Shown here: positions 1-64,000 of the stretch, piece by piece | Layout of the letters: the number at the start of each line of letters is the position of its first letter | Position numbering within the stretch: the stretch's first letter is position 1 | DNA from: Spartinivicinus marinus | Lineage (GTDB): Bacteria; Pseudomonadota; Gammaproteobacteria; Pseudomonadales; Zooshikellaceae | Reading direction: 5' to 3' | NCBI RefSeq assembly: GCF_026309355.1 | Contig: NZ_JAPJZK010000002.1 | Coordinates: forward strand, 1 to 64,000 | DNA: 64,000 bases | Position numbers and translations under genes: made by a program | Notes under the pieces: model-generated | Told to the model about the DNA's origin: nothing | What the model saw: only the letters and a program-made list of their open reading frames with translations | Database searches by the model: none

Positions 1-1
1 T

Positions 2-1555
2 GGTTATCGAATTGAGTTAGGGGAGATAGAAAATGTATTACTATCTCATCCTGAGATTGATGAATGTACTGTTAGTCTAACCACAGAAGTAAACAAATCT
101 ATTGCAAAAGAAGACCTGCAATTCTGTGTGAAATGTGGGATTGCTTCCAACTATCCGAATACGGTATTTTCTGAAGAAATGGTGTGTAGCCATTGTAGTG
201 CATTTGAGAAGTATCGCGATGTTGCAGAAGCTTATTTCAGTGATATGCAGAAGCTACAGAAAATCGTAGATAAAATGTGTAGTGAAAACCATCCAAAGTA
301 TGATTGTATCGTGTCACTCAGTGGTGGTAAGGATAGTACCTATGCGCTTTGCAAAATAAAGGATATGGGCGCTCGGGTGTTGGCCTTTACTTTGGACAAT
401 GGATATATTTCCGAGAGAGCGAAGGATAATATCAATAGAACGGCTGAACGCTTGGGGATAGAGCATCGTTATATTTCTACGACCCATATGAACGAGATAT
501 TTGTCGATAGTTTGCAGCGTCATAGTGATGTGTGTAACGGGTGCTTCAAGACTATTTACACGATGGCGATCAATCTGGCGCTAGAAGTTGGTGTTAAGTA
601 TATCGTTACTGGTTTGTCCAAAGGACAGCTATTTGAGACGCGTTTGTCCGAACTCTTCCGAATGGAGACTTTTGATGAAAAGGTTTTTGATAAAAATCTT
701 ATTCAGGCTAGAAAGGTCTACCATCGTGTTGAGGATTCCGCTAATTGTTTATTAGAGAATGATTGGGTTGACGATGACGACGTGTTGGAAAATATACGTT
801 TCGTAGATTTTTTCCGTTATAGCAACGTCTTACGTAATGATATGTATGGGTACATTGAAGATAGGGTGGGTTGGGTCAGACCTCCCGATACAGGTAGGTC
901 GACGAACTGTCTTCTAAACGACGTTGCGATATATGTCCACGGTAAGGAGCGTGGCTACCATAAGTATTCGCTTCCATATAGTTGGGATGTGCGTATGGGG
1001 CATATAGAGAAGGGGGATGCGTTACGTGAAATTGATGACTCTGCAGAGATTGATGAAGCCAAAGTTAGCTCGATTTTGAACGATCTTGGTTACGAAGTTC
1101 GAGATGAAACTCTTGGCGTGGGGGATGCACAAATCGTTGCTTACTATAAGTCCGATGTTGAAATTCCTGTCGCGAGAGTGGATGAGTATATGGCAGAAGC
1201 ACTTCCTGAATACATGGTGCCTTCACATTTTATCCGGTTGGAAAAAATGCCACTTACTCCAAATGGTAAGCTTAATAGGCAGGCGTTGCCAAGGCCAAAT
1301 GATTATAGAAAGAATTTTGCTGAGAGTTATGTGGCACCGCGAAACGAGTTGGAGGAGAAGCTTGCTGAGCTGTGGAAGGAAGTGCTAATGGTAGATAAAG
1401 TAGGTATCGAAGACAATTTCTTCGAAATCGGTGGTAATTCTCTTCCTGCTTTGATGCTGTTGTTTAAGGTTGATTCTCAATACAACAAACTCATCAGTAT
1501 CCAGGAGTTTTCTGAAGATCCAACAATTAAAGCGTTGTCTTCAATATTGCAATAA
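2..1555 (+). CDS. NRPS A-PCP protein with PP-loop ATPase inserted in the A domain (AlbIV-like), 5'-partial
   Basis: The frame is already open at base 2, so the N-terminal A subdomain lies outside the window. Bases 2-31 encode the A8 motif GYRIELGEIE. About 30 residues later a different domain begins: a CxxCG...CSHC zinc-ribbon pattern (125-200), the PP-loop SGGKDST (about 319-342) and a CNGC pair (about 535-546), as in WbpG-type amidotransferase/AANH-superfamily ATP pyrophosphatases. It ends near 1010, where the A domain resumes, with the A10 lysine in PNGKL (about 1260-1275) and a PCP with phosphopantetheine serine in GGNSL (about 1430-1445). The protein is thus an interrupted A domain (insertion between A8 and A9) plus PCP, with no TE. 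QueC/ToyM, also PP-loop enzymes, turn carboxylate or amide into nitrile using ATP, so an Asn-to-cyanoalanine step is a reasonable inference. I recall albicidin AlbIV as a comparable A-PCP protein. It is followed 65 bp later by the exporter gene. Confidence 0.88.
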   Translation, partial: GYRIELGEIENVLLSHPEIDECTVSLTTEVNKSIAKEDLQFCVKCGIASNYPNTVFSEEMVCSHCSAFEKYRDVAEAYFSDMQKLQKIVDKMCSENHPKYDCIVSLSGGKDSTYALCKIKDMGARVLAFTLDNGYISERAKDNINRTAERLGIEHRYISTTHMNEIFVDSLQRHSDVCNGCFKTIYTMAINLALEVGVKYIVTGLSKGQLFETRLSELFRMETFDEKVFDKNLIQARKVYHRVEDSANCLLENDWVDDDDVLENIRFVDFFRYSNVLRNDMYGYIEDRVGWVRPPDTGRSTNCLLNDVAIYVHGKERGYHKYSLPYSWDVRMGHIEKGDALREIDDSAEIDEAKVSSILNDLGYEVRDETLGVGDAQIVAYYKSDVEIPVARVDEYMAEALPEYMVPSHFIRLEKMPLTPNGKLNRQALPRPNDYRKNFAESYVAPRNELEEKLAELWKEVLMVDKVGIEDNFFEIGGNSLPALMLLFKVDSQYNKLISIQEFSEDPTIKALSSILQ

Positions 1556-1619
1556 CTTTGTGCAAAAAGACAAAATCATTTGACGATGCCATATATAGGG
1601 TGAAGTAGGTTTGAATAAT

Positions 1620-3119
1620 ATGAACGAAATGAAAATACAGGGGGCTGTTCCACCGCCGGATCAAAATTTTGCATACCCGCACCGTTGGGCGGCAATGTTC
1701 ACTTTGTTAGCCGCAAATTTTATGGTGTTTCTGGATGTAAATATTGTACTGGTAGCTATACCGAGTATCCAAAGTAGCCTGCAAGCAAATATGATGCAAA
1801 TGGAGTGGGTTGTTGCTGTATATATTGCCTGTTATGCCCTGGCTTTGTTGCCGTTAGGAAAGCTGGGTGATCTGTATGGGAGAAAGAAACTGTTTGCTAG
1901 CGGAGTTGCGGGGTTTATTGTTTCTTCTTTTCTTTGTGGCGCATCCACTACAGTTGAAATGTTGATATTCTCACGAATATTGCAAGCTGTTTCAGCGGCG
2001 ATGATCTCTCCTCAGGTGATGGCAGTTGCAACATCAATGTTTTCGCCAAAAGAGAGGTCAGCTTCTTTCGCTCTATTTGGTTTGGTGGCTGGATTGGCAG
2101 CAATTGTAGGGCCCGTTGTTAGTGGTGCACTGATTAAGGTGAACCCCTTCGATTTTGGATGGCGATCTATTTTCTATATTAATATCCCGATTGGATTGGC
2201 TGTTTTATTTGTAGCTTTGTACCGAGTGCCGAATACGGCTTCATATGCCGGTGAGCGCAAGAAGAATGACTGGTTAGGTGTTTTGTTGGTTGGTATTGCT
2301 TTACTAAGCTTGATATTTCCCCTGATTGAGGGGCGTGCTTATGGTTGGCCTTTATGGTGCTTTTTACTTATGGCCGCGTTCATTCCTATAATTTCAGTAT
2401 TTATTGGGCGGTCAATAAAACTGGCAAAGGAAAATAAGCCAACACTATTGCCAATATACCTAATGGCTAATCGCAATTATATGTTTGGTGCAATAGCAGT
2501 GATGGGATTCTTTTCTGCTTTGGAAGGGTTCTTACTGATCTTTGTGATTTTTTTGCAGCAAGGTCATGAATTCACCCCAATGCAAACAGGTATGGCAACT
2601 GTTCCATTTTCGATAGGGGTGTTAGTAGCAACAGTTATTGCGGCGCGTTTTCAAAATTTGAAAGTCAAGATTTTTTCCGGAGCTACATTGTGCTTCGTTT
2701 CCACTATTGTGCTTTGGTTTGTGGTAAATAATGTTGAAGATCTAGGCGCAAAGGGCTTGATGTTGCCGCTTCTAATTGGCGGTTTGGGTTCCGGGGTGAC
2801 CATTGCTTCACTGTTTCAGACTGTTATGCGAACGGTGCCTCTTAAAGATACGGGTGCGGGATCAGGTGCTTTACAAGCTATGCAGCAGGTTGGTGGTGCT
2901 TTGGGTATAGCCTTGGTGTCCCAGATATTTTTCTCTGGTTTCTTGAATGATGCGCAGAGTGTAGAAATTTTTAATGCTTCTTTTAAAGATGTATTGGTTT
3001 ACTGTATGGCAGCTTATGTATTTGTTGTGTTTGCTGTTTTTGGTGTGGATTTTAAATTGCCGTCGAAGAACGAGCCTCAGCGGCCGCCTGTAAATATGCC
3101 CTTGGAAGAGGGCAGTTAG
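1620..3119 (+). CDS. MFS drug:H+ antiporter, DHA2 (EmrB/QacA) type, likely product exporter
   Basis: About 499 residues with roughly 14 hydrophobic segments, the length and topology of the DHA2 branch. The loop 2-3 signature reads GKLGDLYGRKK, and a motif-C-like GPVVSGAL stretch is present near residue 165. An in-frame TTG at 1611 is possible, but the purine-rich AAGTAGG at 1603-1609 is better spaced from ATG 1620. It follows the A-PCP gene on the same strand after 65 bp and is probably co-transcribed. Albicidin producers carry an exporter of this type (AlbF) for self-protection; here it most likely pumps out the cluster product. The substrate is inferred from context only. Confidence 0.88.
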   Translation: MNEMKIQGAVPPPDQNFAYPHRWAAMFTLLAANFMVFLDVNIVLVAIPSIQSSLQANMMQMEWVVAVYIACYALALLPLGKLGDLYGRKKLFASGVAGFIVSSFLCGASTTVEMLIFSRILQAVSAAMISPQVMAVATSMFSPKERSASFALFGLVAGLAAIVGPVVSGALIKVNPFDFGWRSIFYINIPIGLAVLFVALYRVPNTASYAGERKKNDWLGVLLVGIALLSLIFPLIEGRAYGWPLWCFLLMAAFIPIISVFIGRSIKLAKENKPTLLPIYLMANRNYMFGAIAVMGFFSALEGFLLIFVIFLQQGHEFTPMQTGMATVPFSIGVLVATVIAARFQNLKVKIFSGATLCFVSTIVLWFVVNNVEDLGAKGLMLPLLIGGLGSGVTIASLFQTVMRTVPLKDTGAGSGALQAMQQVGGALGIALVSQIFFSGFLNDAQSVEIFNASFKDVLVYCMAAYVFVVFAVFGVDFKLPSKNEPQRPPVNMPLEEGS

Positions 3120-3127
3120 TTTTTTGT

Positions 3128-3634
3128 TTAGAAAATTATTGTTGGGAATTTTTCGGTGATAACACCAAATAACTCTTTTGAGTTATACAATTGGTAAGTT
3201 CTAGAAAGGATCTCCGTATTTGGCTCTAAACCAAAGTGCGAAGCAGTTGTTTCGCACTTTTCCAGACGAATATCGATAACTTCTTTAAATATTTCCAAAC
3301 GCTCTTCTTTCCATAAAAGACCAATAGGGGTTTCGGTGTGAAGCAGCTTGTGTTTCATTGTTTTGGATAATTTGTTGATAAGAAAAGAAGACTCAGCAAA
3401 AATGTAGTTTTTGGATGAGTCTGTTAGCATGACTTCTCTGTTTAGTAGTGTGGAATCTTTTGATTGAGATGATGAATCTCCTGGAAGTTTTCCTTTTTCA
3501 ATAGATTGAAAAATTACTTTTGCTTGAATACTTTGGTTTGTATAAAGGGAGAGTAATTCAGTGATGGATCCGTCAGTAGTAAGTAAAATCTTCTGGAATA
3601 GGCTTAGTGATGGGTTGGCGATAATCTTGTCCAT
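3128..3634 (-). CDS. Chorismate lyase family protein (UbiC/DUF98-like), 4-hydroxybenzoate supply
   Basis: 168 residues. Family traits visible are an N-terminal LLTTDGSITELL segment, an LNREVML strand (near residue 65), an AESS segment near residue 80 and the PIGLLW turn near residue 103. These fit the single-domain chorismate lyase fold, which removes pyruvate from chorismate to give 4-hydroxybenzoate. The start is well placed: GGAG lies 6 bases upstream of ATG at 3634. The gene is convergent with the exporter, the two stops being 9 bases apart. Four-hydroxybenzoate fits as starter for the PKS, or as substrate of the CoA-ligase-like protein at 20931-24065. A housekeeping ubiquinone role is less likely given the location. 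Confidence 0.75.
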   Translation of the reverse strand: MDKIIANPSLSLFQKILLTTDGSITELLSLYTNQSIQAKVIFQSIEKGKLPGDSSSQSKDSTLLNREVMLTDSSKNYIFAESSFLINKLSKTMKHKLLHTETPIGLLWKEERLEIFKEVIDIRLEKCETTASHFGLEPNTEILSRTYQLYNSKELFGVITEKFPTIIF

Positions 3635-3887
3635 TGATTCTCCATTGGCCTAGCGATTTTGTGCGAGGTTGGATGAAAATTGAAGTTAGTTTGAAATAAG
3701 CTGGAAAGTGGATACTAAATAAAATGAATTGGACGCGAGTCTAGCACAAAAATAATAATAAGTATGTTTTCACTGCTTTCCCGTTAACTTTCAGGCATGG
3801 TTCAGAAATAGGTGTTTTTAGTGAACACTGGGCGACCGAGAACCTACCACAGCAGTAGTATAAAAATTAGTTTTCAGCGATAAAAGT

Positions 3888-4706
3888 GGCGTTGTTGAAT
3901 AAATAGCTTACCCCGCTCTTGTTGTGTGTTTTTGGCTAATTGGTGGTACCCTGACGCAAAAACCAACCGATCAGAAGCCATCACATGCCGTATAAACATA
4001 ACCAATCCAGTCACCGGCAACATAAAAAAGCCAAATATAAGGTGATTAATTGGGCGGCATATACGGAAGCATTGCGTCGTCGCGGCGACATTACCATTTG
4101 GTTTAGCGTTGAAGCCATTGATGAATGGCATCCAGCCAAAATCCCAGGCTTACGTGGCAGGCCTCTAAAGTACTCGGATGTAGCCATCGAGTGTTGTCTA
4201 ATGCTGCGGCAGGTGTATCACTTGCCGCTACGGCAAACAGAAGGGTTTACGCGCTCATTAATCCAGTTAATGGGGCTTGACATTAAAGCACCGGATTATA
4301 GTTGTCTATCGAAACGAAGTACGTCACTCCAGCTACAGAGGCTCATTGATAGTATTGATCCAGGTTCACACGTCCTTGTTGATAGCACCGGGCTGAAGGT
4401 CTATGGCAAAGATGAATGGCATCAGAAAAAGCATCATGTAAAACCTAAGCGAACATGGCGCAAGCCAGTTCAAGTTCATGCAGCGTAACGTACATACCGC
4501 CTTCATCAATCAATACGGACGAATGGCATGGCAAAAAGAAGACTTTTTAAGTTGGTGTTGACAGCAACAAAAAACCGAGGCTGAGGTATCCGTGCGCGTA
4601 TTAAATAGAATGACTAGTCTTGGCATGCCTATTTCTGTGAAAATTGGATAATATAGTGGACTGAATGCCTCAGCACGCCTGATTTTTCGATTTATTCAAC
4701 AACGCC
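3888..4706 (+). mobile_element. Degraded IS5-family element, 819 bp
   Basis: Terminal inverted repeats are readable: GGCGTTGTTGAATAAAT at 3888 and its complement ending in AACAACGCC at 4706. The element is shorter than a full IS5 element of about 1 kb and has lost the 3' part of its transposase. On the right it abuts an IS6-family remnant in mid-gene, so it inserted into that IS6 copy. The left half of the IS6 copy is gone. The same left end recurs at 49595. Confidence 0.8.
3985..4488 (+). pseudogene. IS5-family transposase, C-terminally broken
   Basis: The 167-residue frame begins with the family's N-terminal region (GLRGRPLKYSD, then the DSTGLKVYG block that carries the first catalytic Asp) and is lost at about 4488. 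After that, short pieces in other frames (for example around 4490-4560) show further decay. It lacks the C-terminal DDE residues and is not expected to be active. Confidence 0.8.
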
Positions 4707-4834
4707 TAGGAAAGGCCAGTCTGCTAATCCAATGGCTAAACATAAGACAATGTTTGAACAGTTTTGTGCTTTAGTAGGCTAAGTTTGCCCAAAATAAGTT
4801 TGTTTTTAACCTAAATAATTTTTGCGACAGAGCC
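4707..4834 (+). mobile_element. IS6-family 3' end remnant
   Basis: Bases 4707-4834 match the last part of the IS6 copies seen elsewhere (end of transposase reading AKHKTMFEQFCALVG, then the terminal repeat ending TTTTTGCGACAGAGCC). It starts exactly where the IS5 element ends, so it is the right half of an IS6 copy split by IS5. Confidence 0.85.
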
Positions 4835-4994
4835 GTTGAAAGAGGCTTCACTTTATAAAGTAAAATTGCATGCGGCTAGTGGGTGGTTCGATCTGCGCTT
4901 ACCTTTTTTACTATCATTTTTTGTGTAAAATTTTGTAATATTCCAATATATAGATACTTATTAACAATAAACCCTATTTTAGAGAGAGAAACAT

Positions 4995-5936
4995 ATGCAC
5001 AACACCAGTGCCAAAGACGACACTCCCTTAATTATCAATGGCCATCAGGAATCATTGGAACAGTGGGCAGACAACAACAAGCAAATTATCACAAACAAAT
5101 TAATCCAACATAAAGCAGTACTCTTTCGCAACTTCAGCAATAGAGAGGGACTAAACAGCATTTCAAAATGTTTTTTTTCCGAACTACTAGACTATAACTA
5201 CAGATCCACGTCTCGTACATTGCTGAGCGAGAACGTCTATACATCAACGGAATACCCACAAAACCTGACAATTCAACAACATTGCGAAAACTCTTACCAG
5301 ACAAACTGGCCCCTAAAATTACTATTTCATTGCGTCACCCCTGCCACTAAAGGAGGGCAAACACCTATCTGTGACATGATCAATGTGACAGAGGCCATTG
5401 ATAATGAAATAAAACGAGAGTTCGAACAAAAAAAGGTAATGTATGTCCGAAACTTTCGAAAAGGCGCCGACCTGCCATGGCAAGAAGTTTTTAACACGAC
5501 CGAAAAAGCACACGTCGAAGCCTACTGCCAATCTCATAACATTGAATTCCAATGGATAGGCGACGACCTAAAAACCCGCCACATAAGCCAGGCCACCGCA
5601 ACACACCCCATAACACAACAAAAAATTTGGTTTAATCAAGCACATCTCTTTCATATCACAGCTTGGGAAAAGCCTTACAGACAGGTACTTTTGTCTCACT
5701 TCACAGAAGAAGGCCTTCCCCGAAATACCTACTTTGGCGACGGCAGCCCCATCCCTCCCGAAACACTCGATCATATACGATCTGCGTTTGACCAAAACAT
5801 CACTTTCTTCGACTGGGAAAAAGACGATGTACTACTTTTAGATAATATGCTGGTCTCTCACGGACGAACCCCTTACGAAGGAGATAGAAAGGTCACCGTC
5901 TGCATGACGGAAGCATATTCTCCACAAGATAACTAA
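4995..5936 (+). CDS. Fe(II)/2-oxoglutarate-dependent hydroxylase, TauD/SyrP-like
   Basis: 313 residues. The iron-binding pattern is visible as HxE in QQHCENSY (about residue 95) and the distal His in SHGRTPY (about residue 292), followed by the Arg of EGDRKV that binds 2-oxoglutarate. The HxE version and the GGQTPICD stretch place it with SyrP-type NRPS-associated hydroxylases, which beta-hydroxylate carrier-bound Asp or Asn. AlbVIII of albicidin is, from memory, in this family. The likely substrate here is the Asn-derived residue of the middle NRPS module (inference). AGAGAGAGAA lies just upstream of ATG 4995. It is a lone plus-strand gene with 160 bp of AT-rich leader between it and an IS remnant. 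Confidence 0.85.
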   Translation: MHNTSAKDDTPLIINGHQESLEQWADNNKQIITNKLIQHKAVLFRNFSNREGLNSISKCFFSELLDYNYRSTSRTLLSENVYTSTEYPQNLTIQQHCENSYQTNWPLKLLFHCVTPATKGGQTPICDMINVTEAIDNEIKREFEQKKVMYVRNFRKGADLPWQEVFNTTEKAHVEAYCQSHNIEFQWIGDDLKTRHISQATATHPITQQKIWFNQAHLFHITAWEKPYRQVLLSHFTEEGLPRNTYFGDGSPIPPETLDHIRSAFDQNITFFDWEKDDVLLLDNMLVSHGRTPYEGDRKVTVCMTEAYSPQDN

Positions 5937-5945
5937 CACCTAAAA

Positions 5946-6755
5946 TCAGGCAGGCACGCCCCTCTCTTTTGTGCCTGCCAAACTCTCATTCAACTGCAAC
6001 AATACTATATCAATCACCGCTTGCTGATTTGTATGTATATAGAAGTGCCCGCCAGCCAGCTCGTAAGTAGAAAATTCCCCCACGACCAAATCAGACCAAC
6101 GGTCAACATTATCAACAAGCCCATCATCAGAGCCGAACAAGATACTCACAGCACATTCGATTTGTTCCCCGCCCTTCCTGTAGCGATAACTCTCACCTAA
6201 TCGGAAATCAGCCCTCAATCTTGGAATAAGGTAGTCAATTAATCCTTCATCTTTTAGTACCGCCTCAGGCGTCCCTCCCATTTCTTTAATTTCTTGTACA
6301 AACTCATGTTTTTCCAAATGACTAATTTTTTTTCTTGTCAAATCTAGATGAGCAGGAGACCTAGCAGAGATAAATAGATGTATATGATTGCTTTTTTGCT
6401 TATCACTCATCCTTCCCACCAATACATAACTGATCAACCCTCCATTGCTGTGACCAAAAAATGCAAAATTAACATTTAGCATTGGTGAGATCACGCTATA
6501 TAACCGCGCAACCATTTCGTCACAGCAACTAATGAGAGGCTCAGTATTTCCTCCTCTTCCAGGGTACTGAACACCCACAACCTCTACCCCATCAGGCATA
6601 TTTAACGCCCAATCTCGATATATATTGGCATCCCCTCCAGCATAAGGAAAACAAAATATTCTGATTCGCACCTTTTCCTGCGGATTGAAGATAACAAACC
6701 AGGGAGAGGTCTTTACTGCAGGTCGACGCTTGAAAAAAATATCTTTTTTAGACAT
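5946..6755 (-). CDS. Type II (editing) thioesterase, GrsT-like
   Basis: About 269 residues of alpha/beta hydrolase fold. The nucleophile elbow is GHSNGG (Ser near residue 103), a plausible Asp lies in GSDDGL and the His in GGHFYIH. The N-terminal FCFPYAGG signature is typical of NRPS/PKS type II thioesterases, which remove wrong acyl groups from carrier proteins. It is directly downstream of the aminodeoxychorismate synthase gene, whose stop is 12 bases before this ATG, so the two are one operon. A TTG at 6767 is an alternative start. AlbXI would be the albicidin counterpart by role. Confidence 0.85.
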   Translation of the reverse strand: MSKKDIFFKRRPAVKTSPWFVIFNPQEKVRIRIFCFPYAGGDANIYRDWALNMPDGVEVVGVQYPGRGGNTEPLISCCDEMVARLYSVISPMLNVNFAFFGHSNGGLISYVLVGRMSDKQKSNHIHLFISARSPAHLDLTRKKISHLEKHEFVQEIKEMGGTPEAVLKDEGLIDYLIPRLRADFRLGESYRYRKGGEQIECAVSILFGSDDGLVDNVDRWSDLVVGEFSTYELAGGHFYIHTNQQAVIDIVLLQLNESLAGTKERGVPA

Positions 6756-6767
6756 TCCTAAAACCAA

Positions 6768-8909
6768 TCAAACCAAATCCACTTCACTTCCCAGCTGTTT
6801 TAAACAAGCAGATACCGAAAGATTTTTATCTACTACACTATATTCGTAGGGCGTTCCAAGCTCAGACAAATATTGCCATATAGGTTTCAACACAGCCTCT
6901 GCTTTTAAGATAATTTCCTCATACTCGCTGCTTGGATCAGAAAGATAGGTAATTGCACCACCAGCACCGAATTTAATTGTTTGCCCATCATAAGAAAGCG
7001 TTCTGATTGCAATATTAAGATCTGCAATCCGGTTGTAGCCAAGGTAACCAATGGTTCCGCAATACACTCCTCTTGAGTCCTGCTCCAATTGATCAATAAT
7101 TTCCATCGAACGATATTTAGGGGCACCTGTAATTGAGCCTCCAGGATACACCGCTTTAAGCAATTCCACCAATGTACACTCTGACTTCAAATATGACTCT
7201 ACGGTACTAACCATCTGGTGCACGGTTTGGTAACTTTCAATATCCATCATCTTGGACACAATAACACTACCAGGCACTGAAACTCGGCCAAGATCATTCC
7301 GCATTAGATCCACAATCATCAGATTTTCAGCTTGATCCTTTTCCGATGCAGCCAAAACCCTTGCATTTTCAGCATCAGTTGCTGGGTCTTCAGATCGAGC
7401 ACAAGTACCTTTAATTGGTTTGGTTTCAACCCGACCATTCTCATCAACTTTCAAGAAACGCTCTGGGGAAGTACTTAAAATTCTAACTTTACCAATACTA
7501 ATCAGCGCACCAAAAGGGGCTGGGTTTTCTTTTCGCATAATCATGTAAAGCTCTACAGGGTCGAGCTCTATATCACACGAAAATTGATTCGTTAAGCAAA
7601 TTTCATACGACTCACCATCAACAATTTTTTCTTTACTCTTTTCAATGGCATCCAGATAACACTCTCGACTCATATCCATATCGATACTGGCTTGCTCTAT
7701 TCCTAATCCCTGGCCAGCGGATGCATCAACACTTACCAACCTAAGCTGCTCTTCCATTTCATCAATCCAGGCATCAGCCTTCGCTTGCTCCTCTTTCGTC
7801 GCAGCATATACCAACCAAACTGACTTATCTAAATGATCAAACGCAACAAATTTCTCCACCCTCATCCAAACCGCATCAGGTATCTTATTTCTATGACGCG
7901 TCTCGGCGCCAAAAAGTGTCTTCATCTCATAAGACATATAACCTACATAACCACCACGAAACTCAAACGGTAAGTCCTCATGACTTGCAACATCTACAGC
8001 CTCCAACGCACACTCCAGGTTTTTGAGAAATGCTAGACCACCAGAAAAATCTTCGGAGTCTTCTGTAATTTTGTACGTCAACACATCTTCCGGAATTACC
8101 TTTCCCATGAAAGAAAAACGAGACATCCCCCTCCTAACGGATTGACTGTCCAACCAAAAACTATTTCGCTCTTCAGCGAACATAGAGCGGAAAACCTGCT
8201 CATCTGATACAGGGATATCCACTTTTCGGAAAAATAATTGTTTCTTCACTTTGGACCGTCGAGCTATCTCCTTAGACACTGAAACAGGGGATTTTTTAGT
8301 ATCGCTTTCCTCTATATTGGCGTGCTTATATGACAGTAACTTAAAGTTTTCGACCAATTGCATACCATATTCAGTCAGAATTGATTCTGGATGAAACTGC
8401 ACGCCCCACTTGGGTAAGAACTTGTGCTCAACCCCCATTATCAATCCACACTCGGAACGTGCTGTGACGTTCAAGTCTTTAGGCACTGTATCAGCAGCCA
8501 CAACAAGAGAGTGGTACCGAACAGCTTCAAAAGTATTAGGAAGCTCCTTAAACAAACCAACATTATCGTTATGGACAATATTGGACTTTCGACCATGATA
8601 AGGAACTGGTGCATGAACTATCTCACCACCATATATATGCGAGAGCCCTTGAAAACCGAGACACACCCCAAGCACCGGAATATCATTTTGCTCCAACGCT
8701 TGACGACTGACACGAAAATCACTCGCATTAGTCACTGAGCCCGGACCAGGTGACACAATAATGGAACCGAACTCGCCAAGCTGCTGAATCTCGTCCCACG
8801 TATATTGATCATTATGTATTACTAAAGGCTCATTACCATATATTTGTGCAACATAATCAGCCAAGTTCCAAGTAAACGAATCGTAATTATCGATAATGAG
8901 GCAACGCAT
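6768..8909 (-). CDS. pabAB: Fused aminodeoxychorismate synthase (PabA-PabB)
   Basis: 713 residues. The N-terminal part is a class I glutamine amidotransferase with nucleophile Cys in GVCLGFQG and the FHPES His/Glu pair. The C-terminal part is a chorismate-binding domain with PIKGTCAR, where the Lys is typical of PabB rather than TrpE (which has PIAGT), and a GGSITGAPK signature. It converts chorismate plus Gln to 4-amino-4-deoxychorismate, the pABA precursor. The frame stays open to 8999, but ATG 8909, giving the family N-terminus MRCLIIDNYDSF with GGGAGG 3-8 bases upstream, is the start; the extra upstream codons run towards an IS end. Two nearly identical pABA-type A domains in the NRPS explain the need. 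The lyase partner is at 18955. Confidence 0.93.
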   Translation of the reverse strand: MRCLIIDNYDSFTWNLADYVAQIYGNEPLVIHNDQYTWDEIQQLGEFGSIIVSPGPGSVTNASDFRVSRQALEQNDIPVLGVCLGFQGLSHIYGGEIVHAPVPYHGRKSNIVHNDNVGLFKELPNTFEAVRYHSLVVAADTVPKDLNVTARSECGLIMGVEHKFLPKWGVQFHPESILTEYGMQLVENFKLLSYKHANIEESDTKKSPVSVSKEIARRSKVKKQLFFRKVDIPVSDEQVFRSMFAEERNSFWLDSQSVRRGMSRFSFMGKVIPEDVLTYKITEDSEDFSGGLAFLKNLECALEAVDVASHEDLPFEFRGGYVGYMSYEMKTLFGAETRHRNKIPDAVWMRVEKFVAFDHLDKSVWLVYAATKEEQAKADAWIDEMEEQLRLVSVDASAGQGLGIEQASIDMDMSRECYLDAIEKSKEKIVDGESYEICLTNQFSCDIELDPVELYMIMRKENPAPFGALISIGKVRILSTSPERFLKVDENGRVETKPIKGTCARSEDPATDAENARVLAASEKDQAENLMIVDLMRNDLGRVSVPGSVIVSKMMDIESYQTVHQMVSTVESYLKSECTLVELLKAVYPGGSITGAPKYRSMEIIDQLEQDSRGVYCGTIGYLGYNRIADLNIAIRTLSYDGQTIKFGAGGAITYLSDPSSEYEEIILKAEAVLKPIWQYLSELGTPYEYSVVDKNLSVSACLKQLGSEVDLV

Positions 8910-8987
8910 ACGCCTCCCTTTAAACAAAAAAGCGTTAGTCATCATGCAAAATGTATATTTTTTAAGGTATGTATTTTTACTCACCAA

Positions 8988-9211
8988 TGTTGTGGTCAAG
9001 TAAACTTGTACAACATTACGTACAGTTAATTTAATAACTCTTTAGCTGCAGGTGTTAAGTAGCCATTGTAACTATGAACACGACAATGGTTGTAATATTT
9101 AATGAACTGCATAATATCTTTTTCAGATTCTTGGTAGTTTTTGTAAAAAGTAGATGGCATCCACTCAACTTTATAACTTCTAAGAAAACGTTCTGTTGGG
9201 GCATTGTCCCT
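8988..9211 (-). mobile_element. IS3-family remnant (end plus OrfB C-terminus)
   Basis: It begins with the terminal sequence TGTTGTGGTCAAGTAAAC at 8988, also seen at 11340, and encodes on the minus strand the C-terminal end of an IS3-type OrfB (RDNAPTERF...YYNHCRVHSYNG...). It is cut at 9211 by the IS6 copy that follows. Bases 9026-9211 are the coding remnant. No functional transposase remains. Confidence 0.8.
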
Positions 9212-10025
9212 GCTCTGTCGCAAAAATTATTTAGGTTAAAAACAAACTTATTTTGGGCAAACTTAGCCTACTAAAGCACAAAACTGTTCAAACATTGCCT
9301 TATGTTTAGCCATTGGATTAGCAGACTGGCCTTTCCTAAGCATGTGCACTAACTCAATTCCAATCAGTGTAGACCTGGCACTATTGAATGATTTAAAACC
9401 CAACATTAGCCGAGTAATGCGCTTTATAAATCGGTGATCCTGCTCAACGATGTTATTGAGGTACTTGACTTGGCGTATAATAATTGGCGTTTTCATCTCC
9501 TTATTGATTGTTTCAATAGCCGCTTTATTCGCCGCACTGCCATCAATTGTTATCTTTTCTGGTGCGCCATTAGCGCGAATGGCCTTTTTGAAAAATCGCT
9601 TGGCAGCCTTAGTGTCCCGGTGCTTGGTAAATAAGAAGTCAATGGTTTGTCCCGCTTTGTCCACGGCCCTGTACAAATAGTACCAGTCTTTTTTTACCCG
9701 GATATACGTCTCATCCATACGCCAGCTGTTGCCGACAGGTGATTTCTTCTTTCGAAACTGTTTTTCTAACTTAGATGAGTAGGTCACCACCCAGCGTTGA
9801 ATAGTGGCGTGGTCAACGGGAACATTCCGATCTTGCATAAGCTCTTCAATATCGCGGTAGCTCAGTGCAAACCGAAGGTAATAATACACCACTTGCAGTA
9901 CAACGCACTTGGGAAAGTGACAACCTTTAAAGCGTTCATCAGCACTCATCGTGACTACAAAACAACCATGATTCTGGGAAGGGTTACGAAGGTTATCATT
10001 TCAGGCTAAACTTTGCGACAGAACC
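9212..10025 (-). mobile_element. IS6-family insertion sequence, copy A
   Basis: The ends are GCTCTGTCGCAAAAATTATT at 9212 and the inverted ...CTTTGCGACAGAACC at 10025. The single transposase gene is intact. The copy sits inside an IS3 remnant on the left and next to another IS6 end remnant on the right. The flanking 8-mers do not match, so this site arose by recombination or adjacent deletion rather than a simple recent insertion. Confidence 0.9.
9263..9949 (-). CDS. tnpA: IS6-family transposase
   Basis: 228 residues, full length for the family. DDE residues are visible in context: Asp in WRMDETYI (residue 81), Asp in KITIDGSAANK, and Glu in IVEQDHR. IS26-like enzymes of this group move by replicative transposition and form adjacent deletions, inversions and cointegrates, matching the damage seen across the window. 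It is essentially identical to the copies at 14330 and 49810. Confidence 0.95.
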   Translation of the reverse strand: MSADERFKGCHFPKCVVLQVVYYYLRFALSYRDIEELMQDRNVPVDHATIQRWVVTYSSKLEKQFRKKKSPVGNSWRMDETYIRVKKDWYYLYRAVDKAGQTIDFLFTKHRDTKAAKRFFKKAIRANGAPEKITIDGSAANKAAIETINKEMKTPIIIRQVKYLNNIVEQDHRFIKRITRLMLGFKSFNSARSTLIGIELVHMLRKGQSANPMAKHKAMFEQFCALVG

Positions 10026-10037
10026 TTTGTCTTTACG

Positions 10038-10061
10038 CTAAATAATTTTTGCGACAGAGCC
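10038..10061 (+). mobile_element. IS6-family terminal remnant
   Basis: Only the last bases of an IS6 end (CTAAATAATTTTTGCGACAGAGCC shortened at its inner side) remain, twelve bases after the end of copy A. With the scar at 11190-11389 it brackets the immunity gene and the hotdog thioesterase gene. Confidence 0.75.
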
Positions 10062-10128
10062 GATCTTTGCGATTACATTCGGTTGATGTAAACTAAAAAT
10101 CAATTTTAGCTGGCAAGGTAACGAGATA

Positions 10129-10731
10129 ATGGAAGATTTGACATCTAAACAATTCGAGTACGAAGATCAAACTTTTGAAAAAATCGAATTACAAGATCAA
10201 ACACTTTCAGGCAAAGTTTTTTATGATTGCATTTTTATTAATTGCAATTTCAACAGTACAGCTTTTGACAAGTGTAAATTTAACGACTGTGAGTTTAAAA
10301 ACTGCAACCTAAGCACAATAAGTGTAAATGGAACCAGCTTTCGAGATGTAAAATTTAAGGATTGCAAGATGATAGGGATCAACTGGACTAGCGCAGCGTG
10401 GCCCAGTGTTCAAATATCCAGCCCAGTCGAGTTTGATGGATGCAGATTAGATAATTCAATATTTTTCGGGTTATATTTGCAAGAAATCAAAATGGAGGCA
10501 TGCCAAGTTCATGACGTCAACTTTACAGAAGCAGACTGTGAACATGCCAGCTTTATTCAATCGGATTTTTCAAATAGTGTCTTCCACAACACCAATTTAA
10601 GCAATTGTGATTTTTTTGATGCACTGAATTACACTATAGACGTTTTTGAAAATAAAATAAGCCGTGCAAAATTCAGTTTACCTGAGGCCAACAGCCTTCT
10701 CGACGGCCTGGATATTGAAGTCTATCAATAA
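10129..10731 (+). CDS. Pentapeptide-repeat gyrase-protection protein (AlbG/McbG-like)
   Basis: 200 residues built largely of A(D/N)LXX-type pentapeptides, for example FINCNF, FDKCKF, FKNCNL, FRDVKF and FIQSDF, interrupted near residues 95-105 by a loop (WTSAAWPS). This right-handed beta-helix mimics DNA in MfpA/Qnr/McbG/AlbG and protects gyrase from inhibitors. The length and break agree with AlbG, which I recall as 200 residues and as albicidin self-resistance. Its presence predicts that the cluster product hits DNA gyrase. It is transcribed with the following thioesterase gene (28-base gap), and both are bracketed by IS6 remnants, so resistance could move as a unit. Confidence 0.88.
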   Translation: MEDLTSKQFEYEDQTFEKIELQDQTLSGKVFYDCIFINCNFNSTAFDKCKFNDCEFKNCNLSTISVNGTSFRDVKFKDCKMIGINWTSAAWPSVQISSPVEFDGCRLDNSIFFGLYLQEIKMEACQVHDVNFTEADCEHASFIQSDFSNSVFHNTNLSNCDFFDALNYTIDVFENKISRAKFSLPEANSLLDGLDIEVYQ

Positions 10732-10759
10732 TTCATTTCACCACAACATGGATTAAAAC

Positions 10760-11185
10760 GTGACATCTCCTATCTGGACAACACCAAAAACCCTAGAAGA
10801 GCTCAATGAGTTTTCTAAAAACACACTACACGAACACCTTGGGATCGAGTTTATCGATATGGGTGATAATTACCTGAAAGCGAAAATGCCTGTGGATGCC
10901 AGAACCCTCCAGCCCCACGGTATACTTCACGGGGGGGCGTCTGTTGTACTGGCAGAAACAACTGGCAGTATTGCATCAGAAATGTGTGTCGATCATGACA
11001 AACGGTGCATTGGACTCGACATCAATGCCAATCACATACGTAAAGTCAGCTCAGGCTATGTATACTGCACGGCCCGCCCGGCACACATGGGGCAAACAAC
11101 ACAGGTTTGGCTGCTTGATATTACTAACGAACAAGGGAAAATGATTTGCCACTCTCGCCTGACCATGATGATCCAGCCTCAGTAA
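10760..11185 (+). CDS. Hotdog-fold acyl-CoA thioesterase (PaaI/MenI-like)
   Basis: 141 residues. The hotdog signature is LQPHGILHGGASVVLAE, with the His-Gly-Gly turn and a downstream acidic catalytic residue (Glu in LAETTGS), as in MenI/YdiI and arylthioesterases. It hydrolyses acyl- or aryl-CoA thioesters. The start is GTG at 10760; no better in-frame ATG precedes the conserved region. It lies 28 bases after the pentapeptide gene. In this setting benzoyl- or hydroxybenzoyl-CoA products of the CoA-ligase-like enzyme are likely substrates (inference). A housekeeping clearance role cannot be excluded. Confidence 0.82.
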   Translation: MTSPIWTTPKTLEELNEFSKNTLHEHLGIEFIDMGDNYLKAKMPVDARTLQPHGILHGGASVVLAETTGSIASEMCVDHDKRCIGLDINANHIRKVSSGYVYCTARPAHMGQTTQVWLLDITNEQGKMICHSRLTMMIQPQ

Positions 11186-11189
11186 AAGG

Positions 11190-11389
11190 GGCTCTGTCGC
11201 AAAGTTTAGCCTGAAATGATAACCTTCGTAACCCTTCCCAGAATCATGGTTGTTTTGTAGTCACGATGAGTGCTGATGAACGCTTTAAAGGTTGTCACTT
11301 TCCCAAGTGCGTTGTACTGCAAGTGGTGTATTATTACCTGTTGTGGTCAAATAAATTTGTACAACCTAAATAATTTTTGCGACAGAGCC
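11190..11389 (+). mobile_element. Nested scar: IS6 5' end / IS3 end / IS6 3' end
   Basis: Three pieces are fused. Bases 11190-11339 are the 5' end of an IS6 copy with the first 25 codons of its transposase (ATG at 11266). Bases 11340-11366 are an IS3-type end (TTGTGGTCAAATAAATTTG). Bases 11365-11389 are the 3' end of IS6. This looks like an IS3 insertion into an IS6 element followed by a large internal deletion. Confidence 0.8.
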
Positions 11390-11390
11390 C

Positions 11391-11640
11391 GGATAAGTTC
11401 AAGCGCTTATTAATTCGATTTGAACGTCTTAGCAATCTCCATTACGCACTTAAAACAGTCGCCTACACAATGATTAACCTACGACATTTCTGTTAGAATT
11501 TATTAATTAACTCGTAGGTTATTTTGTGAGTACGTGAATGCCATAGTGGCAGAATGCTAGGGTCGATCATGCCTTGTTTTTGATAAAAAATCGCAAACAA
11601 TAGTTTTTCAGGTTAATAATAAACCAGTTTTATCACATTT
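11391..11640 (+). repeat. IS5-like transposase 3' end and flank, diverged repeat of 55980-56210
   Basis: Bases 11391-11495 encode the C-terminal end of an IS5-family-like transposase (RFERLSNLHYALK...TMINLRHFC, stop). This piece and the next 150 bases are recognisable again near 55980-56210, with many substitutions (for example ATGCCATAGTGGCAGAATGC versus ATGCCATAGTGGTAGAATGC). Both are old remnants of the same element. From 11641 to 11824 I see no gene. Confidence 0.6.
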
Positions 11641-11824
11641 CATCTATTATTTTGGTTGGGTCAAGCACTGAGGCTGCAAGGTTTCTTCAGCAGATACGAA
11701 ACCCGCAACCAGTAGCGGGAAGTACAAAGGTCAGTATGTTTTTTGAACAACCAAGAACAAAAAAACAACTCCATGTACTGGGTCATAGAGTGAATATAGT
11801 TTTTCAACCACTTCACCTAACAAG

Positions 11825-12628
11825 CTATGTTTTAACAGCTTTAACTAAAAAGCTCTGAGGAACACCCGGAATGCCTCTTGGCGCGAGAGGAAAAGGCCAA
11901 CGGTTAAGTTTATGTCCCATGGCTGCAATTGTACAAACATCTACGTCCCAACCCAACGGTTCTACAATCCTCTCCGGCTCGTCAGTTCCAAATTGTTGAG
12001 CCATATCATGAAGCACTTTCGCATTGGGAGAATTTAGCATTGAAAGACCAATAACATCAAAGAGGCAAATACTACCTTTGGCACTTAACTCACTGACTCT
12101 CGAAAACAATAACTTTACGTACTCTTCCTTCAAGTAACACAACAATCCTTCAATTACCCACACTGTTGGAATTTCTGTATCGAATCCGATCTTTTTCAAT
12201 TCTGCTGGCCAGTCTAATTCCAAATTCATAGCCAATGGAATATATTCACACTTTGATACTACGTGCTCTAACTTTGTGTTTTTATGATCTAACACATTTT
12301 CATAATCAACTTCAAAATATCGAGTATTTCGTGGTAACTCAAGCCTATACACCCTCGCATCCATTCCTGCCGCAAGACTAACAACCTGAAACATACCATT
12401 TTTAGCTGCCAAAGTAATTTCATCGTCTAACCAACGAGTTCGAACTTGAATCGCAGGAGGCATCACCTTTTCATTCGTTGCTGTACTACGCAGTTCATCG
12501 ATAAAACTATCATCATCAACTAGCAGTTGAGCAAACGGATCATGAAAAAGAGGATTTTCACCCTCAGATTCAACCGCTCTCATCCCTGCCACCCACAAGG
12601 CTGTTCTCTCTATACTACCCATTGACAC
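11825..12628 (-). CDS. SAM-dependent methyltransferase, PPM1/TcmP type
   Basis: 267 residues. The family N-terminus RTALWVAGMRAVES and an SLAAGMDARVYRL glycine motif (about residue 85), then a FEVDYENVLDHK acidic loop, mark the leucine-carboxyl-methyltransferase/TcmP superfamily, common in secondary metabolism as O-methyltransferases. AGGAG lies nine bases before GTG 12628, so GTG is preferred over the ATG six bases later. The next gene on the same strand (BoxB-like, ending upstream at 12796) suggests paired ring hydroxylation and O-methylation, such as the methoxy group on albicidin's terminal aminobenzoates, but the substrate is unproven. Confidence 0.85.
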   Translation of the reverse strand: MSMGSIERTALWVAGMRAVESEGENPLFHDPFAQLLVDDDSFIDELRSTATNEKVMPPAIQVRTRWLDDEITLAAKNGMFQVVSLAAGMDARVYRLELPRNTRYFEVDYENVLDHKNTKLEHVVSKCEYIPLAMNLELDWPAELKKIGFDTEIPTVWVIEGLLCYLKEEYVKLLFSRVSELSAKGSICLFDVIGLSMLNSPNAKVLHDMAQQFGTDEPERIVEPLGWDVDVCTIAAMGHKLNRWPFPLAPRGIPGVPQSFLVKAVKT

Positions 12629-12795
12629 CGTAAATACTCCTAATTTTCAAAACAAATGATAAAAAAATTTTACTGCTGGCCCACATTTCACCTTCTTGAG
12701 CCATCAAAAAAATGTATCCTGCACCCAACAAAATAAACATTCCAATAATCAAAATTTACTAAACCGAAAACTTTGAGCGTGCCTCCTGTTATAAG

Positions 12796-14154
12796 CTAAT
12801 CTTTCTTTTCTTCCACTAACTTCCGCAAACTATAGCCTAAAGGAGAGATCCAGGACGCATACTTTTCGACCTCTAACGTCTGCACCATTATAGCTTTTAC
12901 CATTTCATAATCTTTTTCCGTGGGCAACCAATCACTCACTTTTCTACTATCTCCCTCAGGCATTATATTTCCTTCAACATCATATGGAAGCCTTTTACAT
13001 GGCCCCGTATTCCTATTAAAACGTTCATGAGGAATAGAAAACTGAAAATCTAGTTTAAGCTCTGCCAGAGACCTGTTCCATTTATCAATTACTCGGCCAA
13101 TTTCTTCGATATACTGACTTCGCATAATACAATTCAATACCTTACCACCCTCAATCTCCACCTGCTCGACACGGTCATTCTTGCGACGATCAATGACAAA
13201 CATACTGTTTTCATATACATCAAGATCTCTTGGCGTTCGAATACCAATCTGATACATATTGTTTGCTGTATTCGACTCGTCATTACCAAATAGATCCAAT
13301 ACTCTAGGTACCCAATAATTTATATACTTCTGAATCACAGGCAAAGGAATTGCAACATGCTCAAAGATATCAAAACTCCCACTTTCTAAAGTGAGCTTTG
13401 CGCTTTTATATAATGTTCTATCGAGTCCACTAACCCCCATATTAATATGAAGAGGCTCCTCAAAAAGCATAAATCTCGATGCTCTAGCTAAAGGCGCAAA
13501 GGCGGCTTGCGTTACTGCTTGTAATTGATACTTCCCATCTCTATCAGCAAGAAAAAGCCACATAAAATGAGACAACCAATCATCAGTGGTGAAATTAAAA
13601 GCATCCAATAAACGAGGGTTATTCTCATCTCCACACATGCGATCCAACAATGCCTCAGACTCAACCAAACCATCATGACCAAAATGTTCAAGTAGTATGT
13701 GCACCATTGCCCACGAATGTCTTCCTTCCTCGAGCAAAAACTGAAAAAGATTATTCAAATCATAAAAGCTGGGCGCCATTTGAAGTAACAACTGCCCTTG
13801 CTCTACACCACCATTTTCAACATCTGCTTGAACTCTAATATGATGCAATAGATAGCTGTAGTAGTCTGTAGGCACTGTCTCCCAAAGCGCCTCACCTTTA
13901 TGAATACCATGCTGAATCGAGTCATGTCTACATGGAGCCATATATAACCCCCAACAATATTCCGAAGGCCGTATTTTTACAGTTTTATACCAACGTCCTT
14001 TAGTTGACCCGTTTGGAATTCGCAATGTCATTGGTACATCAAGAAACTCCGTTGGACCTCTTAATTTCCACCAACTTTTAAAATCTGCCTGGTAGTGCTC
14101 AAGTTGCATTTTCAGTGGCTTGTTTTCTTCAAGTCCTACATTGTTTGGTATCAT
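12796..14154 (-). CDS. BoxB-like di-iron aromatic oxygenase
   Basis: 452 residues, close to BoxB, the oxygenase subunit of benzoyl-CoA 2,3-epoxidase. A ferritin-like ligand segment EEGRHSWAMVHILLEHFG (Glu and ExxH) is visible near residue 145, and the C-terminal FNRNTGPCKRLPYD region also fits the family. No BoxA reductase or BoxC is nearby, so a catabolic benzoate route is unlikely. Aromatic hydroxylation of a CoA- or carrier-bound (amino)benzoate is inferred. The frame extends to 14217, but the first 21 codons read into the IS6 end; ATG 14154 with AAAGAGAA upstream is the start. The IS6 end lies only 50 bases upstream and has probably replaced the native promoter. Confidence 0.8.
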   Translation of the reverse strand: MIPNNVGLEENKPLKMQLEHYQADFKSWWKLRGPTEFLDVPMTLRIPNGSTKGRWYKTVKIRPSEYCWGLYMAPCRHDSIQHGIHKGEALWETVPTDYYSYLLHHIRVQADVENGGVEQGQLLLQMAPSFYDLNNLFQFLLEEGRHSWAMVHILLEHFGHDGLVESEALLDRMCGDENNPRLLDAFNFTTDDWLSHFMWLFLADRDGKYQLQAVTQAAFAPLARASRFMLFEEPLHINMGVSGLDRTLYKSAKLTLESGSFDIFEHVAIPLPVIQKYINYWVPRVLDLFGNDESNTANNMYQIGIRTPRDLDVYENSMFVIDRRKNDRVEQVEIEGGKVLNCIMRSQYIEEIGRVIDKWNRSLAELKLDFQFSIPHERFNRNTGPCKRLPYDVEGNIMPEGDSRKVSDWLPTEKDYEMVKAIMVQTLEVEKYASWISPLGYSLRKLVEEKKD

Positions 14155-14204
14155 AAGTAATATTCTCTTTATATTATCGTAAGCGCTGATCGAAGTACCT
14201 ACTT

Positions 14205-15020
14205 GGCTCTGTCGCAAAAATTATTTAGGTTAAAAACAAACTTATTTTGGTCAAACTTAGCCTACTAAAGCACAAAACTGTTCAAACATTGTCTTATGTT
14301 TAGCCATTGGATTAGCAGACTGGCCTTTCCTAAGGCATGTGCACTAACTCAATTCCAATCAGTGTAGACCTGGCACTATTGAATGATTTAAAACCCAACA
14401 TTAGCCGAGTAATGCGCTTTATAAATCGGTGATCCTGCTCAACGATGTTATTGAGGTACTTGACTTGGCGTATAATAATTGGCGTTTTCATCTCCTTATT
14501 GATTGTTTCAATAGCCGCTTTATTCGCCGCACTGCCATCAATTGTTATCTTTTCTGGTGCGCCATTAGCGCGAATGGCCTTTTTGAAAAATCGCTTGGCA
14601 GCCTTAGTGTCCCGGTGCTTGGTAAATAAGAAGTCAATGGTTTGTCCCGCTTTGTCCACGGCCCTGTACAAATAGTACCAGTCTTTTTTTACCCGGATAT
14701 ACGTCTCATCCATACGCCAGCTGTTGCCGACAGGTGATTTCTTCTTTCGAAACTGTTTTTCTAACTTAGATGAGTAGGTCACCACCCAGCGTTGAATAGT
14801 GGCGTGGTCAACGGGAACATTCCGATCTTGCATAAGCTCTTCAATATCGCGGTAGCTCAGTGCAAACCGAAGGTAATAATACACCACTTGCAGTACAACG
14901 CACTTGGGAAAGTGACAACCTTTAAAGCGTTCATCAGCACTCATCGTGACTACAAAACAACCATGATTCTGGGAAGGGTTACGAAGGTTATCATTTCAGG
15001 CTAAACTTTGCGACAGAACC
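14205..15020 (-). mobile_element. IS6-family insertion sequence, copy B
   Basis: The ends are GGCTCTGTCGCAAAAATT at 14205 and ...TTTGCGACAGAACC at 15020, 816 bp. It is nearly identical to copy A and in the same orientation. It separates the methyltransferase/BoxB-like pair from ISAs1 and ISL3 scraps. The flanking 8-mers differ. Confidence 0.92.
14330..14944 (-). pseudogene. tnpA: IS6-family transposase with 1-bp insertion near the 3' end
   Basis: Identical to the copy A protein up to ELVHM, then a single extra G in the CCTAAGG run (about 14333) shifts the frame and ends the protein 24 residues early. All three DDE residues are retained, so loss of activity is likely but not certain. Confidence 0.85.
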
Positions 15021-15115
15021 GTAATGATATCAATCAGCTTATGACGACGATGACGTTCAACTCGAGGGTCATTTAACTTGTCAAAGTGATCTAAAATTGT
15101 ACTATTTTGTTCCAA
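15021..15115 (-). mobile_element. ISAs1-family transposase N-terminal remnant
   Basis: On the minus strand from TTG 15115 the sequence encodes the typical ISAs1 start (LDHFDKLNDPRVERHRRHKL). It is cut off at 15021 by IS6 copy B. Nothing else of the element is present. Confidence 0.7.
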
Positions 15116-15193
15116 TGTTGCGCTCTATATCAGTTACTGTTCATTCTATTATACTGATTTTGTTGTATTTTTATATGCGATTGCCCTGGACGA

Positions 15194-15301
15194 AGCAGTG
15201 GGTTTGTTGAAGGATTAAATAATAAAATTAAAGTAGTGAAGCGAAGGTGTTACGGATTCTTTAAAACCGACACTTTGCAAGGGTATAAACTGTACACTTA
15301 A
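15194..15301 (+). mobile_element. ISL3-family transposase C-terminal remnant
   Basis: Bases 15194-15301 encode SSGFVEGLNNKIKVVKRRCYG followed by a stop, the conserved C-terminal end of ISL3 (IS204/IS1001-type) transposases. From 15302 to 15527 lies the leader of the MbtH-like gene, where I see no further gene. Confidence 0.65.
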
Positions 15302-15527
15302 TTACCAACGAAAAGCGCAGAAGAGCTAGCCTCTTCTGGGTCTGGAGGGTGTAATGCAAAGCCTGTGAAGTCCAGTGCTTAGGTTTGTGTGTTCGGTGGT
15401 GCTGGTAATTGACAAGTAAGTTATATATCCGGCAGAATGCAATGGTTTTTTATTTGTTAGTAAATGAAGCGTTGATAAAAATATACTTTTTTTGAAGTTA
15501 AAATTGAATAGGGTTGTGGTGTTGATT

Positions 15528-15740
15528 ATGGAAAAGAATAATAGTTCTGAAGTATATGTTGTTTTGGTTAATGACGAAGGCCAGTATTCTATTTGGTCGC
15601 AACAAATGGATATTCCGGAAGGGTGGAGTCAAGTTGGAGCTTCAGGTAGTAAAGAGGAATGTTTAGCTCATGTCGAACAAGTTTGGGTGGATATGAGACC
15701 TAAGTCGTTGGGGCTCTGTCGCAAAAATTATTTAGGTTAA
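15528..15740 (+). CDS. MbtH-like NRPS chaperone, C-terminal tail replaced by IS6 end
   Basis: About 61 native residues from ATG 15528, then nine residues encoded by an IS6 end. The MbtH signature is complete: NDEGQYSIW, IPEGWSQVG, a Cys in the middle helix and WVDMRPKSL. MbtH proteins bind A domains and support their folding and activity. Only the variable tail after DMRPKSL is lost, so function may persist. The frame also opens 36 bases earlier (TTG 15492), but ATG fits the family length. It stands alone, cut from the rest of the cluster by IS elements. AlbX would be the albicidin counterpart. Confidence 0.9.
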   Translation: MEKNNSSEVYVVLVNDEGQYSIWSQQMDIPEGWSQVGASGSKEECLAHVEQVWVDMRPKSLGLCRKNYLG

Positions 15741-15805
15741 AAACAAACTTATTTTGGGCAAACTTAGCCTACTAAAGCACAAAACTGTTCAAACATTGTC
15801 TTATG
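15712..15805 (-). mobile_element. IS6-family 3' end remnant
   Basis: This is the terminal repeat plus the last codons of an IS6 transposase, reading from GGCTCTGTCGCAAAAATT at 15712. It is broken at 15805 by the IS1-type element. Confidence 0.85.
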
Positions 15806-15826
15806 GGTAGTGGGCTAGAACTATGG

Positions 15827-16219
15827 TTAAGCATGAATATCCACCCCAAATTCAATCTTGTTGATGAGCAGTCCAATCACAATATCATGCATTTTTTCTA
15901 GCTTTGAAAAGCAAATGGTCTTTCGCGCTAAACGTTTGATCCAGGTTCTAAAGTTAAGATTTTTTCGCTCAATTTTTTGAGTATTTATTTTTCCAACTTC
16001 ATGCTTTTCAGGGTCAAGATTGCGATCATAAGCTCCCCAATTATCCGTGTAAAATCGCTTAATATTAAAGGGCTCTAACAATGATTGCAGCTTGTTGAAA
16101 ACACTATCTTTTCGCTTTCCAAATACATAAGCAAGCACTGTGTTGGTATCATGATCTACTGCATACCACAACCAGCGTTGATTAGGCTTTTTACCTACAA
16201 AAGACCACTGTTCATCCAT
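15827..16219 (-). CDS. insB: IS1-family transposase, InsB part
   Basis: At least 130 residues from MDEQWSFVG, with the catalytic Asp in DEQW, FYTDNWGAY and the C-terminal HxxxR-like ERKNLNFRTWIKR region. The same frame is open further upstream to the A-run at 16316-16323, as expected for an InsAB' fusion made by frameshifting. Confidence 0.85.
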   Translation of the reverse strand: MDEQWSFVGKKPNQRWLWYAVDHDTNTVLAYVFGKRKDSVFNKLQSLLEPFNIKRFYTDNWGAYDRNLDPEKHEVGKINTQKIERKNLNFRTWIKRLARKTICFSKLEKMHDIVIGLLINKIEFGVDIHA

Positions 16220-16277
16220 TTCAGCTTCTTCGCAGACGAGTTCCAGTCTAACATCTAGAGGATTGTTTGTTTTTTGC

Positions 16278-16487
16278 TCATGGAGTTTTGGGTTGACTTG
16301 AGTCAGGATACTTTCTTTTTTTTAATGTACTAATGACCGTGCTTTTACTTATTTTCAGAACACGCGCCGTATCCCGAATGCCGCTACTATTGATACTCAT
16401 TTCGATGATTTGTTCTTTTACTTCAGGCTCACATGCTCTATAGATATATTCCAGCATGAAGGTTTTAGTTTGACACTCAGGATTCAT
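16278..16487 (-). CDS. insA: IS1-family InsA (DNA-binding) part
   Basis: A helix-turn-helix protein (GIRDTARVLKISKSTVISTLKK) preceded in the same frame, upstream of the called Met, by a CRDCSSD...CMNPEC zinc-ribbon, so the true start lies beyond 16487. A run of eight T on the plus strand (16316-16323) sits at the InsA/InsB junction. Dropping one base there would fuse the two frames, which suggests slippage or a one-base error. Confidence 0.75.
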   Translation of the reverse strand: MNPECQTKTFMLEYIYRACEPEVKEQIIEMSINSSGIRDTARVLKISKSTVISTLKKRKYPDSSQPKTP

Positions 16488-16657
16488 ACACTGGTACCGT
16501 TGTGTACCCGTTTGGCTTTTTCCTGCTTTTACTATAATGTCACTACTGCAGTCACGGCAGATTATGGTATAATCATGACGTATATATAGAGGCTGCGGAG
16601 GGTATGATTTTTGCGTAATTGGTAGTGTTGCTTTTATTTTATATTGTACAGTAAATC

Positions 16658-17967
16658 AATACTGTAGACAGTTTTTGGTCTTAAAGTGGTAGGATTGAAC
16701 CAAAAATAGAAACTGTGAGAATGCGGTTGTCGAAATCGAATTGTCACAGGAATCTATCTTTGGAAAGCATAGTAGAAACGGTTTTACGCTCAATGTCCAA
16801 TGTTAATAAACCTCAACAGACATTTATTGTTGCTTTATTGACGACGCTGGTGGTCTTTCAAGGCAAAGCGACCTTTAGAAATATGAGCCGTTATAGCCAA
16901 ATGAGTGAAAAACGTTTTAGCCGCTGGTATAGGCGCCAGTTTGATTTTGCCCAGTTCAATAGAGACACATTAACTCTTGCTCTTCCTAAAAATGGTCGTA
17001 TCGCGGCTATCGATGCCAGTTTTATTAACAAGTCAGGAAAGAAGACTGAGGGCTTAGGCTGGTTTTATAATGGCTCTGTTAGTCAAGCCCAGCAAGGCTT
17101 GGAAGCTTCACTTCTCGCATTGATTGACCTTAAATTGAATACAGCTTTTGCTTATGATGTGCGTCAAACAATTGATCAAGAAGATAAAACGCGTATTGAA
17201 GTCTATGCAGAGCAAGAAGTGGAATTGACTCCCCAACTTCTAGAGCAAGGCATTCAGTATTTAGTCGCCGATGCTTACTACAGTAAAGAAAAATTTATCA
17301 CTCCCGTGGTGAAAGCAAAATTAAAGCTTATCGGTAAACTGAGGACCGATGCTGATTTACTGTGGCTTTATGAGGGTGAATACAGTGGGGTTGGACGTCC
17401 CAAAAAGTATGATGGAAAAGTGTATTTCGAAAAAGAACTACACCGTTTTGAGCAAGTAGGTAGCCTGCAAGAAGGCTTAGATATTTACAGCAAAACGGTT
17501 TATTCAAAGAAATTCAAATGTGCTATTAAAGTTGTAATGCTAAGGCAAACCTCAGATAAACAGGTTAGTAGAGCATTGCTTTATTCAACTGACACAGAAC
17601 TGGATGCAATGACAGTCATTGAATATTACAAAGCACGATTCCAAATTGAGTTTTTATTTCGTGATGCTAAACAGCACACAGGGTTGACCCATTGCCAGTC
17701 ACGCAAAAAAGAAGCCATTCATACCCATTTAAATGCTTCATTGTCAGCACTGAATTTATTGGAGCTAGAAGATCAGCAATTAAAAGGAGGCAATGATGAG
17801 ACCGTTATTTCAATAACCTCATGGAAACGTAAGAAATTTAATCAGTATTTAATGGAAAAACTTTTTAATAAGTTAGGTCTGAGCAAAAGTAATAAAAAAG
17901 TCGCTCAAGTGTATGAGCAGTTAAGCGACTATGGGGCTATTGCTGTATAAAAGTGTCTACAGTATTG
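16658..17967 (+). mobile_element. IS4-like insertion sequence with intact target duplication
   Basis: Inverted ends CAATACTGTAGACA (16658) and TGTCTACAGTATTG (17967) enclose one transposase gene. GTAAAT occurs directly on both sides and is a 6-bp target duplication, so this is a simple insertion. A lone copy of the same end is at 55842. Confidence 0.88.
16715..17950 (+). CDS. IS4-like DDE transposase
   Basis: 411 residues from GTG 16715, or 409 from ATG 16721. Catalytic-site blocks visible are AAIDASFI (first Asp), YLVADAYYS (second Asp) and the Y-(2)-R-(3)-E-(6)-K type signature in YYKARFQIEFLFRDAKQ (Glu). Full length and uninterrupted. Confidence 0.9.
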   Translation: MRMRLSKSNCHRNLSLESIVETVLRSMSNVNKPQQTFIVALLTTLVVFQGKATFRNMSRYSQMSEKRFSRWYRRQFDFAQFNRDTLTLALPKNGRIAAIDASFINKSGKKTEGLGWFYNGSVSQAQQGLEASLLALIDLKLNTAFAYDVRQTIDQEDKTRIEVYAEQEVELTPQLLEQGIQYLVADAYYSKEKFITPVVKAKLKLIGKLRTDADLLWLYEGEYSGVGRPKKYDGKVYFEKELHRFEQVGSLQEGLDIYSKTVYSKKFKCAIKVVMLRQTSDKQVSRALLYSTDTELDAMTVIEYYKARFQIEFLFRDAKQHTGLTHCQSRKKEAIHTHLNASLSALNLLELEDQQLKGGNDETVISITSWKRKKFNQYLMEKLFNKLGLSKSNKKVAQVYEQLSDYGAIAV

Positions 17968-18008
17968 GTAAATAATAGAAATATTTATTTTCCTAGAAAG
18001 GGGGTATC

Positions 18009-18935
18009 ATGGGAAATTGTGTCGCTTGTCGTAGAGAGCAAATCGTTGACGCTGCCAGCGGGGTTGAATTCTCAACATTGATTTTATACTCGACCGAAGT
18101 GGCCTCTACTGAGGTGAGTTTTGGTCCTTTTTCAATGAATGTGTCCATGAATGCAGAAGCATGTGAAGGGTATTTTCCTCTTGTAGTGATCTCGCACGGG
18201 TCAAGTAGTTCCAACATGATGTTTCGATCGTTAGCACACTTTTTAGCTAGCAATGGGTTTGTTGTATGTTTACCTGAACATTCAGGTGACACTGTATTTG
18301 ATAATAAATTGCAATATACATATGAAAATATGGTCAACAGACCTAGGTGTGTGTCACAGGTGATTGATTATGTGTCGGAGCTTGCACCACTTAAGGGGAG
18401 TGTCGATAGTGATTCCGTCTCTGTAATTGGACATTCTGTTGGAGGGTATACAGCCTTTGCGTTGGCAGGAGGAGAGCCTCATACAGGTTTTTTCGTCGAT
18501 TTTTGTCATGCACCTGAAAATCAGGAACACCCATACTGGACGAAAATTGTAAGAGATAATGAAATGGAGTCTCAAGCCGTGGGCGTGAGCCCAGACAAAC
18601 GCGTGAAATCAATCGTTGCTTTAGCTCCTGATGTCAGCTTGTTTATGCATGAAAATGCACTTGCTAATATTAATATCCCGACATTACTTGTGCTTGCAGA
18701 AAAAGATCTTTGGGTTCAAGAGACCATTGATACCGTTAGTAAAGGTATTGGTGATAAGAGTGCATTGACTTGTAAGGTGGTAGAAAATGCGGGGCACTAC
18801 TCGTTCATAAGTCCTTTTCCTGAAATGATGAAAGCTCGCGTTGGGGGGCCTGCGACAGATCCTGAGGGGTTTGATCGAGAGCGGTTTCAAGTTGAATTTC
18901 AACAGGAAGTTTTGGATTTTATTTCTGCTGATTAG
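18009..18935 (+). CDS. Alpha/beta hydrolase (dienelactone/PAF-acetylhydrolase-like)
   Basis: 308 residues. The nucleophile elbow GHSVGG (Ser near residue 143), an Asp in LAEKDLW and His in NAGHYSF form a plausible triad; the oxyanion strand HGSSSSN lies near residue 62. AAGGGGG is correctly placed before ATG 18009. It precedes the PabC-like gene by only 19 bases and so probably shares its transcript. Possible jobs are product release, removal of a protecting acyl group or hydrolytic self-resistance (the albicidin-cleaving AlbD of Pantoea is a hydrolase, but I have no sequence match to claim). An IS4-like element sits just upstream and separates it from any older promoter. Confidence 0.75.
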   Translation: MGNCVACRREQIVDAASGVEFSTLILYSTEVASTEVSFGPFSMNVSMNAEACEGYFPLVVISHGSSSSNMMFRSLAHFLASNGFVVCLPEHSGDTVFDNKLQYTYENMVNRPRCVSQVIDYVSELAPLKGSVDSDSVSVIGHSVGGYTAFALAGGEPHTGFFVDFCHAPENQEHPYWTKIVRDNEMESQAVGVSPDKRVKSIVALAPDVSLFMHENALANINIPTLLVLAEKDLWVQETIDTVSKGIGDKSALTCKVVENAGHYSFISPFPEMMKARVGGPATDPEGFDRERFQVEFQQEVLDFISAD

Positions 18936-18954
18936 ATAAAAAGAAGGAATGTTG

Positions 18955-19647
18955 ATGTCTCGGTGGTTTGAGACGATACGGTGCTGGGATGGAAAACTTT
19001 ATAATCTTTCGTACCATAGTAAGCGCCTAAGTCGTACTATAGAAGAAAACTTTGAAATAAAAAGTGAGCTCGATTTAAAGAGCGTTATCACGGTGCCTGA
19101 TGGTTGTACCAAAGGTGTGTTTCGATGCAGAGTTCTTTATGAAAGGGAAATAGAGAAAATTGAATTTGTGCCCCATGAGTATCGGGCTGTTAATAGTTTG
19201 AAGCTTGTGGAAGATGATAATATAGAATATCACTACAAATGTTCGGACCGAAGTCACCTGCAAGTGCTATATGAGCAGCGTGGGGGTTGTGATGATATTG
19301 TTATTGTCAAAAATGGTTTCATTTCAGACACTTTGACCGCCAATTTAGTCCTGTACAAAGATGGTCAATGGTGGACGCCTGATACCTGTTTGTTACCTGG
19401 TACTCAGAGGGCTAGGCTATTAGAGGAAAATATCATTACCGAAACCTCGATAACGCCAATGGATCTGTATCAATATGACAAAATCGGGCTAATTAATGCG
19501 ATGCAAGATTTTGATAATATGCCTCAAATACCTACACAGAATATCGGGCTCTGTCGCAAAAATTATTGGCTCTACGCGTCTTTGCGTGGAATGATCAAAA
19601 AGCCAGCACAACTGGAGAAAACCTATTCAGCGCCATTGTATCGATAA
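18955..19647 (+). CDS. Class IV PLP enzyme, PabC-like aminodeoxychorismate lyase, C-terminus altered
   Basis: About 197 native residues followed by roughly 33 encoded by an IS6 end and a short repeat element. Family traits are FETIRCWDG near the start, YHYKCSDR with the candidate PLP Lys near residue 98, a DDIVIVKNGFISDT segment and LLPGTQRARLL. It would convert aminodeoxychorismate to pABA plus pyruvate, completing the step begun by PabAB. ATG 18955 is chosen because AAGAAGG is too close to the ATG at 18949. The IS6 end begins at 19547. Only the last few native residues seem to be lost, so activity is plausible. Confidence 0.82.
   Translation: MSRWFETIRCWDGKLYNLSYHSKRLSRTIEENFEIKSELDLKSVITVPDGCTKGVFRCRVLYEREIEKIEFVPHEYRAVNSLKLVEDDNIEYHYKCSDRSHLQVLYEQRGGCDDIVIVKNGFISDTLTANLVLYKDGQWWTPDTCLLPGTQRARLLEENIITETSITPMDLYQYDKIGLINAMQDFDNMPQIPTQNIGLCRKNYWLYASLRGMIKKPAQLEKTYSAPLYR
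19547..19567 (-). mobile_element. IS6-family end remnant fused to the PabC-like gene
   Basis: GGCTCTGTCGCAAAAATTATT, the 3' terminal repeat of the IS6 copies, is all that remains here; it is read in frame as GLCRKNY at the end of the PabC-like protein. Confidence 0.8.
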
Positions 19648-19772
19648 TTAATCGCTTAATATGCCTGATTTAGAAGGGTTGCTAAACATAAGTCGTTAAT
19701 TGAAATCTTCAATTCTAGCAACCAATCGTGGTGTATATTATTTATACGATCCACGCAAAGACGCGAAGAGCC
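19568..19772 (+). mobile_element. MITE-like element, 205 bp
   Basis: Terminal inverted repeats of 22 bp with one mismatch (GGCTCTACGCGTCTTTGC at 19568; its complement ends at 19772) enclose about 160 bp with no transposase. CAAAAATTAT lies directly on each side (left copy followed by one extra T), a likely target duplication of about 10 bp. It inserted into the IS6 end that had truncated the PabC-like gene. The mobilising parent element was not identified. Confidence 0.7.
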
Positions 19773-19806
19773 CAAAAATTATCATTTACTGATATGTATT
19801 AGGCGC

Positions 19807-20873
19807 GATCTGATCAGACAATTCTTACTTGAAAACTGAGAGTTACCCGCTTTGATTAAAGGTGTCAGAACTTTAAATCAAACCAAAAAGGTAACTCTCA
19901 ATGCTCCATACTAGCAATCCTGTTATTAAACACAAAGTGGGTCTATTAAATCTCGCAGAAGAACTAGGTAATGTGTCTAAAGCCTGCAAAATGATGGGGG
20001 TATCCCGTGATACCTTTTACCGTTATCAAGAACTAAAAGAAGAAGGTGGTGTTGATGCCCTTGTTAACAAAAGCAAGCGGGTTCCCAACTTAAAAAATCG
20101 AGTAGATGAACAGACTGAACAGGCCGTATTAGCCCATGCCTTTGATCAGCCTGCTCACGGTCAACAGCGAACCAGTAATGAGCTTAGAAAACAAGGGATT
20201 TTTGTTTCTGGTAGTGGCGCTAGAGAAAAAGCAGCAGGACGATGAGGCCTGTGGGGAAATCGAAACCGCTCACCCTGGTTACTTAGGCTCTCAAGATACT
20301 TTTTATGTAGGCACGCTCAAAGGCGTAGGTCGTGTTTATCAACAAAGCTTTGTGGACACCTACTGCAAAGTCTCCTTTGCTAAGCTTTATACGACGAAAA
20401 CACCCATCACAGCAGCTGACATGCTGAATGATAAAGTATTACCTTTCTTTGGTGAACAACAGTTGCCGATGTTGCGCATATTAACGGATAGAGGCACAGA
20501 GTATTGTGGTCGGGTTGAACAGCATGATTATCAGCTTTATTTAGCCATTAATGCTATTGATCATACGAAAACTAAAGCCCGGCATCCGCAAACGAATGGT
20601 ATTTGTGAAAGGTTCCATAAAACAATTCTTAATGAATTTTATCAAGTAGCCTTTAGGAAAAAGGTGTATACAACCCTTGAGGAATTACAACAAGACTTGG
20701 ATGAATGGATAGCGTATTATAATCACCGCCGCACTCATCAAGGAAAAATGTGTAATGGACGTACTCCAATGCAAACTTTACTTGATGGCAAGCAGATTTG
20801 GGCTGAAAAAAATTTAACCCAAATCTAACCTGACAGGGCACCTAAAAAAAGCGGGTAGTGTCAGATCAGATAT
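19807..20873 (+). mobile_element. IS481-family element, internally deleted
   Basis: The ends resemble each other as inverted repeats (ATCTGATCAGACA near 19808; TGTCAGATCAGATA near 20873). The single gene is broken, see the transposase entry. Confidence 0.75.
19901..20828 (+). pseudogene. IS481-family transposase, frame broken by an internal deletion
   Basis: The N-terminal half (19901-20245) has the helix-turn-helix GNVSKACKMMGVSRDTFYRY. The C-terminal half (about 20245-20828, other frame) has the DDE core: DTFYVGT, ILTDRGTEYCG and CERFHKTILNEF. The segment that should join them after GIFVSGSGA is missing, leaving a frameshift. Not functional. Confidence 0.85.
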
Positions 20874-20930
20874 GAGTCAGTACAACTGATAAGCACACCA
20901 GAGGCTATCTCTGCTTGTCGCTCTCCCTAT

Positions 20931-23900
20931 CTAAATAAGGTCAGGAAGAGCATATCGAATCAACTTCCCGCTACTGGTACGAGGCAATGAATCCACAGAG
21001 CGGAAAAGATGTGGGTAGTGCGCTTTGCCTAGCTTATCGCGGGCAAATTCCTTTAGCTCTCTCCACAGTGGCATAAGGTCTGAAACCTCTTCGGCTAAGA
21101 CAATTAACGCAGAGGGTCTTGTTAAGCCGAATTCATCTTTGTTGAACCAAACGGCACTTTCCTTTACTTTAGGATGCTTAGTTAAAACCTGCTCAAGAGT
21201 TTGTGGAGAAAACCAGCAACCGTTAATCTTTAATGTTGTCCCCGTGCGACCAATGTGATAATAAAACCCTTCAGCATCCACATAATACAGATCTTTGGTA
21301 TTAAACCAACCATCAGAAAATGATTCTGCATTTACACTTTTAGCATCATTAATGTACCCTTTGGTCAAGGTATTCCCCTTCACCCACAAAGAACCCACTT
21401 CACCAACTTGGCATGCGCTACCATCACTATTAATCAACTTGACAGAAAACCCTGGCACTAACTGCCCGCTCGATCCTGGCCGACTATAACCATCCCGATT
21501 CGAAATAAATGTCGATAGCACTTCAGTGGTACCAATACCATCCAGCACATCCGTTGCAAGCATTTGTTTTGCTTCCATATAAAGCGCCTCTGGTAAAGCC
21601 TCCCCCGCAGAGATGCACAATCTTAAGGCTGGACAGTCACAATGTTCAATTACATGTTGTTGCAACATCATTTTCAATACCGTTGGCACAGTAAAGAAAA
21701 TATTTACAGAAAATTGTTTCAGTATTTCAATGTAGCTTTTTCCTTTCGCCAACGGTGCCGCAATAACATGGACTGCACCCGAGAACAAGGACACAACGAT
21801 GCTATTCAAACCATATGCAAAGAAAATTCTTGAAGGTGTGTATACACACTCACCCAATTCCAAACCAACGACTGTATGTGTGTAATTCATGTTACACAAT
21901 ATGAAGTCCTTATGTTCGTGAATCAGTGCTTTGGGTGACCCGGTCGCCCCGGATGTAAACAATACTACGGCAGGATGTTCTCTTGGCAATAATGCCGGCG
22001 TTTCGGCCACTCCAACATCGGCTTCACCACTGTCACAAGCAACAACACTATCAAGTGTAACAGTAAGCCCATCAAATAAAGTCGGTAGTTTTAATGCTAT
22101 CGTTTCCACGTCACAAATCATAATGGACGGAGCCGCTGCTTCTAACATTTTGCCTATATTTTCTGTTGATGCAGTATAATTTATGGGACAAAACACCAGC
22201 CCACGCCAAAAACATGCGAGCATAATCACAACACTCTCTATGCTATCAATAGCAGCTAAAGCAACTATGTTTCCTTCCTTTAATCTATACTCATCAAATT
22301 TCCGGGCGCAACTTTTTACTTTTTCGCGAAGTCCTTCATAGCTCAGCTGATCACCGGTATTAGGATCTATTAATGCGGAGTTTCGCCCCTCCCTAAAAAT
22401 AAAATGACACAGATTTGTCTTATCATCATCAAGAGTTTTCAGTGTATTACGTGTTTGTATTACATGAGATACTTCACTATATGTACGCGATCTCTGCATC
22501 ACCATATCACGTTGAAATCGCAGAGCACTTTCTATTTCTCCTTGAACAACCGGGCCGTATTGACTTATTAACTGCGGTCTCACACCACCATACGACGCCA
22601 CCCCGGAAGTAATATCTTCAACAGTACTACCGGTTAATGAAAACGTTTCTAGCAATGCTGTGTGCTTTGCCATTATCGCCGACTGCATTAGTGAGTTGAG
22701 TACCATTGCCCCTGAAATATAACTACGTGCTCTTTGGCAACTCCTTTCAGGTAAATCATAATGAACATCACTTATCATCAGCAACCCGGCTCGGCGCTGC
22801 ATACAACCATCTCGATCTAGCACACTTCCTTGCAAATCAATACATACTGAAAGCTGTTCATAAGCTTGGAGATTCCAAAATGTCGCTGTCGGGAATACCA
22901 CGACAACGCTTGCATCATAACCAGTCACAATATTGAAGCAATCGTACTGCGAAATTAGCGAGTGCAAATGCGGTGCTGCGCGGTCATCGGATAGCACTGC
23001 AATTTTAATACGCTCTGTAGTTGTCGACTTTTCTTGTGCAATGTGTTTCAGAACTTCTTTTATTTGTGCAAACCGAAAGATATCTCCATCAATATCTAGC
23101 TTTTCGCCCCCCTCCTCCGACTTGATAGATGTCATTATTTTTTTCATTTCAGGAGGAATGACCACACCATCCGAATTACCAACGAGCACAAGCCCCTGAT
23201 CAAGCAGAGAAACAGCATAATCTTCTCCACCCTCGACTATCTTTTCATACAATGTAGGTAAAACAACAACACATACCTCTGTCTTTGTATTATCTATAAC
23301 ATAGCTCTGCAACACAAAAGGCTGCATTCTATCGCAAAGATAAAGCCACACCTCCATCAGCGACTGCTTATTGAATGTTACAAGGCTAGTATCCCACTTC
23401 TTAAGGTCGGCTATAAAGTTAGGGTAGACAAAGCAGGTCAGTTTTTTATCGCCACAACATGCTCTGGCAGTATCTTTGGGAATATGTGAGTGCAGATACG
23501 CAACATCTTCGCCATCAACAACATTACTGGCCATATGAGCAAGCAGCTTATCACTTCGCTGTATAGACATTATTTCCAGCAGTGTATCAACAGCAAAAAC
23601 AATGGTATCAAGTTCATCCTTTGTCAAAGCACCGGATATGTTAAAGAATATTTTTTTTGTTTTTCCTTCTGCTGGCAAGCACACGATTTTATGTGTAGAA
23701 AACAAGTAACTACAAACCACCGAAGCCAACAGGTTTTGCCGGTCCAACTCCATAAAAAATGATACAAATACCCTAGCACTCAAATCCCGATAGGCCACCT
23801 TTAATGCTATCTGCCCACTCCCATTGTTAGTAACATCACAGCTAAGATTTTTGTAAGCAGCGGTTGATTCACACAAAAGATTAAAGACTGTTTCGCAGTT

Positions 23901-24065
23901 TTTATTATTTTTTATATCTGTATCGACAACTTCAGACAATGCATCAATATAGCCGGCAGCAACCAAATTTTCTTTATTGATACACCGAAAACCTTTTCTC
24001 CCACCTCTCTGTTCAAAGTTATTTCGCACAAAAAAGTCGTTCATTCGCTTATCTTCACAATACAT
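20931..24065 (-). CDS. Benzoate-CoA-ligase-like enzyme with large unidentified N-terminal domain
   Basis: 1044 residues. Residues from about 540 form a class I adenylate-forming enzyme: LFTSGATGSPKALIH (P-loop), GIGTTEVLSTF (A5), FNTKDLYY (A7), a hinge near GRTGTTLKING and the A10 Lys in RTSSGKLIRY. The pattern FFAYGLNS and overall spacing match benzoate/4-hydroxybenzoate-CoA ligases, so it likely activates 4-hydroxybenzoate or an aminobenzoate; AlbVII of albicidin is a 4-hydroxybenzoate-CoA ligase by annotation. The first 480 residues match nothing I recognise. They contain two long hydrophobic beta-rich stretches (near residues 265-300 and 350-400) that suggest an alpha/beta fold. Met8 (24044) is an alternative start. 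No carrier domain is attached. Confidence 0.78.
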   Translation of the reverse strand: MYCEDKRMNDFFVRNNFEQRGGRKGFRCINKENLVAAGYIDALSEVVDTDIKNNKNCETVFNLLCESTAAYKNLSCDVTNNGSGQIALKVAYRDLSARVFVSFFMELDRQNLLASVVCSYLFSTHKIVCLPAEGKTKKIFFNISGALTKDELDTIVFAVDTLLEIMSIQRSDKLLAHMASNVVDGEDVAYLHSHIPKDTARACCGDKKLTCFVYPNFIADLKKWDTSLVTFNKQSLMEVWLYLCDRMQPFVLQSYVIDNTKTEVCVVVLPTLYEKIVEGGEDYAVSLLDQGLVLVGNSDGVVIPPEMKKIMTSIKSEEGGEKLDIDGDIFRFAQIKEVLKHIAQEKSTTTERIKIAVLSDDRAAPHLHSLISQYDCFNIVTGYDASVVVVFPTATFWNLQAYEQLSVCIDLQGSVLDRDGCMQRRAGLLMISDVHYDLPERSCQRARSYISGAMVLNSLMQSAIMAKHTALLETFSLTGSTVEDITSGVASYGGVRPQLISQYGPVVQGEIESALRFQRDMVMQRSRTYSEVSHVIQTRNTLKTLDDDKTNLCHFIFREGRNSALIDPNTGDQLSYEGLREKVKSCARKFDEYRLKEGNIVALAAIDSIESVVIMLACFWRGLVFCPINYTASTENIGKMLEAAAPSIMICDVETIALKLPTLFDGLTVTLDSVVACDSGEADVGVAETPALLPREHPAVVLFTSGATGSPKALIHEHKDFILCNMNYTHTVVGLELGECVYTPSRIFFAYGLNSIVVSLFSGAVHVIAAPLAKGKSYIEILKQFSVNIFFTVPTVLKMMLQQHVIEHCDCPALRLCISAGEALPEALYMEAKQMLATDVLDGIGTTEVLSTFISNRDGYSRPGSSGQLVPGFSVKLINSDGSACQVGEVGSLWVKGNTLTKGYINDAKSVNAESFSDGWFNTKDLYYVDAEGFYYHIGRTGTTLKINGCWFSPQTLEQVLTKHPKVKESAVWFNKDEFGLTRPSALIVLAEEVSDLMPLWRELKEFARDKLGKAHYPHLFRSVDSLPRTSSGKLIRYALPDLI

Positions 24066-24258
24066 TTACTATGTCACACCTTAGAACACTGACATTAGAG
24101 TAACCACATCAGTGCCCTGCTATCTATTCAACTTTTTATTGATAAATAAAAACCACGTCCTGTGGGCGTGGTCATCGCCAGCGAAAGGCTGTGCCTGAAG
24201 GAACTGCTCATGGTATTCGTTTACTTGGTTATCCCCATAACTTAGTAAAGGAAAAACG

Positions 24259-24714
24259 CATGAGCAGATTTGAAAGATTATCGCATGTTATATGGCACTG
24301 CCAATACCACATTGTTTGGGTGTACAAATTTATTAAGCCACAACAGGGTGCCGAAGTATAGATATAGAGTATTGACAGGAGGGGTAGCGCATGATGTGTA
24401 CAACAGTATTTATGTATATAGCCAAAAGCTAAAATGTAGGGTGATAGAGCTAAATGTACAGCCAGATCATGTTCATCTATTGATAAGTGTTCCACCCAAG
24501 CAATCCATATCTGAGTTGATGGGTACCTTAAAAGGTCGAACAGCAATAAGGATTTTTAAGCAATATCCTTATCTGAAAAAGAGGCCTTATTGGGGCAATC
24601 ATTTTTAGGCTAAAGGGTATTGCGTTGATACGGTAGGTTTAAATGAAGAAATGATTAGGAGCTATGTTAGGTATCAAGAAGAGCTTGAAAAGCGACAAGA
24701 ACAGTTTGATTTTT
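24259..24714 (+). pseudogene. tnpA: IS200-type Y1 transposase, frameshifted
   Basis: Starts as MSRFERLSHVIWHCQYHIVW (24259), shifts frame near 24345, continues as KYRYRVL...QPDHVHLLISV (the HUH motif), then meets a stop (TAG) at about 24608 before the tyrosine-bearing helix. At least two lesions make it inactive. Confidence 0.85.
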
Positions 24715-24806
24715 AGTTAGTTATATTGTGTCCTTACGACACCCTAGCTCAACTTTATTAATTTTTAGTGGTTTACTAGCTTCCGAATAATTTGTAAGGA
24801 AGTATT

Positions 24807-25205
24807 ATGGTAGACTCAATATCCCTTGAATCAGTCGCAGCAGCCTTTCAAGCCTGGCGAGAAAATCGTCCTGGTAAACGACAAAAGACACCAGCTGCAT
24901 TGCGGCAACAAGCCCTGGCATTATTAGAGCATTACTCTGTTTCTAAAGTGATAAATACCTTGGGGCTTAGCCATTCAGCCTTAAAAAGCTGGCAGCTTGT
25001 AGAACAAGGTAATGATCCATCTTCTGATTTTGTGGCTTTAACACAACCGATTGCTCCCGTTGATAACCATACATACAATTCATCATTGCGTATTCATTTA
25101 ACCCTTTCTCATGGCGTGCAGATGTCTATTCAAGGTGAACTTTCTGGTTCGCAGTTGAGTGCAGTCGTGCGTGAATTACAGGCAGGACAAGGGGACTATA
25201 AATGA
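24807..25205 (+). CDS. tnpA: IS66 TnpA
   Basis: 132 residues with an N-terminal helix-turn-helix region (RQQALALLEHYSVSKVINTLGLS). It overlaps tnpB by four bases (ATGA), the usual coupled arrangement of IS66. Confidence 0.9.
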   Translation: MVDSISLESVAAAFQAWRENRPGKRQKTPAALRQQALALLEHYSVSKVINTLGLSHSALKSWQLVEQGNDPSSDFVALTQPIAPVDNHTYNSSLRIHLTLSHGVQMSIQGELSGSQLSAVVRELQAGQGDYK

Positions 25206-25534
25206 TACCGCTAACAACCAGTACGCACATTTTGTTGGCGACTCAGCCTGCGGATTTTAGAAAAGGCATTGATGGTTTTGTCGCCTTATGTAAGCAATCC
25301 CTTGAACAAGAGCCTCGCACAGGTGTCGTATTTGTTTTTATTAATCGCAGTAAAACCATGATTCGAGCATTGCACTATGATGGCACGGGTTTTTGGCTCA
25401 TGACTAAGCGGTTATCCCAAGGGCGCTTTCAAGGTTGGCCGACAAATGGTGTCTTAACACAGGCCATTGCAGCCAAGCAGTTAATCGTGTTGTTAAGAGG
25501 ACAATCTTTTAGTCACACAAAACAGACCGTATGA
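25202..25534 (+). CDS. tnpB: IS66 TnpB
   Basis: 110 residues, with the TnpB hallmark ATQPADFRKGIDG near the N-terminus and LHYDGTGFWL in the middle. The C-terminal end is short and may be cut compared with some family members. It is needed together with TnpA and TnpC for IS66 movement. Confidence 0.93.
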   Translation: MIPLTTSTHILLATQPADFRKGIDGFVALCKQSLEQEPRTGVVFVFINRSKTMIRALHYDGTGFWLMTKRLSQGRFQGWPTNGVLTQAIAAKQLIVLLRGQSFSHTKQTV

Positions 25535-25595
25535 TTTTACTTGCTATTTTATATTTCATCATTAAGCTAGCGAACCCTTCTATAAGGGGGTAGCA

Positions 25596-27212
25596 GTGAC
25601 GGTTTACGTTGAAATTGATATTGCTGAGCTGGATGTATTGACAAACAAAATCAGTGAGTCGATGGAATATGGTTTGGCGTTAAATAAAGAGCAGGGCCAG
25701 CAAGCCTTGGATGCCATATCAACGCTGATCAACCTGCATCAGCAATTGCAGAATCAAGATATTACCCTGCATAAGCTACGTAAACAGTTAGGTATTGAAA
25801 AGTCCTCGGAAAAGCGCAGTGATGTACTTGGAAAAAACAACCAAGGAAACACTGGCACTGGCCAACCCCGATCACGGAAGAAAAAAAGCAACCAGTCTAC
25901 CCCATCAAAGAAGAAGTCAGTTAAACAGCAACCCCCAGTAACGATTCACCATCCAATAGCTGGGTTGCAAGCCGGTGAGCGTTGCCCAGAGTGTACATTG
26001 GGTAAGCTCTATCACTATGAGCCGGCGCGGTTGCTTCGTATTACCGGTCACAGTCCCTATACCCGTGAACAACACTTATTTGAGCGATTGCGCTGTAATG
26101 CGTGTGGTGTATTTTTTACTGCGGATTTACCTGAGTCGGTCAACGCCGATGGAAGTGGTGACCAGATGTATGGCTATTCTGCACGCTCACTGATGGCCTT
26201 GAATAAGTATTTTGCAGGCTCACCGTTTTATCGCCAGCAGAGCTTACAAGACTTATTAGGGGTATCCATCAGTGCCTCTACCATTGCTGATCAATGCAAC
26301 TACTTAGCCAGTGATTTACAAGCCGTGTTTGACATCATGAAAGCGGCGGCAGGAAATGCCATTCATTACCACTTGGATGACACTACTCACCGTATTCTTG
26401 ACCAGCAGCCAACGATGAAAAAGCGGCATGGGAGTGACAAGCCAACACTCAGAAGTGGTATTTATACCTCAGGTGTCATTGCCACACTGCCCTCAGGGCA
26501 AGAAATCACCCTATTTCAAACCAATATTGGCCATGCAGGTGAACTCATGGATGAATTGTTGGAAAAGCGTTCACCCGACCAACCACCACCCATTTTAATG
26601 AGTGATGCTTTGTCAAATAATAACCCACATGTGCCGTGCGAAATGATTCGTTCGCTTTGCAATAGCCACGGAAGACGGCAGTTTGTGGATGTTATTCAGC
26701 ACTTTCCCCAGGAAGTTGATTATGTGTTGGAACAATATGGCCACATTTGGACGCATGAGAAACAGACAAAAAAAGACAGCTTGTCACCTAAAGAACGACT
26801 GGAATATCACCAACAGCATTCATTGCCTATTATGGCCAAGATCCGCGAATGGGGAAGCCAGCTAATACAAAGCGGAAAAGTAGAAAAAAATAGCGGACTA
26901 GGCAAAGCCATTGGCTATTTTGAACGCCACTATAATGGACTCACTCGATTTTGCACCCATGAAGGTGCCAAGCTGGATAACAATCAAATGGAAGCAACCC
27001 TCAAATTAGTGGTACGAGGGCGTAAAAATAGTTTGTTTTTCAAAACCCAAACAGGTGCCAATGTGGCTGATGTGATTACATCAATGATTGCAACAGCAGC
27101 CAGTGCGGGGGTTCATGTGTTTGACTACTTTAATGCCATTCAGCGAAATCAAGAAGCAGTAAAAGCTAACCCAGAAAATTGGCTACCGTGGAATTTTACG
27201 TCAGCTCAATGA
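25596..27212 (+). CDS. tnpC: IS66 TnpC (DDE transposase)
   Basis: 538 residues. The N-terminal coiled-coil/leucine-rich part is followed by a zinc-finger-like CPEC...CNAC pair (about residues 130-170), HLDDTTHRIL with a catalytic Asp (about 262), ILMSDALSNN (second Asp) and DNNQMEATLKLVVRGRKN with the Glu. GTG start at 25596 with AAGGGGGTAG upstream. Intact. Confidence 0.93.
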   Translation: MTVYVEIDIAELDVLTNKISESMEYGLALNKEQGQQALDAISTLINLHQQLQNQDITLHKLRKQLGIEKSSEKRSDVLGKNNQGNTGTGQPRSRKKKSNQSTPSKKKSVKQQPPVTIHHPIAGLQAGERCPECTLGKLYHYEPARLLRITGHSPYTREQHLFERLRCNACGVFFTADLPESVNADGSGDQMYGYSARSLMALNKYFAGSPFYRQQSLQDLLGVSISASTIADQCNYLASDLQAVFDIMKAAAGNAIHYHLDDTTHRILDQQPTMKKRHGSDKPTLRSGIYTSGVIATLPSGQEITLFQTNIGHAGELMDELLEKRSPDQPPPILMSDALSNNNPHVPCEMIRSLCNSHGRRQFVDVIQHFPQEVDYVLEQYGHIWTHEKQTKKDSLSPKERLEYHQQHSLPIMAKIREWGSQLIQSGKVEKNSGLGKAIGYFERHYNGLTRFCTHEGAKLDNNQMEATLKLVVRGRKNSLFFKTQTGANVADVITSMIATAASAGVHVFDYFNAIQRNQEAVKANPENWLPWNFTSAQ

Positions 27213-27271
27213 GCGGGATACTTTGATACTGATAAAAAATTATAATTCAAGCTATGGTGTCGTAAGGACAC

Positions 27272-27412
27272 GTTATATTTTCTGTAGGGGATGGCTTGCT
27301 TGCCTTCTAAGAGGGCAAGCTGATACCCCCTTTTAGGGGGCTAAAAGCAAAACCACCTTCTAAGAAGGTGGATTATTTACTTATGATAATTAATTAACAC
27401 CAACATATCGCA
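27272..27412. other. Right end of the IS200/IS605 element and gap before the PKS-NRPS stop
   Basis: Contains two stem-loops, GCTTGCC/GGGCAAGC (about 27297-27320) and the element's end hairpin at 27353-27371. The second is followed by an AT-rich stretch and may also end transcription of the giant minus-strand gene. No coding sequence seen. Confidence 0.5.
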
Positions 27413-30400
27413 TCAATCAGCGCACTCCTCTAACGCTTCTTCAGGCTGTTGTTTGCTCGTGGCAATTAAGAACTCCATAACCTGTTGATGATGTTTTATC
27501 ATGCGGGAGATAGTATTTTCAGAGAACAGCTCCTCCGCATACTCCACAACTACCTGTAAGCTTGATCCATCACCAAAGAACTGCAAATCCATTTCATTGG
27601 GAGTTGACCGTTCATCTCTTTCTATTATTTCCATATCCAACTCATCGTTCCATTTGTCACTCAATGCTGTTGGAAAGTTTTGATGACGTAATACAATCGG
27701 CACTAGTGGAATCTGGCTGCTATCTCGCGTATTTTGCATTGCATTTAACAGGTGCTCAAAAGGTAATGCCTGATGCTCAAAACCGTTTAAAACCAACCGT
27801 TTAACACGCTCCATATATTCTCTGATACTCGGATCACCAGAGAGGTCAATTCGCAACGGCAGAATGTTAATGAAAAAACCTACCAGATCTTCCAGTTCGA
27901 CTTGATTACGACCACCAGAGGTAGTACCGATACAGATATCTTGACGACCAGTATAACGACTAATAAGAAGAGAGAAACTTGCTAACAACCCCATAAACAG
28001 GGTCGCCTGGTGCTCACGGATAAATCTGTCAAACTCCTTAATCAATGCTTCCGGGTAATCGTAAGTATAAGTGGCAGCATGCCAATCACGACTTTTCGTG
28101 CGCGGACCATCATAGGGCAATTCCAAACCTTCCTTGTATCCATCCAACTCTTCCATCCAGTAATCAAGATGTTTGGATAGATCATTACTTTTTTGCCATA
28201 TCGCATAATCCGCATATTGGATTGGCAGATTTGGCAAGTTAGCTTTTTCTCCTGTCATTTGCTCATTGTATAAAGCTCTCACATCCCGACTCATAACATT
28301 GTACTGTGACCAAGCATCGTAAATAATGTGGTGCATGCCTATAAGTAATACATGCTCATTAGTATCTAACTTCAATATCCGCAGTAGGATAAGAGGTCCA
28401 TTAAACAAATCGTAAATATTACTCGCGAGTTCATCCATCATGCGAAAGACATCAGATTCGTCTCCATCGAAAACTTTCACATCCAACTTGCCAGTTTCTT
28501 TAATAATTTGCTCAGGCTGATTGGTTTTCGGGTTATTTCTAAAGATTGTACGCAGGGTTTCGTGTCTTTGTATCAGAGCTTCAAATGCTTTAATCAAAGC
28601 ATCCAAGGACAAGCTACCCAATAGACGAATACCAATAGTACCGTTGTAACTTGTTCGCTGCTCAGGCATATGCTCATGAACAAACCATAGACGCTCCTGT
28701 AGATAAGATAGAGGTATCATCTGATCTCGGCTGACTGGAACGATATCAGCAACGGTATAACCGCCCCCTTCCTTTTGAGCCTGCTCAATACAAACAGCCA
28801 TTTGTTCCAATTCTGGAAATTCAAAAATATCACGCATTGGAAGCTCTACACTGAACACTTGTCTTGTGCGCGATATCAATTGCGTCGCCAGTAGTGAATG
28901 TCCACCAAGATTAAAGAAGTTATCCCGTACACCCACTTTCTCTATATGCAAAATCTCACTGAATATCGCGGCCAACGATACTTCCGTTTCATTACGTGGC
29001 GCAACATATTCTTCACCATTTTCCGATGTATCCGGAGCCGGTAATCCCTTACGATCCAACTTACCATTAGGCAATTTCGGTAACGATTCCAACACCGTAT
29101 ATAAACTCGGCTGCATATACGTCGGTAGTTTCTCCGACAAATGTGTACGCAACTGATCAAGATCCACCACACCCTGCGATGCCACTACATATGCCACCAA
29201 CTGCGCATTTTGTGTTGTCGGTGGCCAACTGCTCACCACAGCTTGCGCAACGGATGCGTGACCATTAAGCGCACTTTCTACCTGACGTACATCAATACGG
29301 TGACCACGCACTTTAATTTCAAAATCCTGACGTCCTAGATATTCCAAACTGCCATCTGCCAGGTAACGTACCATGTCACCCGTTTTGTACATCCGCGCGC
29401 CTGGACGCGAGCTATACGGGTTGGCAATAAAACGCTCGGCTGTTAATCCCGGCTGCTGCCAGTAACCTCGCGCCATACCAACACTGTCGACATACAGCTC
29501 ACCCATGACCCCTATCGGCACCTGACGCAGATGCTCATCCAACACATAGACCTGGGTATTGTGAATCGGATAACCGATCGGCACGAAGGCATTCTCATCA
29601 ACGCTTGCGTGTGTAGCACTAACCTCGTAATAACTAACGTCATTCATCTCGGTGCACCCGTAGTTATTCCATAACGTCACCTCTGGCAAACTTTCCAGCA
29701 CTTGATCACGAATGCTTTGTGTCAGCGCCTCACCGGCGGTGACGATACAATTCAAAGATTGCAACTCTCGCGTATCATCGAGTAAGGAAGCCAAATGTGA
29801 GGGCACTAAAAACAGGCGACTCACCTGCCAGCGTGCAATGATTTGCTTCAACGCTACCGCATCTTTGACAAGCTGATCAGCCACCATAACTTGTGCCGCC
29901 CCTGCCAACAGACCACTGAGCAGCTCTTTCACTGATACCGCAAAAGCAATCGGCGTTTTTTGCAACACAACATCAGTGGCTGCAAAAGGTGTTCGCTCCC
30001 ATGAGGCATGTAACCAATTTAAGATTTGATGATGAGGTACCATCACGCCTTTGGGTTTACCCGTGGAACCTGAGGTGTACATCACACAAGCTAACTGCTG
30101 GGCCGCCAAAGGCTGGTGAATATCAATATCACCTGGCTGTGCATTCACTTCCGGGTTATCCAGATCCAACCAGGGGTGAACCTGAGGAACGGCCGGCAGC
30201 TTTGCCTGTTGTTCGGCCTTACACAGAATTAACCCTGGTGTCACATCATCAATGATCTGCTCCAGATAGTCTTTCGGATACGCGGGATCCATCGGTACGT
30301 AACAGCCGCCCGCTTTAAACACCGCTAACAAACCTATCAGTAATTCCTGGGAACGATCACTGAAGATACCCACCGGCATCTCGTTCACCACACCAGCCGC

Positions 30401-33400
30401 CAGTAGTTGCGCCGCCAACTGGTTAGCACGTGCATTCACCTCGGCAAAACGCATCTGCCTCTCATCACTCCCAAGCTCGCTGACACTGATACAAGCGATG
30501 GCTTCGGGCTGACGGGCAACCTGCTGCTCAAACAGGTCGATCAGACTAGTATCACGGCTCATCATTCGCGAGGTATCGTTGAACCGCGAAAATAGCTTGC
30601 TCTCATGACGTGTTAATACTGCGCAATCTAACAGTCGTGCCTGCGGTGTACTTACCAGTTGTTCCAGCACTTGCTGGTGATGCTTGATAAACCGTCTGAC
30701 CGTCGCTTCGCTAAACAGGTCTGCAGCATATTCCAAGGAGACTTCCAGGTAACTGCCGTCACCAAAGAACTGCCAATCCAGTTCACTCGGTGTGGTTCGG
30801 TCACCACCCAATTCTGTGCGCTTCACATGTACGCCATCAGACCATTCCACAATTTCTGACATTGGGAAGTTCTGGTGACGTAACATCACCGGTACCAGTG
30901 GAATCTGGCTACTATCACGTTGCATCCTCAATTCGTTGAGTAAGTGCTCAAACGGCAATGCCTGGTGGTCAAAGCCGCCCAGTACCATTTGACGTGTACG
31001 CTGCAGCACTTGCTCCAGACTCGGGTTGCCCGACAGATCCAAACGAATCGGTAAAATATTGATGAAAAATCCAATCAGACTTTCCAGTTCTATTTGGTCA
31101 CGCCCTGCTACTGTGGTTCCGATAGACAGATCTTCTCGTCCAGTGTAACGTCCCATGATGACAGCCAAACTGGCCAGCAACGTCATAAATAAGGTGCTTT
31201 GTTGGGACTGACTGTAAGTGGCTAGTTTCCTGGCCAACGACTCGGGATAGCTGTACTGGATCATTGCCGCCCGCCAGGCTCGACCAGCCGTACGCGGGTA
31301 ATCGTATGGCATGTTCAACCCATCTTCATACCCATCCAGCGATTCTTTCCAGTAACTCAAATGGGCATCCAGGTTCTGCTCGCGCTGCCATACCGCGTAG
31401 TCCCCATAGTGGATATTTAGAGCGGGCAGTTGTGCACTCTCCCCTCGCAACCGCGCTTCGTACAACGCTTGCAAGTCTTCGATCACAACCCCTTGCGACC
31501 AACCATCTGAGATGATGTGGTGAATATTTGTGATGAGTACGTAGTATTCCGGTGAAATACGTAAAATAGTGACGGTGATCAGCGGACCATTGACCAAGTC
31601 AAACACATAATGGGTGTTTTCATCGATCTTTCCCTGAATCTCATCTTCACTGACATCCAGTACCGGAATGTCCAGCACCATACCTTCTTGAATCACTTGT
31701 TGAGGTTCGCCACCCTGGGTCAGTACTTTAAAACTGGTGCGTAACGCTTCATGCCTGGCGACAAGATCATTAAAAGCACCACACATGGCATCGATAGAAA
31801 AGCGCTCGCCTTGGAAATGAACAGCTGTAGTGATGTTATAGCTGGTACGCTGATCTTCCATGTACTCATGGACAAACCAGAGACGCTCTTGTGCATACCC
31901 CAAAGGAATGACTTGGCTGCGATCAGCAACCTCAATGACTGAAAGTTCACTGCCATCACCGGACGCCTGTAATTCATCAATCTTCTGCGCCATACTTTCA
32001 AGCACTGGAGACTCAAAAATTTGGGTAATAGGTAAGTCTACTTTCAAATCTCGACGCACACCGGAAACAAGCTGTATCGCCAATAGGGAGTGACCACCTA
32101 AATTAAAGAAGCTATCCAATAACCCCACCTGCGCGACACCTAGAATTTCCTGCCAAATAATCGCCAGGCATTTCTCTGTTGGTGTACGTGGTTCAATATA
32201 CTCAGCATTATCAGTGACACCGTCTTCAGGCGCTGGTAGGGCTGCTTTGTTTACAGAACCATCAGCAGCTAATGGTAAACGCTCCAAGAACACATACGCT
32301 GCAGGTAACATATAATCAGTGAGTTTCCCTTCAAGCGTATCGGCTATACTAGATGCCAATTGTTTCTTGCGAGTATCACCAGGAGCAGGGAAAACCTGCA
32401 TAGTATTGCCTTGATGAGTTTCTCTCTGGTTAACAATGTAGGCAATAATTTTATATTGGCCTGTATCATCAGCTCGGTATGTCACCACAGCATCTTGTAC
32501 AGTATTGACTTCGCGCAGATAGGCTTCTATTAATCGCAAATTGATTCTACGATCCCGTAGATAATCGTTATCATCGACTCGACCTATATGCTCTAAAGCG
32601 CCATTGGACAACCATCTAACAAGATCACCAGTACGATAGAGGACCTTGCCTTCAAAGAACGGATTAGCCATAAAACGAGACTGATTTAAAGCTGCATTGT
32701 TATAGTAACCACTAGCCATCTGATCAGCACTGACATATAACTCACCAGGAATTCCTACAGGTGCCAAATCACCATTTTCCAATCTTACATAACAATTGGC
32801 ATTATCATGCGGCTTGCCAATGATCTCCGTATTTTTTTGATACGTATCAGCATCGGAAACGTCATAGCTACATAGACCGCTAGAAACCTCTTTACCACCG
32901 TACAAAGCGATCAACCGTACCTGTAAGCCCGATTTTTCAAGCTGGTCTTTGGTACGACGCATGACATCCTCCGACACACCAGTGCCGCAACAGAAGAGCA
33001 TTCGCAAGGAACGGAATTGTTCAGCTGCACTTTCATTACAACTCAAATACAGGCAAAGATCGCTTAAGGATGAAATAGGCAAATACAAAATAGTAATGCC
33101 CCCCTTACTCACTTGTTCAGCAAGATCTTCAACCGAATCCCAATCCTGGTTAATGATATGAAGCTCGCCACCACAGACCATCCACTGAAACATTTCTAGT
33201 ACAGCCATTTCCTGCATGCCCGATGTTTTCAGTAAGAAACGGTCCTCTGAAGACAAATCCGACAACCGCTGATGCGACTGCAAACGCGCGGAAAGTGCTT
33301 TATGGGAAACGCTAACTCCAACCACATCTCCACTGTTCCCAACACTGTAGCTAACATTCGCTAGGCTTTCGGCTGAAACAGTAGGCAGACTAGCCTTATC

Positions 33401-36400
33401 CTCTACCGCAAGCGGTGTCTTGCCTGACAACACCTTATCAATAAACAGTACCTTCTGCTCATCAACAGGCAAATTGTCTACCACGTCTGAACTCGTCAGA
33501 ATAACCTCTAGTTCAGACTCAAATAGAATGTGGTAAACCTGGTCTGGAGCTGTGTCACTATCTATAGCAACATAAGCGCCACCAGCTTTTAGTATGCCTA
33601 ACGCACCTATTAACAGATCTGCTGAATGCTTGACATGCAGTGCAACAAGCGTGTCTTTTTTGACTCCCTGAGACACCAGATAACTGGCGACACGATCCAC
33701 TTTTTCACCTAGCTCTGCATAGCACATTGGCACATCTCCCCCAATAGCTACTTGAGACGGGGTCACATGTACGAACTGCTCATACAAATCCAGTACAGTG
33801 GCAGCATCCTCCGTCAAAGTCTCTGGAATGGAGCGATCAAGAAACAGATCTCTTTCCGCCTGTGTAAGCAGTGACAACTGATCAATTGAGGTGTTCGGTT
33901 TTTTGCAGACAGACTCCAACAAAACGGTTAAGTGAGTCATTAGGCTCTGAATGTAACCTTCACTAAACAAACTCGTGGCATATTCAATAAAACCGGATAT
34001 ACCATGACTTGTTTCAGTCAAATCAATAGTGATTTCAAATTTGGCGGTACCATTGTGCGCCATAACTGGTGTTACATCTAATCCTTCCAAGACCAAATCT
34101 GTATTTGGCGTATTCTGATAATTGAACATCACTTGAATAAACGGAGATCGTGCGGTATCCCTCTCTATATTGAAGTGATCAACGATTTTCTCGAAAGGAA
34201 CGTCTTGATGTTCGTATGCATCCAATGTTGTTCGCTTTATATCACAAAGCAACTCCGCAAAACTTGGAGACTCGCCTAAACGCACCCTCATAACTAACGT
34301 ATTCACGAATAGACCAATTAAGTCATGCAGCTCGGCATGATGACGATTGGCAATTGGACTACCAATACAAATATCTTTTTGTCCCGAGTAACGAGACAAT
34401 ACAATACTGAAAGCAGCTAATATCACCATGTATGCAGTGGAACCGGTTTCACTACACAATGACTTAATTTTTTGCACTAACGCCTGGTCTAAACAAAAAT
34501 CAACAATGGCACCATCAAAATTCTGGAAAGGTGGACGCTCATAGGTAGTAGGCAAAACAAGCGCTTCAGCGTCCTTAAGCTGTTGCTCCCAATAAGGTAA
34601 TTTTTTCGCGAACGCATCTCCCTCAAATAGCTCTCTTTCCCAATGAGCATAATCAGAATACTGTATTGCCATTGGTAAAAGCGGATTCTGCCCACCTTTT
34701 ACCAGTGCGGAGTAGCTCTTTGAGACTTCTTGCAGGAGCACAGATGATGACCATCCATCAAAAACGATATGATGAATGACAACCGACATATAGTGTGTCG
34801 TCTCATCCAATTTATATAGTGCAGCTCTAATTAGCAGATCCTTTTCCAAATCGAAAGGACGCACCGTTTCAACAGCTAAAATTTCATCGAGCTGAGCTTT
34901 GCTTTCAACGGGAATCACAGGCATTTCAAAGCGTTCTGCACTTCCAACATGCTGTAATATTGACTGCTCTTCGTCGATAAAATTGCTTCTCAATACTCGG
35001 TGTCGCTCAATAACCATTCGGAATGATTCTGTCAAAGCCTCAACATTTACCTCTCCCTTAAGCAACGCCATCCCCGGCGTATTGTATGGGGCTCCCTCCA
35101 CAAAATTATGCAGGAACCACATTCGCTCTTGCGCAAATGTCAAAGGCAAAGAAGAATCACTGGTAACACTTACTATCGCTTTATGTTCAACTTCCCCATC
35201 TAGCATTTCAATGTATTCTGCCAGCGAACTCACTTCAGGATTACCAAACAACACACTAAGAGGAATGTCGACAGACAATTCCTGATGAACCCTCGATATC
35301 AACTGTGTCGCCAGTAGTGAATGTCCACCAAGATTAAAGAAGTTATCCCGTACACCCACTTTCTCTATATGCAAAATCTCACTGAATATCGCGGCCAACG
35401 ATACTTCCGTTTCATTACGTGGCGCAACATATTCTTCACCATTTTCCGATGTATCCGGAGCCGGTAATCCCTTACGATCCAACTTACCATTAGGCAATTT
35501 CGGTAACGATTCCAACACCGTATATAAACTCGGCTGCATATACGTCGGTAGTTTCTCCGACAAATGTGTACGCAACTGATCAAGATCCACCACACCCTGC
35601 GATGCCACTACATATGCCACCAACTGCGCATTTTGTGTTGTCGGTGGCCAACTGCTCACCACAGCTTGCGCAACGGATGCGTGACCATTAAGCGCACTTT
35701 CTACCTGACGTACATCAATACGGTGACCACGCACTTTAATTTCAAAATCCTGACGTCCTAGATATTCCAAACTGCCATCTGCCAGGTAACGTACCATGTC
35801 ACCCGTTTTGTACATCCGCGCGCCTGGACGCGAGCTATACGGGTTGGCAATAAAACGCTCGGCTGTTAATCCCGGCTGCTGCCAGTAACCTCGCGCCATA
35901 CCAACACTGTCGACATACAGCTCACCCATGACCCCTATCGGCACCTGACGCAGATGCTCATCCAACACATAGACCTGGGTATTGTGAATCGGATAACCGA
36001 TCGGCACGAAGGCATTCTCATCAACGCTTGCGTGTGTAGCACTAACCTCGTAATAACTAACGTCATTCATCTCGGTGCACCCGTAGTTATTCCATAACGT
36101 CACCTCTGGCAAACTTTCCAGCACTTGATCACGAATGCTTTGTGTCAGCGCCTCACCGGCGGTGACGATACAATTCAAAGATTGCAACTCTCGCGTATCA
36201 TCGAGTAAGGAAGCCAAATGTGAGGGCACTAAAAACAGGCGACTCACCTGCCAGCGTGCAATGATTTGCTTCAACGCTACCGCATCTTTGACAAGCTGAT
36301 CAGCCACCATAACTTGTGCCGCCCCTGCCAACAGACCACTGAGCAGCTCTTTCACTGATACCGCAAAAGCAATCGGCGTTTTTTGCAACACAACATCAGT

Positions 36401-39400
36401 GGCTGCAAAAGGTGTTCGCTCCCATGAGGCATGTAACCAATTTAAGATTTGATGATGAGGTACCATCACGCCTTTGGGTTTACCCGTGGAACCTGAGGTG
36501 TACATCACACAAGCTAACTGCTGGGCCGCCAAAGGCTGGTGAATATCAATATCACCTGGCTGTGCATTCACTTCCGGGTTATCCAGATCCAACCAGGGGT
36601 GAACCTGAGGAACGGCCGGCAGCTTTGCCTGTTGTTCGGCCTTACACAGAATTAACCCTGGTGTCACATCATCAATGATCTGCTCCAGATAGTCTTTCGG
36701 ATACGCGGGATCCATCGGTACGTAACAGCCGCCCGCTTTAAACACCGCTAACAAACCTATCAGTAATTCCTGGGAACGATCACTGAAGATACCCACCGGC
36801 ATCTCGTTCACCACACCAGCCGCCAGTAGTTGCGCCGCCAACTGGTTAGCACGTGCATTCACCTCGGCAAAACGCATCTGCCTCTCATCACTCCCAAGCT
36901 CGCTGACACTGATACAAGCGATGGCTTCGGGCTGACGGGCAACCTGCTGCTCAAACAGGTCGATCAGACTAGTATCACGGCTCATCATTCGCGAGGTATC
37001 GTTGAACCGCGAAAATAGCTTGCTCTCATGACGTGTTAATACTGCGCAATCTAACAGTCGTGCCTGCGGTGTACTTACCAGTTGTTCCAGCACTTGCTGG
37101 TGATGCTTGATAAACCGTCTGACCGTCGCTTCGCTAAACAGGTCTGCAGCATATTCCAAGGAGACTTCCAGGTAACTGCCGTCACCAAAGAACTGCCAAT
37201 CCAGTTCACTCGGTGTGGTTCGGTCACCACCCAATTCTGTGCGCTTCACATGTACGCCATCAGACCATTCCACAATTTCTGACATTGGGAAGTTCTGGTG
37301 ACGTAACATCACCGGTACCAGTGGAATCTGGCTACTATCACGTTGCATCCTCAATTCGTTGAGTAAGTGCTCAAACGGCAATGCCTGGTGGTCAAAGCCG
37401 CCCAGTACCATTTGACGTGTACGCTGCAGCACTTGCTCCAGACTCGGGTTGCCCGACAGATCCAAACGAATCGGTAAAATATTGATGAAAAATCCAATCA
37501 GACTTTCCAGTTCTATTTGGTCACGCCCTGCTACTGTGGTTCCGATAGACAGATCTTCTCGTCCAGTGTAACGTCCCATGATGACAGCCAAACTGGCCAG
37601 CAACGTCATAAATAAGGTGCTTTGTTGGGACTGACTGTAAGTGGCTAGTTTCCTGGCCAACGACTCGGGATAGCTGTACTGGATCATTGCCGCCCGCCAG
37701 GCTCGACCAGCCGTACGCGGGTAATCGTATGGCATGTTCAACCCATCTTCATACCCATCCAGCGATTCTTTCCAGTAACTCAAATGGGCATCCAGGTTCT
37801 GCTCGCGCTGCCATACCGCGTAGTCCCCATAGTGGATATTTAGAGCGGGCAGTTGTGCACTCTCCCCTCGCAACCGCGCTTCGTACAACGCTTGCAAGTC
37901 TTCGATCACAACCCCTTGCGACCAACCATCTGAGATGATGTGGTGAATATTTGTGATGAGTACGTAGTATTCCGGTGAAATACGTAAAATAGTGACGGTG
38001 ATCAGCGGACCATTGACCAAGTCAAACACATAATGGGTGTTTTCATCGATCTTTCCCTGAATCTCATCTTCACTGACATCCAGTACCGGAATGTCCAGCA
38101 CCATACCTTCTTGAATCACTTGTTGAGGTTCGCCACCCTGGGTCAGTACTTTAAAACTGGTGCGTAACGCTTCATGCCTGGCGACAAGATCATTAAAAGC
38201 ACCACACATGGCATCGATAGAAAAGCGCTCGCCTTGGAAATGAACAGCTGTAGTGATGTTATAGCTGGTACGCTGATCTTCCATGTACTCATGGACAAAC
38301 CAGAGACGCTCTTGTGCATACCCCAAAGGAATGACTTGGCTGCGATCAGCAACCTCAATGACTGAAAGTTCACTGCCATCACCGGACGCCTGTAACTCAT
38401 CAATCTTCTGCGCCATCTCTTGTAAGACTGGTGACTGCAATAATTCCACAACAGGATATTCAACACGGAATTGCACCCTAACCCTGGAAATCATCTGCAA
38501 AGCCAGCAGTGAGTTGCCACCGAGACTAAAGAAACTATCCTGTAAACCAATAGGTTGATGAGTCAGAAGGCTTTGCCACAATTGACATAACTTTTTCTCA
38601 GTGTCAGTAACCGGAGCCTCATAAACCTGTTTAGCCTGCACTTGTTGTTGCAGCTGCGGTATATTTTTTTGCGTAGTATCTACAACAATGACATCACGCT
38701 GAACAGTTTGAGAGGATGTTACCTGCCAAAAGCGACTACTCTTTGAAAACGGGTAAGTTGGCAAACTGATACGACGAGGCCGTTGCAGCTGATAAAGTTT
38801 TTGCCAGTCAAGATCAAGACCTTTACACCATAAATCCAGTAATTTATCGAACTTTTTCTTTTTCAGCCACAGATCAATGGTCATAACCATATCTTCATCT
38901 GCAGCAATCATTTCAATAGTTTTGTCAGACCCGACGGAACCAGAATATACCCCACCCTCTACAACATTTTGCAAATAAGCATTGAGTTTATCCTTAAGTG
39001 ATTGAATTGAGCTAACAACAAAAGCAGCTCTATGACTCATTCCTTCACGGCCCACCTGCAAAGTGTATGCTAGACTTAGTAGATCTTTCTCAACGAAGTT
39101 ACTCTTGTCCAACCAAGCAAACAATTGGTATGCTTTTGCACGAAGTGCTTCATCGTTTTTTGCTGAAAGTATGACAGCCACAGGACTATCGAAAACCGCA
39201 GTCTCTTCAATGGGATGAAACTCTTCAACAACAATATGAGCATTTGCACCGCCAGCACCATAGGAGGATATACCCGCCCTTAAAGGAAACTCCTCTTCGG
39301 CACCATTGAAATTTAATACCGGACGTTGCCAAGACGCATTTTTTTGCTGAACTTTAAAAGCACCAGAAGAAAAGTCGATATAAGTATTCGTTTTCTCGGC

Positions 39401-42400
39401 ATGAAGACTGGCCACCAACATCTTATGCTTCATTTGCATTAAAACTTTCGTCAATGCTGCAATACCAGAAGCACTTTCATTATGACCAATATTGGACTTA
39501 ACTGAACCAATAGCACAGAATTGCTTATCACTAGTGTCAGCCATAAACACCTTATTTAACCCAGCAAGCTCAACTGCATCGCCCATTGCCGTACCAGTTC
39601 CGTGCCCCTCTACATAACTGATAGTTCGCGGGTGTATATTCGCTCGCTTGATTGCTCTTCTAACAACATCGGCTTGGGAATTAGGGTTCGGTACGGTGTA
39701 TCCATTTGTCCGACCACCGGCATTAATCATGCTACCTTTTATCACCCCGTAAACATGATCACCGTCAGCCACTGCCTGACTCAAGGGTTTTAAAACAACG
39801 GCTCCGCATCCTTCGCTATCCACAAACCCATCAGCATTTTCACCATAGGATCGGCACTTATTCCCCGCCGACAACATACCCTCATTTGCTAGATTGGTTA
39901 GTTGTTCATGGTCTACAATTAAGTTTACCCCACCTGCGATTGCCACTTCACACGTTTCACTTTGTAAACTTTCAATGGCCATATGTATCGAGGTTAAAGA
40001 AGATGAGCAGGCCGAATCAATTGCAACGCTCGGCCCATGTAAATCCAAAGCGTAAGAAACGCGATTCGCTATCGACCAGTTTTTAGCTCCTTTTTTATAG
40101 AAGCTATTCATAACACCAACGAATACCCCGACGTGTTTATTTTTGCTTAAAGCTACAGGGGTATAACCTGCATCTTCCACACAAGCATATGCCTGTTCCA
40201 AAAATAGTCTTTCCTGGGGGTCCATTTGCTCAATATCCGTTGATGCGATCCCAAAAAAATCCGCATCAAATGCATCAACATTCGCTATAAAACCACCCCA
40301 ATCAGGGTATTTTTTATCTCCAGTGGAATTTTCCCAGCGCCCATCGGGGACAGGAGCAATACAATTTTTGCCCTCTTTTAAATTTTCCCAAAACTCAACA
40401 TAGTTGTCAGATTCAGGAAAACGTCCGGATAACCCGATAATGGCCACATCACTATCAACACTTTCCTGTATTTTCCGAGGTGTACCGAGACTTTCCTCTG
40501 GCGAGTTAACCCCGACATGCGAGCTGTTATCCTGTAGTGGTGTATTTAACGACGTCGCAACATTGTGTGTTACGCTTTCCCCCAGCCAACCCTGTAATCC
40601 TGAGTAATGGCGATCCATTAATGTTTCAACCAACGCTGTTATCGTCCGCGTTTCAAAGAGCAGTGTACTATCTATATCTGGCAGTACTTTTTTCAGTTCA
40701 TCCGTTAGCTCCATAATAACGATGGAATCAATACCGTACTTTTCCAATACAACATCAGGATCAATTGCATGGTTTTCTATCTTAACCAAGCTGGCAACCA
40801 AATCCTTAAGCTTACTGATTGCCTGGTTTTTTATATCAATGCGTTCTGGTCTTGATAATGCTGTTTCACCGATCGATGCTGAGCGCTGATCAAAGCCAAC
40901 CCAACCAAGTAAATCCTCTCGGTTATTTTTAACCAAGGTATCAACTAAAGCTTTAATCGTCTGAGTTTCAAATAGTAACGTATGATCAATACCTGGAATG
41001 CCTTTAGCGAGTACATCAGTCATTTCCATAATAACAATAGAGTCGATGCCGTACTTTTCCAGCATATGATCTTCACTAATTTCGCAGCTATCCACTTTCA
41101 CCAACCCAGCCACCAAGTCTTTTATTTTGCGGGTTGTTTTGTCAATCAGCCCATCACCAGCATATTGAGAGCCGGTATTAGCTGCTAACATTTCTCCTGA
41201 AAACGCATGACCCGAAACTACATCTATATTCAACCAACGCTTTAAACTTTGAGTATTTTGGACAATCAGGGTATCCACCAGAGTTTCTATTGTCTGACTT
41301 TCAAACAACAAAGTACTGTCTATATCTGGAATCCCCTTACACAACTCGTCCGTCATTTCCATGATCATTATCGAGTCTATGCCGTAGGATTCGAGCGTTG
41401 CTTTAATTTTTATTTCGCTATCACTGACTTTAGCTAAATTCGCTATTAGTTTTTTAATCTTAGCAACCGTATTTTCCTTTAATTCATTGGAATGATCGGT
41501 TGTCGTTTCTATCTCACTGGTTGTCTTCACTGCATTTTTAGCTTGAGATATTTCTTCACCATTGCTCTTTTCGTATGCACGTTCAATATCTTTTACTTGC
41601 GCAACAAAGACTTGCTGCCCCAACTCAGCGGCCGACACTGCGGGTAAACGCCCAACAGAAAAACCTACCTCAGAGAGTAGTGTTAGCCAAGATGTGCTGC
41701 TTAGAGCTGGTGAATCGCCTGTTCTCCGCTCTGCATCTTCATATCGCCACCAACCTTCCAGCAGCCCGAAAGTCATATGCGTAAACAGACTACCGCAAGT
41801 AATTTCGTTGACTAACAACAAACCACCAGGTCTCAATAATTCATGGGCATTTGTTATTGTACGATGCATATTTGTCGTGGCATGTAACACATTCGTTGCG
41901 AGTGCTATATCATAAACGCCACATTGCATTCCCTGCTGCTCACAACTTTTTTCAATATTGAACTGTGATGTTTTTAAATAGCCAACCTTCGGTGCAAATG
42001 TTTCATCTGCATGCTGCAAGAAAACCCTTGATATATCACTATAACAATACTCTTCAATATGCTCGGCATAAGGTTCTAAATGTTTAAATAGTCGCTCACT
42101 GGTACCCCCAGTGCCTGCACCAATTTCAAGAATTCTTATTTTTACACGGCTATTCTGCTGGATGCGTTGTTTGATATAAGCAACTAGAACATCACCCAAG
42201 ACATCGTTAAAGTAATCAGTGACATCATTACGGTAGATACCTTCAACCAAATGCAATGACCCTGAGGGAAACATAATCTGCGTTGCTTTTTCTTTACCAG
42301 CCAAGATAGCGGTTAAAGATTTCAATGTGCAATCCAGTAAATTTACTTTATCCCGCAACTGCTCATTATCACGACTTTCTTTCAGGTAACGCTCCCATTC

Positions 42401-45400
42401 CTGCCATACATCAGTGATGGGGCTAACGGCTTTTTTAAGCGTACCGTTTTGCATATCGTAATAGCCAGCATCAGCCAATACTTGTAGACTGTGTTGCAAC
42501 CAGCGATCATACAGGTTTGGAAAACTCTGTTGTCGCTTCCACTGTTCAACTGCTATATCACAATCAAACAACCCTATATCATTAAGGGTGCTAGCCAGCA
42601 CCTCTACTAATAAAGCATCCATTTCATGGGTGTTTCGCTGACTCTGCGCCAAGGTATGCTCGGCAATACTTCTATCACTTAAATCTACTTTATCCAGTAC
42701 AACAGCACCAATATCATTATTATTCATCGTATGCTTGAAAAGACTATTCGGTAGAATTCCATTAGTGTTGTCGAATCGGTCATTGATCTTCATATAAAAA
42801 AGTTGCTGTTCTTCAGATGCAGTCAGTAAGGATTCAAGTACCGACATGGCTTCGTTAGTCTCAATAGACTCCTGTCCCAATGCCTGCATACGCTTTTGGT
42901 ATTGCTCCGTCGCTACAACGCCAGTATGTCCCCAATAACCCCAGTTTATAGTTTTAACATTGGCGCCAAGTAGAGACCACGCTTTAGCATAGGCGTCCGA
43001 AAACAAACAACCCGCAGCGTAGTTACTCTGCCCTGCCGCTTTAACAACACTCTGCATGGAAGAAAAGAACAATACAAAATCCAATGATTGATCAACAAAG
43101 GTTTTGGCCACCTGCACACTTACATCGACTTTTGCCCGCAAGCTCGCTCTAAAAGTATCCTCATCCATTCTCGCCAAACTTCGATCCTGCAGAACGATTG
43201 TCGATACCACAACGCCATTGATATCACCGAATTTGTCCTTTATTCTTTTATATGCTCGCGCCATCTGCTCTGGATCACATGCATCGGCACTGAGGTAATA
43301 GGGCTTACTCCCAAGTTTCGCTAAGCGATTGCGCTTTGCTTGAATTATTTCATCTTCTTCACGGCGACCGATCCAAATAACCTGAGCGTTACATTCATTG
43401 ATCAGATACTCGCTGAATACCTCTCCAATTCCACCGGCACCACCAACAATAAGGTATACACCCTGTTGACAAAGAGCGCTTTTATTATCATGTGGGATCT
43501 GTGTTTTGGTTTCGACCAAACGCGACATGAACCATTGTGCATTACGGTAAGCGATCACTTCACCGTTACAATTAGGCAACGCGAATATAGACGACCACAG
43601 AGGATCCGACTCAGGGTTTTCCTGTAAATCTATGACACGCACGTTCCAGTGGGAACATTCTTTCGCTAAAGCGCCCATTAACCCATGAATACTGGCATGC
43701 GCTGGGCACACTGCCTCATCACCATCCACCATCATGGTTTGCCTAGTAAGCACTATCATATCTAGCGAATGACTAGCGTACCCCATAGCTAATAGCGCTT
43801 TAACCAAACGAAATCCCAGAACAACGCCGCTCTCTTGGGCATCAAGCATTTCAGCATTTGTAATATCTCCAGCATGGAGCAGTGGTGACCAAATAATACG
43901 CTCAATTTTGTTATCAATACCCTCAAGCTTTTGCACCACGGTTTCTATACTGTCACTGATACTAAGTTCCAGCTGCTGAATGTTTGGGTAGAGAGTTTCT
44001 AATTGCTGGCAGTTTTGTATGGCTCCAATAGCAACAACGGATGTATCCGATTCGGCTTTATCAATGCCTCGCGCCGAACTTTCTTCACTCTTACCTAACT
44101 CACTCTTAGCATGTGCTTCTAAATCACATGAATACCATTCTTGTTTTAATACAACATCTCGTATGGTATCTGACCTCAAAACTTCAGTCGGGCTGTTGTT
44201 AGTGGTATTTTTGTCACTCTTTAATGTACGGATAACAAATTGTTTTATGGCTACACATAACAACCCACTTTCATCAAAAATATCGATATCAAATTTATCC
44301 AGTGTCTCATCCACACCTGAACTTTCGCTACTACGAACATATACCGATGCTCGTGTAGAGATAGGCCTGAGTATATGAACTTCCTTCGCAATAAAAGGCA
44401 TTGGTGTAAATTGCAGCGCCTGATTGCCCAAAAGAACCATAGTAAGTTGTAATGCACCATCCAAAATTGCAGGGTGTAATATATACTCAGCAACATCTGT
44501 AACTTTATTATCCAGATATAATTCACCCAGCACACATTCACCCTGAACGGCAGTAGTCCCTGATCTAACCTCTTTTACTGTGCGGAAACTCTCACCGTAA
44601 TCCAACCCAGTCCCTTCAAGTTGCGCATAGAACCGTTGACCAGAGATACTCTCGGACCAATTGTTTATCTTCAACATTGATAATGTATTGGATAGCAGTA
44701 CTTCATTGGTGGTTATCTCGGCATCACCTTTGCTATACACTTCGCCCTTGTTTCTATCACCAAATATTTCAAAGTGAATTAAATTCTCATCAATAAGCGC
44801 AAGCTCAATATGTATTTCGAGCTTACCGTCAACAATGATTGCCGGGCGCAAAAAAGTAATATTTTTAAGGTTAATCTGACAATTAGCATCATCACTACCC
44901 ATTGATTCGATCACTGCTTTACGCGCCATCTCCATATGTGCAGCACCAGGTAGAACTTTTTTTCCATCAACCCTATGATGATCCAGGAACAGCTCGTCAC
45001 CATTAAACTTGGCGCTAAATCGCTGCTGACCGAGCGAAGAAGTATTAGCGTGCAACAAAGGATGAATATATTGTGGGGATACTACCTCGACAACAGGCTC
45101 CGTATCAGGTACCCAATAGTGCTTTTTAGCAAATACATATGTTGGCAAAGAAATTCGGCATCCTTTCTCCCCTTTATATATTTCTTTCCAGTCGATATCC
45201 GCACCATCAACCCAGGAGCGAAGCAACTGCAAATCATCCAAAGAATTCGCATCCTCAGCAGCAATCACATAATTATCATGATTATCTGTACTACCATAAA
45301 AACATCCATCAACTGACTTCCCAGCCAAAAATGTACTCAATTTTTCCTGCAATTCAGTGACAGACTCAACATACAACCCCAATCTTTGCTTCATAGGATG

Positions 45401-48400
45401 ACGAGCAACTCCCAGGGTATATGCAATATCCGCCAACGCTGGGGTCTTATCATCTAACAACCAATAATGGAACTTTTCAACATAAGCATTCAAGCTTTCC
45501 TCATTTGCCGCAGATAAAAGTATCAACGCCGACTTTCCGGCATCTTCAGCGGGTAGCTCCTTGCCTTCATCAACGTACTCTTCAACAATTATGTGCGCAT
45601 TCGATCCCCCAAAACCAAAAGAGCTCAGGCCTGCACAACGAGGTTGTTCGTCATTATGACGACGCCATTGACGATCCTTATCCACGACGTAAAACGGTGA
45701 CTTATCCAGTTCAATTAGCGGATTAATCTGTTGAAAGTGAAGCCCACCCGGTAATCTATTGTGACGCAGACTCAATAATATTTTAATTAAACCCGCCATT
45801 CCCGCCGCCGATTCGGTGTGGCCTATATTTGACTTAACAGAACCAATACCACAAGAACCTAATTCCAAGTTAGTATTTAGACTGGTAAATGCCTCTTTTA
45901 GGGCTTGAATTTCTATAGGATCGCCAAGACTTGTTCCTGTACCATGCAGTTCAACATAAGAAATACTTGAAGGGTCAACACCAGCATCTTGATAAGCTGA
46001 CATCAATAGCTCTTTTTGAGCATTGACATTTGGTGCGCGTAGAGAATTTGTTCGGCCATCATGGTTAACAGAAGCCCCCTTTATTACCCCCAGAACATTG
46101 TCACCGTCATTCAACGCCTTATCCAGAGGTTTTAACATTATTCCGGCGATACCTTCAGAACGCACAAAACCATTTGCACTGGCATCTAACGTCTTGCAGC
46201 GCCCGTCTGGTGACAACATTCCAGCAGAAGCACTGGATAATAAGACCTTGGGAGATAGAATCAGATTAACGCCAATAACTATCGCGGAGTCGGCATCGCC
46301 ACGTTGAATGGATTGAATGGCACGATGAAGCGCAACCAATGAGCTGGAACAAGCCGTATTAATGATTTCACTCGGGCCAGACAAGTTGTACCATCGCGAT
46401 GCGCGGTTGGGAATCATCGTTTGATGCGAACCCGAATCAATATACGCACCATACTCACTCATCAGCGTCGGCTTTTCGGCAAGCAAATCAGCATAGTCCG
46501 TATTATGTGCTCCAACAAACAATCCTATACGCTTACCTCCAAGCGACAAAGGATCATATCCCGCCAGCTCAGAAAGTTTCCAGATAAACTCCAGTACTTT
46601 GCGTTGTTGAGGGTCGAGGCATTCAGCTTCACGCCTTGAGATACCAAAAAACTCTGCATCAAATGAACTAACATCATCTAACAGCCCCGCCCACTTGGGC
46701 AGCCCCTTTTTTGGGGTTCCACCAAAATTGCACATAGCTTTCCACAATTCTGGGCGCTTGACCTCAATCAGGTCGATAGCATCACCGCCATCCAGAATAA
46801 AATCCCAAAGCGCTTCCACTCCCTCACCAACTTTTGGAAAATCACAATGCATGCTTACGATTGCAATAGGTGAGCTAAAATCCTCCTCTCCTTTTTTGTT
46901 TGCAATATTTGCTTTTTCTGAAACATCCTCTTCGCCCGTGAGAAAATTCGCAACTTCGCGGATGGTTTGGTATTTAAATAACAGTACTGCTGGAAATTCA
47001 ACGTCAAATGCCTGCTCTATCCGAGCAGCCAGTCGTACACATTGAAGAGAGTCCAACCCTTCAATAGTGAACAAAGTGTCAGCTTCCAACACTCTACCCA
47101 GTACAGGTGAAAATACACTTTTCTGTAGTGTTTTTATAACTTGCGAAAGTGAACTACCTGACAGTGAAGAATTTTCAACTTTCTTATTTAAAGCAAGTGC
47201 CCAAAGGGGCTTCAATTGTTTATGCACATACGCTTCCTTGAACGATCTTCTTTTTACTTTTCCAACAATCCCGGCTTTCAATTCCCCTTTTCTAAAGAAG
47301 GCTATATCACCTATAGCCACGCCATGATCTTCCACTATACTCTGGCAAATATTCCCTGATAGATGAAGATAATCACCGGAAGACACATCTAAATCAACTT
47401 CCAACAGAGCGATAATCGTCTCAACATTACCATCGTCCAAACCGAAAACAACAGCCTTTGTCACCTCACTTACAGCAGAGTAAATGCTGTCTTCAAGTGC
47501 CGATGGGTAATGATTTTTTCCTCGAACAATGATTGTCTCTTTTTCTCGGCCACTCACATACAGTTGGTTATTTTTGACAAATCCCAAATCTCCCGTACGA
47601 AAAAACCCCCTCTCTCCCGTATCCTGAATAGCGGCATCGAACGCTTTCTTAGACTCATCAGTATCGGTGAAATAACCCTCAGTTATTGCATCTGATTTTA
47701 CCCATATTTCACCTATTTGATCATCCAGGCACAAACACCGACTCTCTGGATCAACAATTCGAACCTGCACAGCGTTACTAATTGCCCCACATTCAGCGAT
47801 GGCAACATGCGCAGCAGCATTATTAAACTCCAATCGTCCCTCGTTTAAAGCGTTTATATCCACTTTACAGACACTTGCGCCGCCCCCTCTCTGTGTCACG
47901 ATAGGCCCGGTCTCTGATAAACCGTAATGGGCCATAAATGTTTCTGCTCGAGCGCCAACCACTGAAAACGTATTGAAAAAACTTTCAGCGGTCTTCTCCC
48001 GAACCGTCTCCCCACCCGACACCACACAGCTCAATGTTGAGAGCATTTGTGAAGAAAGCTTATCAACCAGAATAGATTCAACGCATAACTTGAATGCAAA
48101 ATCTGGTGCAGCTATATGTGTCGCCCCTTCAGCTTGAATCGTCTCAAACCACAACAAGGGATTCTGAGTAAATTGAGCTGGATGTAAAAAAGTACTAGAA
48201 GCACCACTAAAAAAAGGAGCGAGAAAACCAAAATGCAAACCAAAATTATGCGATAGCGATAACCAGCTAACAACCTTACTATCCTGAGTGCATGCCCACT
48301 GTTTTGCTCCCTCCTTCAACTGACAACAGAGATTTTTATGAGTAAGGTGAATACCTTTAGGTGCGGAAGACGAACCAGAAGTAAATAGCGCAATAGCCAC

Positions 48401-48913
48401 ATCGTCATCATTTGCTTTTCGTGCAAACAAGCCATCAGGATTTGATGATGCCAAATTCATTGCATCTGCTTTTACTATTTTTAACTCCTCTTCCGACTGA
48501 AGATCAGAATTTTCCAATGTGAATTCATCAGTCACAACAACAACATCACCGTGCTTTTTAAGTACCCTGTACACAGGGGTGACACGTGCAACTTCATGAA
48601 GCAATGGTTCATCAGAGGTATAACACAAAGGCACTGCGATAAGATCAGCCTGAAAACAAGCTAAAAGAGTTGAAACAAACTCCCGACAATTGGGCAGCGC
48701 AATCAGAACGTAACTCTGTGATTCAGTTTGTTGGATCAGGATTTCAGATACTCTATTGACCATGTCGATCAACTCCGGACCCGAAACACTGCTACTAGCT
48801 TTTCCGCTACAAGGTGGGAATTTAAATTCTGAGTTTAGCAACTCAGTACCGCTTGACATCTCATCAAATAGTTTCTGTAGTGATGAAACACTGGCTTCGT
48901 TCTTCTTTGACAT
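27413..48913 (-). CDS. Giant AT-less PKS-NRPS megasynthase (AlbI-like)
   Basis: About 7166 residues; ATG 48913 is preferred to the TTG at 48925. Approximate domain order by residue: acyl-AMP ligase 1-590 (TSGSSSAPKG near 185), ACP 590-665, KS 690-1115 (TACSSS), DH 1285-1570 (HRVDGKKVLPG, LDGALQ), KR 1650-2010 (GGAGGIG; SNYAAG), methyltransferase 2160-2480 (LEIGAGTGG), three ACPs (GIDSI serines near 2515, 2625, 2730), KS 2820-3240, PCP 3435-3505, C-A-PCP 3525-4560, C-A(dead)-PCP 4590-5640, C-A-PCP 5665-6700, terminal C 6730-7150. There is no AT, so malonyl must be loaded in trans. The layout follows my memory of albicidin AlbI, but DH and methyltransferase are built in. The predicted chain is aryl-methylacryloyl, pABA, in-trans-loaded residue, pABA, then transfer to another protein through the last C domain (HHIIYDA). 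Confidence 0.92.
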   Translation of the reverse strand: MSKKNEASVSSLQKLFDEMSSGTELLNSEFKFPPCSGKASSSVSGPELIDMVNRVSEILIQQTESQSYVLIALPNCREFVSTLLACFQADLIAVPLCYTSDEPLLHEVARVTPVYRVLKKHGDVVVVTDEFTLENSDLQSEEELKIVKADAMNLASSNPDGLFARKANDDDVAIALFTSGSSSAPKGIHLTHKNLCCQLKEGAKQWACTQDSKVVSWLSLSHNFGLHFGFLAPFFSGASSTFLHPAQFTQNPLLWFETIQAEGATHIAAPDFAFKLCVESILVDKLSSQMLSTLSCVVSGGETVREKTAESFFNTFSVVGARAETFMAHYGLSETGPIVTQRGGGASVCKVDINALNEGRLEFNNAAAHVAIAECGAISNAVQVRIVDPESRCLCLDDQIGEIWVKSDAITEGYFTDTDESKKAFDAAIQDTGERGFFRTGDLGFVKNNQLYVSGREKETIIVRGKNHYPSALEDSIYSAVSEVTKAVVFGLDDGNVETIIALLEVDLDVSSGDYLHLSGNICQSIVEDHGVAIGDIAFFRKGELKAGIVGKVKRRSFKEAYVHKQLKPLWALALNKKVENSSLSGSSLSQVIKTLQKSVFSPVLGRVLEADTLFTIEGLDSLQCVRLAARIEQAFDVEFPAVLLFKYQTIREVANFLTGEEDVSEKANIANKKGEEDFSSPIAIVSMHCDFPKVGEGVEALWDFILDGGDAIDLIEVKRPELWKAMCNFGGTPKKGLPKWAGLLDDVSSFDAEFFGISRREAECLDPQQRKVLEFIWKLSELAGYDPLSLGGKRIGLFVGAHNTDYADLLAEKPTLMSEYGAYIDSGSHQTMIPNRASRWYNLSGPSEIINTACSSSLVALHRAIQSIQRGDADSAIVIGVNLILSPKVLLSSASAGMLSPDGRCKTLDASANGFVRSEGIAGIMLKPLDKALNDGDNVLGVIKGASVNHDGRTNSLRAPNVNAQKELLMSAYQDAGVDPSSISYVELHGTGTSLGDPIEIQALKEAFTSLNTNLELGSCGIGSVKSNIGHTESAAGMAGLIKILLSLRHNRLPGGLHFQQINPLIELDKSPFYVVDKDRQWRRHNDEQPRCAGLSSFGFGGSNAHIIVEEYVDEGKELPAEDAGKSALILLSAANEESLNAYVEKFHYWLLDDKTPALADIAYTLGVARHPMKQRLGLYVESVTELQEKLSTFLAGKSVDGCFYGSTDNHDNYVIAAEDANSLDDLQLLRSWVDGADIDWKEIYKGEKGCRISLPTYVFAKKHYWVPDTEPVVEVVSPQYIHPLLHANTSSLGQQRFSAKFNGDELFLDHHRVDGKKVLPGAAHMEMARKAVIESMGSDDANCQINLKNITFLRPAIIVDGKLEIHIELALIDENLIHFEIFGDRNKGEVYSKGDAEITTNEVLLSNTLSMLKINNWSESISGQRFYAQLEGTGLDYGESFRTVKEVRSGTTAVQGECVLGELYLDNKVTDVAEYILHPAILDGALQLTMVLLGNQALQFTPMPFIAKEVHILRPISTRASVYVRSSESSGVDETLDKFDIDIFDESGLLCVAIKQFVIRTLKSDKNTTNNSPTEVLRSDTIRDVVLKQEWYSCDLEAHAKSELGKSEESSARGIDKAESDTSVVAIGAIQNCQQLETLYPNIQQLELSISDSIETVVQKLEGIDNKIERIIWSPLLHAGDITNAEMLDAQESGVVLGFRLVKALLAMGYASHSLDMIVLTRQTMMVDGDEAVCPAHASIHGLMGALAKECSHWNVRVIDLQENPESDPLWSSIFALPNCNGEVIAYRNAQWFMSRLVETKTQIPHDNKSALCQQGVYLIVGGAGGIGEVFSEYLINECNAQVIWIGRREEDEIIQAKRNRLAKLGSKPYYLSADACDPEQMARAYKRIKDKFGDINGVVVSTIVLQDRSLARMDEDTFRASLRAKVDVSVQVAKTFVDQSLDFVLFFSSMQSVVKAAGQSNYAAGCLFSDAYAKAWSLLGANVKTINWGYWGHTGVVATEQYQKRMQALGQESIETNEAMSVLESLLTASEEQQLFYMKINDRFDNTNGILPNSLFKHTMNNNDIGAVVLDKVDLSDRSIAEHTLAQSQRNTHEMDALLVEVLASTLNDIGLFDCDIAVEQWKRQQSFPNLYDRWLQHSLQVLADAGYYDMQNGTLKKAVSPITDVWQEWERYLKESRDNEQLRDKVNLLDCTLKSLTAILAGKEKATQIMFPSGSLHLVEGIYRNDVTDYFNDVLGDVLVAYIKQRIQQNSRVKIRILEIGAGTGGTSERLFKHLEPYAEHIEEYCYSDISRVFLQHADETFAPKVGYLKTSQFNIEKSCEQQGMQCGVYDIALATNVLHATTNMHRTITNAHELLRPGGLLLVNEITCGSLFTHMTFGLLEGWWRYEDAERRTGDSPALSSTSWLTLLSEVGFSVGRLPAVSAAELGQQVFVAQVKDIERAYEKSNGEEISQAKNAVKTTSEIETTTDHSNELKENTVAKIKKLIANLAKVSDSEIKIKATLESYGIDSIMIMEMTDELCKGIPDIDSTLLFESQTIETLVDTLIVQNTQSLKRWLNIDVVSGHAFSGEMLAANTGSQYAGDGLIDKTTRKIKDLVAGLVKVDSCEISEDHMLEKYGIDSIVIMEMTDVLAKGIPGIDHTLLFETQTIKALVDTLVKNNREDLLGWVGFDQRSASIGETALSRPERIDIKNQAISKLKDLVASLVKIENHAIDPDVVLEKYGIDSIVIMELTDELKKVLPDIDSTLLFETRTITALVETLMDRHYSGLQGWLGESVTHNVATSLNTPLQDNSSHVGVNSPEESLGTPRKIQESVDSDVAIIGLSGRFPESDNYVEFWENLKEGKNCIAPVPDGRWENSTGDKKYPDWGGFIANVDAFDADFFGIASTDIEQMDPQERLFLEQAYACVEDAGYTPVALSKNKHVGVFVGVMNSFYKKGAKNWSIANRVSYALDLHGPSVAIDSACSSSLTSIHMAIESLQSETCEVAIAGGVNLIVDHEQLTNLANEGMLSAGNKCRSYGENADGFVDSEGCGAVVLKPLSQAVADGDHVYGVIKGSMINAGGRTNGYTVPNPNSQADVVRRAIKRANIHPRTISYVEGHGTGTAMGDAVELAGLNKVFMADTSDKQFCAIGSVKSNIGHNESASGIAALTKVLMQMKHKMLVASLHAEKTNTYIDFSSGAFKVQQKNASWQRPVLNFNGAEEEFPLRAGISSYGAGGANAHIVVEEFHPIEETAVFDSPVAVILSAKNDEALRAKAYQLFAWLDKSNFVEKDLLSLAYTLQVGREGMSHRAAFVVSSIQSLKDKLNAYLQNVVEGGVYSGSVGSDKTIEMIAADEDMVMTIDLWLKKKKFDKLLDLWCKGLDLDWQKLYQLQRPRRISLPTYPFSKSSRFWQVTSSQTVQRDVIVVDTTQKNIPQLQQQVQAKQVYEAPVTDTEKKLCQLWQSLLTHQPIGLQDSFFSLGGNSLLALQMISRVRVQFRVEYPVVELLQSPVLQEMAQKIDELQASGDGSELSVIEVADRSQVIPLGYAQERLWFVHEYMEDQRTSYNITTAVHFQGERFSIDAMCGAFNDLVARHEALRTSFKVLTQGGEPQQVIQEGMVLDIPVLDVSEDEIQGKIDENTHYVFDLVNGPLITVTILRISPEYYVLITNIHHIISDGWSQGVVIEDLQALYEARLRGESAQLPALNIHYGDYAVWQREQNLDAHLSYWKESLDGYEDGLNMPYDYPRTAGRAWRAAMIQYSYPESLARKLATYSQSQQSTLFMTLLASLAVIMGRYTGREDLSIGTTVAGRDQIELESLIGFFINILPIRLDLSGNPSLEQVLQRTRQMVLGGFDHQALPFEHLLNELRMQRDSSQIPLVPVMLRHQNFPMSEIVEWSDGVHVKRTELGGDRTTPSELDWQFFGDGSYLEVSLEYAADLFSEATVRRFIKHHQQVLEQLVSTPQARLLDCAVLTRHESKLFSRFNDTSRMMSRDTSLIDLFEQQVARQPEAIACISVSELGSDERQMRFAEVNARANQLAAQLLAAGVVNEMPVGIFSDRSQELLIGLLAVFKAGGCYVPMDPAYPKDYLEQIIDDVTPGLILCKAEQQAKLPAVPQVHPWLDLDNPEVNAQPGDIDIHQPLAAQQLACVMYTSGSTGKPKGVMVPHHQILNWLHASWERTPFAATDVVLQKTPIAFAVSVKELLSGLLAGAAQVMVADQLVKDAVALKQIIARWQVSRLFLVPSHLASLLDDTRELQSLNCIVTAGEALTQSIRDQVLESLPEVTLWNNYGCTEMNDVSYYEVSATHASVDENAFVPIGYPIHNTQVYVLDEHLRQVPIGVMGELYVDSVGMARGYWQQPGLTAERFIANPYSSRPGARMYKTGDMVRYLADGSLEYLGRQDFEIKVRGHRIDVRQVESALNGHASVAQAVVSSWPPTTQNAQLVAYVVASQGVVDLDQLRTHLSEKLPTYMQPSLYTVLESLPKLPNGKLDRKGLPAPDTSENGEEYVAPRNETEVSLAAIFSEILHIEKVGVRDNFFNLGGHSLLATQLISRVHQELSVDIPLSVLFGNPEVSSLAEYIEMLDGEVEHKAIVSVTSDSSLPLTFAQERMWFLHNFVEGAPYNTPGMALLKGEVNVEALTESFRMVIERHRVLRSNFIDEEQSILQHVGSAERFEMPVIPVESKAQLDEILAVETVRPFDLEKDLLIRAALYKLDETTHYMSVVIHHIVFDGWSSSVLLQEVSKSYSALVKGGQNPLLPMAIQYSDYAHWERELFEGDAFAKKLPYWEQQLKDAEALVLPTTYERPPFQNFDGAIVDFCLDQALVQKIKSLCSETGSTAYMVILAAFSIVLSRYSGQKDICIGSPIANRHHAELHDLIGLFVNTLVMRVRLGESPSFAELLCDIKRTTLDAYEHQDVPFEKIVDHFNIERDTARSPFIQVMFNYQNTPNTDLVLEGLDVTPVMAHNGTAKFEITIDLTETSHGISGFIEYATSLFSEGYIQSLMTHLTVLLESVCKKPNTSIDQLSLLTQAERDLFLDRSIPETLTEDAATVLDLYEQFVHVTPSQVAIGGDVPMCYAELGEKVDRVASYLVSQGVKKDTLVALHVKHSADLLIGALGILKAGGAYVAIDSDTAPDQVYHILFESELEVILTSSDVVDNLPVDEQKVLFIDKVLSGKTPLAVEDKASLPTVSAESLANVSYSVGNSGDVVGVSVSHKALSARLQSHQRLSDLSSEDRFLLKTSGMQEMAVLEMFQWMVCGGELHIINQDWDSVEDLAEQVSKGGITILYLPISSLSDLCLYLSCNESAAEQFRSLRMLFCCGTGVSEDVMRRTKDQLEKSGLQVRLIALYGGKEVSSGLCSYDVSDADTYQKNTEIIGKPHDNANCYVRLENGDLAPVGIPGELYVSADQMASGYYNNAALNQSRFMANPFFEGKVLYRTGDLVRWLSNGALEHIGRVDDNDYLRDRRINLRLIEAYLREVNTVQDAVVTYRADDTGQYKIIAYIVNQRETHQGNTMQVFPAPGDTRKKQLASSIADTLEGKLTDYMLPAAYVFLERLPLAADGSVNKAALPAPEDGVTDNAEYIEPRTPTEKCLAIIWQEILGVAQVGLLDSFFNLGGHSLLAIQLVSGVRRDLKVDLPITQIFESPVLESMAQKIDELQASGDGSELSVIEVADRSQVIPLGYAQERLWFVHEYMEDQRTSYNITTAVHFQGERFSIDAMCGAFNDLVARHEALRTSFKVLTQGGEPQQVIQEGMVLDIPVLDVSEDEIQGKIDENTHYVFDLVNGPLITVTILRISPEYYVLITNIHHIISDGWSQGVVIEDLQALYEARLRGESAQLPALNIHYGDYAVWQREQNLDAHLSYWKESLDGYEDGLNMPYDYPRTAGRAWRAAMIQYSYPESLARKLATYSQSQQSTLFMTLLASLAVIMGRYTGREDLSIGTTVAGRDQIELESLIGFFINILPIRLDLSGNPSLEQVLQRTRQMVLGGFDHQALPFEHLLNELRMQRDSSQIPLVPVMLRHQNFPMSEIVEWSDGVHVKRTELGGDRTTPSELDWQFFGDGSYLEVSLEYAADLFSEATVRRFIKHHQQVLEQLVSTPQARLLDCAVLTRHESKLFSRFNDTSRMMSRDTSLIDLFEQQVARQPEAIACISVSELGSDERQMRFAEVNARANQLAAQLLAAGVVNEMPVGIFSDRSQELLIGLLAVFKAGGCYVPMDPAYPKDYLEQIIDDVTPGLILCKAEQQAKLPAVPQVHPWLDLDNPEVNAQPGDIDIHQPLAAQQLACVMYTSGSTGKPKGVMVPHHQILNWLHASWERTPFAATDVVLQKTPIAFAVSVKELLSGLLAGAAQVMVADQLVKDAVALKQIIARWQVSRLFLVPSHLASLLDDTRELQSLNCIVTAGEALTQSIRDQVLESLPEVTLWNNYGCTEMNDVSYYEVSATHASVDENAFVPIGYPIHNTQVYVLDEHLRQVPIGVMGELYVDSVGMARGYWQQPGLTAERFIANPYSSRPGARMYKTGDMVRYLADGSLEYLGRQDFEIKVRGHRIDVRQVESALNGHASVAQAVVSSWPPTTQNAQLVAYVVASQGVVDLDQLRTHLSEKLPTYMQPSLYTVLESLPKLPNGKLDRKGLPAPDTSENGEEYVAPRNETEVSLAAIFSEILHIEKVGVRDNFFNLGGHSLLATQLISRTRQVFSVELPMRDIFEFPELEQMAVCIEQAQKEGGGYTVADIVPVSRDQMIPLSYLQERLWFVHEHMPEQRTSYNGTIGIRLLGSLSLDALIKAFEALIQRHETLRTIFRNNPKTNQPEQIIKETGKLDVKVFDGDESDVFRMMDELASNIYDLFNGPLILLRILKLDTNEHVLLIGMHHIIYDAWSQYNVMSRDVRALYNEQMTGEKANLPNLPIQYADYAIWQKSNDLSKHLDYWMEELDGYKEGLELPYDGPRTKSRDWHAATYTYDYPEALIKEFDRFIREHQATLFMGLLASFSLLISRYTGRQDICIGTTSGGRNQVELEDLVGFFINILPLRIDLSGDPSIREYMERVKRLVLNGFEHQALPFEHLLNAMQNTRDSSQIPLVPIVLRHQNFPTALSDKWNDELDMEIIERDERSTPNEMDLQFFGDGSSLQVVVEYAEELFSENTISRMIKHHQQVMEFLIATSKQQPEEALEECAD
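28884..31993 (-). repeat. Duplicated pABA module, copy near the C-terminus (NRPS-3: C-A-PCP)
   Basis: This 3110-bp block recurs at 35307-38416 with a constant offset of 6423 bp. I saw one differing base (31973 T versus 38396 C); every reading-frame shadow inside it is otherwise the same length and sequence. It encodes the end of the preceding PCP, a C domain (HHIISDGWS), an A domain and the PCP up to GGHSLLATQLISR. The A pocket read by alignment to GrsA is A235 V236 K239 F278 V299 A301 N322 D330 V331 K517. Loss of Asp235 means the substrate lacks an alpha-amino group. Confidence 0.93.
32230..33797 (-). other. Decayed A domain of NRPS-2 inside the megasynthase
   Basis: This stretch aligns as an A domain by its borders (LDLYEQF to AALPAPED) and keeps A7 (YRTGDLVRW) but has lost the others: the P-loop reads SVGNSGDVVG instead of TSGSTGKPKG, A5 reads LYGGKEVS, A8 reads NDYLRDRRINLRL and the A10 Lys is replaced (DGSVNKAALP). 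It cannot bind ATP or adenylate. The flanking C domain (HHIVFDG) and PCP (GGHSLLAIQL) look intact. The frame is fully open, so selection keeps it as a scaffold while another enzyme loads the PCP. Confidence 0.88.
35307..38416 (-). repeat. Duplicated pABA module, first copy (NRPS-1: C-A-PCP)
   Basis: Partner of the block at 28884-31993. Its downstream border is in the PCP serine motif and its upstream border just after the previous PCP (IDELQASG), so the exchange unit is one whole module with joints in carrier-protein sequence. Neighbouring PCP and C sequences outside the block differ clearly. Confidence 0.93.
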
Positions 48914-48925
48914 TTCCCTAAACAA

Positions 48926-49298
48926 CCTTCTATTTAAATCTTTTTTCTTATCTCAACTAAGGACTTTAACGCTAGCCCTCTTACCCAGCGCGAAATCTGG
49001 CAAAACCCCACATAACACCTTATACATGCGTTAGACACATCCTTTTCGGCATTATCAAATATTCTTTCAAAGTAGAGGCTAACACCGCCCCTACCAATAC
49101 CCCAAAGCAACGCTAAAAATATTTTTACTATCATTACATTACAACGTATTTTTACAAGCACACGATCGCTTACAGTAAAAACCTATTTGGGTCAATTCAC
49201 ATTTATATAAAACATACCACTGCTGTCCCGTTAACTTGGGAAAATAAATGTCTGTTTTCGCGCAATGTTTTATAATGGATTCGCCAAAAAACACCACA
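48926..49298. other. Leader of the PKS-NRPS gene, no gene seen
   Basis: AT-rich, 373 bp. AGAAGG (about 48926-48931 on the minus strand) and GGGAA just before ATG 48913 can serve as ribosome site. I could not fix a promoter with confidence. The short minus-strand frame at 48934-49161 lacks family traits and is not called. Confidence 0.5.
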
Positions 49299-49757
49299 GT
49301 GTCCTTACGACACCATAGCTTGAATTATAATTTTTTATCAGTATCAAAGTATCCCGCTCATTGAGCTGACGTAAATTTCCACGGTAGCCAATTTTCTGGA
49401 GCCTCTTGCAAAATTATACAGTTGAACTGATTTATTGGGGTTCGCAGAGAATGACACAAAGGGGAAAGGAAAATATAAAGGGCGCTCTTTCTATGTATAC
49501 TGTTTATCTCAAAACATAAGACAGTACAGAAAGAGCATAACTATGTGTAAACTGCGAGACACAATATCACAGTATTGGCTAGCCATTCAAGGATGGCGTT
49601 GTTGAATAAATAGCTTACCCCGCTCTTGTTGTGTGTTTTTGGCTAATTGGTGGTACCCTGACGCAAAAACCAACCGATCAGAAGCCATCACATGCCGTAT
49701 AAACATAACCAATCCAGTCACCGGCAACATAAAAAAGCCAAATATAAGGTGATTAAT
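49299..49757. mobile_element. Chain of IS remnants: IS66 end, transposase start, IS5 end
   Basis: Bases 49299-49399 are the right end of IS66 in reverse orientation, including the last codons of tnpC. Bases 49401-49594 lead to the first residues of another transposase (MCKLRDTISQYWLAIQG from 49543). Bases 49595-49757 are the left end and first codons of the IS5-type element also seen at 3888. Each piece is cut by the next, and the last by IS6 copy C. No functional gene. Confidence 0.8.
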
Positions 49758-50572
49758 GGCTCTGTCGCAAAAATTATTTAGGTTAAAAACAAACTTATTT
49801 TGGGCAAACTTAGCCTACTAAAGCACAAAACTGTTCAAACATTGCCTTATGTTTAGCCATTGGATTAGCAGACTGGCCTTTCCTAAGCATGTGCACTAAC
49901 TCAATTCCAATCAGTGTAGACCTGGCACTATTGAATGATTTAAAACCCAACATTAGCCGAGTAATGCGCTTTATAAATCGGTGATCCTGCTCAACGATGT
50001 TATTGAGGTACTTGACTTGGCGTATAATAATTGGCGTTTTCATCTCCTTATTGATTGTTTCAATAGCCGCTTTATTCGCCGCACTGCCATCAATTGTTAT
50101 CTTTTCTGGTGCGCCATTAGCGCGAATGGCCTTTTTGAAAAATCGCTTGGCAGCCTTAGTGTCCCGGTGCTTGGTAAATAAGAAGTCAATGGTTTGTCCC
50201 GCTTTGTCCACGGCCCTGTACAAATAGTACCAGTCTTTTTTTACCCGGATATACGTCTCATCCATACGCCAGCTGTTGCCGACAGGTGATTTCTTCTTTC
50301 GAAACTGTTTTTCTAACTTAGATGAGTAGGTCACCACCCAGCGTTGAATAGTGGCGTGGTCAACGGGAACATTCCGATCTTGCATAAGCTCTTCAATATC
50401 GCGGTAGCTCAGTGCAAACCGAAGGTAATAATACACCGCTTGCAGTACAACGCACTTGGGAAAGTGACAACCTTTAAAGCGTTCATCAGCACTCATCGTG
50501 ACTACAAAACAACCATGATTCTGGGAAGGGTTACGAAGGTTATCATTTCAGGCTAAACTTTGCGACAGAACC
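49758..50572 (-). mobile_element. IS6-family insertion sequence, copy C
   Basis: GGCTCTGTCGCAAAAATT at 49758 to ...TTTGCGACAGAACC at 50572. It has the same orientation as copies A and B. It truncates an IS5 remnant on the left and a nuclease-like gene on the right. No matching 8-mers flank it. Confidence 0.92.
49810..50496 (-). CDS. tnpA: IS6-family transposase
   Basis: 228 residues, identical to the copy A product except Val to Ala near residue 20 (CVVLQAVYYY). All DDE residues are present. Confidence 0.95.
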   Translation of the reverse strand: MSADERFKGCHFPKCVVLQAVYYYLRFALSYRDIEELMQDRNVPVDHATIQRWVVTYSSKLEKQFRKKKSPVGNSWRMDETYIRVKKDWYYLYRAVDKAGQTIDFLFTKHRDTKAAKRFFKKAIRANGAPEKITIDGSAANKAAIETINKEMKTPIIIRQVKYLNNIVEQDHRFIKRITRLMLGFKSFNSARSTLIGIELVHMLRKGQSANPMAKHKAMFEQFCALVG

Positions 50573-50898
50573 TTTGCATTCACACAGACCAAAATGATAC
50601 GTTTATAAAATGCAACTTGTTCTCGAAGGTCATGTATTAACTGAAAGTCCCACCATGTTCTGTACTTTACTTCTATAAGATGAGATTTTGTCTGTTCCTT
50701 ATTAAGCACAATAAAATCTGGCATTTTTCTCAGTTGATCGGAGAATCCTAGGTCTAAGTATTCATTTTGAGTAAGGCATGTGGTTTCTCTTACTAGATGC
50801 TCAATTCCACTATCTATAACCCTATAACCTTCATCTACAAGTAAAGCTTTTACTACTGTCTCAGTTAGGTTGCCCTTTAGTCGGTTAATAAAATCCAT
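50573..50898 (-). pseudogene. PD-(D/E)XK nuclease-like protein, C-terminus cut by IS6
   Basis: About 108 native residues from ATG 50898. A nuclease-like pattern is visible: Glu in the N-terminal helix (NLTETVVKALL), Asp in MPDFIVL and ExK in HLIEVKYR. After VCVNAK the frame runs into the IS6 end. It may be a restriction- or Rpn-type enzyme, but I do not recognise the family beyond the fold. It starts 22 bases after the next upstream gene ends, so the two were an operon. Confidence 0.6.
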
Positions 50899-50919
50899 TT
50901 TCCAACCTTTAATTCCACA

Positions 50920-51180
50920 TTATTTATTTTTGGTAGCAATTATAGATACTTGTCCTGAAGGAAGTTTATGCACATCAATATCGTAATCTTTTGCTCGGTT
51001 TATCGATGCTGTTATAACTTTAACGTCTCCCCAGGTATATTTCATTCGATTTGACATGGTGATACCGCGCAGCTGTAGTATGTCCATGTCATCAGCATTT
51101 TCGTATTCACCCACTGGAATATTTTTAATTTCAACATCAGGATAAATACAAGAAGCCAATTGAGGTTGTGTTTGGTACAA
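50920..51180 (-). CDS. Hypothetical protein, 86 aa
   Basis: No family recognised. It is a soluble, acidic small protein (ADDMDILQLRG, YTWGDVKV, INRAKDYDIDVHKLPSG). It begins only seven bases from an IS66-type end, so the N-terminus may have been removed. It is coupled to the truncated nuclease-like gene. Confidence 0.5.
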   Translation of the reverse strand: MYQTQPQLASCIYPDVEIKNIPVGEYENADDMDILQLRGITMSNRMKYTWGDVKVITASINRAKDYDIDVHKLPSGQVSIIATKNK

Positions 51181-51187
51181 GCTTATT

Positions 51188-51354
51188 GTGAGCTTCCGAG
51201 AGCGTAGCTCAACTTAACTTTTTAAATCTGATTAACTGACTACCTCACTTATTAAGAGGTAAGCCTATGTCAGTTTCCCCCACATTAGAAAGCGTTGCAG
51301 CGGCGTTTAAAACTTGGCGAAATAACCCTCAACTGGGTCGCAAGCAAGTTCCAC
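51188..51354 (+). mobile_element. Left end of a second, diverged IS66-type element
   Basis: Starts GTGAGCTTCCGAGAGCGTAG (different end from the two complete IS66 copies) and encodes about 30 residues of an IS66 TnpA (SPTLESVAAAFKTWRNN from ATG 51267) before being cut by IS6 variant copy D. Confidence 0.75.
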
Positions 51355-52170
51355 GGTTGTGTCGCAAGAATTTTTCAGACTCAAAAATGCCTACTTTCAA
51401 GACACACTTAGCCTGCTAATGCACAGAATTGTTCAAACATTGTCTTATGTTGAGCGGCTGGGTCAGTAGACTGACCTTTCCTAAGCATATGCACCAACTC
51501 AATACCAGCCAGTGTTGATCGAGCACTATTAAATGATTTAAAGCCCAACATTGGTCGGGTAATCCGCTTTATAAATCGATGGTCCTGCTCAATAATGTTA
51601 TTGAGGTACTTTACTTGCCTTATAATAATTGGCTTCTCCATCTCTTTATTAATTTCCTCAATAGCCGCATTATTCGCTGCACTGCCATCAATTGTTATCT
51701 TTTCTGGTACGCCATTAGCGCGAATGGCTTTCTTGAAAAATCGCTTGGCAGCCTTAGTGTCCCGGTGCTTGGTAAATAAGAAGTCAATGGTCTGCCCGTC
51801 TTTATCAACGGCCCTGTAAAGGTAATACCACTTGCCTTTTACCTTAATATAGGTCTCATCCATTCGCCAACTGCTACCAACAGGTGACTTCTTTTTTCGA
51901 AACTGCTTTTCTAATTTTGGCCCGTATTTAGTCACCCAGCGCTGAATAGTCGCATGATCTACATCCACATTGCGATCTTGCATGAGTTCTTCTATATCGC
52001 GGTAGCTCAAGGCAAATCGAAGGTAATAGTAGACAACTTGTAGTACGACACATTTAGGGAAATGACAACCTTTGAAGCGCTCATCAGAACTCATATCGAC
52101 TACAAAATAATCAGAAATTTAGAGGAAGCTGGAAAGGCTATCATGATGGGTAAAAGTTTGCGACAGAGCC
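51355..52170 (-). mobile_element. IS6-family variant, copy D
   Basis: GGTTGTGTCGCAAGAATTTT at 51355 to ...TTTGCGACAGAGCC at 52170, 816 bp. It is distinct from copies A-C at the nucleotide level and is paired with an inverted copy E at 54002-54817. Bases 52171-52178 (TTTATTTG) directly to its right recur inverted next to copy E. Confidence 0.93.
51408..52094 (-). CDS. tnpA: IS6-family transposase, variant
   Basis: 228 residues, identical to the product of the copy at 54078 and about nine-tenths like copies A-C. DDE residues are present (WRMDETYI, TIDGSAANN, IIEQDHR). Confidence 0.95.
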   Translation of the reverse strand: MSSDERFKGCHFPKCVVLQVVYYYLRFALSYRDIEELMQDRNVDVDHATIQRWVTKYGPKLEKQFRKKKSPVGSSWRMDETYIKVKGKWYYLYRAVDKDGQTIDFLFTKHRDTKAAKRFFKKAIRANGVPEKITIDGSAANNAAIEEINKEMEKPIIIRQVKYLNNIIEQDHRFIKRITRPMLGFKSFNSARSTLAGIELVHMLRKGQSTDPAAQHKTMFEQFCALAG

Positions 52171-52329
52171 TTTATTTGTGCAAAGGAAAATGCCACTGAG
52201 CAGGAATTTCGCCAGCAGTGTTTGCAATCATTTACTGACTATAAAGCGCTGGATTTTATGTTTGATCAGTTGAAAGCGATAGCACTCAATGAAGTTTGGG
52301 AAGCGGATGATGAAGGGGTAATCACATAA
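52171..52329 (+). pseudogene. cas1: cas1 (type I-F) 3' fragment, inverted
   Basis: Reads in frame as FICAKENATEQEFRQQC and on to ALNEVWEADDEGVIT and stop at 52327-52329, the end of a Cas1f. The stop overlaps the start of cas2-3 as TAATG. It carries the last 50 residues of the gene whose 5' part is on the opposite strand at 54818-55632. Removing one copy of TTTATTTG rejoins the two parts into 963 bases, a 321-residue protein, the normal Cas1f size. Confidence 0.92.
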
Positions 52330-54001
52330 TGATGGTTACCTTGGTTTCCCAGTGTGAAAAGAAAGCCATCAACAAAACCCGTCGCGTGTTGGATGCTTTT
52401 GCAGATCGTATTGGCAGCAACACTTGGCAAACTGTCATTACCCAGGAAGGCTTGCTCGCGGTAAGAAAATTACTGCGAAACACCGCGAGTAAGAACACAG
52501 CAGTCGCCTGTCATTGGATACGGAGTCGGTCGAGGACGGAGTTACTTTGGGTGGTGGGCAACAAACAGAAATTCAACGCTCGGGGTTTAGTGCCAGTAAA
52601 TAGCACCTCAAACCCTAACACTTATAGGGATGACCAGGCAGACTGGCACTACTTACCGCTTATTCAATCTTTAGCTTCACTGGCAGCTTTACTGCATGAC
52701 TGGGGAAAAGCAAGCGCCCGTTTTCAGGAAAAACTGGACACAAATTACAAAGGCAAACAAGGCGATGCTTTACGTCATGAATGGGTATCCTGCTTATTGC
52801 TGAAAGCACTAATAGAAAGCACAAATGCTGAATCTGACGAAGGCTGGTTAAAACTACTCGCCCAAGGGGAAGTTAGCGAATCACAACTTATGCAGGTCGA
52901 TTTGCCATCAATTAAAACTCCCTTAGCTGGATTACCGACCATTGCCAAACTAGTTGTCTGGTTGATTGTGACCCATCATCGGATGCCTTTACAACGGAGC
53001 AAATCCAAAGAGCTACTAAACGAATGGAAGGGACGGGAAGAAGCAGAGAGTATTAATAAGTTGTTTGCTCATATTTCCCGTGAGTGGGGTTATTGGAATG
53101 AGCCTGCACGGGAAACATTGGCAGATTGTTTGCTGTTTCCTCAAGGTTTGGTTACAAATTCCAATTCCTGGCTCAAAGCACTCAAGCGCTGGGCCAAAAA
53201 ACTACTGGATCAACAACCCCTGGTTGACACTTTAATGTCAACCGGCAGTTACCGCCCCATACTCCATCACGCTCGCCTCTGTTTAATGCTGGGTGACCAC
53301 TATTATTCCTCATTATCTGCACAAGAATCTGGTCCCTGGAAACATCATATTGGTCTGATCGCCAATACCCAAAAAGATGGAGCACCAAAGCAGGCGCTGG
53401 ACCAGCATTTGATTGGCGTTTATGAGCAGGCCAAGCGCAACGTGAATAAGCTGCCCCAATTAGAACGGCAACTACCCGTTACTGATAATATTACAGCTCT
53501 CAGGAAAAAAAGCCCCACTCCATTTCGTTGGCAGGATAAAGCCGCAAGCAAGGTCAGTGATTGGACATCCCAGCATAATGATCAGAAATACGGTTTCTTT
53601 GCCGTTAATATGGCCAGCACCGGGTGTGGCAAGACCTTTGCCAACGCTAAGGTCATGCTGGCCCTTGCTGAGAATAATGATGGTCTTCGCTATATTCTGG
53701 CACTGGGTCTGCGTACGCTGACACTGCAAACTGGCGATGAATACCGTGAACGCATTTTTCAGCAAAGCGATGGCAGTGACTTAGCTGTTCTTATTGGCTC
53801 CAAAGCGATTGCTGAACTACATAACCAGAAGAGTGATAATAAAGAAGCAGAGAAACAGGCCCAAGAAAAAGGCTCAGATTCCCAGGAAAGCCTGCTTGGC
53901 GTGGATGAAGAAGTCTTTTATGACGTTGAGCTTCCAGAGGATGGGCTGGCGACTCTCCTACCAAACAACAAAGCCCGCAAATTTCTTTATGCCCCCATTC
54001 T
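52329..54001 (+). pseudogene. cas3: cas2-3 fusion (type I-F), truncated by IS6
   Basis: The first 557 residues of a Cas2-Cas3 fusion. Cas2-like domain at residues 1-95 (MMVTLVSQCEKKA..., CHWIR), HD nuclease motif LLHDWGKAS near residue 120, and helicase Walker A STGCGKT near residue 430. It stops at the IS6 end at 54002, so the DExD box and rest of the helicase are lost. The family is about 1,050-1,100 residues. No csy1-4 genes follow in the window. Interference cannot work. Confidence 0.92.
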
Positions 54002-54817
54002 GGCTCTGTCGCAAACTTTTACCCATCATGATAGCCTTTCCAGCTTCCTCTAAATTTCTGATTATTTTGTAGTCGATATGAGTTCTGATGAGCGCTTCAA
54101 AGGTTGTCATTTCCCTAAATGTGTCGTACTACAAGTTGTCTACTATTACCTTCGATTTGCCTTGAGCTACCGCGATATAGAAGAACTCATGCAAGATCGC
54201 AATGTGGATGTAGATCATGCGACTATTCAGCGCTGGGTGACTAAATACGGGCCAAAATTAGAAAAGCAGTTTCGAAAAAAGAAGTCACCTGTTGGTAGCA
54301 GTTGGCGAATGGATGAGACCTATATTAAGGTAAAAGGCAAGTGGTATTACCTTTACAGGGCCGTTGATAAAGACGGGCAGACCATTGACTTCTTATTTAC
54401 CAAGCACCGGGACACTAAGGCTGCCAAGCGATTTTTCAAGAAAGCCATTCGCGCTAATGGCGTACCAGAAAAGATAACAATTGATGGCAGTGCAGCGAAT
54501 AATGCGGCTATTGAGGAAATTAATAAAGAGATGGAGAAGCCAATTATTATAAGGCAAGTAAAGTACCTCAATAACATTATTGAGCAGGACCATCGATTTA
54601 TAAAGCGGATTACCCGACCAATGTTGGGCTTTAAATCATTTAATAGTGCTCGATCAACACTGGCTGGTATTGAGTTGGTGCATATGCTTAGGAAAGGTCA
54701 GTCTACTGACCCAGCCGCTCAACATAAGACAATGTTTGAACAATTCTGTGCATTAGCAGGCTAAGTGTGTCTTGAAAGTAGGCATTTTTGAGTCTGAAAA
54801 ATTCTTGCGACACAACC
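54002..54817 (+). mobile_element. IS6-family variant, copy E (inverted relative to copy D)
   Basis: GGCTCTGTCGCAAACTTTT at 54002 to ...TTGCGACACAACC at 54817. It is followed by CAAATAAA, the reverse complement of the TTTATTTG next to copy D. Confidence 0.93.
54078..54764 (+). CDS. tnpA: IS6-family transposase, variant
   Basis: Same 228-residue product as the gene at 51408-52094. Intact DDE triad. Confidence 0.95.
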   Translation: MSSDERFKGCHFPKCVVLQVVYYYLRFALSYRDIEELMQDRNVDVDHATIQRWVTKYGPKLEKQFRKKKSPVGSSWRMDETYIKVKGKWYYLYRAVDKDGQTIDFLFTKHRDTKAAKRFFKKAIRANGVPEKITIDGSAANNAAIEEINKEMEKPIIIRQVKYLNNIIEQDHRFIKRITRPMLGFKSFNSARSTLAGIELVHMLRKGQSTDPAAQHKTMFEQFCALAG

Positions 54818-55632
54818 CAAATAAAAGCCCAAGGAAGAATAATCGCGTCCTTAATTAAATCAGCTATGTCAAATACCAGTGCACCGCGTCGGGTTTTACC
54901 ATGCATAACAGCAAACCCATGGGGAATCCCCAGCACCCACAAGGTAGTCGCTGCCAACCCGTAGGCTAGGTAATTCCCGTGGTTTAAAAAGGCATTGGCT
55001 TTATCAGTTGCATCTCTTTCGCGACTGAACTCGCCGTACTGGGTTCGATTGGCAGCGTATCGGTAAAGCTGTTTTGTTAATTCTGCTTCAGCCTGTAACA
55101 GGCTGGTCACTTTATTTGCATTTTGGATTTTATTTTTACATATTCGTAGTTCTTGCTCTAAATCAGAGCTATTGAAGCCTTCTGCGGCAAGATCCCGGCT
55201 TTTATCCCAATGCGTTTGTAAATAGCTGATACGAGAGAGTTGGAATTGTTTGGCGGCATATAAACGCTTGTTGCCGTCAAACCAGAATTTCATCCATCCC
55301 TGCATGTACTCCGTTGGTCTGTATTCACTTTGCGGTGTTAACCATTCGACCTCATTGCCCATGAGGAGTGGCGTGCCACCACCACCGCAAAAGCCTACTA
55401 AAACACCCGCTTGTGCCAGCATACGCATAGCAGCCTGAGTTATCGATGTGCCGGTACCCAGAAGTAAACAGGTGGTGTTTGCAATAGGGATATTCCAATA
55501 CTGGTTTTCACTCTTAGCCTCTGTGAGGTAAAGAATTCGACCATCTTTTTGCATTACTCTGCATTTTTCCAGGTAATAAATGTTGGCCCGCTTGGAGTGT
55601 AGAATAGCTTTTAGGTCTGTTAATTGATCCAT
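54818..55632 (-). pseudogene. cas1: cas1 (type I-F) 5' fragment
   Basis: About 271 residues of Cas1f from ATG 55632: LKAILHSKRANIYYLEKC, LLGTGTSITQAAMRMLA, VGFCGGGGTP and the active-site region HGKTRRGALVFDIADLIKD. At ILPWAFI the frame enters IS6 and reads nonsense. The catalytic centre is mostly here, but the C-terminal 50 residues are at 52171-52329 on the other strand. No CRISPR array lies upstream. Confidence 0.93.
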
Positions 55633-56324
55633 TTTATCTTTACCACTGCTGTTATGGGTTTCTCAGTTAATGAGGGTTACTCTGCATCCCTTTAGATATA
55701 GCGGTTTGGTCTGAAACACTACTATCTCCTTCATCTGCAGTACAATACGCTTTTTTTAAAGGTAAAATGGCTACAACTCAGAAAATCCAAGGGATACCAA
55801 CGACATTAACTATCGAGCAGTTCAAGCAAATCAGCATTAGTAATACTGTAGACAGCTTTTTAGTTATACGACATATGCCTACAGACCATATATCATAGGA
55901 AGTAGGAGTTTATTGCACAACCTATCCTGCAATAAAGTGTATTAAGGTAGCGTTACAAGTGTTCAACAACTTACGATACTTATAAAACTGTCCGAAGTAT
56001 TGCATTAGCAAACTTCATTACGCGCTCAAAACAGACGCTTACACAATGATTAACCTATGACATTTTTGCTGAAATTTATTAATTAATTCGTAGGTTATTT
56101 TCTAGTACATCAATGCCATAGTGGTAGAATGCTAGGATCAATCATGTCTTTTTTTTGATAAAAAATCGTAAATAATATATTTTCAAGCTAATAATAAATC
56201 AGCATGAATAGGGATTTGCAGATAAACAACGCTCTCTACTGCTTTAAAGAGAGCACAACGAGATGATAACTCTACCATAGAAACCTCATTATCTATCGAC
56301 GGCAAAAAAAGACAACGATTTTTT
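55633..56324. other. IS debris, no intact gene
   Basis: Holds a short transposase-like start (MATTQKIQGIPTTLTIEQFKQ from 55767), a lone end of the IS4-like element (AATACTGTAGACAGCTTTTT, 55842-55865) and, from about 55980 to 56210, the diverged repeat of 11430-11640. No CRISPR repeat seen. Confidence 0.6.
55980..56210 (+). repeat. Diverged repeat of 11391-11640
   Basis: Encodes a decayed version of the same IS5-like C-terminus (LHYALKTDAYTMINL, stop) and shares the following AT-rich 150 bases with the copy at 11391, with many substitutions and small gaps. Confidence 0.6.
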
Positions 56325-56930
56325 TAACTAAACAACCACCTACTAAAGTAGGTGGGTTAGTAATATGGACTGAAAGTCCGGATACGGGTCGAAGACCCGT
56401 TTTTTTTATCAGTCTTCAGTCCTAAAATTATCATCAATCCTCGGCTCAAAGTGATGTTCTAAATATTCTTTTATCATTTCTTCTGTTACATCTCCTGAAG
56501 TCACACAAAAATAACCTCTAGCCCAAAAATGTCGACCCCAGTATCTTTTCCTTAAATCAGGATAGCTTTCAAACAGTTTTGCCGACGTTCGACCTTTTAC
56601 TCTTCGCATTATTTCGCTAGGAGCCATATTGGGTGGCGCTGAAACTAGCAGATGTACATGATCCTTACTAATGACACCCTTTAATATATCAATTTCAAAA
56701 GTATGGCATGTCTGTCGTATTAACTCTCGAGCCTTTAAACCAACATCACCTTTTAGCACTTGATAACGATATTTCGTTACAAATACAAAATGATACTGAA
56801 TTTTGAAAACTGTATGGCTACCATATCTATAGTCCATCGCAATACCCCTACAGCATTATATAAATATAAGTAGACTCAGAGTATCACAGCTAAAGCTGAC
56901 CGGCTAAAAGCCGGTGGTTTTAACCTTTCA
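56325..56930 (-). mobile_element. IS200-type element, intact
   Basis: Hairpin ends CCACCTACTAAAGTAGGTGG (56336-56355) and CCGGCTAAAAGCCGG (56900-56914) surround one Y1 transposase gene. No TnpB is present. Confidence 0.85.
56409..56837 (-). CDS. tnpA: IS200-type Y1 transposase TnpA
   Basis: 142 residues. HUH motif in KDHVHLLVS (near residue 60) and the catalytic Tyr in EEMIKEYLEHH (near residue 125). Full length, so it may be active, unlike the related broken copy at 24259. Confidence 0.93.
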   Translation of the reverse strand: MDYRYGSHTVFKIQYHFVFVTKYRYQVLKGDVGLKARELIRQTCHTFEIDILKGVISKDHVHLLVSAPPNMAPSEIMRRVKGRTSAKLFESYPDLRKRYWGRHFWARGYFCVTSGDVTEEMIKEYLEHHFEPRIDDNFRTED

Positions 56931-57371
56931 GGTGACTAATAAAATGGCTGTGACCTAAAAAACGACTATCCCCGCAGCAAGCTACGGGGTATTTCGCCGT
57001 TTTTTTCCTTCGGAACGGTCACCTTGAAAGTTACATACGCTGCAAGCAGCGGGGAATATGGCCCTTAGAGATTCAATAATTAATATATTGCTGTGAGATT
57101 GAGCCGTAGTGTTATGGACATCCTGACGCGTCAGGAACAGGTATAAACTGATGGATAAGCTGTGACACAAAAGCGCTGCTTTTCTGCACGAGCTTACCCA
57201 CAGCTTGATACCTTTGCCCACAAACGGTAGGGGCTGTTGGCTTCAATAATAACAAGCCCCTCCCAGCCTCCCCAAAGGGGAGGTGTCTACGTAATAAAGA
57301 AACATTTTTTCTTGAAAAGAATTCAGTTATTGTCGATCCTCTATTCTCTCTGATCTTACTGAGCCTGTTGT
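56931..57371. other. Gap with hairpins, no gene called
   Basis: Contains CCCCGCAGCAAGCTACGGGG (about 56971-56990), a related GCTGCAAGCAGCGGGGAA (about 57041) and the palindrome CCTCCCCAAAGGGGAGG (57267-57283), which looks like IS200/IS605-type end structure or an old terminator. The overlapping minus-strand frames show no family traits. Confidence 0.5.
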
Positions 57372-57959
57372 ATGCCCCATGATCATGCTTACAAACAATT
57401 CTTTTCACACCCTGAAATGGTCCAAGACCTACTCACGGGATTTGTCCATGAGCCTTGGATTGCTCAACTGGATTTTTCTACCCTAGAACGGGTTAATGGT
57501 AGCTACATCGCTGATGACCTGCGGGAACGGTCAAATGACATGATCTGGCGAGTGAAGTATGGTGAAGGAGATGAATGGCTTTACGTTTACTTGTTATTGG
57601 AATTTCAATCGACCATAGACCACTTCATGGCGGTCAGATTAATGACCTATGTGGGCTTACTCTATCAAGACCTCATCAAAGCTAAGCAATTACCCAAACC
57701 ACGTACATTACCTCCTGTATTTCCTATCGTCCTATACAATGGTGACTCACGCTGGCGGGCTCCCACACAGCTATCAGATCTTATCCAACCAATGCCAGAA
57801 CCTCTTCGCCAATGGCAACCCGAACAGCAATATATGTTGATTGAGGAGCACCTGTTCACCGATGAAGAACTCAAACCATTGTGTCCTTACGACACCCTAG
57901 CTCAACTTTATTAATTTTTAGTGGTTTACTAGCTTCCGAATAATTTGTAAGGAAGTATT

Positions 57960-58358
57960 ATGGTAGACTCAATATCCCTTGAATCAGTCGCAGCAGCCTT
58001 TCAAGCCTGGCGAGAAAATCGTCCTGGTAAACGACAAAAGACACCAGCTGCATTGCGGCAACAAGCCCTGGCATTATTAGAGCATTACTCTGTTTCTAAA
58101 GTGATAAATACCTTGGGGCTTAGCCATTCAGCCTTAAAAAGCTGGCAGCTTGTAGAACAAGGTAATGATCCATCTTCTGATTTTGTGGCTTTAACACAAC
58201 CGATTGCTCCCGTTGATAACCATACATACAATTCATCATTGCGTATTCATTTAACCCTTTCTCATGGCGTGCAGATGTCTATTCAAGGTGAACTTTCTGG
58301 TTCGCAGTTGAGTGCAGTCGTGCGTGAATTACAGGCAGGACAAGGGGACTATAAATGA
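57960..58358 (+). CDS. tnpA: IS66 TnpA
   Basis: Identical 132-residue product to the gene at 24807-25205. Confidence 0.9.
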   Translation: MVDSISLESVAAAFQAWRENRPGKRQKTPAALRQQALALLEHYSVSKVINTLGLSHSALKSWQLVEQGNDPSSDFVALTQPIAPVDNHTYNSSLRIHLTLSHGVQMSIQGELSGSQLSAVVRELQAGQGDYK

Positions 58359-58687
58359 TACCGCTAACAACCAGTACGCACATTTTGTTGGCGACTCAGC
58401 CTGCGGATTTTAGAAAAGGCATTGATGGTTTTGTCGCCTTATGTAAGCAATCCCTTGAACAAGAGCCTCGCACAGGTGTCGTATTTGTTTTTATTAATCG
58501 CAGTAAAACCATGATTCGAGCATTGCACTATGATGGCACGGGTTTTTGGCTCATGACTAAGCGGTTATCCCAAGGGCGCTTTCAAGGTTGGCCGACAAAT
58601 GGTGTCTTAACACAGGCCATTGCAGCCAAGCAGTTAATCGTGTTGTTAAGAGGACAATCTTTTAGTCACACAAAACAGACCGTATGA
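58355..58687 (+). CDS. tnpB: IS66 TnpB
   Basis: Identical 110-residue product to the gene at 25202-25534; overlaps tnpA by four bases. Confidence 0.93.
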   Translation: MIPLTTSTHILLATQPADFRKGIDGFVALCKQSLEQEPRTGVVFVFINRSKTMIRALHYDGTGFWLMTKRLSQGRFQGWPTNGVLTQAIAAKQLIVLLRGQSFSHTKQTV

Positions 58688-58748
58688 TTTTACTTGCTAT
58701 TTTATATTTCATCATTAAGCTAGCGAACCCTTCTATAAGGGGGTAGCA

Positions 58749-60365
58749 GTGACGGTTTACGTTGAAATTGATATTGCTGAGCTGGATGTATTGACAAACA
58801 AAATCAGTGAGTCGATGGAATATGGTTTGGCGTTAAATAAAGAGCAGGGCCAGCAAGCCTTGGATGCCATATCAACGCTGATCAACCTGCATCAGCAATT
58901 GCAGAATCAAGATATTACCCTGCATAAGCTACGTAAACAGTTAGGTATTGAAAAGTCCTCGGAAAAGCGCAGTGATGTACTTGGAAAAAACAACCAAGGA
59001 AACACTGGCACTGGCCAACCCCGATCACGGAAGAAAAAAAGCAACCAGTCTACCCCATCAAAGAAGAAGTCAGTTAAACAGCAACCCCCAGTAACGATTC
59101 ACCATCCAATAGCTGGGTTGCAAGCCGGTGAGCGTTGCCCAGAGTGTACATTGGGTAAGCTCTATCACTATGAGCCGGCGCGGTTGCTTCGTATTACCGG
59201 TCACAGTCCCTATACCCGTGAACAACACTTATTTGAGCGATTGCGCTGTAATGCGTGTGGTGTATTTTTTACTGCGGATTTACCTGAGTCGGTCAACGCC
59301 GATGGAAGTGGTGACCAGATGTATGGCTATTCTGCACGCTCACTGATGGCCTTGAATAAGTATTTTGCAGGCTCACCGTTTTATCGCCAGCAGAGCTTAC
59401 AAGACTTATTAGGGGTATCCATCAGTGCCTCTACCATTGCTGATCAATGCAACTACTTAGCCAGTGATTTACAAGCCGTGTTTGACATCATGAAAGCGGC
59501 GGCAGGAAATGCCATTCATTACCACTTGGATGACACTACTCACCGTATTCTTGACCAGCAGCCAACGATGAAAAAGCGGCATGGGAGTGACAAGCCAACA
59601 CTCAGAAGTGGTATTTATACCTCAGGTGTCATTGCCACACTGCCCTCAGGGCAAGAAATCACCCTATTTCAAACCAATATTGGCCATGCAGGTGAACTCA
59701 TGGATGAATTGTTGGAAAAGCGTTCACCCGACCAACCACCACCCATTTTAATGAGTGATGCTTTGTCAAATAATAACCCACATGTGCCGTGCGAAATGAT
59801 TCGTTCGCTTTGCAATAGCCACGGAAGACGGCAGTTTGTGGATGTTATTCAGCACTTTCCCCAGGAAGTTGATTATGTGTTGGAACAATATGGCCACATT
59901 TGGACGCATGAGAAACAGACAAAAAAAGACAGCTTGTCACCTAAAGAACGACTGGAATATCACCAACAGCATTCATTGCCTATTATGGCCAAGATCCGCG
60001 AATGGGGAAGCCAGCTAATACAAAGCGGAAAAGTAGAAAAAAATAGCGGACTAGGCAAAGCCATTGGCTATTTTGAACGCCACTATAATGGACTCACTCG
60101 ATTTTGCACCCATGAAGGTGCCAAGCTGGATAACAATCAAATGGAAGCAACCCTCAAATTAGTGGTACGAGGGCGTAAAAATAGTTTGTTTTTCAAAACC
60201 CAAACAGGTGCCAATGTGGCTGATGTGATTACATCAATGATTGCAACAGCAGCCAGTGCGGGGGTTCATGTGTTTGACTACTTTAATGCCATTCAGCGAA
60301 ATCAAGAAGCAGTAAAAGCTAACCCAGAAAATTGGCTACCGTGGAATTTTACGTCAGCTCAATGA
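58749..60365 (+). CDS. tnpC: IS66 TnpC (DDE transposase)
   Basis: Identical 538-residue product to the gene at 25596-27212; all catalytic blocks present. Confidence 0.93.
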   Translation: MTVYVEIDIAELDVLTNKISESMEYGLALNKEQGQQALDAISTLINLHQQLQNQDITLHKLRKQLGIEKSSEKRSDVLGKNNQGNTGTGQPRSRKKKSNQSTPSKKKSVKQQPPVTIHHPIAGLQAGERCPECTLGKLYHYEPARLLRITGHSPYTREQHLFERLRCNACGVFFTADLPESVNADGSGDQMYGYSARSLMALNKYFAGSPFYRQQSLQDLLGVSISASTIADQCNYLASDLQAVFDIMKAAAGNAIHYHLDDTTHRILDQQPTMKKRHGSDKPTLRSGIYTSGVIATLPSGQEITLFQTNIGHAGELMDELLEKRSPDQPPPILMSDALSNNNPHVPCEMIRSLCNSHGRRQFVDVIQHFPQEVDYVLEQYGHIWTHEKQTKKDSLSPKERLEYHQQHSLPIMAKIREWGSQLIQSGKVEKNSGLGKAIGYFERHYNGLTRFCTHEGAKLDNNQMEATLKLVVRGRKNSLFFKTQTGANVADVITSMIATAASAGVHVFDYFNAIQRNQEAVKANPENWLPWNFTSAQ

Positions 60366-61022
60366 GCGGGATACTTTGATACTGATAAAAAATTATAATT
60401 CAAGCTATGGTGTCGTAAGGACACAACCATTGAAGAACCTAGTTGCTGCACTGTTCAGACTAGAGAACATCGATACTATAGAGCATCTGGCACAAGTCAT
60501 TGGTACTCTGGTAAAATGGTTAGAGAAGCCAGAGCAATCAAGCCTTAGACAGGCGTTTGTGGCCTGGTTAAAGCAAGGCCCACTACAGCAGCTAAGTCAT
60601 GAGAGTGAGCCCAAAGTAGAGGCATTACAAGACTTACATGAGGTACAGCAGATGCTTTCAAAGCGCGTAGGCCAATGGGTAGAACAGTGGAAGTCAGAAG
60701 GTGAGAAAACTGGCATTGATAAAGGTATTGAAATCGGTGAGAAAAAGGGCATTGATAAAGGCCGAGTAGAAGGTCAAGTCAATTCAATTCGTTTTATCCT
60801 GCAACATCGGTTTGGCCCACTGCCTACTTGGGTAGACGAAAAGCTATTGCAGGCGGATTCAGCTACATTAAACCGTTGGTTGCTGAATGCCTACCAAGTT
60901 GAACAGCTAGAAAATTTATTTAAGTAAAATAATTTTCTTCTCTGCTGTGTTGGTCAATAATTTAATTTATTGGTCAACACCCTCAAGTGAAATCAATCAA
61001 TGTCAACATAACATATTCCAAC

Positions 61023-61466
61023 CTAACTAAGCTTGTTAATTTCACCAGATTTAACTATTGCTAAAGCTTCTTTAAAACCTTCTGCTGACTCGATATGTCT
61101 TAAAGTGCGACGCTTAATGCTTATTTTATAGTCACCTTCACTAAGGCAAATAATTTTCATTTCACTAGCTAACTCATATGGAGTGATTGCAAAACAATCA
61201 AAATTTAGAGGCCAGTCATTTCTTACAACCATCCACTGCCAGAAGCCTAAAGAAAATATAACAAGAGTCGCAAGTAAGTATAGGCTGCTATTCCAAGCTA
61301 AAAATATTGTCGCCAAAAGCCCAACTAGAGCAGTTCCACCCCATAATGTATGCAGTAACTTAGCTAGATATTTTTTATTTTTAGGAATTTGATATGGAAT
61401 TAAAAAGTGGCCTATTTCAGCCCCTAGCCATATAGGTTTTAACTCATGGCTACAGTCTAGTTTCAT
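61023..61466 (-). CDS. Two-TM membrane protein, unknown
   Basis: 147 residues with two adjacent hydrophobic segments (about 43-60 and 62-82) and a soluble C-terminal part that mixes basic strands (KISIKRRTLRHIES). No known family recognised. It is probably an inner-membrane protein with both ends in the cytoplasm. First of a run of minus-strand genes after the IS-rich part. Confidence 0.6.
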   Translation of the reverse strand: MKLDCSHELKPIWLGAEIGHFLIPYQIPKNKKYLAKLLHTLWGGTALVGLLATIFLAWNSSLYLLATLVIFSLGFWQWMVVRNDWPLNFDCFAITPYELASEMKIICLSEGDYKISIKRRTLRHIESAEGFKEALAIVKSGEINKLS

Positions 61467-61531
61467 AGTATCCTTATCCCAATACGAGCAATTTAATGAG
61501 AGGTAGAAAAAAGTTATTCCAATATTACAAA

Positions 61532-61732
61532 CTATCGCACTGGAGCTGCGCCGATGCGTCTTAAGGCATCAGCAGCTTCGCTAATACCAAATAATTCTTC
61601 TTTAGGAGACTCCATACCATTAAGCTGAGCAACTGTTGTAGTAGTGTTGTATGCAGAAACTCGCTCACGCCATAAGGCTTGCAGAGCAGTAACTACTAGA
61701 TCCCAATCTTCTGTAATATCTTCTATTTTCAT
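61532..61732 (-). CDS. Hypothetical small protein, 66 aa
   Basis: Acidic and soluble (EDITEDWDLVVTALQALW, EELFGISEAADALRRIG). No family recognised. It ends the run of small genes and is 8 bases from the following gene's stop, so operon membership is likely. Confidence 0.55.
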   Translation of the reverse strand: MKIEDITEDWDLVVTALQALWRERVSAYNTTTTVAQLNGMESPKEELFGISEAADALRRIGAAPVR

Positions 61733-61740
61733 TTTCCAAC

Positions 61741-61938
61741 TTAGTCCTTTTTAAAATCATCAGTAGACCAATCCCAACTATCACCGTCGCACTCTTCTGA
61801 CTGGCTCCAGCCTAAATACCATTCTTCATGCTTCCAGTCTTCTTTTGGGTAAGGATTAGTGTTGTAATGTTTACGTAGATGGTACGCTTCGGCACCTTCA
61901 TCATAGGGCAACCTGTCTTTCCTGCCTGGATCGCTCAC
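61741..61938 (-). CDS. Small Rmf-like protein
   Basis: 65 residues from GTG 61938 (AGGAG nine bases upstream). The pattern YDEGAEAYHLR...NPYP...EWYLGW resembles ribosome modulation factor and its phage-borne relatives (GxxAY...NPYP...W..GW). If so it could bind ribosomes; the C-terminal acidic tail (EECDGDSWDWSTDD) is unlike E. coli Rmf. Family assignment is tentative. Confidence 0.5.
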   Translation of the reverse strand: MSDPGRKDRLPYDEGAEAYHLRKHYNTNPYPKEDWKHEEWYLGWSQSEECDGDSWDWSTDDFKKD

Positions 61939-61986
61939 CTTCCAATGCTCCTGCCTTTTTCCAATACTCCCGACTAATTACTTTTT

Positions 61987-62184
61987 TCATTTATTTCTAG
62001 TATAATGATATCTTACAAAACCAAAAGCAGCTGCAGCAATAGCGGCAAATCCCATTGAATAATACTTCTCCACTGTGTCAGCACTAAAAAATATTGCGAT
62101 ACACGCACTAATCATAAAAATACAGCAAATATTTAAAAGTAAAACTATTGAGTCACTATCGCTATTTTCCTTCTTTTCAGACAT
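61987..62184 (-). CDS. Small two-TM membrane protein
   Basis: 65 residues: acidic N-terminus, hydrophobic segments at about 13-32 and 43-58, basic C-terminus (RYHYTRNK). It begins ten bases after the next upstream gene ends. Function unknown. Confidence 0.55.
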   Translation of the reverse strand: MSEKKENSDSDSIVLLLNICCIFMISACIAIFFSADTVEKYYSMGFAAIAAAAFGFVRYHYTRNK

Positions 62185-62193
62185 CTTCTTACC

Positions 62194-62619
62194 TCAGTTT
62201 GGCCATCGCTTGTTGATTAAATAAGCTAAGCCCATCATAGACAGCACACCTAAAGAAATTGGAAGTAAGCTAAACAAACTTGGCTTACTCCCAAAACCAA
62301 ATAAATATGAAATCCATGCAAGCCCAATAGAACCCAGAATGGTAACTGTTATAACTAACAGGGTTCTAGGCCAAGCCCCCCAATAGTTATCACGAAAATT
62401 AGTGAGGAAGTTAGGTTGATAAAGTTCAGCTCTTCCCTTATCTTCTGTACTGATTTGGCTTTTCACTAATTCTATTTGTTCATCAAGTTCGGCTATTTTT
62501 TGTTCTAAATACTCTCTGTAAGGTTGCCCTTTTATAAAAGCATTTAATCTATCCCTAAATATGTATAGCAAAATAGAAACTACTAAAATTATACAAAATA
62601 CTAAATATATGTAACTCAT
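62194..62619 (-). CDS. Membrane protein with coiled coil, unknown
   Basis: 141 residues: N-terminal TM segment (about 3-20), a coiled-coil stretch (LEQKIAELDEQIELVKSQI, about 38-57) and two C-terminal TM segments (about 86-105 and 114-135). No family recognised. It lies in the same minus-strand run as the small membrane gene at 61987. Confidence 0.55.
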   Translation of the reverse strand: MSYIYLVFCIILVVSILLYIFRDRLNAFIKGQPYREYLEQKIAELDEQIELVKSQISTEDKGRAELYQPNFLTNFRDNYWGAWPRTLLVITVTILGSIGLAWISYLFGFGSKPSLFSLLPISLGVLSMMGLAYLINKRWPN

Positions 62620-62650
62620 AACAATAATTCACCTATAAGTTATGATCTAA

Positions 62651-63331
62651 CTAAACAGTCGCATTAGAAAAAATTGGCTTTCCAGTTTTTCTCCACTTAG
62701 CTATTAACGAAGGTTTTTTTAATAAAGTGGCAAGTGATGTTACAAGCTCATATTGACTATGATCTTGTTTGGTGTGACGAATAACATTATCTGCAATACT
62801 TCTCTCTATGAGCAGACTTTCACCAATTTTCATTATCCATGCACTAGCGCCGTTGATTTCATCAGATCCCTGAAACTGTCTTTTACAAAATTCTAATGAT
62901 GTTGAGTGAAAGCCTGCACAGGACATTGGACGTACCGAGTATGTAGAACAGCGGTCATCAATCAACATAGGGCATTCTACGTTTGTACTAATTCTCTCTT
63001 CTTCAGACATGCAGCTCACTGTGCTTGCTGTCTTAATTATCTTTTCTTTGATCCTATTTAGTTGTTTTGGTGTAAACGTGTTGTGAATATGAAGATATAT
63101 CGCAACTATCTCATGAGTAAAAGCTGTAACCCTGTAATGGCAGCAATATGAGCAGCCAGGTTTACAATCAAGGTTCGAACGATATACTTCTAATTGATCG
63201 GTAATTGGAATTAATTGTGCGTTACTAACCTTCTTATATTTTGACAGATCCTTTTGAAAAGCTAAATAACTCTTATGAAATTCAGCACCTTTCTTTTGTA
63301 TCTTTTCCTGACTAATGCCTAATCGAGCCAT
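62651..63331 (-). CDS. YkgJ-type cysteine-cluster (metal-binding) protein
   Basis: 226 residues. The family cluster is seen as CKPGCSYCCHYRV (about residues 57-69), then CPMLIDDRCSTYSVRPMSCAGFHS (about 120-143) and a further Cys. YkgJ-family proteins bind zinc or iron-sulfur through these residues; their roles are mostly unknown. The N-terminal 50 residues are helical and basic. It lies 23 bases downstream of the Fic-like gene. Confidence 0.8.
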   Translation of the reverse strand: MARLGISQEKIQKKGAEFHKSYLAFQKDLSKYKKVSNAQLIPITDQLEVYRSNLDCKPGCSYCCHYRVTAFTHEIVAIYLHIHNTFTPKQLNRIKEKIIKTASTVSCMSEEERISTNVECPMLIDDRCSTYSVRPMSCAGFHSTSLEFCKRQFQGSDEINGASAWIMKIGESLLIERSIADNVIRHTKQDHSQYELVTSLATLLKKPSLIAKWRKTGKPIFSNATV

Positions 63332-63354
63332 TGCTTTTCCCTAGTTAAGTTTGT

Positions 63355-64000
63355 CTAACGATACTTTTCTTCGCACATAATTTTAACAAGCCGTTCATCT
63401 AAACAAGAGCGCATAAACTGATTCATTGGCTCTTGCTCACCAGTTTCATAAAAGCTGAGCATCAGCTGATTAAACTCTAACTGTCGCTTAGCCGGTAGAT
63501 TGATGGCAGGATAACCCGCGTTAAGCAAAATACCGTTCATCATGAAACGCCCCATGCGCTTATTCACGTCATAAAAAAACTGATTACGTGCCATCGTGAG
63601 AAAGACAAAAATCGCTTGGTCAAAAATGTCGTCTATTGACTTGGTGCCTGCCACCATTTTATCGAACAAACAAGGTAACTCGTTAGCATCTGGAGGCAGA
63701 TAAACTGTACCAGCTATAGTAACTCCGCCAGAACGAAATTGTCCCCATTCTAGCGCTTCTTCTTTGCCTGCAATACCATGTAGCTGACAGGCATAATCTG
63801 CATTCAATTTGAACGTCCCTTGTTGTATCGAATCAAACAAGTGTCGCCAGGCATTACCTTGGTTTACAGCAATTTGCTGATCACTAAGTTTATGACCACC
63901 AACAGTGATTCCATCCAAGAGGGTTTGGATCTCTGGCAATGTAAAGTGAATGCCTTCAAGCCCTACTGCATCATGCACAAACACCGCAATTTCTCGCTTT
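63355..64000 (-). CDS. Fic/DOC-family-like protein with altered active site, 5'-partial
   Basis: At least 215 residues; the frame is open to the right edge, so the GTG at 63984 is unlikely to be the true start. The Fic loop, normally HPFxxGNGRxxR, reads NQFFYDVNKRMGR here (about residue 133 of the visible part): the catalytic His is Asn and the first Gly is Val, while Asn-Lys-Arg is kept. The preceding helix FGRSGGV-type segment (WGQFRSGGVTIAG) fits the family. Such a protein should not AMPylate by the usual mechanism; it may be a decayed or regulatory Fic protein. Confidence 0.75.
   Translation of the reverse strand, partial: KREIAVFVHDAVGLEGIHFTLPEIQTLLDGITVGGHKLSDQQIAVNQGNAWRHLFDSIQQGTFKLNADYACQLHGIAGKEEALEWGQFRSGGVTIAGTVYLPPDANELPCLFDKMVAGTKSIDDIFDQAIFVFLTMARNQFFYDVNKRMGRFMMNGILLNAGYPAINLPAKRQLEFNQLMLSFYETGEQEPMNQFMRSCLDERLVKIMCEEKYR

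What the first reader, a model, noticed from the sequence alone, without database searches (positions are those of the whole stretch)
1..48913. An albicidin-type gyrase-inhibitor cluster in an IS-riddled, non-Xanthomonas genome
Giant AL-...-KS-PCP-C-A-PCP megasynthase, near-pABA A-domain codes, PabAB/PabC, AlbG-like pentapeptide protein, SyrP-like hydroxylase, TcmP-type methyltransferase, MbtH and MFS exporter occur together. Each has a role match in albicidin as I remember it. Differences (built-in DH and methyltransferase, three tandem ACPs, BoxB-like oxygenase, UbiC-like lyase) suggest a new family member.
Basis: partly seen in the sequence, partly recalled or inferred. Interest (0 to 1): 0.85.

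Follow-up and report, generated by a model that had tools for sequence, protein, structure and literature searches.

The report
Albicidin-type antibiotic cluster on a plasmid
A marine-type bacterium carries, on what looks like a circular 176-kb plasmid, the genes for an albicidin-like DNA-gyrase poison together with a matching immunity protein, which would help explain how this rare antibiotic family ends up in unrelated bacteria.

Summary
The window opens a 176,068-bp contig (C2) whose two ends meet inside one gene, an A-AMDH-PCP (AlbIV/CysH-type) gene, so C2 is very probably circular. C2 has a Rep3 initiator, partition genes and type-IV-secretion genes: a plasmid. The 'missing' terminal NRPS lies at C2:165,897-171,785. 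Parts match albicidin/cystobactamid: four pABA-signature A domains, a dead A2, an Asn-coded partner 53-59% identical to the Xanthomonas albilineans protein, a pentapeptide protein matching PDB 2xt2 (E 9.5e-68), BoxB, PabAB, O-methyltransferases. The AMDH domain forms a fully supported clade of three with X. albilineans and a myxobacterial MAG. BoxB is a family feature (CysC), not a difference. Best reading: a plasmid-borne albicidin-type cluster making methyl-coumaroyl-pABA-(modified Asn)-pABA-pABA*-pABA*. Product, expression and transfer are untested; no TraI_2 relaxase domain was found. Side results: AMDH domains keep a Zn-type tetracysteine and a LarE-like CxxC-C triad, hinting at an Fe-S cluster in an enzyme of unknown mechanism; duplicated NRPS modules have raised GC3, as GC-biased gene conversion would give.

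The parts
2..1555 (+). C-terminal piece of the stand-alone A-AMDH-PCP protein (AlbIV/CysH type): end of A domain, PP-loop AMDH insert, PCP. Its front half lies at C2:174,789-176,066, at the other end of the same contig
   Evidence: QueC, AMP-binding_C, PP-binding and NAD_synthase hits; N-acetyl sugar amidotransferase model E 7e-40, under its cut-off; 59% to X. albilineans L067 7605-9149, front piece 53% to L067 6402-7601
1611..3119 (+). DHA2/EmrB-type MFS exporter, probable product efflux
   Evidence: MFS_1 E 8e-44; efflux_EmrB E 4e-57, under its cut-off
3128..3634 (-). Chorismate pyruvate-lyase (Rv2949c-like), probable 4-hydroxybenzoate source for the starter unit
   Evidence: PF01947 E 2e-20
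4995..5936 (+). TauD/SyrP-type oxygenase (CysJ/AlbVIII type), probable beta-hydroxylation of carrier-bound Asn
   Evidence: PF02668 E 7e-41; 54% to the TauD stretch in the myxobacterial MAG cluster; role from PMC7966384
5946..6767 (-). Type II thioesterase
   Evidence: PF00975 E 6e-38; 42% in MAG cluster
6768..8999 (-). PabAB fusion, aminodeoxychorismate synthase: pABA supply
   Evidence: Chorismate_bind and GATase; pabB TIGR00553 over its cut-off; 70% and 48% pieces in MAG cluster
10129..10731 (+). Pentapeptide-repeat protein of the AlbG type: probable gyrase immunity
   Evidence: phmmer to PDB 2xt2 E 9.5e-68 over residues 8-198
10760..11185 (+). 4HBT-family thioesterase, AlbIII-like; probable release of hydroxylated pABA-CoA
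   Evidence: PF03061 E 2e-15; 55% to X. albilineans L067 5866-6276
11825..12628 (-). LCM/TcmP-type O-methyltransferase
   Evidence: PF04072 E 6e-44; TIGR00027 over its cut-off
12796..14217 (-). BoxB-type di-iron oxygenase (CysC type): probable 2,3-oxygenation of pABA-CoA
   Evidence: benzo_boxB E 1e-112, under its cut-off; no Pfam hit; PDB 3per E 1e-94; 50% in MAG cluster
15492..15740 (+). MbtH-like protein; the reading frame's 3' end runs into an insertion-sequence end
   Evidence: PF03621 E 7e-21; repeated end
18009..18935 (+). Alpha/beta hydrolase of PAF-acetylhydrolase type; role unknown
   Evidence: PF03403 E 3e-13
18949..19647 (+). PabC-type aminodeoxychorismate lyase; last residues are read from an insertion-sequence end
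   Evidence: PF01063 E 6e-20, best stretch model positions 133-215 of 223; repeated end at 19546-19567
20931..24065 (-). Benzoate-CoA-ligase-type enzyme (probable CysL role) with an orphan 550-residue N-terminal region
   Evidence: AMP-binding E 2e-55 at residues 561-904; TIGR02262 E 6e-84, under its cut-off; N-terminal region without relatives
27413..48925 (-). AlbI-type megasynthase AL-ACP-KS-DH-KR-MT-ACPx3-KS-PCP-C-A1-PCP-C-A2(dead)-PCP-C-A3-PCP-C (start TTG 48925 or ATG 48913)
28884..31972 (-). Module 3 copy of an exact 3,089-bp repeat (C-A-PCP), pABA signature at 29924-29961
35307..38395 (-). Module 1 copy of the same exact 3,089-bp repeat, pABA signature at 36347-36384

Best explanation
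This is a plasmid-borne albicidin-type hybrid PKS-NRPS cluster of about 60 kb, spanning the junction of the closed 176-kb replicon C2. Inferred mechanism: the lyase makes 4-hydroxybenzoate; the AL domain loads it; one AT-less PKS round with KR, DH and C-methyltransferase gives methyl-p-coumaroyl. C-A1 adds pABA. Module 2 has a dead A domain and receives Asn that the separate A-AMDH-PCP enzyme has loaded and dehydrated or otherwise modified, carried by a shuttle hydrolase. C-A3 adds pABA. The final C domain and the A-PCP-C-A-PCP-TE protein add two more pABA-type units, at least one of them hydroxylated (BoxB on the CoA ester) and O-methylated. PabAB/PabC supply pABA; the pentapeptide protein and MFS pump protect the host, whose GyrA looks ordinary. 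Shown here: genes, domains, motifs, homology, and contig closure by homology. Inferred: every reaction, the product and its gyrase activity.
For: Published pABA signature exact in A1 and A3 and twice more in the terminal NRPS. Six pABA-type A domains (four here, two of the MAG) form one branch (SH-aLRT 100) in a tree of 26, apart from the 14 host chromosomal A domains. A2 lacks the A3 core motif and the A10 Lys and groups with the dead A domain of the X. albilineans locus. AMDH: window, X. albilineans and a Myxococcales MAG form a clade of three, SH-aLRT 100 among 85 rows. To X. albilineans: 59 and 53% (AlbIV-type pieces), 61% (O-methyltransferase), 55% (thioesterase). The MAG cluster has ten counterparts. 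Pentapeptide protein to 2xt2 E 9.5e-68. Terminal NRPS A-PCP-C-A-PCP-TE, 1,962 aa. Plasmid: Rep3, ParA/B, ParM-like, TraC, TraD, TraG_N, TopB, TraU, TrbI, DUF2895/3438/4400. Closure: the two pieces of the AlbIV-type gene align to L067 with exactly one codon between them, equal to the 2 bases left at the contig end plus 1 at its start. GyrA aligns to a solved gyrase A with no insertion before its C-terminal tail.
Against: No product or expression data. AlbI's N-terminal half was not compared, so a KS/AL match to albicidin is not shown. On the 18.7 kb held of the X. albilineans contig, 12 of 19 query proteins had no match, among them BoxB, PabAB, TauD, the pentapeptide protein and the lyase; that stretch is only part of the cluster. 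On the MAG stretches 7 of 19 had none, among them the pentapeptide protein. A5's code (AVKYTANDT) is nearer plain pABA, so the last unit may differ from albicidin's. Insertion sequences reach the 3' ends of pabC and mbtH. Closure rests on homology and arithmetic, not on reads across the join. No TraI_2 relaxase domain in the genome.
Confidence: 0.9

Rival explanations
1. The cluster makes a related but distinct poly-aminobenzamide (cystobactamid-like or new), not albicidin: other linker or other terminal ring substitution.
For: A4 code AIKYFSIDM is nearly the AIKYFSIDV of both terminal A domains of the myxobacterial MAG; A5 is AVKYTANDT. A TauD oxygenase and two O-methyltransferases could give hydroxy- or methoxy-Asn, as in cystobactamid. 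The MAG cluster has the same BoxB, TE and TauD set.
Against: AL-PKS front with DH, KR and MT, and a chorismate lyase, fit the methyl-p-coumaric start of albicidin. The dead A domain groups with the X. albilineans one (long branches).
Confidence: 0.35
2. The cluster is decaying and silent: insertion sequences have scattered it and cut gene ends.
For: Seven matches to one IS transposase on C2 plus other IS; IS ends at the 3' ends of pabC and mbtH.
Against: The large frames are open over 7,170, 1,962 and 426+517 codons; chromosomal pabC or mbtH genes could serve (not searched).
Confidence: 0.2
3. C2 is not a plasmid but a chromosomal contig or a chromid-like second chromosome.
For: Large, with a big NRPS-PKS cluster and CRISPR-Cas genes; closure not shown by reads.
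Against: Rep3 initiator, partition and secretion genes; ends fall in one gene with a one-codon gap; C1 alone is 6,443,410 bp.
Confidence: 0.06
4. An ordinary NRPS-PKS that only resembles albicidin by chance.
For: A2 is degenerate and the host has other large NRPS genes.
Against: Four exact pABA signatures, AMDH clade of three, 2xt2 match and BoxB all together.
Confidence: 0.01

Closest known systems
Albicidin cluster XALB1 of Xanthomonas albilineans
   Same: Dead A domain served by a stand-alone A-AMDH-PCP; O-methyltransferase 61%, thioesterase 55%, AlbIV-type pieces 53-59%; AlbG-type pentapeptide protein; a syrP gene in the cluster (PMC3849588, passages); six building blocks fit the module order (PMC6078987, passages).
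   Different: XALB1 is chromosomal, by the replication terminus (PMC2810307, PMC3849588, passages), ours is on a plasmid; different host; X. albilineans also has a GyrA with a 43-residue insertion (PMC2810307), this host's GyrA shows none; orphan 550-residue N-terminus on the CoA ligase (not compared with the albicidin ligase).
Cystobactamid cluster (cys), and a myxobacterial MAG cluster that resembles it
   Same: In the MAG: MbtH, shuttle hydrolase, BoxB (CysC type), PabAB, TE, O-methyltransferase, A-PCP-C-A-PCP-TE, A-AMDH-PCP, PabC-type, TauD counterparts. That this is the cys gene order is recalled.
   Different: Our starter is an AL-PKS block; no radical-SAM alkylator or AurF-type N-oxygenase appeared among the ORFs scanned (no model search was made); genes are scattered by insertion sequences.
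Lapcin BGC (PMC8837603, passages)
   Same: pABA A-domain signature, dead A domain served in trans by an isolated Asn module.
   Different: Lapcin has 10 modules, a lipid starter and thiazoles; no PKS front like this one is described in the passages read.
Microcin B17 plasmids (recalled)
   Same: Plasmid-borne gyrase poison with a plasmid-borne pentapeptide immunity protein and export.
   Different: Microcin B17 is a ribosomal peptide; this is a nonribosomal, pABA-based system. Analogy only, from recall.

Membership tests
Albicidin/cystobactamid-type pABA NRPS clusters | A domains with Ala235 and the pABA signature | tested here: met
   Exact DNA signature 4 times on C2; codes AVKFVANDV (A1, A3), AIKYFSIDM (A4), AVKYTANDT (A5); signature from PMC8837603
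Albicidin/cystobactamid-type pABA NRPS clusters | Inactive internal A domain | tested here: met
   A2 has YSVGNSGDVVG for YTSGSTGKPKG and DGSVNK for NGKLDR; groups with the X. albilineans dead A domain at 99, long branches
Albicidin/cystobactamid-type pABA NRPS clusters | Stand-alone Asn A domain with AMDH insert and PCP | tested here: met
   Two pieces 53% and 59% to the X. albilineans protein, 56% and 58% to the MAG's; code DLTKIGEVG read by eye from the sequence, the same as computed for L066, L067 and L068; that this is an Asn code is recalled and fits PMC7966384; AMDH clade of three
Albicidin/cystobactamid-type pABA NRPS clusters | Terminal A-PCP-C-A-PCP-TE protein | tested here: met
   1,962 aa at C2:165,897-171,785; 44% over 1,993 columns to the MAG protein
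Albicidin/cystobactamid-type pABA NRPS clusters | Pentapeptide-repeat immunity protein | tested here: met
   2xt2 E 9.5e-68; PDB calls the molecule McbG-like protein; that it is AlbG is recalled. Role not tested
Albicidin/cystobactamid-type pABA NRPS clusters | Poly-aminobenzamide product that inhibits gyrase | not testable with these tools
   No metabolite data
Albicidin proper | AL-PKS front giving methyl-p-coumaric acid | tested here: inconclusive
   AL, KS, DH, KR, MT found and fit the structure; AlbI's own PKS part was not compared (referred step)
Albicidin proper | Beta-cyanoalanine in position 3 | not testable with these tools
   AMDH present, but AMDH can dehydrate or isomerise
Cystobactamid proper | CysS radical-SAM alkylation and CysR N-oxygenation | tested here: inconclusive
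   None among the ORFs scanned; no search by model was made
Conjugative plasmid | Replication, partition and type-IV secretion genes | tested here: met
   relatives
Conjugative plasmid | Relaxase | tested here: inconclusive
   PF07514 without a match in the whole genome; a TraI_2_C match (E 4e-7, over its cut-off) in a 369-aa frame at C2:68995-70101; other relaxase families were not searched

The most novel reading that the evidence does not exclude
C2 is a nonribosomal counterpart of a microcin plasmid: it carries the complete gyrase-poison factory, the exporter and the main immunity (pentapeptide protein) for a host whose GyrA looks drug-sensitive. Cells that lose it would be killed by their sisters, so the cluster would be both weapon and plasmid-addiction module. 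Plasmids of this kind would be how albicidin-type clusters reached Xanthomonas and myxobacteria.
Probability: 0.25. Interest if true: 0.82.

Novelty: new member of a known kind. Interest (0 to 1): 0.62.

Why it matters
[quoted passage not shown] A complete cluster on a plasmid in another gammaproteobacterium adds a lineage and a concrete vehicle for transfer, where the X. albilineans genome paper spoke only of acquisition. It also points at the AMDH enzyme: the CxxC-C triad, kept in 85 of 85 AMDH rows aligned, is a testable explanation for the brown colour and unknown mechanism of this nitrile- and isoAsn-forming domain.

Tried and rejected
Host name: the collections hide the window's own records. 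Leads: of four PLSDB records with megablast matches to 15 kb of IS-rich window DNA, two are Spartinivicinus ruber plasmids (about 82%), the others Providencia and Proteus; the Rep protein's best listed PLSDB match is an S. ruber plasmid at 33%; one of the two same-genus genomes drawn has 6.7 Mb in 4 contigs, like S. ruber's 6,687,090 bp in four replicons (PMC7484904, passages). A Spartinivicinus-like host is an inference.

Of those 80 loci only L068 held the pABA DNA signature in the stretch held; L067 held none.

L067 looks disturbed at a repeat (the match changes frame at about 3970), so nothing was concluded from its AlbI domain count. L065 was misframed and a very long branch; it was left out. 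GC3 of L004 and L005 was read in a wrong frame and is not used. The single-sequence AMDH model (pLDDT 36) was not used. A Foldseek search of PDB could not be queued; only the VIA-align second look ran. The orphan N-terminus of the CoA ligase found no relative in 397 other genomes drawn from the phylum, PLSDB, PDB or Pfam at usable E-values; its structure job never got a place. The genome's carbamoyltransferase is on C1, not on C2. Paper searches on Spartinivicinus (10 of 10 listed), Zooshikella (8 of 3,336), albicidin with plasmid and transfer terms (20 of 1,398; 15 of 17) showed no title on such a cluster in the listings seen. PMC3542200 and PMC9513982 were looked into by passages and gave no list of alb genes. 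Names AlbII, AlbIII, AlbG and some Cys letters, the IS family names and the I-F label of the L040 locus are recalled.

Full report
WHAT WAS CHECKED. The window is bases 1-64000 of contig C2 of a 6.88-Mb, four-contig, 99.8% complete genome. C2 is 176,068 bp and C1 is 6,443,410 bp. Pfam, on two parts that overlap by 100 residues, gives AL, KS, DH, KR, methyltransferase, a second KS, then four C and three A domains; carrier motifs stand at residues 623, 2515, 2626, 2731, 3468, 4532, 5609 and 6673. No acyltransferase domain was reported, so malonyl loading should come from outside.

THE CONTIG IS A CLOSED PLASMID AND HOLDS THE REST. A search of the own genome with the A1 domain found two related A domains in a 1,962-codon frame at C2:165,897-171,785(-), and an A-domain fragment that runs off the end of C2. 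The fragment is the front of the A-AMDH-PCP gene whose back half starts at window base 2. Kept apart and aligned separately to the X. albilineans locus L067, the front piece covers L067 6402-7601 and the back piece 7605-9149: one codon lies between them. The contig has 2 bases after the last whole codon and 1 base before the first, i.e. exactly that codon. C2 further has a Rep3 initiator, ParA, ParB, a ParM-like protein, TraC, TraD, TraG_N, a topoisomerase, TraU, TrbI, DUF2895, DUF3438 and DUF4400. Of the 15 best PLSDB matches of TraC, 13 are annotated as conjugative transfer ATPase and 2 have no annotation. The TraI_2 relaxase domain has no match in the genome; other relaxase families were not searched. 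So plasmid: well supported; self-transfer: open. The megasynthase DNA has no megablast match among 72,556 PLSDB records, where records of this genome may be left out. The AMDH piece finds three PLSDB records over at least 80% of its length, at 40, 40 and 35%; the first two are Rhodobacterales plasmids.

WHY IT IS ALBICIDIN-TYPE. (1) The DNA signature of pABA A domains published with lapcin (PMC8837603, passages) is exact in A1 and A3 and in both A domains of the terminal NRPS. Specificity letters are AVKFVANDV (A1 and A3), AIKYFSIDM (A4) and AVKYTANDT (A5); two A domains of the myxobacterial MAG read AIKYFSIDV. In a quick tree of 26 A domains the six pABA-type rows form one branch with SH-aLRT 100, apart from 14 chromosomal A domains of the host. 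(2) A2 is dead by its core motifs and groups with the dead A domain on L067 (99, but both branches are long). A dead A domain complemented in trans by alb04 is known for albicidin (PMC8949500, passages) and likewise for cystobactamid (PMC7966384, passages). (3) AMDH domain: among 85 rows, the window, X. albilineans and a Myxococcales MAG form a set of three with SH-aLRT 100. (4) Neighbours: O-methyltransferase 61% and 4HBT thioesterase 55% to X. albilineans. On the 18.7 kb held of that contig, 7 of 19 query proteins matched and 12 did not. The MAG stretches read, in order, MbtH, shuttle hydrolase (44%), BoxB (50%), PabAB (48-70%), thioesterase (42%), O-methyltransferase (60%), terminal NRPS (44%), A-AMDH-PCP (56-58%), PabC-type (by Pfam only), TauD (54%); 7 of the 19 queries had no match there, among them the pentapeptide protein. 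(5) The pentapeptide protein matches PDB 2xt2 at E 9.5e-68 and its variant 2xt4 at 1e-60, the next hit being Qnr at 1e-10. (6) BoxB matches benzoyl-CoA oxygenase 3per at E 1e-94; in cystobactamid deletion of cysC, a BoxB homologue, abolished production, and CysC is assumed to oxidise CoA-bound pABA (PMC7966384, passages).

HOW IT MOST LIKELY WORKS. [quoted passage not shown] The order of the modules here gives the same six positions. The lyase and AL domain fit a 4-hydroxybenzoyl starter; KR, DH and MT fit one round to methyl-coumaroyl; A1 and A3 fit pABA; A2 is filled from the Asn module; A4 and A5 fit pABA-type units. The A5 code leaves the last unit uncertain. Protection: pentapeptide protein and MFS exporter. 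The host's GyrA is 875 aa, aligns to the best solved gyrase A with no insertion before its C-terminal tail and has the same HPHGDSAVYDTIVR stretch, unlike the 43-residue insertion reported for X. albilineans GyrA (PMC2810307, passages). All reactions are inferred from families.

DISTRIBUTION. Of 369 genomes drawn from the class (own included), 52 had an AMDH-query match at E 0.001 or better; beside the own genome only G153 was strong (50%, E 1e-116; the next is 2e-18). G153's 7.7-kb contig holds two NRPS frames and no pABA signature. Of 56 relatives, 15 had a match; besides the own genome only G375 was strong (46%). The two other genomes of the genus and two of the family had none or a weak match of 26-30%. 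So the cluster is patchy and probably recent in this lineage. XALB1 is chromosomal in X. albilineans, whose paper speaks of its acquisition by an ancestor (PMC2810307). My paper searches showed no report of a plasmid-borne case in the listings.

REPEATED MODULES. Modules 1 and 3 share an exact 3,089-bp repeat. Its third-position GC is 0.51, against 0.37-0.39 elsewhere in the gene. In the host's chromosomal 8,732-aa NRPS frame the same holds: 0.559 in 25 windows with a paralogue at 85% or more, 0.343 in 48 windows under 60%; in the plasmid gene 0.521 (18) against 0.375 (50). Over 121 non-overlapping windows of five frames Spearman is 0.42 (p 2e-6). Three frames without near-identical modules, one of them cut by the end of the fetch, show no significant trend (-0.22, 0.14 and 0.45; p 0.32, 0.36 and 0.06). 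This is what GC-biased gene conversion between modules would give; import of GC-richer modules is the rival. An assembly copy error is not excluded for the exact repeat.

VERDICT. A real albicidin-type cluster, a new member of a known kind, with an unusual home. The plasmid location and the AMDH lead are what a specialist would want.

Noticed in passing
window 28884-31972 and 35307-38395; C1:5754775 onward (L156, L157): Near-identical NRPS modules have much higher third-position GC than the rest of the same gene, in the plasmid gene and independently in a chromosomal NRPS; looks like GC-biased gene conversion between modules.
   Followed up: partly
window 77-1126 and 84 AMDH loci: AMDH domains keep a zinc-type tetracysteine and a LarE-like CxxC-C triad, and the model resembles N-acetyl sugar amidotransferase most, then LarE and other PP-loop enzymes.
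   Followed up: partly
window 22416-24065: The first 550 residues of the benzoate-CoA-ligase-type protein have no relative in Pfam, PDB, PLSDB or 397 other genomes drawn from the phylum.
   Followed up: partly
C2:125267-133658 (L040), arrays C2:124019-125127 and 133858-134424: A complete-looking type I-F CRISPR-Cas set on the plasmid, labelled by recall from ORF sizes and sequence, with repeat arrays of 19 and 7 exact seed copies.
   Followed up: no
window 52329-55632: A second type I-F cas2-3 frame (574 aa, Pfam Cas3_I-F_Cas2 and HD) and a cas1 frame with an IS transposase copy between them; the cas2-3 frame is about half as long as the one on L040.
   Followed up: no
C2, seven places (six in the window): Seven matches to one 228-aa DDE transposase (IS6-like by recall) on C2, plus two IS66-like sets in the window (by recall); ends of the IS6-like element form the 3' ends of the mbtH and pabC frames.
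   Followed up: partly
C1:4030496-4044475 and C1:5754775 onward: Two further large NRPS loci on the host chromosome (4,660 aa; 8,732 plus 3,203 aa) of unknown product.
   Followed up: no
L153 15955-20000 with L068 3-14088: A Myxococcales MAG (PMG_095) holds a cystobactamid-like cluster that runs off its contig end.
   Followed up: partly
L063 and L064 (Rhodobacterales plasmids): AMDH sequences, on L064 inside an annotated NRPS gene, near polysaccharide genes on two marine plasmids; product unknown.
   Followed up: no
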